From contig JAULBX010027772.1 of NCBI GenBank assembly GCA_032358255.1, forward strand, positions 1-34,341: 34,341 nucleotides of DNA, in the 5' to 3' direction. Source of the stretch: Heterotrichella gracilis (Eukaryota > Sar > Xanthophyceae > Tribonematales > Xanthonemataceae). The translations under genes were made by a program, and so were the position numbers. Shown here one piece after another: positions 1 through 34,341 of the stretch. The number at the start of each line of letters is the position of its first letter. The first letter of the stretch is position 1. Under the pieces are notes generated by a model. The model searched no databases. It was not told where the DNA came from and saw nothing but the letters and a program-made list of their open reading frames with translations.

Positions 1-332
1 AGTGGGGTGACGGGGATGTCAGGCAGGAATGTACTAGCATCACTACCTGTCAATTATTGAAGTTTACCCCTGGAAGGAGATATGCGTACATATGCCGGCA
101 CGTGGGGCGTGGGTACCGGTGGCGTACGGGATGTGTGCGCTGGTTTCTCACGGATGTGTAGTTTTAGGGTTATGACATGCCCATGTGTAAGGTGCATGTG
201 TGGGTTGTGACGTGCGCATGGGTAGGCATAGCCAGCGCTTCTACACACTCCACATTGCACCTGCCCTGTTGCCGCCGCCCATCATCTTTTCACTCCCTCA
301 TTCACTCCATTGAACTGCCGCCCACTTCACAG
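1..332 (+). other. Probable intron upstream of the terminal kinase exon
   Basis: No coding exon is recognisable here. The last 80 bases are pyrimidine-rich and lead into the CAG acceptor at 330-332, as expected for the 3' end of an intron. One TTTTAGGGTT telomere-like word lies near 172. Confidence 0.45.
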
Positions 333-489
333 GGTACCCGATGAGTGCCCCCCCTCCATCTCTGCCCTCATCACCGCATGCACTGATGCCGATGCCAGCA
401 GCCGCCCACCCATGGACCAGGTCATTGCATGGCTGAGGGAAGCGGTAGAGCAGGGGGAGGAAAACGACCAACTTGGAGGGGATGAGTAG
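333..489 (+). CDS. Terminal exon of a TKL-type protein kinase (5' part missing)
   Basis: This is the last exon of a protein kinase; it starts one base into a codon after a polypyrimidine tract and CAG (331-332 is the AG) and ends at TAG 487-489. The 52 codons read VPDECPPSISALI...RPPMDQVIAWL, the end of the C-lobe: the Val-Pro-x-Glu-Cys-Pro helix, the conserved Arg of the RPxM motif and the last helix. The same module ends K1 and K2 further right, but here the protein stops about 20 residues after the kinase fold with a short acidic tail, without the long tail of K1/K2. The preceding exons are not visible in 1-332, so they lie left of the window, or this is a gene fragment. The catalytic core cannot be judged. 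Confidence 0.7.
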
Positions 490-525
490 GGTGCTGCCAG
501 GGGAGGAATCAGAGCAAAGGGAGGG

Positions 526-735
526 GATGGATGGAGGTCATTGCCGGGCTGAGGGGACAATACAGCAAGGGGAGGAGACAGACCATGAGAGGAGTAGGCT
601 ACCACTAGCGGATAAGCAGACCAAAGGAGGGGGTAGGCTGCTGCTAGGCCAAGGCCCTTGGCAAGGGAATGGTGGGGCTGAGCCAGGCAGTAACCAAGGG
701 GGGAATCAGTCCAAGGGGAGGGGAAGGCTGCGGCG
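526..735 (+). repeat. Two decayed tandem copies of the terminal kinase exon tail
   Basis: The exon tail at about 405-489 (ATGGACCAGGTCATTGCATG then GGCTGAGGG and an AG-rich run) reappears at about 526-600 as ATGGAGGTCATTGCCGGGCT followed by the same AG-rich run and a TAG. A weaker form follows at about 665-735 (GGGGCTGAGCC, CCAAGGGGAGGGG). They lie beyond the stop codon and are not continuous with the frame. Confidence 0.55.
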
Positions 736-996
736 GCGGCTGTATATGATTAGTGGCTGTGTACACTAATGATTCAAATTTAATTTTGCATTACTTGTAT
801 AACAACTCAAGCTGCAATGGGGTAGCCTCATTGTGCTGGACTTAGCTGAGCCCCCATTTCACACGACTTGCCCACAGGCGCCGTGGGCGTGGCCACCATC
901 TTTTTACTGTTGTCACTTGTTGCTGCTTTGGTAAAGTATTTTGCTTCGCGATGTGCATGACGCGCACAATGATTGGGCTAAATGATAAAGGCTAAT
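736..996. other. Gap between kinase fragment and duplicated F-box gene end
   Basis: Mixed-composition sequence without a convincing exon, RNA gene or repeat. Confidence 0.3.
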
Positions 997-1510
997 GGTT
1001 GACGGTGGCGACAAGAGGGTATGGGTGCACTCCTTTGTGCCCTGCCCCGAGCTGGATGCGCATGTGGAAGGTGGGTGGCAGCTGCACTGCCCTCCTGCCA
1101 TGTGCTACCAAACAAGGTGCAGCGCATGGCAGGCGCAAATTGGGTGGGGCTGCCAGTAGCGCTCTGATGTGCCTGCGCTGCATGACATTCCACAGCGTTA
1201 TCTCTGGATGTTGCGCAGATAAGGTAGCTATTTTGGGTTGCAGTTTAAAAACTGCAGCCTTTTGGTGGATGTGGCAGGTCATTGAAGGACTGTGAACGAG
1301 TCTGTGGAACAATGGGCTGTCACAACATTGACCAGCATCGGATAATTTCTATGAAATATGTTGCCACAGTGTGACACAGCCTGTGGCAACATTTTGAAAT
1401 GATTTCAAATTTTGAAATGATTTCAAATTTTGAAATGATTTCAAATTTTGAAATGATTTCAAAATTTGTCAGGGTTCCACAAGGCAATGCCCTTACCTAG
1501 GGTTCATGAG
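997..1510 (+). pseudogene. Decayed copy of the 3' end of the F-box/LRR gene
   Basis: From 997 the sequence follows the F-box/LRR gene end at 4304 onward: the coding words VDGGDKRVWVHSFVPCPELD are present in both. In this copy the frame is then lost through small indels (the region equivalent to the last 25 codons does not translate). Similarity continues past the stop codon into 3' flank (the GGATGTTGC words, the TGGCAGGTC-TTGA-GGACTG words, and CCCTTACCTAGGGT near 1490 matching 4814). So a segment of about 0.5 kb was duplicated. The copy carries an AT-rich hairpin array (1391-1462) that the other lacks. The left break is near 997; no promoter or start belongs to it. Confidence 0.75.
1391..1462. 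repeat. Four perfect 18-bp units, each a near palindrome
   Basis: The unit ATTTTGAAATGATTTCAA is repeated four times without change, followed by a fifth broken start. Each unit contains the inverted arms TTGAAAT and ATTTCAA, so the array can form a series of small hairpins. Confidence 0.9.
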
Positions 1511-2238
1511 TATCATCTTGGCCTGGGATCCCAAGACTGAGAGTTGAGGTTGCTGATAAGTGCTGTGTGTAGCTCGACAGCGCCTTAATGTTGAAACACA
1601 CCGTCCTTTGCAACTTGTCTCAACCTGTGCGTGGAAGCCAACTATTTCATGAGCATAATATTGCACAGCTGCGAAGTACAAGGAGCTCTCTTGCCAAGCC
1701 GACTAACACATGCATGGGCGTGGCTTCATAGGGCAAAGGTGACCTCAGGTTCGAAACACTTTACAGACAGCATGTCAAAGTTCGTAGTGGTTCCATGCAG
1801 CCTGTAGCCAATGAACCACGAAGTTGTTTATCTGTTTGTCGTTGTCTGGATGCAGTGTATACTGTATGGCAGCAGCTGCTGCTGTAGTTGTGTAGCGCCT
1901 ATGGCAAATGTTAACAACTAAACCATTGCTGCTGGTATAACAGTACTTTTCACAGAGAACCAATGCGCAAATCTGCTGACTGGCAGTGTTACTCTGCGAG
2001 TTAGCCTGTGTAACTCAATGAGATGCATGCACAACCCCTCACCTCACTGGCAGTGAACACACCTCAGTGAGAAAGCTCAGAGATCATAATCCTGCAGGTC
2101 CTCTCCACGGCAACACTGCTCGCCCCACCATATCTAAACGATAACCCAAGACACCCAGCAGCTTGCAGTGCCCCATCCTTCACCCGCTCCAATGGCGCCA
2201 CCCCAGCCCCCTCCCTCCCCTATCTCCCTAGCTTCCTG
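1511..2238. other. Upstream region of the F-box/LRR gene
   Basis: No coding exon was found except possibly the end: the frame of the F-box exon stays open back to a stop at 2068-2070 but holds no ATG, so an upstream exon or a start at 2239 are both possible. The rest has no recognisable element. Confidence 0.35.
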
Positions 2239-4472
2239 ATGCAGCCCCTTTTGGCCCCCCTCACCACCCAGGAGAGGGCAGCAGTGGTGCCGCTGGTGTG
2301 CAGGGAGTGGTATGCACTCAGCCAGGGGCCCTCGCCATTGTGGGACACGGTAGAGGTGCGTGGGCAGGATGTGGGAGCTACAGTGGGTGTAATTGCTTGT
2401 ACTACCTTCTAGGAGCTACAGTGGTTGTGGTTGCTTGAGCATCCCAGCGGCAGCTCCTCAGGAATTCAGTGAATGGAACTTGTGATATCTCACTCATTGT
2501 GGCAAAGTCAACTGTGCTGCACCTGTAGAAATGACATTAACTGCCTGCCTGAGGGGTCAGACCAGTTGATGGACTCTTGACTTTGAGCATGCACTTATTT
2601 CCATCTGGCTGTAAGGCACTTGTGCAATATTTCATGGCAGCGCTTCACTGTAATGTCTACCTGGAGCTGTGGACCCCGATAACACAGTGTAATTTGAAGT
2701 AAATTGAATTATACACATTGCCCATATGCCATGTATTGTTAGATACTCCAATAAACCAATGCTTATGCTTGATATGCACTGGTAACACCAACATGAACCC
2801 TGTGCCCGCAGGTGACTTTCTCCCACCCCTCCTTCCTCCCTTGGCTGGAGTCAGTGCTGCCCAGCATACGCCACCTGGCAATCACATGCGCCAACCCCGC
2901 CCTGCCACCCCTGCCCCCATCCCTGTCCTGCGCCACCAGCCTGCGCCACCTGGCACTCACCGCTGCGCCCATGGCCGCCATCGTCTTCCTCTCCCTTGCC
3001 CCGCACCTCACCCACCTGGCGCTGGCGCTGTCAGCAGAAGCAAGGGAGTGTAGCGAGGGCCAGGGCTGCGCGCTCATGCGTGAGCGCATGCAGGGGCTGG
3101 CAGCGCAATTTGGCTGCCTGTCCAGCCTGTCACAGCTGCAGCACCTGACCCTGGACATACCGGAGCTGGATGGGGAGTGGAGATGGTTTGGGGTGGGGGT
3201 TACAGAAGCAGAGGCTGGGATGGTCGCCTATCAAGCCGTGTCAGACAGCCTGCATGTGCTGACGGCCCTCACATCACTGCACCTGGCTGGCCTTCCCTTC
3301 CCCACCAGCCTTGACTGCTTCTCCCACCTGGAGGAAATCAGCCTCTACTTTGGAACAGATCTGGCCAGCTGCTGCCACTGCATGCTGCAAGCAAATGACC
3401 CCGTGTGGCCTCAGAATTTGCTCCCCGGCTGCAGCACCACCTTGCGCAGCGTCACTTTTGGCAAGCGGATGGGTTCAGGGAATGTCTATGGCATGGAGCT
3501 AGATCTGCCCCTTCGAGTACTGCACGTCCTCCCCTCCCTGTTCCCTGGCCTTTCCCACCTTGCACTGAGGCGTGTGCAGAAACACGAGGAGGACAAGGTG
3601 TCCATCAGTAACTTCACCAGGCTCAGTGCCCTAACTGCATTGGGGTTCTGGGTATATCCACGATACGACGGTCCAGCAGACGACTATTGGGACACATGTG
3701 TGCCTCCATGTGTGGCATCCCTCACCAACCTTCAGAGCCTGACAGTCATTATAGACACAGCAATACGCGGGCGTGGATGGAGGTATGATCAAAACATTGA
3801 TCCTATTTGGACATCCGCTTTCCAAACCTCGCATGCCTGACAGAGCTTGTGATTGGTTACGATGTTGTCAAGATGGAGCCCTTGCACATGGGCGATGGAC
3901 TCACTACCCTGACAGCGCTGGAGAGGCTGGTGGTGGCGCACACAGATTGCAGCAATGGCACAGGCAACATGGAGGCACCTATGAGCTGCCGGGTTAATCA
4001 CTGTCTGAGCGTTGTTGGGGTGGTGCACGGCGTGTATGTGTTGGACACGTACATTCATTCACTTTATGACGAGCTTGGAGCAGGAGAGGCGCAGTATTAC
4101 CACTGCTACGCTGGAGCAGGAAAGGCGCAGCGTCACTGCTGCTACATTGAAGCACACAGCGAGGATTGTGCGTCTGCGAAGACAGGGGTGAGGTATGAAG
4201 AAGACATGAAGGTGGCTATGGCTGAAGCAGCGCCTGTGTTGGTCTGGCTGTGGGAGCACCTGGAGGATTGCCCGCCACGTGTCTGCATAGAGGTTGGGGA
4301 AGGGGTTGACGGTGGCGACAAGAGGGTGTGGGTGCACTCCTTTGTGCCCTGCCCCGAGCTGGATGCACAGGTGGAGGGAGGGTGGCAGCTGCACTGCCCA
4401 GCTGCCATGCTGGTGGACAAGCTGCAGCGCATGGTGGATGCAAAGTGGGCGGGGCTGCTTGCGGCGCTCTGA
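2239..4472 (+). CDS. F-box / leucine-rich-repeat protein, with apparent frameshift
   Basis: F-box proteins hold substrates for SCF ubiquitin ligases; LRRs usually bind the substrate. Exon 1 (2239-2355) reads like the F-box core: LLAPLTTQERAAVVPLVCRE, then WYALSQGPSPLW. It ends in phase 0 at a GTGCGT donor; the acceptor CCCGCAG gives exon 2 from 2812. Exon 2 codes for irregular leucine-rich repeats (SIRHLAI, SLRHLAL, HLTHLAL, QLQHLTL, ALTSLHL, NLQSLTV). Between 3801 and 3830 the LRR signal moves from one frame to another: the first frame stops at 3838-3840, while the second (DIRFPNLACLTELVIGYDVV) runs to the stop at 4470-4472. No GT-AG intron repairs this, so it is a frameshift, a sequencing error or a broken gene. 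The C-terminal part ends in a region with many acidic and Cys residues. The ATG at 2239 is tentative. A decayed copy of the 3' end lies at 997-1510. Confidence 0.65.
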
Positions 4473-6288
4473 TGTTGCCGGGGGCTGTATGACATTACAA
4501 AACGCCATCGCTGGATGTTGCTCAGTTACGATTGCTGTTCTATAGCAGTATGAACATTACAGGATAACAATAGCTCTTGCGCAGCCTGCCTGAGGCAAAC
4601 TGTATAATTCACTTGTGCACCAGCATGCTGGTCAATTGACAATGTGTGAGAGGTGCCCAAAAACATTCCTTTCAAAGTCCATGCACATTCACTCACATGG
4701 CAGGTCCTTGAGGGACTGCAAGCAAGCATGTAGAACAACAAGATGCCACAGTAATGACAGCGGCGGTTTTCAGAATGAACATATTTTATATGCTGTAAAG
4801 GGTTATGACAGGACCCTTACCTAGGGTAACTAGGTTCCTGACTAATTAGCTCCTGAACCAGCATAATATGCGCTGTGCGTTTCATTGCCATGATGGATGA
4901 TCCATGAACAAGGGGAATACTCTATTGAGTACATATTCCATTTGTCCAGGCCCTGGCCGCATGCGAGTCTCAGAGGGAGGTACGCACAGCGGGACACCAT
5001 GACAATGTGCAGTTCCTGTGGATGTTGAATGGCAACCTCTCTTGAGTCAGTTGAAATCATTCTTGGCAACGCCTGGCCTAGTAATGTGGACGGTATTCTT
5101 GCAAATTGAAGTAATTATTTACAGCTGTACTCAGTCTGACAGTGGCAATCTATTATGGCTGCTATCCCTCAGGGCTACTTGCAAGTGGAAAGTGCAGCTG
5201 TAGCCTACAATATTGGCCACTCAGTCTGACGTACCGTACTGAGTACATTGATGTGCACTCCACATCACTAGGTTAAACCAGCGATTGCAATGTGGGAATC
5301 ATTGGCTACAGCTAAGCCTCAGGCTGGCAGGGCATCCTACCCTCATACTACAGCTGCACCCGAACATCGATATTAAATCCCATATGCCAAGCCTTTCAAG
5401 ACCATCCAAATCAGTGTTTTGTCGTCTTTTGTCGGTTGACTTTTGTAAAAAAAAGCACAATCCCAACCCTTCCGGCTCGCACCTAACCTGCTCAATCTGC
5501 TGGCGAGCATGGTCAACAACTGAAACCATTTTCAGATGGCCCAGCTAGGCTGATGAAAATACTATAGTACGTATTAATTGTACGGACATGTGCCTGCAAA
5601 CTGGGTACCTGATCGGATTCCGGTATGTCAAACATTCAAGCGCACACACTGCCCTGGCACGCAAGGCAACTGATCGACTTATCACCGTGGTAGCACAGAT
5701 AATCATGCAATGATACAACGCATGCGACTAACTAAATAATCACGGGCATGTGTATCTAGTACGAAGGAGACACAGGCATGGGTTATAACCGCAACCAGTT
5801 CTACTGCAAATTTGCCACCACCAGCAATAAAATACAAACGCAGCATGCCCCCGGGCACACGTGGCAATGCCTTGTCCCCATGATATTATGCTACTTTCTA
5901 ACAACTGGGTTCCTAAGGCTAGCAAGTAAATTGCGTGGGGAGAAAAATGGTTTGGAACCATCCAATGCATGTGCGGTCTGCCCAGAGTGCCGTGGAAAGA
6001 CAGTGACTGCAACAGTGAGCATCCCGAGCTAACGCAGGAGTACATCTCCTCTTGGGACTTGCTGGAGCAGTTGGACGCCTGCAGCGCAGCCTTCACGCTG
6101 CCCTGTAGACAGTCGCCAGCAGGAGCTGTAGACAACCGCCAGCTTCTGCCATCACGCCGCTGTGTAAGGACTAGCATAATGCTTCTTCCAGTGCGCCTGC
6201 TGCATCCCACGCCCAAATAATTGTCCCAAGAGGTATGTGGATGGGGTTAGTGGAAAGGGGATATCTCCATCCCCCTTGCATGCACCAC
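4473..6288. other. Tail-to-tail gap between the F-box gene and K1
   Basis: The first 370 bases are 3' flank of the F-box gene and match the copy near 1200-1510; a TGTAA word (the usual algal poly(A) signal) lies at 4794-4798. The rest (about 4850-6288) is AT-richer, contains K1's 3' flank, and shows no exon, RNA gene or repeat that I can support. Confidence 0.4.
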
Positions 6289-9200
6289 TTAGCGGCGGGC
6301 AAAGCCGTAGTCCGCCTGTGGGGCCGCTGCTCCCCCGCCTCCCGCTTCCTCCCCTTGGCCCTCATCCAGCCACCCCATCTGGATGCCCTGCGCCTGCGCC
6401 AGGCCCAGCATGCCCCCCTTCATAAATGCTGCCAGCATTTCGGGGCTCAATTCCGTCCCAGAGCCATTGCCACTGCCAGTACCAGACTCGCTGGCGGTGC
6501 TGCCAAGGCTGGTATAAGGCACATGCGAAACCCCGCTGGAGGGGCCAGGGTCGCTCCCTGCCACACCCACCATGCACCGCTCCCCCTGCCACCGCCTGCC
6601 CCGGAGGGAGTGCGGGAGTACTGCGGAGGGGAGGTCGCCTGGCTGTCCACTCCCTGGGATGGCATGTGACGCTGACACATTCCCAAGAGACAGTGCCCTC
6701 TTTTCATGGAGCCAGGTGGGCAGCGGGGCCAGCGGGGGTGTCTGCCCCGGGGGGGCGCACCTCTCCAAAACTGCGATGATTTCTTCCATGCTGGGCCTCT
6801 CCCCGGGCCCTGGCAGGTTGGCGCTGCAGATGAGGCCAGCGATGTCTGGGGGGCACTCCTCGGGAACCCTGCGACACCCCGCACAAGGGTTTAAGGTATT
6901 GCAGGGCACTCCTTGGGAAACCTGCAAACCATATTAGTCCAGCCCGCCCCCTGCAAACCCCAATCCTACACATGCCGCAAATAACCAGGAGCTTGATGTA
7001 TGGCTGATAACAATTTACTGACGAGGCCTTGTTGATATATATGATGATCTGCTGACAACTTCTGATACACACCCCACACAGCATCCACCTTATTGACTAC
7101 CCAGCTGACCCCTCACAGGCCCAACACCCTCCATTTCGACCAAATTTGGACCAAATGTTCCCCCCACGCAAAACTTAACACCCCTGCCTTTTCCACCCAC
7201 CTGGGCCTGCGCAGCAAGCCCCTGCTGGGCCTCTCACAGGTGACTATCTCCCACAGCAGCACCCCGTAGCTGTACACGTCAGCGCGCGCGGTCACATGGG
7301 CCGCATCGATCATCTCCGGCGCCATCCACGCCCATGTGCCCGCCATGGCCTGCGCCTTGGATGTGTACTGGCTGTGCATGATGTGCGAGATGCCCACGTC
7401 CGCCACCTGGAGAAGGGTATTGCGTAAGGGTTTTGGGTCACATGGGTAGGGTTTTAGATGGCCTGCGCCTTGGTGGACTGGCTGTGCATGATGTGCAAGA
7501 TGCCGGATGCAGGCGTGATGTGCTAGGGTTTGGGCTCGTGGTAGGGGTTTTGGTGGGTGCGGGTGAGCTGGTGGTGCATGGCGTGGGGAACGCCGACGGC
7601 CCATGGGCGTGCGCTGAGGTTTGAGGATCCTGGGAAGGAATGAGGGAAGTGTGGTACATGAATCACGAAAATACCCTTAGTTAGGGTGCCGCAAAGTGCA
7701 CTGACCTAAGATAGCAATGTGCCGGTCCTACGCTGGAAAATGAAAACTTGTTTCAGATTTGGGGTGATGGTTCAAACATCATCTTTGGTCATCATTACAT
7801 CTCCAAGAGGGTTTCTCTGTTTGCAATCCTCAAGTAAGGACCATAGCACGCATACTCTTAGCTAGGGATCACACCTTGCACACCGTGCGCTTGGAGCCAG
7901 GACGTGCACACCCCAATGACCCCCCCGTCTTGATTTCCACCCCCACCTTTGCCTCCTTCCCAGCAGCACGTTGCACTATTCACATCCAGGTGCACGACAG
8001 GGCACCACCCACCCACAACCCTAGCTAGGGTCTTCCCCCTACCCCCACCTTTGCCTCCTTGCCCAGCAGCACGTTGGCGCTCTTCACATCCAGGTGGATC
8101 ACGTTGCGCGCATGTAGGTAGGACAGCCCGCGAGCGACATGCAGTGCGATGCGCCAACCCCTGCAATATGCACACCATGACCCTTTACAGGGAATACGCG
8201 GAAAGACTCTGGGTTTAGGCTCTAAACTTAAGGGCGTGCAGGTAGGACAGGGCACGCGCAACAAGGATTACATGCGTCAACCCCTGCGATATGCACAACA
8301 AGCGCCCCTCAGCGACCATGTCAATGGGTGATTGTAATTGTTCCCACACCTATGACTGACACCCTAGTCCCAGCCCCAGTCCCTAGCTGACACCTTACAC
8401 CCTGACCCTAGTCCATCACTGAGACCCTAGTCCATCACTTGCCGCCCACCACCCACCATGACAGCTATGCATTGGCACCATTGCCTGGCCCCGAAGCTGT
8501 ACATTGCCAAGAGAAAAAACCCAGGTCGCAACCGAAACCACTAACCCACAGCGGATCATCATCATCATAAGCTCCACCAAAGTCCTCCCCGTTTCCCTAC
8601 CTGCTGTACCACCCCATCTCCCGCATCCCGTACTTCCCGATTGCGCTGTACAGGTCGCCAGCTGTCATGAGCTCGGTGACGATCAGGGTCCTCCCGGGGG
8701 TGAAGCAGGCCCCCAGGAATTGCACAATGTGGGGCGAGCTGGGGGCAAGGGGGGTACAATCAGACAACCAGGTGGGGGTAGCGGTGCCGCAGTGGCCATG
8801 CTTGACGCCATGTGTGCACACACCAGACGCTCTTCCGAAGTCCAAACTCATATGCCCAGGACTGTAATCGGAGGTTCTTTTGCCCTCCCAAAGAAAATCA
8901 GGGCGACAATTTCTTTATCGTAATGTTTGTTTGTTTGTTTTGGGTGACAAGTTGATAGACAATCCAGTGCTAGCAAGGAAGATGTGGGTTGACAGCCGAA
9001 TGCACCATCACGCTCTACAGGGTGACTCCTGTGGCTTGTTGGGGCGTTAGGGTTGTTAGGGTTTCTGCCTTGCCTGCAGGACCGCAGCAGCTCCACCTCT
9101 CGTATTATGTTCGCCTTCTCGGTGGCTGTCATGGTCAGGGGCTCAAGCACCTTGATGGCGCAGGGGAGGGAACCGTCCAGCAGGCCCCGGTACACCTGGG

Positions 9201-11962
9201 GTGGGCAGGTATTGGGGATGAGGGTTTAGGGTGGGCAGGTATTGGGGATAAGGGTTTAGGGTGGGCAGGGTTTAGGATTTTATGTGCCAGCCCCCGGTAC
9301 ACCTGGGGAGTGGGTGGGTGGGTGGGGGTGGCAGTGCGGATGAGGGCGGGGGCCCATGGCGACATGGCATCCTGGTCGGTGGGTGACCAGCCATAATGGA
9401 TGGCAGGGGTGCATAATGGATGGCGGTGGGCATGCGGGTGTGGGGGTATGGTTTTTGACATCCTGATTAGTGGTTGTATGATCAGTCATGAGAGGTTGAC
9501 ATCCTGATCAACAGGCTGACCAGCCACACGGGGTGGCAGTGAGGTGTGGGTGGGAGTGGGGAGTGCGTGCATGGGTATGGGTGATGACAGTCTGACAAGT
9601 CATGGGTGATTGAACAATGCGGTCAGGGTGGCAGACGAGCATGTCAGAGCTGGCATGGGCCATCACGGTTTGGTGGTAGAGGGCTAGCAGCTAGGAGAAC
9701 CCTAAACCCTAAAGAGAAGCTGACAGCTAGGAGCGACCGCACCAGGCAGGCTGTCCATCATCGTCCTGTTCAGTGGATCTATAGCAATATATATTGTGAT
9801 GTTTCAGGCACTTCTCAACAAAGCGCTGGCCAAACAGCCAACAAACCTCCAAACCACACTGTTTCCGATCCCCGGTGCCCCCACAGCACTACTTGTAACC
9901 TGCGTAAAGCGCACTTGACCCACTGCGGCTCATACCTTGCTCCAATACAAACACAATCTTATATTAATACATATTCTCAATACATATTCTCAATACAATC
10001 CTACCGACTTGTCCCACACGCACCGTGCCAAACGTTCCCTTGCCCAGCAGGACCTCCTCCCCGCTTCAATACAAACATAGTTTCATATAGAAAAAAATAT
10101 ATTTTTTTTCAACACGATTTTTCCTACGGACTTGTACAAGGGTACTCACCGTGCCAAATGTGCCCTTGCCCAGCAGGATCTCCTCCCCGCTGCTGTCCCT
10201 GCTGATGGCCACCCTGTCAGCCTGCAGGTGCCACTCCAGCCCCTCAAAGCTGTGGCCCCTGCTCGCCACGCTGCGCTTGGGCAGGCTGGTCCCTAGGCTG
10301 GACCTGTCCCCGGGAATCAGACAGATTCGTGTAAAAAAAAAAGAAATGGACATGGAGAAAAGATACGGATAACTACCCAGCCTGTCCTTGAACAGGCCCC
10401 TTGATGAGGAGGAAGGGTGTTTTCAATTTAAATTAAATTTATATTGTTTAGGTTAGTTCCATGCATCATAGCAATACAGCCAGTCTGGCATTCCCCCCAG
10501 CACCGTTTGAACCACCTATTGATCCCACTGCGACCTTGAGACCCATTTTGAATAAATACTAAATTCATTATGTACCGATAAATACATATTACTATATTAC
10601 TAAGTACTAATAATCAAGTAAGAAAGGAAAAGGCAAAGCGCTCCCGCCCGCTACCACTGTCTCCCACCACACCTGTCTCGGGAGCGGGAGCTGGGCACTG
10701 TGAGGTGGGCCCCCCTCCCTTGAGACGTGGGCGACTGCGCGCCTTGTGATGGTGGGGGGCTGGTGGTGGCTCTGGACCCGGTGGGGCGCCCTGGCGTGGT
10801 CAAAGCTGCTGCCATGCCCCTGAGGCTCCGGGAGAGGCGCTGCACCCTGCGTGGTGCGGGGTTTAGAGGGTTGGGCCAGCCCCAGGGTTTAGAGGGTTGG
10901 CCCAGCCCTAGGTTTAGAGGGTTGGGCCAGCCCCAGGGTTTGATACCTGTGCACCAAAAGCACACTGCGCCACGTTTTCATCCGTGAATAACATTTGGTC
11001 AGACGCACACACACACGACATGTCTTCAAGAGCTCCAGGAGACATTGAACATGGACTGTTGCATGTTGCAGTTGCGTACGTGTGTTCTTTGTGCCCCATT
11101 GATATGGCAAGGGTAATAAGAATATGACTTGACTAGATGTATCAACGTAGCTGTGGACCATGCCATGCCTGCCCAGCCCCCATGAGAGCCTTGCAGTGCA
11201 CTGGCCGTGTAGTTTCAAACCCTCCCAGGTCCTTGCCTCCAATGCGCACACACAATTCCAACCCCACTCGTCATGACCGCAGCCCATGCAGTACTAGTAA
11301 TGTGCCTAACCCTTCAAGTGTGCCACCCTTTGCGGAGCCTGTGCCCACTCACCAGGGTAGGTGCGCTATCCAAAGCAGAAGGGAGGGTCCCCCCACTCTA
11401 GCCACCAGCCTGTCCCCAAACCACACCACCGCCACCACCACAGCAGCCAGCAGGAGTGTCCCAGCAACATCGTACAAAGTGGTCGGCGTGGCATACCCTG
11501 AAGGGAAGGACACAGGTTTGTCGGTGCAAACCCTAAACCCTAAACCCTAAAGTGCGAGGATGCAAACCCTTGGCCCTCGAGTGAAGCATGCGTCTGGAGT
11601 CAAGGTGATTCCTGACGACCATGAAGTTGAGGGTGGGAAACATACAGTGTGGTATGGACGTGGTATGTTGCGTGCTCCTACCGGGTTCTGGGTACCGCTC
11701 AAGGACCAGCCACCACCTCCCAACTTGACCTTCTCACACAAGAGGATAAGACTAAGTTAAGGATAACACTAAGTACCCAGTGCACCCCCCAGTACAACTG
11801 TGACGCATACCCCTTCCCTATCCGCAGCTGAGGACTGCACTACCAAGCAACAGGGACTGCCACACCCACAACCCCCTACTCACCTCCTGCCTCCCCAACG
11901 CCTCCCATGGTGCTGGTGCTGGTGCTGGTGCTGGTGCTGGTGCTGTTCTGGTGGGGCGGGGC
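6289..11962 (-). CDS. Receptor-like TKL protein kinase K1 (first exon not located)
   Basis: Single-pass membrane Ser/Thr kinase candidate. Exons in order: 11962-11884, 11497-11353, 10846-10673, 10303-10150, 9195-9074, 8738-8601, 8160-8049, 7406-7201, 6868-6289 (TAA); all phases fit and give 569 codons plus an unseen start. Numbering from the first visible residue: a short outer segment with six Ser-Thr pairs (about 7-18); one membrane helix (about 36-53, TLLLAAVVVAVVWFG); a Ser/Pro-rich juxtamembrane part; glycine loop GKGTFGT (178-184); Lys199 in CAIK; Glu of REVE (217-220); catalytic HLDVKSANVLL (293, HRD with Leu for Arg); DVG (311-313, DFG with Val for Phe); MAPE (336-339); and the RPSM C-lobe end. 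A 150-residue tail follows with PEMLAAFMKGG and a YGF end. The catalytic Lys and Asp are present, so it may be active. The intron after 9074 starts with GC. Paralogue of K2 upstream of it. The ligand is unknown. Confidence 0.82.
7457..7515 (-). repeat. Decayed copy of the DVG exon head in a K1 intron
   Basis: The + strand words GATGGCCTGCGCCTTGG and ACTGGCTGTGCATGATGTGC match exon sequence at about 7344-7390. The copy lies just upstream (in gene direction) of the exon's real acceptor at 7407-7409, and is flanked by TAGGGTTTT words. Confidence 0.6.
7945..8000 (-). repeat. Decayed copy of the HLD exon tail plus donor
   Basis: Matches 8047-8101 of the real exon (CACCTTTGCCTCCTT, CCAGCAGCACGTTG, CACATCCAGGTG), about 102 bp away, with substitutions and small deletions. 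It includes the donor GTGGGGG. The equivalent copy exists in K2 (15789-15846). Confidence 0.7.
8232..8297 (-). repeat. Decayed copy of the HLD exon head plus acceptor
   Basis: The + strand words GTGCAGGTAGGACAG and CGTCAACCCCTGCGATATGC match 8108-8174 of the real exon and its acceptor (GCGCCAACCCCTGCAATATG). This is an upstream copy in gene direction. Confidence 0.6.
10012..10066 (-). repeat. Copy of the K1 glycine-loop exon tail plus donor
   Basis: CACCGTGCCAAACGTTCCCT and CCAGCAGGACCTCCTCCCCG match the real exon end at 10147-10192, about 125 bp away, with few changes. It would code GKGTFGT-like residues again. A shorter copy of the next exon's edge (CCCCCGGTACACCTGGGG, about 9286-9303) lies in the same intron. 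Confidence 0.7.
10861..10937. repeat. Three 25-26 bp minisatellite units in a K1 intron
   Basis: The unit is GTTTAGAGGGTTGGGCCAGC followed by CCCAGG; three copies lie next to the acceptor of exon 10846-10673. The unit contains a telomere-like GTTTAGAGGG word. Confidence 0.85.
11528..11551. repeat. Short telomere-like array (CCCTAAA)
   Basis: Three CCCTAAA units in the intron just upstream (in gene direction) of K1's membrane-helix exon. Far too short for a chromosome end. Confidence 0.85.
11911..11946 (-). repeat. Six hexamers in K1 coding sequence, giving six Ser-Thr pairs
   Basis: TGCTGG repeated five times followed by TGCTGT on the + strand. On the coding strand these read AGCACC in frame. 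The repeat can change length without breaking the frame. Confidence 0.8.
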
Positions 11963-13867
11963 CTGCTAAGCTGTATGGTAAGGCCTGTGGCAGCAAGAGA
12001 GTGGAGAGTAGGGTGTGAGACCCTCGGGCTAGGGTGTGTGCTGTCTCGTATGGGCAGCTAAAGACACCACCCCTCGACTCGTGAGATGGACAACTTTCAT
12101 ACACCATCGTGTGGCGTACCTGGCTCCTGGGATGACAGGGCGACGCCAACCAAGGAGGACGGTATCAGGCTATGTCTCCAGTGGGACGTCGACGGGTTGC
12201 CGAAATTAGGCCACTTTACCAGGCCTTTTCACCGGCACGCAGGACAAAGCGCCCGGGCGAGCCAAAAGCCACGTCCCAGACATTAAGCCCACGGCCCGGT
12301 GGCACTGGCCTGCTTTACAGCTGGTTACGAAGGCTCGGGACACCGATAAAGGAGACCAAGTTTGGCGTTGCGGGTCAGGCGATAAGGCATGTGTCCAGCT
12401 CAATCCGTGCGGCACCACTTGCTGTCGACCACCGGTAAGACCGGACCGCACCTAGACTGTGGACGAAAAGGTTGGTCAGAAGACTAAAAGACTATGCTAA
12501 GCACGCTGCAGAGGTGTAAGCGGCATACAGTATGCCACACGACCCAAGAAAGTCCTTTGGGCACACGATATGTCAAACCTCCTTGTGTGCAAAATTCCGA
12601 CGGCATTTCCACCATTTTTGCAAAAACCTCCTGGATTTTCAAAACGCATGAAAGTTTTCAAGGTCCCCCTCATAACGTTTCACTGGTCCCAGAATCTCTT
12701 CTTTCAGGGTCTGTAACATTACAGGATAAGCTTGCTGCCAATAAACAGTTGTGCGTGCAAGCAAAGCCATGATCACACCCTAGCAACCACAGTACCAGTG
12801 AACAGCTTGACCTGAAAACAAATCTGCACCTGAAGATAAATATCTGCATCCGCACGAAAAACTTTGAACAACCTGGCGCTTGCTCAAGCACAACTTAATC
12901 TGGGCCATACCTCAGTATATCTCAGAAGGGCGCTGCATATGCATCACAATGGTGTCTACCCCCCTCATCATGAACCATGGTATTAGCTGTGTTCTGGATA
13001 CTTTCCATACGATAAACTGCGGAAAAGGCTTGGAAACGATTGGGACACGCTCGACTGAAATAAGTTTCGGCTGAAAAACGCTTGACTGAAATATGACTGA
13101 AACTGTCAGTGGAGGAACGGATTTTTACTGGAGCACTCTTGACTGTGAATCTGCCTATGAAAATTCATGTCCTAACAAAAATAACCTGAACATTTTGCAT
13201 TCGCATTAAGCGCCATGACCTCACAAAGAGAACTAGTCCTCCGGAACATCCTGTAATCCTGGGAGATGTGTAGCAAGTGTGTGACTGAGCATTGCTATAA
13301 ACACTGAAAATGCTTGACCGAAATGTGATTTGACTGAATACTCTTCTATATCATATCAAGCTGAAAACTGCTTTGAAGGTTCTGTGCTGTCAAAACTGCT
13401 CCTGAAGTTGCTGTATGCTGCATGCAGTATGCGTACAACAACTAACTGCAGACCGTAGCAAAGACCCTGCTTTAAGTATGCTTGCATTTACTGTTGCTCT
13501 GCAGTTGGACATGAAAGTCCCGTCCTATCAAACATGGGCCTTTGTTAGGCAGCAGCAGAAAAATGCAGGCGCTTTGGTACATCTCGATGGCCACCAGGTG
13601 GAAACCCTCTACAAAACCTTGTGCTAGGTATCTACTTCAGTGAACAACATTTGTCCACATCATGTCTTGCAACCGGGTGGAAACGACTGGTTGGCAAAAC
13701 CACTGGGCATTGCACCGGCTGACCAGGTGGTACATTTTGAACTACAGTCTTGGCACCAAAATACAGACGGATTTACACCGCCCAGTCACTGCTTGTAACC
13801 AAGGAATAATTAACCTAGAGGTGGCTACACAACAGGCCACACAAAATCCGTGATGCACGGTATTACA
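11963..13867. other. K1 upstream region and gap to the K2 stop codon
   Basis: K1's first exon (ATG and signal peptide, ending in phase 0) should lie here on the - strand, but no candidate was convincing. About 12450-13860 is AT-richer, with scattered GACTGAAA words between about 13050 and 13370, and shows no supported gene. Confidence 0.35.
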
Positions 13868-16800
13868 TCACCAGCTAAACCCATACTCCCGCCCAGTATT
13901 CCCCACCCCCCGCGCCTCCCTCACCCGCTGCTGTCGGCCGTCCTCAGAACCTCCATCCCCGCAAATGCCTCCATCCTGGATATCCCCCAGGTCGATGCCC
14001 TCCACCTGCGACAGGCCCCTCAGGCCCCCATCCAGAAACGCGCGCAGCATTTCTGGGGTGGGGCCCGCGGACATCGAATCCCCAGCGCCATCCCCATCCA
14101 TGGGGTCGGCCGTCTGCCGCCCAAGGTGGGCGCCTGGGTACCTCCCAGTGATGCCCACGTCCCCATCATCCCCTGGCAGACCCTCGCCAGGGTTCAGGGG
14201 GAGCAGACCACCACCCAGGCTGCCATTGGACGATGCCCACGCCCCAGGCCCCGACTGGCTACCCCCCTGCAACCCAGGCGCCGCGCCCAGCTCGGCAGAG
14301 AACTGAGCGGCAATCTGCTCCATGATGGCATTCGAGTCAGGGCCCCTGAAACTGGACCCAGAACCTGCCCGCCTCTCCAGATCAGTTGACAGGCGTGGCC
14401 CACCACCAGGGGCCAACATGGCGCCGCCCGACCCCTCGGGTGCGGCGTCCCTCACGCACTGGATGATGTCTTCCATGCTGGGGCGCTGTTCCGGCGCAGA
14501 CAGGGTGGCGGTGGCGATGAGGGCGGCGATGGCTGCGGGGCATTCCTCGGGGACCCTGCAGCACCCCGCACAAGGGTATGAGGGTTCTATCCCGCGACCA
14601 CAATTGTCACCACACAATCTATAATGTATAATAAATCGACGTAAATAAACAACAGTACAGTACATAAGAATAACGTCATTGAAGAAATATGATAATACTA
14701 TGATTGTAATTTCTTGAAATATTTGGCTGGTTAGACGAGGCTGGACACGGGGGCAGGACAACCATAGGACAACCATAGGCCAACTGCACCCCAGATACTA
14801 TCCTATTACAGCCTATTAGGTTGGCTGCTGTCAGTTGATGATAGGCATGCACGATCCAGCAGCAAGCAATTGTAGATCGATTGTTGCAATACCACTATCA
14901 TGAGCTGCCCACAACCTCTGCAACAACATGCGGGTGCGGCCCCAACTGCCCAGCCCCACACACATCTCAATCGCAACCCCTCAGCCACGAGCGATTGCAG
15001 GACCCAGCACCCACTTGGGTATGCGCAGCCAGCGCCTGCTGGGCCGCTCACAGGTGACAATCTCCCACAGCAGCACCCCATAGCTGTACACGTCAGCACT
15101 CGGCGTCATGTGCGCCGCTTTCATCATCTCAGGAGCCATCCACGCCCAGGTGCCCGACATAGACTGTGCCTTGCTGGTCCACTGGCTGTGCATGATGTGG
15201 GCCAGGCCCACGTCCGCCACCTGGAAAAGGGTTTTGCATTAGGGTTTGGGGTTGCGGAAGGGTTGTGGGGATCATGGTCTTGGGTAGACGCTGGCGTGCG
15301 TGCTGTTGGCCAGGCCCACATCCGCAACATGCGCAATAGGGTCTGCGTTAGGGTTTCTGCTGTGGGGGCATGTGCGCCGTAGCGCTTGCAGTAGCATCGG
15401 CGTTAGGGTTTTTAGGCCACAGTTGGGTTATTACTGGTATCCTGCATCTTGGGGAGGCGCGCACTGGCTGTCCATGGTGCCGGCCAGGCCTAGGCTGGCA
15501 ACTTGAAATAGGGTTTGCGGCCAGGGTTTGCGCTCAGGGTTTCCGCTTAGGGACTGAGCGTAAGGTTTGCAGTTTTTTCAGACAAGGGCTTGTCAAAATA
15601 AAGGTGGGGTACCTAATGGGTGCTGGCGGAATGGGTGATATGGGGAAGGCTTTTGCCAGTCACCTGCAAAACCCTAAAAGCTCAATTCTCAACACCCCCA
15701 CCCCTCCCCCAGCCTAAGCACCACATTGGCACCCTTCTCTCATTGCATCATCCACCCACACCCTTAGCTAGGGTCTTCCCCCTACCCCCACCTTTGCCTC
15801 CCTGCCCAGCAGCACGTCGGCGCTCTTCACGCCTAGGTGCATCACAGGGAACCACCCACCAACAACCCTAGCTAGGGTCTTCCTCATACCCTGCCCACCC
15901 CACCTTTGCTTCCTTGCCCAGCAGCACGTTGGCACTCTTCACATCCAGGTGGATCACGTTGCGTGCATGGAGGTAGGACAGGCCCCGGGCAACATCCAGC
16001 GCGATGCGCCACCCCCTGCGCACAAGATGACCATACGCGGGAAACGCTTAGGGTTTAGGGCGTGTAAAAAGGGCGCTTGGTAGTGCACAGCTAGGGTAGT
16101 GAGCAGTGTGAAATGTAACACATTAGTGATTCCATGCGTGCCCCCGAAGGGATGCATGGTTCCACCAGCAGTAGCCACACGCCACGCATTCCTGTCCGGC
16201 ACAAATGCGGCCAGGTGCCAGCACCAACAAACCCTAAACTTGCACAAACCCTAAACCCCTTGTACGACTCCTCTTCCCTTCCCCCTTGGGACTCGAACTC
16301 CATACCGCCACCACCACCTCCCACCTGCTGCACCACCCCATCTCCCCACCACCACCACCACCACCCACCTGCTGTACCACCCCATCTCCTCCACGCCCCA
16401 CAGGCCTATCGTGCTGTGCAGGTCCCCCCCTTCCATCAGCTCGCTCACTATCAGGGACTGCTGCGGCTCAAAGCGGGCTCCCAGGAATTGGACAATATAG
16501 GGCGAGCTGTGCGCACAGAGCAAGATTAGGTTTTTGCTTCTGGACTGATGGGGCTTGGAGAGGGCATGCAAGAATTGAACAAGGCAGGGAGAGCTGCGCG
16601 CTCAGAGCAGGATTAGGGTTCGGTTCAGGATTTTAGGGGTACACCTTTTGGGCCGACGGGGCGTAAAGTAGGCGCCCAGGAATTGGACAATGCAGGGGGG
16701 CCTGTGGGCACAGTGCGGGTGCAATGATTAGGTTTTGGTTGGGGTTTTGGGTGTAAAGCTTCTGGACTGGTGGGGGTCAATGCAGGAGCCTCGCAGGGAG

Positions 16801-19706
16801 TGGACAATGTAGGATGAGCTACGCGCACAGGACCCCAAAACGGGTATAATAATGGTTTGCATGCATGCCTTGGCATCGGGTTTGTTCCTTTGTTTAATTC
16901 TTTCCCCTTGTCTTCCGCACACAGCATTGGTGACCGCCGCAGCAATGCAATTCTGGGAAGAGCAGTTGCCAGTGCACATCTCCCGGGCCGGGAGACGTGC
17001 AGCCTGCAGCGCTCTGATAGCAAACCCCGTACCCTAAAACCCTAAACCCTAAACCCATGTACAGGAACAGTACAAGATTTACAAGATACAATTGACAATC
17101 AAATTCAGCCAATCCAGGCTCACAAAGTTGTTGGAGGCCGACCCAAATACCAAATATGGCTCCATGTGTGTGCTATGATTGCATATATATTTACTCTGTT
17201 GCACTTGCCTGTTGCTGCGCAGGAGTTCCATTTCGCGTACTATGCCATCCCTTGGGAGGTCGGTCATTTTCAGGGGATTGATCACTTTCACAGCGCAGGG
17301 GGTGGAACCATCAAGCAGGCCCCGGTACACCTGAAGGGGGGGACGCAGAGGCAGGAAATTTAAATCCTGATATTAAAAAGGGGACAGGAAACAGCACCAA
17401 GCAGCGATTCTCGCATGGCAGGTAGTGGGGTGCTATGGCATGGACAACAGCAATCCGGCGGATTCCCAGTAGCCATGCAAGCGCTTTAGCGCTGTAGTGC
17501 TGCACATCTGTCAGCAATTGTACATTACTTATTTTAAATCTGTAATTGTCATATTTCTTGTATTTATGGGCGGGGGCACACAGGAGATGATGATGTGAAA
17601 GGCGCAGATTCGACATGTATCAACTGGCGCACGCACAATAGTGTTAAATGTCAATTAGACTACTATGCATACAGCTACGAACATAGAATAGTAGCCAAAC
17701 AGATGCATAAATGGAGGAATATAATGTGCATGCGCCACCTGGCACATGTCCAAAGAAAATTAAATTAAATTAAATATTTAATTTAAAGTCGATCTTCAAA
17801 ATATTCTTCTACCGCCAGGCCCCGCACACACACCGTCCCAAAGCTCCCCTTGCCCAGCTGAACGCTCCTCCCCTTGACATCCTTGGAAATCTCCACCTGG
17901 TCCGCTCTGAGGCTCCACGCGTGGCCCTCGAAGTCAAAGGCATGGGAATCGAACCCCTGACCTCCCACCGCCAGCCCCTCCCCCCTGCCAGAAGGTGCAC
18001 CCCCTCTGAACCTGCCCACCCACGCCCCCCACCCCCTCAGGCGGCGTATCCTGTGGGTGGAGGGGGTGCGGGGAGCTCAGCAAGGGGGTGGTAGTAGGGG
18101 TGGGCTCCACATGTGCTATGCATGTGATACTTTGCTCAGATAGGTCACATTGGTGGAACAGCGTGTGCCTGAGGTGGGGCAATGTTGTTTGCAAACATGT
18201 GTCTATTTGTTGCCGGGAAAGCCCATGCCATGCGGATTGTGCCCGCAACCCTCCACTAGCGCACGCCCTCCCAGGCGGAGCGTGTGTGAGAATCGGCAAG
18301 GTGGTGGTGGGTGGTGGGTATTTGAAGGAGAGAAAATAAATAGATAAATTAATTAATACGCTATTTGAAGGAGAGAACAGAACACCGGCGAAAAGGAGGT
18401 GCAAAAGCAAGGAGACGGAGTGGTTCCCAACCCCTGGGCGGCCAAACCCTACCGATCCCCCACCAAAATCCTACAGAGGCCGCCTGAAACCACATCTACA
18501 CCAGGCCGCATTTAAAGAGAGGGCTAGGCAGAAAGCGGAGAACTATTTTGCACATGGGAATGTGATTGTGATTGTAATTCACTGGTTGTGGATGTAGTTG
18601 TAACATGATTTGACGACACCCTCATGCCCACTCACCAGGGTAGCTGTGACATGTGATGTAGAGGGGAGGTCCCCCTCCTCGCCACCACCAGCGCATCCCC
18701 CACCCACACCACAGCCCCCACCAGGGCCCCCACCAGGCAGGTGAGCGTGATGGTGCTCAAGTGGTTGCCAGGTGCGGTGGTGGTTATGGTGGGGGGTGGG
18801 GGGCTTGCGACGCGCACGTGGCGCACTGCACAGGGGGGGGGGAAGCAGTGGGTCACGTGGTGTGGGAGGGGTGATGCCAGGTTGGGGCGCAAATGCGATG
18901 GGGTGAGGGGGTGACACGTGGGTGACACGTGGGAATGTGGGGGGAGGACTGGTGCGGGTAACTTGGAATGGCATCGAGCGCACAGCAGTATCAAAGTTGC
19001 CTTTACCATAAGCAGGGTCCTCGACTGTAGGTGCAGGTGTATGCCCTAAGCCCTCAAATGGGGGTGCAGGCCCCTCAAGGGCATGGCCCTCAATCGCAGC
19101 TGCATCTGGTACAGCTATTGAGTTGCCAAGACCTGGTCTTGCCTGCAGGACAAGGTGGGCATTGGAACTTGTTGCAACAGCGGGAGAGAGTGGGCAACTG
19201 TGCCGGGTCCCTTGAAGAGTGGGCCCTGGGTGAAGGAGTGACCCTTACTTGGGTATCATCCCTTCACCCAGCAGGTGAGGGACGGTGAGGTGGGAAGTGG
19301 TACATGTACCATGTACAGGGTGGGTGAAAGGGTGTGCCAAATGTGAGTAGGTACTGTACCAGTGAGTGCGGGTGAGAAACGTTGCAAAATGGGGGAGCGT
19401 GGGTCCAGTGGTAAGCTAGTTTCAGCTGCAAGTCGATGAGCAAGGCACTGAGGGAAGGGTATGCAGACGTGGTTTGCCTGAATTCAACTGTGCACACGGT
19501 GCAAGCCGGGAGTTGCCTGCGGTCAATTGCCCATGACGTGTAGATGCAGGGCAGTTTCTCTACTTTGCTGAATAGCAGTAGGAATAGCAGAGGTAGGTGG
19601 CTGTGCAATTTTGTCGAGCGTGGGTTGGCTGCAGGGTGTGGAGCATCAGGAGGAGGGGAGTTACCTGGCAAGCGACCAGGGCCAGCAAGCCAAGCACACA
19701 CCACAT
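13868..19706 (-). CDS. Receptor-like TKL protein kinase K2, nine exons, 616 aa
   Basis: Exons: 19706-19665, 19142-19007, 18825-18636, 18050-17834, 17330-17209, 16506-16369, 16015-15904, 15220-15015, 14555-13868 (TGA 13870-13868); every phase fits. Exon 1 codes a hydrophobic start, MWCVLGLLALVACQ, which I read as the core of a signal peptide. A short Pro/Ala/acidic outer segment follows (15-80), then one membrane helix (about 82-101, TCLVGALVGAVVWVG), a basic juxtamembrane part, glycine loop GKGSFGT (189-195), Lys210, HLDVKSANVLL (304 on), DVG (322-324), MAPE (347-350) and the RPSM end. The tail has PEMLRAFLDGG and ends YGFSW. Expected role: Ser/Thr signalling from a membrane. Exons of 122, 138, 112 and 206 nt equal K1's. 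K1's separate juxtamembrane exon (10846-10673) has no counterpart: one 217-nt exon covers that part. The first exon is the least certain. Confidence 0.83.
15296..15530 (-). repeat. Two or more decayed copies of the K2 DVG exon head
   Basis: GCTGTTGGCCAGGCCCACAT (about 15301-15320) and CACTGGCTGTCCATGGTGCC followed by GGCCAGGCC (about 15459-15490) resemble the exon head at 15180-15220. Each is followed by an AGGGTTT word like the one next to the real acceptor. Confidence 0.55.
15789..15846 (-). repeat. Copy of the K2 HLD exon tail plus donor
   Basis: CACCTTTGCCTCCCTGCCCA and GCAGCACGTCGGCGCTCTTC match 15901-15945, about 113 bp away. Both the copy and the real exon end lie near a TAGCTAGGGTCTTCC word. 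K1 has the equivalent copy, so it probably predates the gene duplication. Confidence 0.75.
16316..16348 (-). repeat. Copy of a K2 exon tail with a second donor
   Basis: CACCTCCCACCTGCTGCACC and CCCCATCTCC match the exon end at 16364-16390 (CCCACCTGCTGTACCACCCC). Both have a GTGGG donor after CAG on the - strand. CCACCA triplets lie between them. Confidence 0.65.
16565..16830 (-). repeat. Three decayed copies of a K2 exon head plus acceptor
   Basis: The exon head (GGAATTGGACAATATAGGGC then GAGCTGTGCGCACAG, 16486-16518) recurs at about 16570-16610 (AGAATTGAACAAGGCAGGGA), 16677-16712 (AGGAATTGGACAATGCAGGG) and 16795-16830 (AGTGGACAATGTAGGATGAG). AGGTTTTGG or AGGGTT words lie between them. All are in the intron upstream of the real acceptor. 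Confidence 0.75.
17030..17056. repeat. Short telomere-like array in a K2 intron
   Basis: CCCTAAAACCCTAAACCCTA and a further AACCC, in the GC-AG intron. Confidence 0.85.
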
Positions 19707-20648
19707 CCCGGCCCAATCAGTCAGGAGTGATCGACAAATAGCTAGCCGATCAACTTGTCCGCACGGCAGATTGTACCAATGCCCTTCGATGGCTGACCTG
19801 GCCAATATTTGTTCATAGGCTTGTGTGAAACGGGCGGCCGATGCGCGCAGGCTTGAAAAAGCTGGTGATAGAAGGGGCTGCAACACCCATAAATTGCCTG
19901 TCCTGGAGCTATCGTGGTCCCTTCTCTATTGTAATACCCATGAAACACCTTTATGTTGCTGGCTAGCAGTTTTAAGTTTGAAGGCAACACACTGCAGTGC
20001 GATGACTCACCTATCACAGGGTTTACGAGCAAAACAGGCACTAAAAGTTGTTTCAGAGTGCTCCACCCCCCGTGCTTTGACTAGTTCAAGCATCCGAGGA
20101 AGGGGCTGAGGATGAAAAGTAGATAGCCCCATTCCAGCAGATTGCAAAGTGGCATGTGCTGAGATGCCGTCTGCCGTTTCAACTGGCACGCACTGGCACG
20201 CACTGACGGATTCCAACGTGGCTTGCATGCCCTAACTACAGCTTGGTTTAGGTTATGGGTTGTGATTCCATGTCGTGGTTTTGCAGATGAGGTTGCTTTT
20301 TGTTGTACGGTGGTATGTCGTCAAGGCAGGCAGCATGCAACTAACCCAACATAAAAGCGTACATAAAAGCAACAGGTACATAGCAGCTTACATAAAAGCT
20401 TGCCACCCACATAAAAGTAACATGTCTCTTTCGGCAAGAAGAACACGCTGGCAGCAGAAAGAAGTGGTGTTTACCAAGTACCTGTGACTGTAGTAATACG
20501 TCAGTGTTCATCTCTGATGTCCTGACTTGTCAACGTCCAAGTTCTCTCGCCCATGCATACGTGCCTGATGGTGCAGTTTTCTGCTCAGCTGAGAGCGAAA
20601 AGTCGCTGGGTCTGATTACACAGCTGTGTAAGCCACCTGACCTTCAGA
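19707..20648. other. Divergent upstream region of K2 and HBS1
   Basis: About 0.94 kb between the two starts, likely holding both promoters. No TATA box can be assigned with confidence. It holds the ACATAAAAGC repeats listed separately. Confidence 0.45.
20349..20417. repeat. Four spaced ACATAAAAG(C) words upstream of HBS1
   Basis: Copies start at 20349, 20361, 20390 and 20409; the first three are ACATAAAAGC, the last ACATAAAAGT. The spacing is irregular. Confidence 0.7.
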
Positions 20649-23600
20649 ATGCCAAAAGGGAAAGGAGCGTTTTTCGATGAGGACTACTTTGACGACGATG
20701 ATGGCTACGAAGACTATGATGAGGACGGTTTTTTCCTGGTATGCAAACCCGAACCGTGGATGCTGCATTTTTGCTTCGTCACAGTTCATGACCCTATGGC
20801 CGTCCTGCTCGCTTTGAAAGTGTGCATGGTTGGTCCAAATGCATGCACGCATCGTATTTTATATGCATGCATACGCGCAAACATTGCACTATAAGTGAAG
20901 CAGTGTTGGCACTGGCACTGTACTGGTACCAGCCTGCAGTAGTTGGCGCACCAAATCCATACAAAAATCGGTACTAGAGTCCAACGTTTTCACAGCAAGT
21001 TTTCTACGACCATCACCCTCCTGCATACACACTATACTCTGGGCTTGAAGCGTGGGGGGCTCTGGTAGCTGTTGTTATACAAGGGAGTGCTGAGGTTTGT
21101 TTGGTTCGGGCAACGGCAATAGCTTGTGATGCACGGCATGTGGGTAGGCAGGCGGGCATGTAACTATGTAGCTCGTGTGCGCCTTTGCTTGCATTCCTTA
21201 GGGTGCTGGCAGCACCTCGCCCCCACAACCAGCACTCCACCCACCTTACCTCACTCACACCCCACCCATGCACCCCCACACTTCAACCCACACTTTTACC
21301 AACCCATCCACACAGCCTCGCTGATGCGTGTGCCTCCAAAGTGGCAGCAGCGCCAAGCCTCCACCCACCCTTACCCCACCACCACCATCACACACACCCC
21401 ATACACTCTCCCTCACTGCTGCATGTGCCTTCGCACTTCCACGGTCCCTCTTTAACCCACGCCACCACCTACACCGCACACCCTATCACTCCCTCACCAC
21501 ACCCCCTCTCACTCCCTCTCTCCTTTACCCACACCCGCTCACTCTCTAACCCCTCCGTGTATCTGTAGGGCGCCAAGCCTCCCTCCAAGTCCGCCCCCTC
21601 CCGCACCGCCAAGGCCTCAGGTGCCTCCCCCTTAGCCCGAGCTCTGTGTGACCCCCCTCCGCCCCGCCCTAACGGCAAGCCCCAGAAGTGGGGTAGGGCT
21701 ATGCACCGCACCCACACCTGGTTGCAACCAGCATCGCATGGGCACCACTTTGTCGCAAAGGCAAGCCCCAGAAGTGGGGTAGGGTCTTGCACTGCACTGC
21801 ACTCACTGGTTCCTATTAGCAGCAACGCATGGGTACAACATTGTCACGTGGTGTCACGGCATCTCAGTGCCCTGGCGGCAAGCCGCAGGAGTAGGGTAGG
21901 GCTAGGCACTGCACCTGCACATGGTACCAACTAGAAGCAGCGCATGGGGACCACATTGTCGTAGCAGCAAGCCCTAAAAGTGGGGTAGAGCCATGCACTG
22001 CACCCCGGCACTTTTGTCTTTTTCTGCCTTCCCCGCAGCCGTCTCCCCCTCCCCGTCAACGTTCATCCACCAGGGGGCCTTCCCCATGTAATCGTTATGC
22101 ACAGCCTTCTCCTCAGTTCATTGCACCACACGCCTGACACATGCGTGTGCAAGGCGCCAGTGCTGCCATACCCCAATGAGGGTGAAGTGTGTTTGCTTCA
22201 CGCGTCCATTAACAAGTTGTTTGTGTGCTGTCCCCGCAGCTGTCCCCTTGTCCCGCCTGCCACCTGTCAGCCACCAGAAGGCCTTCCCAGCGCCCCACCA
22301 GGCCAGCCAACCACAGCCCTCCACATCAGGCAAGCCGCCACCTGGCAAGCAACATGGGGCAGCCACAGGTGAGGCACTAACACTAACAACACCTTGAGAG
22401 GCCTCACAAATGGTGGCCATGCCTCTGACGTGTGTGGCGCATGTTGCGCTTAAGCTACAGCCACCCTCCTCGTGTCGGCCACGCTCCCTCCACCATGTAA
22501 CCACCATCGCAGCCGCGCCTGTTGCTAAACCCACCCCGCACAGGGTATCTACTGATGCCACTTGACATCCCAGCCTCTGCACATGGTGTCCATTGCCATG
22601 GGTTACCCTCTGACATGGTGCCGTGTGTTCCCCTGTGTGCAGCCGCAGCCCCCCGTGCGGTCCTGGCTCCCTCCACCAGCGGGTACAGCATCGGGCCCTC
22701 GCCAGCGGTGCAGGCGGTGACCAAAGGTGGGTGGAGGGGAACCCTTGCCCTCTGTTTGGAAAATTCCCGAACCCGGACGGGATTTAAACCGTAAATCATT
22801 GATTGGATGTACAGGCGGTGATAAGAAAGGTGGGCAAAGGCAACCCAAATCCTAAATCGGCGCTGCAGGCATTTATAGGTTGTGGATGCATGTATGGGTA
22901 AACTACAAACACCGTTGACCCCACCCATCGCATGCTGCGCCATCCTCGTGCGTGGATCGGTGAAGTACCGACCCGCTATCCCCTTTACCCACCACATGCT
23001 AGGCCACACAGTACGCCAGCAATAAATAAATAGCCTTTTCTGTTATCCTCTCGCTACTCACCCTCCCTCCCTCCCTTACATCACCAGGCCTGCAAGGGGT
23101 GCACGTCGGCACACCCACCACCCCGCCGCCCCCCCTCCTCCCCATCCACCTCGCCATGCAAGCGCAGCAGCAGCAGCACCAACCACCCCCACCGCAGCCA
23201 CCCCACCCCACATCCCATCAGCCTGCATCCGCAACCCCTCCCACCCCCCGCGCCGACATCCACAGCTACCGCATGGAACCCGACCTCGCTCAGGAGTGCG
23301 CTGCAGCGGCTGCGGCGGAATGCGCCGCCACCACCACCACCAGCAGCAGCAGCAGCAGCAGTGGGGGTTCCGCCTCCAAGCCCCGGCTGCACCTGGTGGT
23401 GCTTGGTCATGTGGATGCGGGCAAGTCCACCCTCATGGGGCGCCTGCTGCACGACCTGGGGGTGGTGGGCAAGAAGGAGGTGCACAAGAACCAAAAGGAG
23501 GCAGCGCAGGTGTGTGTTCTGGTGGCGGGGAAAAACGTTCTGTGTTGGGAGGGATCCGATGCGCCCCTTAAAGGCTTTTCCTCCACCACCCTAAACCTAA

Positions 23601-26245
23601 ACCCTTGCTGTGTGTTTCCAGGCCGGCAAGGCTTCCTTCTCGTGGGCATGGGTGCTTGACGAGCGGCCCGAGGAGCGTGCAAGGGGGGTGACGGTGGATG
23701 TGGCCATGGCTAGGTGGGGAGGGAACCCAGGGCTGCGGGGTGAAAGGGGTGGTGGCAGCTCCACAGGGGCATGTTTCGTGCATCACAGGCTGATCCACAT
23801 GTGCACTGGTACACGGCATTTCTACATGGCTGTGTTACACATGGTGAACACATGAAACATCAAGCGCAAGAGGCAGATGTGATGCCATAATGCATCTTGC
23901 CTTAAATGTTGTTGCACGGGCCTCCTTTGCGGGACGCCACGCCACGCCACCCCACCTCTGCTAGTCTTGACCCCTGCCCTCTGTCCACCCCAGGTTTGAG
24001 ACCCCAGCCTTCAATGTCACCCTGTTGGACGCCCCTGGCCACCGGGACTTTGTACCCAACATGATTTCAGGCGCAGCCCAAGCCGACGCTGCCTTACTGG
24101 TGGTGGATGGGTCACCGGGGGGGTTTGAGTCTGGGTTCGAGCCGGGCGGGGAGGTGTATGGGGGGTCGGGGGGCGGTCAGACGCGCGAGCATGCGCAGCT
24201 TGCAAGGAGCTTGGGTGTTGAGCAGGTGGCGGTGGTGGTCAGCAAGCTGGATGTGTGTGGATACTCGCAGGTGGGTGCTGGGGGAGGTGGGAGGGAGGGG
24301 GGGAGGAAAGGAGGGGGATTGGGTCCATTGTGGACCATGGCGTAGCAAAGGGGTTGTTGGGGGGTGGGACCTATACCAATGGGCGGAGTGCACACCTCGT
24401 CAGTATATATTCAGTACTTATAAAAGCAAGATTAGCAGGGCTATATAAGTGATATTATATACAAGTAATCCTCAGTGGGATCTGTGATCCACCTGTGCTT
24501 GTAGATGGGTGTAAATGCGCAAAGCTACATGTGCATATTAGATGCGCTCCTGTGCCTGTAGATGGGTCTCGATTACCGACTGCGAGAGCCTGGCGTTTGC
24601 AATGCAAACCTGCATGACCACTCTTAGATGCCATACAGCGCTGCCTCAATTCTGCGGTCCTGCCCACACACGCAACCGCTCTCCACCCTGCCCCCCCACT
24701 ACCCTGAATCCCATGATTGCCATCTCACCCACCCCCACCCCTACCCAGGAGCGCTTCAAGCAAATCAAGGCCACCCTACTCCCATTCCTCAAGACCTGCG
24801 GCTTCAAGCCATCACAGCTGCAGTGGCTGCCTGCGGTGGGGCCGCTGGGCGAAAACCTAATCGCGCCGCCGGGAAACCCTAGCCTGCGCTCCTGGTGGTC
24901 TGGCCCCACCCTCCTACAGGCCATTGATGCCTTCGCTCCCCCTGAGCGGGCGGTGGACAAGCCCCTGCGGATGCCCATCACCGACATCTTCAAGGGGGCC
25001 AGGGGGGGTAACGCGGTGGGGGGGAAACTAGAGGTACGTTGGCACTTCTTGCACGGTTCCTTTCCGTACTGTTGAGGGAACCATATGCTTGCACTGCTGT
25101 GCAAATACCTCCGCTGTGGGATGTTGTACATGAGCTAGAAGCATTTGAACCTGCATTATTTACTTGCAAGGTCTGGCCAGTCAATTCGGATATTTGAGCT
25201 CCAAGCTTGTACATATAGCAGTCAACACCAAACTCCTGGAACCCAACCCTAAACCCCTGCAGGGCGGGGCGCTGAAGGCCGGCACCAAGGTGGTCGTCAT
25301 ACCCTCAGGCGCAACGGGGAGCATCAAGTCGCTGGAGGTGGATGGCACCCAGGCCCCCCTGGCCCGGGCAGGGGACAGCGTGGACGTCACCCTACAAGGG
25401 GTGGAACCAAATGTGCTGGTCAGCGGGTCGGTGCTATGCCACCCTGATTTCCCCGCCCCCCTTGCTGCCGCGTTCGAGGCACGGGTGGTGGTACTGGACG
25501 TGCAGATGCCCATCCTCAGGGGCCAGCAGGTGCGCAAACCCCAAACCCTAAACCCTAAATCGTAAGCCTTATACCCAGCCACAATAGTGGTGCTGGATGT
25601 GCAGATGCCCATTCTCAGGGGCCAGCAGGTGCGCTGCGTGATGACACAATGGGTAGTTATATCAGATCCATACTTATATCATAACTTATATGCCATGCAG
25701 TTCACGCGATAGCCCGTGTGGTATCATCTTCATGGTCAAAACGGATTCCCCTTCAGGTTTTGAAGTAGCCCTGCCTAGAGTATGCTTCAGGTGGACAAAC
25801 ATGCCCTTGTTGATGTGCAATTGTGGTTGATAAAACTGAGGACGTGGGTAATACCGGCCAAAGACTACTGTTCTTTTGCTGTTGAATTTTGCCCCCGCTC
25901 TGTTATTGTCTTCTGTCGAATATATCCTTCCTTTCATACATTACTTCCCCACCGCACAACGCCCTTCCTCTCCCTTGCCAGGTCACCATTCACGCCCATG
26001 CGGCGCGCGAGGCAGGCCACATCTCCCGCCTCATCACCTTACTGGACCCTAAGACCGGCGAGCCCACGCGGAAAAACCCAAGGTGCGTGGCCCAGGGCCA
26101 GACTGCGGTGGTAGCCGTCACCCCCGGGAGGGCGATGGTCCTGGAGGAGTATGGGGATTATCGCTCCCTGGGACGGGTGGCACTGCGCGACGGGGGCCGC
26201 ACGCTGGCGGTGGGGATTGTGACCAAGGTGGTGTTGCGGCACTGA
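20649..26245 (+). CDS. HBS1: HBS1-like translational GTPase (ribosome rescue), ten exons, 653 aa
   Basis: Hbs1 pairs with Dom34/Pelota to split ribosomes stalled on mRNA. Exons: 20649-20738, 21569-21620, 22240-22368, 22643-22726, 23088-23509, 23622-23713, 23994-24270, 24749-25033, 25263-25529, 25982-26245 (TGA); all phases fit. The N-terminus is acidic ([15 protein letters not shown]), as in known Hbs1. A long low-complexity Pro/Gln/Ser linker follows. The GTPase has [12 protein letters not shown] (225 on, the Hbs1 form of the P loop), RARGVTVDV in switch I, DAPGH (302-306), and SKLD (373-376) where NKxD is usual. An insert (about GGEVYGGSG) sits before GQTREH. Two beta-barrel domains follow, with [11 protein letters not shown] and the end [11 protein letters not shown]. 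Length is close to the yeast and human proteins. eRF3 and EF-1A have different P-loop words, so HBS1 is preferred. Several introns hold exon-edge copies. Confidence 0.92.
21674..22005. repeat. Four tandem units of about 86-117 bp in an HBS1 intron
   Basis: Units start at 21674, 21760, 21877 and 21966, each with GGCAAGCCCCAGAAGTGGGG or a variant, then TAGGGCTATGCACTGCA-like and CGCATGGGNACCACNTTGTC-like words. Confidence 0.75.
22037..22086 (+). repeat. Decayed copy of an HBS1 exon head plus acceptor
   Basis: CCCCGCAGCCGTCTCCCC through CACCAGGGGGCCTTCCCC resembles the real exon start at 22232-22292 (CCCCGCAGCTGTCCCC, CACCAGAAGGCCTTCCCA), about 200 bp downstream. It runs into TAA after a few codons. 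Confidence 0.65.
22812..22846 (+). repeat. Decayed copy of an HBS1 exon tail plus donor
   Basis: ACAGGCGGTGATAAGAAAGG followed by TGGGCAAAGG resembles the exon end and donor at 22709-22735 (GCAGGCGGTGACCAAAGGTG). Confidence 0.55.
25587..25633 (+). repeat. Near-exact copy of an HBS1 exon tail plus donor
   Basis: GTGGTGCTGGATGTGCAGAT through GGGGCCAGCAGGTGCG repeats the exon end at 25488-25534 with only a few silent-looking changes. The donor GTGCGC is intact. Between the two lies a CCAAACCCTAAACCCTAAAT telomere-like run. Confidence 0.9.
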
Positions 26246-27807
26246 GGGGTGGGGTGGGGATGGTGGGTGAGGAGTGAGGGCGGCCAAGCTGTACCAAAAC
26301 CCTACCGAGGGTAGTCATCAAGGTGGTGGAGTGAGGGGGGCTGCTGGGGCGCCTATGCATTAAAATGCTGGGCTCCCTGCAATGTTTCTATCTTCCTTTC
26401 ATTGTTGTGGGAGTGGGGGCTATATAGTGACCCCCATACTTGCAGCCATACGTGCCTGGAAATGGTGTGGGATCTGGGTAAAATGCTTATAGACCGATCT
26501 TTGAAAATGTGCTGTACACATGTGTAGGGGGTATTATGATATCCTTATTGGAGCACATGGGTGCGTGTCCTAGGCTGAGCTGGCGTCACCCAGTAGTTGT
26601 GACTAGTGCTGCTCAGTTAGCATGAAATTGACGTGAAATGCAACTAATTATTTTTCTAGGCTCTGTTTGTCAACTCGCATAAAGCGCTCTTTGACAGTAA
26701 CTGTTGTGTTTCACTTGCCTTTGAAAAAGGGAAAGGAGATGATCGCGGTTTGCGTGAAAGGGCGGCAATAGCAAGGATGCATAGCGCGGCCCGTTAAGAG
26801 GCAGTTTGTATATTTTCATGCCTGCCTGTTCACTGGTTGATTCATTGGCGTGCGGCAGCCGTTGAATGTGCGTACAACTACAATTACAAGGAAGGCTTTC
26901 AAGACGAGCACTGTGCGTACTTTAATACATAAGATAATGTAGCACACATTATATGGAAATGGAGTCCTTGTCTACATCCACCTGCATAGGCCCTTAGCAA
27001 AATCCCGCAAATCACCTGATACTCTATACATTTTATACGGATTATGGCCGTACATTGCGGCCATATTATGCCACAATTGGCCCCAAGGAAACCAAGCTAA
27101 CGTCCCCAAGCCTGAATCACAGGGGAGTTCTTTTATTGTTTCTTATTGATGTCCTGAAACCACCTCATCAGCACACAGAAACGTACTGGGAGCTGGGTCC
27201 CGGGGATGGCGGTGTGCAAGACTGCAGTTGCTAGGAGCCGACACCCCTCGGCCACACTGCTGGGTACCCAAGCAGGTGAGGCACTACACAACAGCTACAT
27301 GTCAGCACTACCCAACAGCTAGACCTAATCAGCAAACAAGCTACACCTTGGCAGCAAGCAACAGCCACAACTTGGCAGCAAACAGCTACAACCCAGCAAC
27401 AGCTACAGCTCAGTAGTAAGCAACACCACAAAACAGGGTACATACAAAACTGAGGCTCTTTACCCCATACACAGCCCTGACAACACTTGCAGGTCAAAAC
27501 ACATCAAGTACACTAGAACAGGTTGAAACGTGGCAAGCAGCGTGCAAGCTGCTCCCACAAAGAGGACCTTGGTCAGCGTCAGTTATCTCCCAGTGCACTG
27601 TAAACACTGTGAGCTGCTCCATATACTTAACACATACATTTAACCCTGAGGCACTTTGAGCACGTTAGAATCGCGGCATGGTTCCTGTTCCAGTAAGTAC
27701 CCTATCTGCGTGGCACCTGATACAGCAGCCCCTCCAACCCCACCCAAGAGGAAAGTCACTAGAACCCCCTCTGCGCTGCAAGGAGGGGGGGTGAACCCCC
27801 TTCCCCC
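26246..27807. other. Convergent gap between HBS1 and the SnRK2-like kinase
   Basis: Contains both 3' flanks. About 27280-27430 is rich in CAGCAA, AACAGCTACA and TTGGCAGCAA words (degenerate repeat). No exon or RNA gene is supported. Confidence 0.45.
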
Positions 27808-29220
27808 CTACATGCACATGACCGAGGCCTCCTCTATGATGAGCACAATGTCCTCGATGCACTGCACCCACTTTGGCAGCGGTTGCTTCACCAGGACATC
27901 GTTGATGTTGCGCACGCTGGCCGGCAGGTTGGTGGTGAACCAGGGGTGGCTCATGATCTCCGGCACCTGGATGCGCGCCTCGGGGTCAGCTGTGAGCATC
28001 CTCCTGAGCAGGTCCTGGCAGGCGGGCGAGACGGCCTTGGGCATGATAAAGTCCGCGGTGAGGATGCGCGGGAAGATGTGCTGCAGCCTGACCACGTTAT
28101 TGGCTTGCTCATCCCCGGGGCGGTAGAACGGGAAGGCGCCTGTGACCATCACGTAGAGCATCACGCCACAGGACCAGATGTCCGCCACTTTTCCATCGTA
28201 CTCGGTGTGCATGAGCACCTCTGGCGCGATGTAGTCCGCTGTGCCTGACAGGGTCTTGGGCCGGGAGTCAATGTGCTCGTTCTTTGAGTATCCAAAGTCG
28301 CAGATCTTGAGCAGGGGCACCGGTGAGCTCCCATCCAGCAGCGTGTTCTCCAGCTTGATGTCCCGGTTGGCGATGCCCTTCCTGTGCGTGAAGTCCAGGG
28401 CTGTGAGGAGCTGCTGGAAGAACCAGCGGGCCACGTTCTCTGGGAGCCCCTTGCCCACCTGGGAAGTAAGCCACACCAGGCTCTCAGTGTGAGCTTAACA
28501 CCCACACAACAAGGACAAAGTGCAAAGCTCTCGGGCAGCCCTTGGCCCGTCTGTGCAGCCCCACTGGGCTCAGGTATGAGCTACACACCAACACAAAAGG
28601 GCACAGTGCAATGCCCTCAGGCAGCCCTTGACCTCCCAGTGCAACGCCAGCAGGATCAATATGAGCTATGCACAAAGGGTGAAGAGGGTTCCTGCCAGCC
28701 AGCTCAGCACAACAGCTGTGTACAGCTGTGCACAGCAAAATCCTCATTTTGGCAAGGATGAGGAGGCATGGGGAGAAGACATGAACTGAGCGTGGGTGGG
28801 TGGTAGAATTACATGGGTTGGAGGGCAACTTGCAGGTATTCAATGCTACAACAGCTGACGTGATAGCTATGGGCAGACACGCACCAGCACGTTGCTGTTC
28901 TTCAGGAAGTAGTCGCACATATCTCCCCCAGAGATATACTCCATCACGATAGCCAAGTGCCGCTCCGTCAAGAACACCTCCTTCAGCTGCACGATGTGAG
29001 GGTGGACTGCACATAGCCGGTGGTTGAGTATCTCGCGCAGCACGCACTTGTTGATGCCGAACCCCCTGTCCAGGAATTTGATGGCCACGTTCTCATTGGT
29101 GAGCCTGTCAAGGGCCAGGACCACGAACCCGAAAGCCCCAGCGTTCAAGTCCTTCAGTTTGGTGTAGCGCGTGTTTCCCAGCAGCGGGTCGTGCATGCTG
29201 TGCCCGTTGCGTTGCGCCAT
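27808..29220 (-). CDS. SnRK2-like Ser/Thr protein kinase
   Basis: Cytosolic or nuclear stress-signalling kinase of the SnRK2 group (plant osmotic stress/ABA kinases). Exons 29220-28885 and 28458-27808 (TAG), phase 0 junction, 328 aa. With Met at 29220 as residue 1: glycine loop LNAGAFGFV (25-33, first Gly replaced by Asn), Lys48 in VAIK, NRDIKLENTLLDG (143 on; His of HRD is Asn), LKICDFGYSK (162-171, the typical SnRK2 form), YIAPEV, and ADIWSCGVMLYVM. The end, CIEDIVLIIEEAS, resembles the SnRK2 box, and the acidic C-terminal region that ABA-dependent members carry is absent. The frame is open upstream, with another ATG at 29580 (345 bp more, low similarity), so the start is uncertain; 29220 gives the usual family length. 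Catalytic Lys, Asp145 and Asp166 are present. Confidence 0.85.
28521..28650 (-). repeat. Two decayed copies of the SnRK2 exon 2 head plus acceptor
   Basis: The + strand words CTCTGGGAGCCCCTTG (28437-28452, real exon), CTCTCGGGCAGCCCTTG (28528-28544) and CTCAGGCAGCCCTTG (28616-28630) recur with a period of about 90 bp. On the - strand the third unit still reads GGQGLPEGIAL against VGKGLPENVAR in the exon. Confidence 0.7.
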
Positions 29221-30242
29221 ACCGAGCTTCGCTGCCTGCAGCTCCCTCCACCATTCGTATTGCAACGACCGGTTTTGGGGAGGCGCTGCTGCCCTGCTCT
29301 CAACCCCGCCGCGGTTGGGCAGCAAAGCAGGAACGTGGGTGGGAACTGCTGATGTACATTGGGTCTCGGCTTTTGCGTGCTCTGGTGCGGGTGCCAAAAG
29401 CTTACTAAGTACCAGTTCACCTGCCCTCAGCCCAATCAGGCCAATCTCACTGATAGGGTGCAGCACTCGACACAGCAGTGCACTCTTACTTGGGCACTGC
29501 AGAAGGCGTAGGTTGTGTTTTTGGGTAACTACCGCACCCGAGACCTCGCACCATGCTGTACATAACGTTGTCCTCTGCATTGTTCCTGTTCTTTTGCCAA
29601 AAGTTGCACTCCTTTTTGCCTGCCAGACCCCATCTGACGTGGACACCCCCACCGTGATACACCTGGACTCGCCATGCGGGCGTTGCTTCAGCCTGCAGCA
29701 CTACATCTGTCGAAAAACTGTCGGCATTGCACCAACTACCGAACGCGTTTCACCATAGCCTGTGGAGCATGTCATAGCCTAACTACCCACCACCCCATTG
29801 GCATGCACTCGACATGGAATGCATGCATGCATGCATATAGCATCGCGAGCGACGCAAGTGCGGCTAGGCGCAACATTGCAGCAACCTGAATCTGCATTAC
29901 TCTGTTCTAGCCGATTTACCCTATCTTAAACGCCCACTTGCCCTTTTCAAAGTGGATCCTTGGTTTCGACACCCAATAATCAGGTCCCATTCTAAGGTCG
30001 ATCAGCACTCGACCCACCTCGGTCCAGAAGCAGCTGCTCACTCAAAGTCCCACCAAACCCTTCACCTCCACTTCCTCAAACCTTGGAACAGCACCATGGC
30101 ATCCCTCCTCTGCCATTGAAGCTAGCCTGGCTTGAACATGCATCCTGCTTCCACATGGAGTAGAGCGCCTTCCAGGGCTTTCCAAAGTGCTTTGAGAGGG
30201 ATGTGAAAGCCACCGTAGCTGACTCCGAACCCGAAACACACC
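29221..30242. other. Divergent upstream region of the SnRK2-like kinase and the transporter
   Basis: Includes the possible N-terminal extension of the kinase (to 29580), a short GCAT repeat (about 29820-29836), and probable promoters of both genes. No other feature is supported. Confidence 0.4.
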
Positions 30243-33200
30243 ATGCCAGGCAACGCCAGCCCCCACGGTCCCTACCACTCCTCCCTTGGCCCCATTTCGG
30301 AGCATGACAACGAGGAGGAAGAGGAGCAAACACAGCTGCTGCTGGAGGGCCACGTGGAGGGGGGGTTGGGCGGCGGCGGCGGTGGCGCCAGCTTGCAGAC
30401 GGCGCTGGAGCAGGAGGCGGTCGGGGGAGGAGGAGGGGGTGGGGCGCACGTGGCGCGTGGGGGGGCGCCATGGTGGGCCTGGGCAGTGCTGGCAGCTGGG
30501 GTACGGGTTTAGGGTTTAGGGTTTAGGGTTCAGGGTTTAGGTTCACGCGTCAGCCCAAGGCTTGCGGTGTGGGATTGGTGCACACGTGTCTACCCTGCGG
30601 AGTTGCCACCCTTCACCAAGGGTGTTAGGGTCTAAATTAGGGTTTTGGGTCCATGCCACTGAACCCTATTGAGGGTCAACGGGAGTCAACGAAAGCATGG
30701 TGCGCCATCACTGCACCACACTCTCGCACATGTTGCGTCAGGGCCCTTCGGCACCACACCCACGCCCACCACAGGTCATGGCACTATCCTAGTAACACCC
30801 ACACCCACACCCACACCCACACACCCACACCCACACCCCACACCCCACACCCACACCCACACCCACACCCACACCCACCCAACAGGTCCTAGCTGTCTCT
30901 TCTGCCGGCGCCGCCTTCCTCCTGCTGTGGGAGGTGGGTGCAGTCACACTTGCCGCCTGGCGCATACAGCTCACCACCATGCTGCTCATGCCGGGAGCGG
31001 TGGTGCAGGCCAGGGCACTGCCGCACCACCTGCGCAGGCGCGCGCTGGAGCAGGTGAGAAAACCTAATGTAAATCCTAGCATAACCCTAAAGCACGATGC
31101 CGTCATGCCGGCGGCAATGCTGAGGCCAGGGCCAAGCCGCACCATCTGCATAGACGCGTGCTGGAGCAGATAAAGAGACCCTAGCGGAAACCCTGGCAGA
31201 AACTCAGCCTAATGGGCCACCATGGTAATGCAAGTACCCTTTTGTGACATACTGACCAGCTCATGCCTGGCATGCAGTGGCCCCTCATCCTGGTCAGCGG
31301 CACCGCACTGGCGCTCCACTTTGGGCTGTGGGTGTGGAGCATACAGCACACCTCGCTGCCCCACTCCCTCCTCTTCGTGTCAACCAGCCCCCTGATTATC
31401 GCAACTGGATCGCTCATACTGCGATTGCCCATCTCACGAGGTGCGCTGCTGTCCCTTCACCTCCTTTTCCTGTGCCCGTTTCAGTGCAAAAAGACCTTTT
31501 GTGCTGGAGTTGGCGACCCTGCGAGGTGCCCCACCGCGCTGCTCCCTCCCCTGTTGTGTCCATTAGTCCCCTAATCAGTGCAATCGGAATTATGACCATG
31601 CGATTCCCGATCTGGGTGCGCTGGGTGCGCTGTTGCCCCTCCTCCTGCCTGTTTGTGTGTTTTTAGCCTACCAAACACGAACAGGTGGCGCCTCCTGATC
31701 ATTGCAAGCAAGACCTTGGCAACGCCATTCCTGCGAGTGCCAACTCACTGTGGTGATGTGTTTGATCATGTCACATGATCATATGGTAGTGATGTAAGGT
31801 CGGTTGCATTCTGCAGGGGAGCTGGTTGGAGCGGGGCTTGGGATGGTGGGCGCAGGGGTGCTGTGCCAGAGTGCGCGCGTGGACCGGGAGGTGGGTGGGT
31901 GGGTGGGTGGCTAGGAGGGTGGGGGCTTTGTTGGCAACAGGGGGATTTCTCGCGGGACGTGGCGCTGCAGGACTGGAAACCCTACCTAAGGGTTGTGGAG
32001 TGCCGCAAAGTGCCTGTCGATTTTCTGCATCCCAGCTTGAACCTGTGCACAGACGCCTCTCTCCCTTCCCCTAATTCCACTCCCCCTGTTGCAGGTGACC
32101 CTGCTGGGTGATCTTGCCTCCTTCGGTGCAGCGGTGGTGTTTGTCGGATACCTGGTGGTGGGGCGCAGGCTCAGGAGCTGGATGCCGCTGATGGTGTACC
32201 TGGTGCCGGTCAACGGTGCGCACAAAACCCTTCTTGGAAACCCTGAACCCTGAACCCTAGATAAGGTGCGGGGTGGATGCCGCTGATGGTGTACCTGGTG
32301 CCGGTCAATGGTGCGCACAAAACCCCTTTTGGAATTCCTAAATCCCAGGACCTTGAACCCTAGAAAAGGTGCGGGGTGGATGCTGCTGCGGGTGTACCTG
32401 GTACCCGTCAATGGTGCGCACAAAACCCTAATGCCTGAACCCTGCATCATGGCTGGTCAGTGGTGCGTGCAAATCCCTTCTGGAACTGCTCACTTTGAAA
32501 TGCTCCACTTTGCTGGCAGCAAATTTCTGACACTGGTGCGCACTTTCTCTGTTTAAGACACTGTGGCTGACACCCTCCTTCCACCCTGTGCCTGCAGCTG
32601 TTGCTGCCTTACTCCTCACGCTGTTGTCCATGGTCTTGGAGGGGACCCGCCCTGGCCGCATTAGTAAAAATTGAAGCTTAAATCAATGTTGCAATTTGGC
32701 TGCAAATTCTCTAAACCAAGTTTTTTGTGGGCACCTTTTCCCTTCACAAATTTGTGGCTGACACCCCCTTTCCACCCTGTGCCTGCAGCTGTTGCCGCCC
32801 TCCTGCTCACGCTCTTGTCCATGGTCTTGGAGGGTACCCGGCCTAACCACCTGGGTGCCCAGGGGACATTTGGCTGGCTGGCCCCGGGCTATGTGCTGCC
32901 CATCCTGTATCTGGCGGTGGGGCCAGGGATCGTGGGCCACGCGGGGTTCAACCTGGTGCTGCGGTAAGGGTTTTAGAGGGTTTTGTTTAGGGTTCAAGGG
33001 AATAGTGTGCTGCGGTAAGGGTCAGGCATCGTGGGCCATGCGGGTTTCAATCTGGTGCTGCGGTAAGGGTCGTAAGGTTTCTATGTTAGGGTTTTTGGGA
33101 AAGTTGTGCTGCGGTAATGGTTATGGGGTGTGTGGTGCTACGTCCGGGTTTTGGGGCTGTATGGTCTACGGGGTCTTGGCGGTGGGGCCGGGCATTGCGG

Positions 33201-34341
33201 ACCACGCGGGATTCAGCCTGGTGTTGGGTAAGGGGTATAATTTCCAAAGGAAAGCTGTTCTGCGGTAAGGGTTTGGGGGGGGTGTGGTGCTACGTTAGGG
33301 TTTTATGGTCTGTGGGGCATTCTGTGCACATGGCGGTGGACCAGGCATCGTGTGCAGGCGTCACCCCGGTGCTGTGGCAAGCGTTGTGGTGTGTGGAGGG
33401 GTCGTTGGTGCCGCGGTTAGGGTTTAGGGAACCACCTGGTGCCCGCAGGAAGGGTTTTAGGCTGAAATCCTTTTCAAAAGATTGCGGCAAGTTTTTGATA
33501 TTGGATTGGAGGTGGAATTGGGCGTTTTTCCCATGTGGCCACATGCCACACGTGCATAGGTGCTAGGTGCGTCACGCTGCGCTGAAACCACTGTAACAGG
33601 GGTCTACAGCAGGAATTGGCGGCCGTGGATCGTTGGTTCCGCTGTTTGCGCCTGTTACACTAGTTTCCGCGCTGTGTTTCGGGCCTGCACCTACGCATGT
33701 CTGGCCCCAGGAGGGCGCTGGGGGGGCGGTGCAAGGGAGGAGCACCACGAAAGGCACTGTTTCTCAACCCTACATTTACAAATACCGTAAACTCTTTCTA
33801 AAGGTGCCTATGCATTTGTTCATGGGCACTGCCAACCGACAGGATGCAGTGCAATCGTCAATACCTTCGCACACCCAGCCCATCAGGATGTCAATAGCAC
33901 ACCCAGCCCATCAGGATGTCAATACCTTTGCACACCCAGCCCAGTCTGAGCACCAAACTTTTGCTGCCGACAGGGATGTTCCTACTCCAATCCCCCTTGC
34001 CCATGCAGGTACCTTCCCCAGGGTTTAGGGCCTAGACTTGAACCCTAAACCTCAATGTGCTGAGCCAATGAAACCCTAAACCCTACTCTCCCTTATCCTC
34101 TCGACTCCCCCTTGCCCCTGCAGGTACCTCCCCCCCTTGGCCATCTCCCTCCCACTCACCTTGGAACCCCTCATAGGGTCTGTCATCGGCTACGCCCTGG
34201 GGGTGTCAGAGGCTCCCCCTGGGTGGACCTACGTGGGGGGTTCCATACTGCTGGTGGCGGTGGCGCTCACCACCATAGCCACGCATGAGCGGCAGGCATG
34301 CGAGGATGTGGGGGTGATGAAGAGGGCGGGGTCGGCTGCCA
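30243..34341 (+). CDS. EamA-type drug/metabolite transporter (DMT), cut by the window edge
   Basis: Membrane transporter of the DMT superfamily; the substrate is unknown. Exons: 30243-30500, 30886-31053, 31278-31440, 31817-31890, 32095-32215, 32789-32963, 34124-34341 (open at the edge); all phases fit, 392 codons seen. Residues 1-70 are a soluble start with an acidic EEEEE stretch and a Gly-rich run. Two EamA halves follow. Half 1 has WAWAVLAAGVLAVSSAGAA, then LALHFGLWVWSIQHTSLPHS and LLFVSTSPLI, the EamA words around helices 3 and 4. Half 2 has LGDLASFGAAVVFVGYLVVG, YLAVGPGIVGHAGFN and LPLTLEPLIGSVIGYALG, then the last helix (YVGGSILLVAVALTTIA). About ten helices are expected. The stop lies beyond 34341. 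Its introns hold the clearest exon-edge copies in the window. Confidence 0.88.
30504..30541. repeat. Telomere-like array right after the donor of transporter exon 1
   Basis: Four to five TTTAGGG units (one as TTCAGGG) beginning three bases after the GT of the donor at 30501. Confidence 0.9.
30798..30880. repeat. CCCACA hexamer array leading into an acceptor
   Basis: About thirteen CCCACA-type units with a few short units, ending directly at AACAG of the exon 2 acceptor (30881-30885). It takes the place of a polypyrimidine tract. Confidence 0.9.
31095..31169 (+). repeat. Decayed copy of transporter exon 2 tail, donor lost
   Basis: CATGCCGGCGGCAATGCTGA through GCGTGCTGGAGCAG resembles 30979-31053. 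The base after CAG begins ATAAAG in place of GTGAGA, so the copied donor is gone. Confidence 0.75.
31556..31640 (+). repeat. Decayed copy of transporter exon 3 tail plus donor
   Basis: GTGTCCATTAGTCCCCTAAT, GCAATCGGAATTATGACCAT and GCGATTCCCGATC follow 31377-31445 (GTGTCAACCAGCCCCCTGAT, GCGATTGCCCATCTC), including the GGTGCGCTG donor word. A weaker third form may follow near 31690. Confidence 0.75.
32273..32430 (+). repeat. Two near-exact copies of transporter exon 5 tail plus donor
   Basis: The exon end (GGATGCCGCTGATGGTGTAC, CTGGTGCCGGTCAACG, donor GTGCGCACAAAACCC; 32179-32230) recurs at about 32276-32325 and 32378-32429, a period of about 98 bp. The donors are intact. Confidence 0.92.
32562..32659 (+). 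repeat. Copy of transporter exon 6 head with a full acceptor
   Basis: TGTGGCTGACACCCTCCTTC, the acceptor CCTGTGCCTGCAG and about 70 bases of exon repeat 32753-32848 with few changes. The frame runs from this acceptor into TGA after about 25 codons. Confidence 0.92.
33013..33385 (+). repeat. Three decayed copies of transporter exon 6 tail plus donor
   Basis: GGGATCGTGGGCCACGCGGG ... CTGGTGCTGCGGTAAGGG (32926-32970) recurs at about 33021-33070 (nearly intact), 33175-33235 (GGCATTGCGGACCACGCGGG, GTTGGGTAAGGG) and 33328-33380 (strongly decayed). Confidence 0.85.
33991..34022 (+). repeat. Copy of transporter exon 7 acceptor
   Basis: CCCCCTTGCCCATGCAGGTA and CCTTCCCCAGGG match the real acceptor at 34107-34135 (CCCCCTTGCCCCTGCAGGTA), about 116 bp upstream; then TTTAGGG words. 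Confidence 0.7.

Follow-up and report, generated by a model that had tools for sequence, protein, structure and literature searches.

The window, that is, the whole stretch of 34,341 nucleotides from Heterotrichella gracilis analysed in this study, carries a leftmost kinase coding exon and six gene models with introns: an LRR gene, the paralogues K1 and K2, HBS1, an SnRK2-like gene, and an EamA transporter. The original prediction stated that exon edges, together with their splice sites, are repeated inside the adjacent introns. In a self-comparison of the window (ungapped matches, score of at least 18), 51 matches were found at lags of 20–619, whereas four equal sets of far lags gave 4, 0, 3, and 0. 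In an edge test, the 64 intron edges of the six gene models were each aligned to their own intron and compared with 300 controls, consisting of length-matched intron pieces from the other genes of the window. The own-intron copy outscored all 300 controls at 21 of the 64 edges (p=1/301), against about 0.6 expected at p<0.01.

Distribution of exon-edge copies in the window

The edges with a copy at p<0.01 in the edge test numbered 6 of 12 in the EamA transporter, 6 of 18 in HBS1, 5 of 16 in K1, 3 of 12 in K2, 1 of 2 in the SnRK2-like gene (weak, score 16), and 0 of 4 in the LRR gene. These data confirm that the copies are real, that they occur at more than fifteen places, and that both predicted kinds are present, with donors copied downstream and acceptors copied upstream. 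The statement that all spliced genes are affected was too strong, as no edge of the LRR gene reached this level and 37 of 55 predicted genes of a wider genome sample, window included, have no copy. For the leftmost kinase exon, the predicted copy beyond its stop codon was also recovered on the plus strand (419..649), where 419-533 matches the sequence at a lag of 116 with about 69% identity.

In K1, on the minus strand, copies of the acceptor and exon head lie at 6904..6930 (exon 6289-6868), 8237..8295 (exon 8049-8160), and 9288..9314 (exon 9083-9195), and a copy of the head of exon 7201-7406 lies at 7473..7504 with 94% identity (each p=1/301). A copy of the tail (42 nt) and donor of exon 10150-10270, 92% identical, was located at 10018..10065 by self-match and edge test. 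In K2, also on the minus strand, two copies of the exon 15015-15220 head at 15291..15530 (lags 108 and 282) and three copies of the acceptor and head of exon 16369-16506 (16542..16830) were detected by self-match and edge test, and a copy of the tail and donor of the latter exon (16313..16355) by the edge test. Alignment revealed a further copy common to both paralogues, comprising the tail and donor of exon 8049-8160 in K1 (7939..7992) and of exon 15904-16015 in K2 (15786..15839); these two edges were weaker in the edge test (p=0.05 and p=0.04, respectively), probably because the control introns hold the paralogue's own copy.

In HBS1, on the plus strand, the acceptor and head are copied at 21350..21386 (exon 2, 21569), 22030..22084 (exon 3, 22240), and 22458..22495 (exon 4, 22643), and the tail and donor of exon 4 (22726) at 22809..22834 (each p=1/301). 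Self-match and edge test further located three copies of a tail and donor ascribed to exon 2, the end of which was predicted at 21692 and placed by hand at 21620 (21757..22005), and a 94% identical copy of the exon 9 (25529) tail (42 nt) and donor (6 nt) at 25587..25634, whose spacer contains a telomere array (25543-25559). The intron of the minus-strand SnRK2-like gene contains an 86-bp tandem array (28483..28668) and, by the edge test, a weak copy of the acceptor edge 28458 (28511-28558). In the plus-strand EamA transporter, a TTTAGGG telomere-repeat array (30505..30530) lies 4 nt beyond the exon 1 donor. By self-match and edge test, this gene holds copies of the tail and donor of exon 2 (31053) at 31123..31182, of exon 5 (32215) in triplicate at 32274..32481, and of exon 6 (32963) at 33012..33286, decayed repeats of the exon 3 tail (31440) at 31556..31755, and copies of the acceptor and head of exon 6 (32789) at 32586..32653 (lag 191) and of exon 7 (34124) at 33997..34019.

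Structure and position of the duplications

The wider genome sample comprised about 314 kb, window included, with 358 predicted introns and 55 predicted genes; beyond the window, the exon models are ab initio and some neighbouring genes are fused. The contig C1 (L009, GC 0.36) was left out as unlike the remaining loci. A donor- or acceptor-edge copy was found in 51 of the 358 introns, donor copies in 26 and acceptor copies in 32. One of the two arms is exonic in 96 pairs (91 exon/intron and 5 exon/intergenic), whose identity extends from about 65% up to 100%, in agreement with the graded decay predicted. Direct pairs strongly prevail (122 near against 0 far at a score of at least 20), and the idea of filler copied in both orientations was set aside, as inverted repeats are barely in excess (5 near against 1 far at the same score; 48 against 33 at a score of at least 15). 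In orientation and in adjoining their originals, the copies resemble tandem genomic (internal gene) duplications.

The extent of homology was evaluated in 50 pairs with one border and an identity of at least 0.78, with the 95th percentile of alignments to other introns at equivalent sites as the threshold. In all 50 the copy falls towards the intron, downstream of a donor in 26 and upstream of an acceptor in 24. Ungapped alignments had suggested exact copying of the exon plus splice consensus, an impression mostly removed by gapped extension, since homology reaches beyond the consensus in 39 of the 50; in the other 11, some at 95–98% identity, intron homology past the consensus was not significant. 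The 28 younger events retain about 35–140 nt of homology, with medians of 43 nt on the exon side and 42 nt on the intron side. When unit and lag were compared, 11 of them were contiguous within 30 nt and in 17 a stretch longer than 30 nt was left over; a few of the latter are second copies in an array. The median remainder was 50 nt. Some copies are plain tandem repeats and others are separated by unrelated sequence. K1 and K2 have one duplication in common, with an alignable spacer, and other copies occur in only one paralogue, indicating that the events differ in age.

A simulation of uniform duplication was applied to the young events, leaving out exon/exon and exon-internal ones. It predicted about 7 edge, 11 intron-only, and 9 intergenic events, against 20, 5, and 2 observed. 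With present intron lengths the border excess gives p from 2e-6 to 5e-4; it is borderline if ancestral introns were 200 nt and vanishes if they were about 150 nt. The true excess is of moderate size and varies with the null model chosen, from p=2e-6 to non-significance. The predicted duplication process is local and of graded age, and its centring on exon-intron borders is less well supported. Part of that centring arises because exon-internal duplications are removed and the exon arm stays readable for longer. The intergenic deficit is milder with gapped chains (12 intergenic against 31 intron-only), and exon-internal pieces copied into introns amounted to 4–14 events in one count and 20 in another.

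Introns with a copy are longer than those without (medians of 376 and 273 nt, p=3e-6), in line with the predicted lengthening, although longer introns also give more room for copies. The events are concentrated in certain genes: chi2 was 109 on 54 df, against a mean of 58 and a maximum of 115 in 2000 permutations. No cause of this clustering was found in the sample, intron GC being only a weak gene-level correlate (rho 0.28, p=0.10). Two organisms in one assembly were considered as a source of the differences among genes and rejected, as tetranucleotide and CpG profiles gave no clean split of the loci; HBS1 has only distant other matches (29–49% identity), and ribosomal protein L15e matches at one place only, both of which count against this idea. 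A border copy suspected in the L15e gene from overlapping matches was not found.

Telomere words in introns

The word AAACCCTA occurs at 1320 per Mb in the introns of the genome sample, compared with 289 per Mb in intergenic DNA. The 122.8 kb of intron contained 42 telomere arrays of at least 13 nt, the 96.8 kb of intergenic DNA 8, and the 94.7 kb of exon 0, and the intronic ones lie closer to edges than random intron positions (medians of 58.5 and 90.5 nt, p=0.02). Within introns, the two orientations relative to the gene occur about equally often (TTTAGGG 57, CCCTAAA 66). Telomere-word clusters in the spacers between exon-edge copies amounted to 49 against 21.8 expected, and perfect arrays between duplication arms to 7 of 42 against 5.0 expected, which is not significant (p=0.22). 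The telomere words in introns and spacers suggest break repair, a link that the perfect arrays by themselves do not display.

Origin of the border copies

We consider it fairly probable that the copies are short direct duplications across the exon-intron border, which arise repeatedly in this alga, are tolerated when spliced out, and add to intron length. Staggered breaks or paired nicks, filled in and joined, would probably generate the short direct duplication. A duplication over one splice site would be tolerated because the outer copy preserves the reading frame and the inner copy leaves with the intron, and duplications inside exons would mostly be eliminated. The intronic copy would then decay as neutral DNA, so that introns grow longer and accumulate border copies of every age. 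We infer selection as the filter and break repair as the source, as well as any role of transcription. Several data disagree with this reading: uniform duplication with selection underpredicts border events at present intron lengths, it predicts more intergenic events than the 2–4 seen with ungapped matches, and exon-internal pieces in introns are unexpected unless their borders have decayed. The clustering of events by gene and the 11 events lacking significant intron homology past the consensus also speak against it. A further bias may exist.

Such a bias would follow if borders are hotspots for breaks linked to transcription or splicing, with fill-in duplication and telomere repeats as filler, so that the centring is mutational and not only a result of selection. 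The edge excess at present intron lengths, the intron-biased and edge-near telomere arrays, the telomere-word clusters in the spacers, and the balanced orientation expected of DNA-level insertion are in favour of this possibility, but the excess is lost with short ancestral introns and the perfect arrays are not significantly enriched between the arms, and we regard it as doubtful. The extended proposal that repair scars of such breaks build introns outwards from their borders, with border duplication as the chief driver of intron growth in some of the genes, is equally doubtful. The retention of splice sites by some copies might instead indicate function, with selection maintaining the copies as alternative ends of exons, as decoy sites for splicing, or as exons used in mutual exclusion. 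This idea was prompted by near-synonymous copies, namely the one at 25587 seen by eye and the lag-191 copy before exon 6 of the EamA transporter, in which 6 of 7 differences fall at third codon positions. However, differences at codon positions 1/2/3 were 30/26/58 in 44 pairs of at least 0.85 identity, and 96/66/144 (41 pairs) and 39/39/55 (11 pairs) in the remaining age classes. The third-position shares of 51, 47, and 41%, compared with about 44% by our own estimate for a neutral copy of a constrained exon, reveal no protein-level constraint in the 96 pairs and a near-neutral decay. With indels inside a copied coding stretch and the many genes devoid of copies, function under selection appears very unlikely.

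Introner-like or other mobile elements that carry or create the border copies are more improbable still. The sequence separating some copies bears no relation to the remainder of the intron, but the counted pairs join an exon edge with an intron of its own gene, and near-identical introns in unrelated genes were not found: only 16 cross-gene matches (E<=1e-4) were obtained among the 358 introns, a count that includes unmasked telomere hits, eight being telomere-like and three coming from short palindromes. An artefact of assembly or annotation is conceivable from the ab initio and partly fused models, and from the fact that one copy was itself called as an exon (25605-25628). The copies nevertheless hold in hand-checked genes, with HBS1 in frame across ten exons. 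Misassembly is not credible, given that most copies have diverged from their exon, with small indels in some, and that they recur on many contigs; we attach scarcely any weight to this explanation.

Intron lengthening outside transposon-rich genomes is poorly documented, and the border copies apparently point to one way of intron growth, by repeated short tandem duplications surviving within introns. To our knowledge, duplications across splice sites have been reported only as single cases. Schiml et al. reportedly obtained, in 2016, tandem sequence duplications in plants by means of paired nicks; these are likewise direct duplications of short segments, but were experimentally induced, and we know of no exon-border bias among them. 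A compact genome that holds dozens of border duplications of graded ages, along with telomere fragments biased to introns, makes the growth process countable, with its density taken from this one genome, and its rate, the filter that decides which copies survive, and a putative excess of breaks at splice borders become testable.

The original prediction that no named system describes this pattern was partly wrong, as one report describes a tandem duplication crossing an intron-exon boundary in a potato RdRp gene (PMC4974935). There, splice signals were duplicated as well, but a single event made a new intron, whereas in the alga existing introns are lengthened, many are affected, and some hold several copies. 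Intron gain by staggered double-strand break repair, as outlined in a review (PMC3443670), likewise leaves direct repeats around an insert; the repeats of the alga (about 35–140 nt in younger events) differ in containing an existing splice site and in giving a longer, not a new, intron. The open-licence literature searched yielded no account of exon-edge copies occurring genome-wide in introns.

Short interstitial telomere repeats are also known elsewhere, and both Nergadze 2007 (PMC2246262), on telomere repeats inserted at breaks, and a study of plant telo boxes (PMC3022908) propose a telomerase-based origin. According to a table of the latter, telo boxes in Arabidopsis introns are close to the genome average (150.7 against 155.2 per Mb), unlike the intron bias of AAACCCTA in the alga. 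The interstitial repeat matches the telomere repeat of the genome itself: in eight contigs a five-unit TTTAGGG array starts within 300 nt of the beginning, always on the minus strand, and another lies on the plus strand at the end of C46 (404,050 nt), with others in the interior, as in C640, or elsewhere on further contigs.

Exon-edge copies in the window and in the genome sample

The original prediction that exon edges are repeated, with their splice sites, inside their own introns was borne out in the window, where 21 of 64 edges from six genes exceeded all 300 controls in the comparison with their own intron. Two further edges fell below this level, probably because a paralogue in the null masks them. 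Self-alignment of the window gave 51 ungapped matches at lags (distances between repeat arms) of 20–619, compared with 0–4 in four equal far-lag sets.

The genome assembly comprises 68.5 Mb in 903 contigs, the window being contig C525, and control loci were 26 ten-kilobase regions plus eight kinase loci of 3.5–3.9 kb. One region, L009 (GC 0.36), was left out as unlike the rest, which brought the final set to 33 loci and the window, 314 kb in total. This region is a stretch of contig C1 (894 kb) with a CpG o/e of 1.10, unlike the other sampled loci, and the contig is possibly from another organism. A gene finder, seeded with exons of the window and the kinase loci before training on its own output, predicted 61 genes with 438 exons. 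Of the 377 predicted introns, 358 with lengths of 60–1500 nt were used for border counts.

Across the 20 regions retrieved first, with L009 among them, pooled self-matches numbered 105 near versus 3 far. By gene model, 91 pairs were exon/intron, 5 exon/intergenic, 74 intron/intron, 7 intergenic and 63 exon/exon, many of the last resembling coding low-complexity repeats. Gapped chaining yielded 67 edge, 20 exon-internal, 31 intron-only, 12 intergenic and 53 exon/exon events. A donor copy was present in 26 and an acceptor copy in 32 of the 358 introns (either in 51), and 14 of these 58 border copies belong to the window.

Concerning the window genes, Pfam domains were found in the transporter (EamA), in K1 (protein kinase), one of two paralogous kinase genes, and in HBS1 (EF-Tu-type GTPase), whose name was assigned earlier. 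Other matches to HBS1 are distant only, and those to ribosomal protein L15e are confined to one place. The named best protein relatives of the SnRK2-like kinase are mostly green algae (Myrmecia, Coccomyxa, Asterochloris, Symbiochloris; 58–65% identity), and one named plant record scores higher, at 47% identity. The source is therefore probably an alga of trebouxiophyte type.

Structure, age and coding status of the copies

The repeats are direct: at a score of at least 20, direct matches numbered 122 near and 0 far, and inverted matches 5 near and 1 far. For their anatomy, 50 of the 96 pairs were studied, namely exon/intron pairs whose match contains a single border at an identity of at least 0.78. 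The remaining 46 contained no border or more than one, fell below that identity or had one arm in intergenic sequence. Donor copies lay downstream (26/26) and acceptor copies upstream (24/24), in each case towards the intron from the edge that was copied; an intronic second arm was part of the selection of pairs. On gapped extension, homology continued past the splice consensus into the intron in 39 of 50 events. In the 28 younger events, the median exon part was 43 nt and the median intron part 42 nt; 11 were contiguous within 30 nt, and the other 17 had over 30 nt that homology did not account for, in a few cases because the event was a second array copy.

Some copies reach 95–98% identity, and the 96 pairs range from about 65% to 100%; therefore, the duplication process has continued. 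One duplication, spacer included, is common to K1 and K2, and other copies occur in one paralogue only. These neighbours (6289–18825) share one exon pair at 90% identity, the other five being at 67–83%; the flanking intron of the 90% pair aligns too, a pattern as if by gene conversion.

Differences between exon and copy at the three codon positions were 30/26/58, 96/66/144 and 39/39/55 in three age classes, giving third-position shares of 51, 47 and 41%. These are close to the approximately 44% that we estimate for a neutral copy against a constrained exon, which speaks against retention of the copies as coding exons.

Border placement and possible origin

Near-repeat coverage was highest in the last and first 20 exon bases (donors 0.136, acceptors 0.118), compared with 0.04–0.08 at 41–160 bases into exons, 0.008 in intergenic sequence and 0.000–0.009 in the far-lag control. 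Some of this peak is to be expected, since duplications within exons are eliminated and the exon arm is slow to decay. When events were placed uniformly under those rules in a simulation, the detectable edge, intron-only and intergenic events stood at 617:902:802, whereas 20:5:2 (identity at least 0.88) and 44:18:4 (at least 0.78) were observed; exon/exon events (5 and 16) and exon-internal ones (4 and 14) are omitted from this comparison.

Relative to intron-only events, edge events exceeded expectation when ancestral lengths were taken from unaffected introns (p 8e-6 to 1e-3). The excess was smaller when these introns were limited to 600 nt (p 7e-4 to 0.015), slight at a fixed 200 nt (p 0.04–0.23) and absent at a fixed 150 nt. 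As it varies with the assumed ancestral length, the predicted centring of duplication on borders stands as a moderate edge excess, but one that is lost if ancestral introns were 150 nt. That the centring arises in the mutation process itself is thus unproven; a hotspot at exon–intron borders is a possible but less likely source of the copies.

The events are, in addition, unevenly spread over genes (chi2 109; permutation mean 58, largest 115 in 2000), and 37 of 55 genes have no border copy, including multi-intron genes in L012, L013, L014, L016, L024, L026 and L030. Neither composition nor intron GC explained this clustering in the sampled loci.

The copies are most economically explained by short tandem duplications that selection would then filter, the surviving copy decaying neutrally. 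Their source may be repair of staggered breaks or paired nicks with fill-in, which fits both the fillers and the direct orientation. A review of intron gain (PMC3443670) lists repair of staggered breaks, with direct repeats on either side, among its routes, whereas the outcome here is that existing introns grow; a single duplication across an intron–exon border is described in a potato study (PMC4974935), compared with many such events in one genome here. No report of such a pattern was found in the open-licence literature that was searched. What appears to be new is how many border duplications one genome contains, that they lengthen existing introns, and that telomere scraps are biased towards introns.

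Telomere words and other repeats

The window contains 30 occurrences of CCCTAAA, compared with an expected 3.9. TTTAGGG arrays of at least 13 nt numbered 42 in introns, 8 in intergenic sequence and 0 in exons, and 19 composition-matched scrambled units gave at most 1 array each. The 16-mer TTTAGGGTTTAGGGTT was found 1863 + 1832 times genome-wide, overlapping places in longer arrays being counted apart, compared with 0 for the pattern read backwards and one for a scrambled version. Short interstitial telomere repeats number thousands genome-wide (in the window, for example, at 11528–11551, 25543–25559 and 30505–30530) and, in the sampled regions, are concentrated in introns and occur in both orientations; many five-unit arrays lie at contig starts in telomere orientation, and some are interior.

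The density of AAACCCTA was 1320 per Mb in introns, 289 in intergenic sequence and 127 in exons, the first compared with 150.7 telo boxes per Mb in Arabidopsis introns (PMC3022908). Telomere-word clusters lay between exon-edge copies in 49 of 200 cases against 21.8 expected (locus-matched permutation) and, with stratification by length, were commoner in introns with copies (p=6e-7). The link was not significant when only perfect arrays were counted (7/42 versus 5.0 expected). The telomere words may derive from capture at breaks or from telomerase acting there, in line with proposals for mammals (PMC2246262) and plants (PMC3022908).

Several other repeats were seen. By eye, the LRR-like gene seems to have its 3' end repeated about 3.3 kb upstream as a gene fragment (995–1150 and 4306–4460), and the four far-lag matches in the 3000–3599 set would fit this. 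An 18-bp unit, ATTTTGAAATGATTTCAA, forms 4.3 near-perfect tandem copies at 1391–1468 and is largely palindromic. Short palindromic elements (TAATAAGGTAATAATAG...) are common to unrelated introns in L012, L027 and L030, and resemble small mobile elements.
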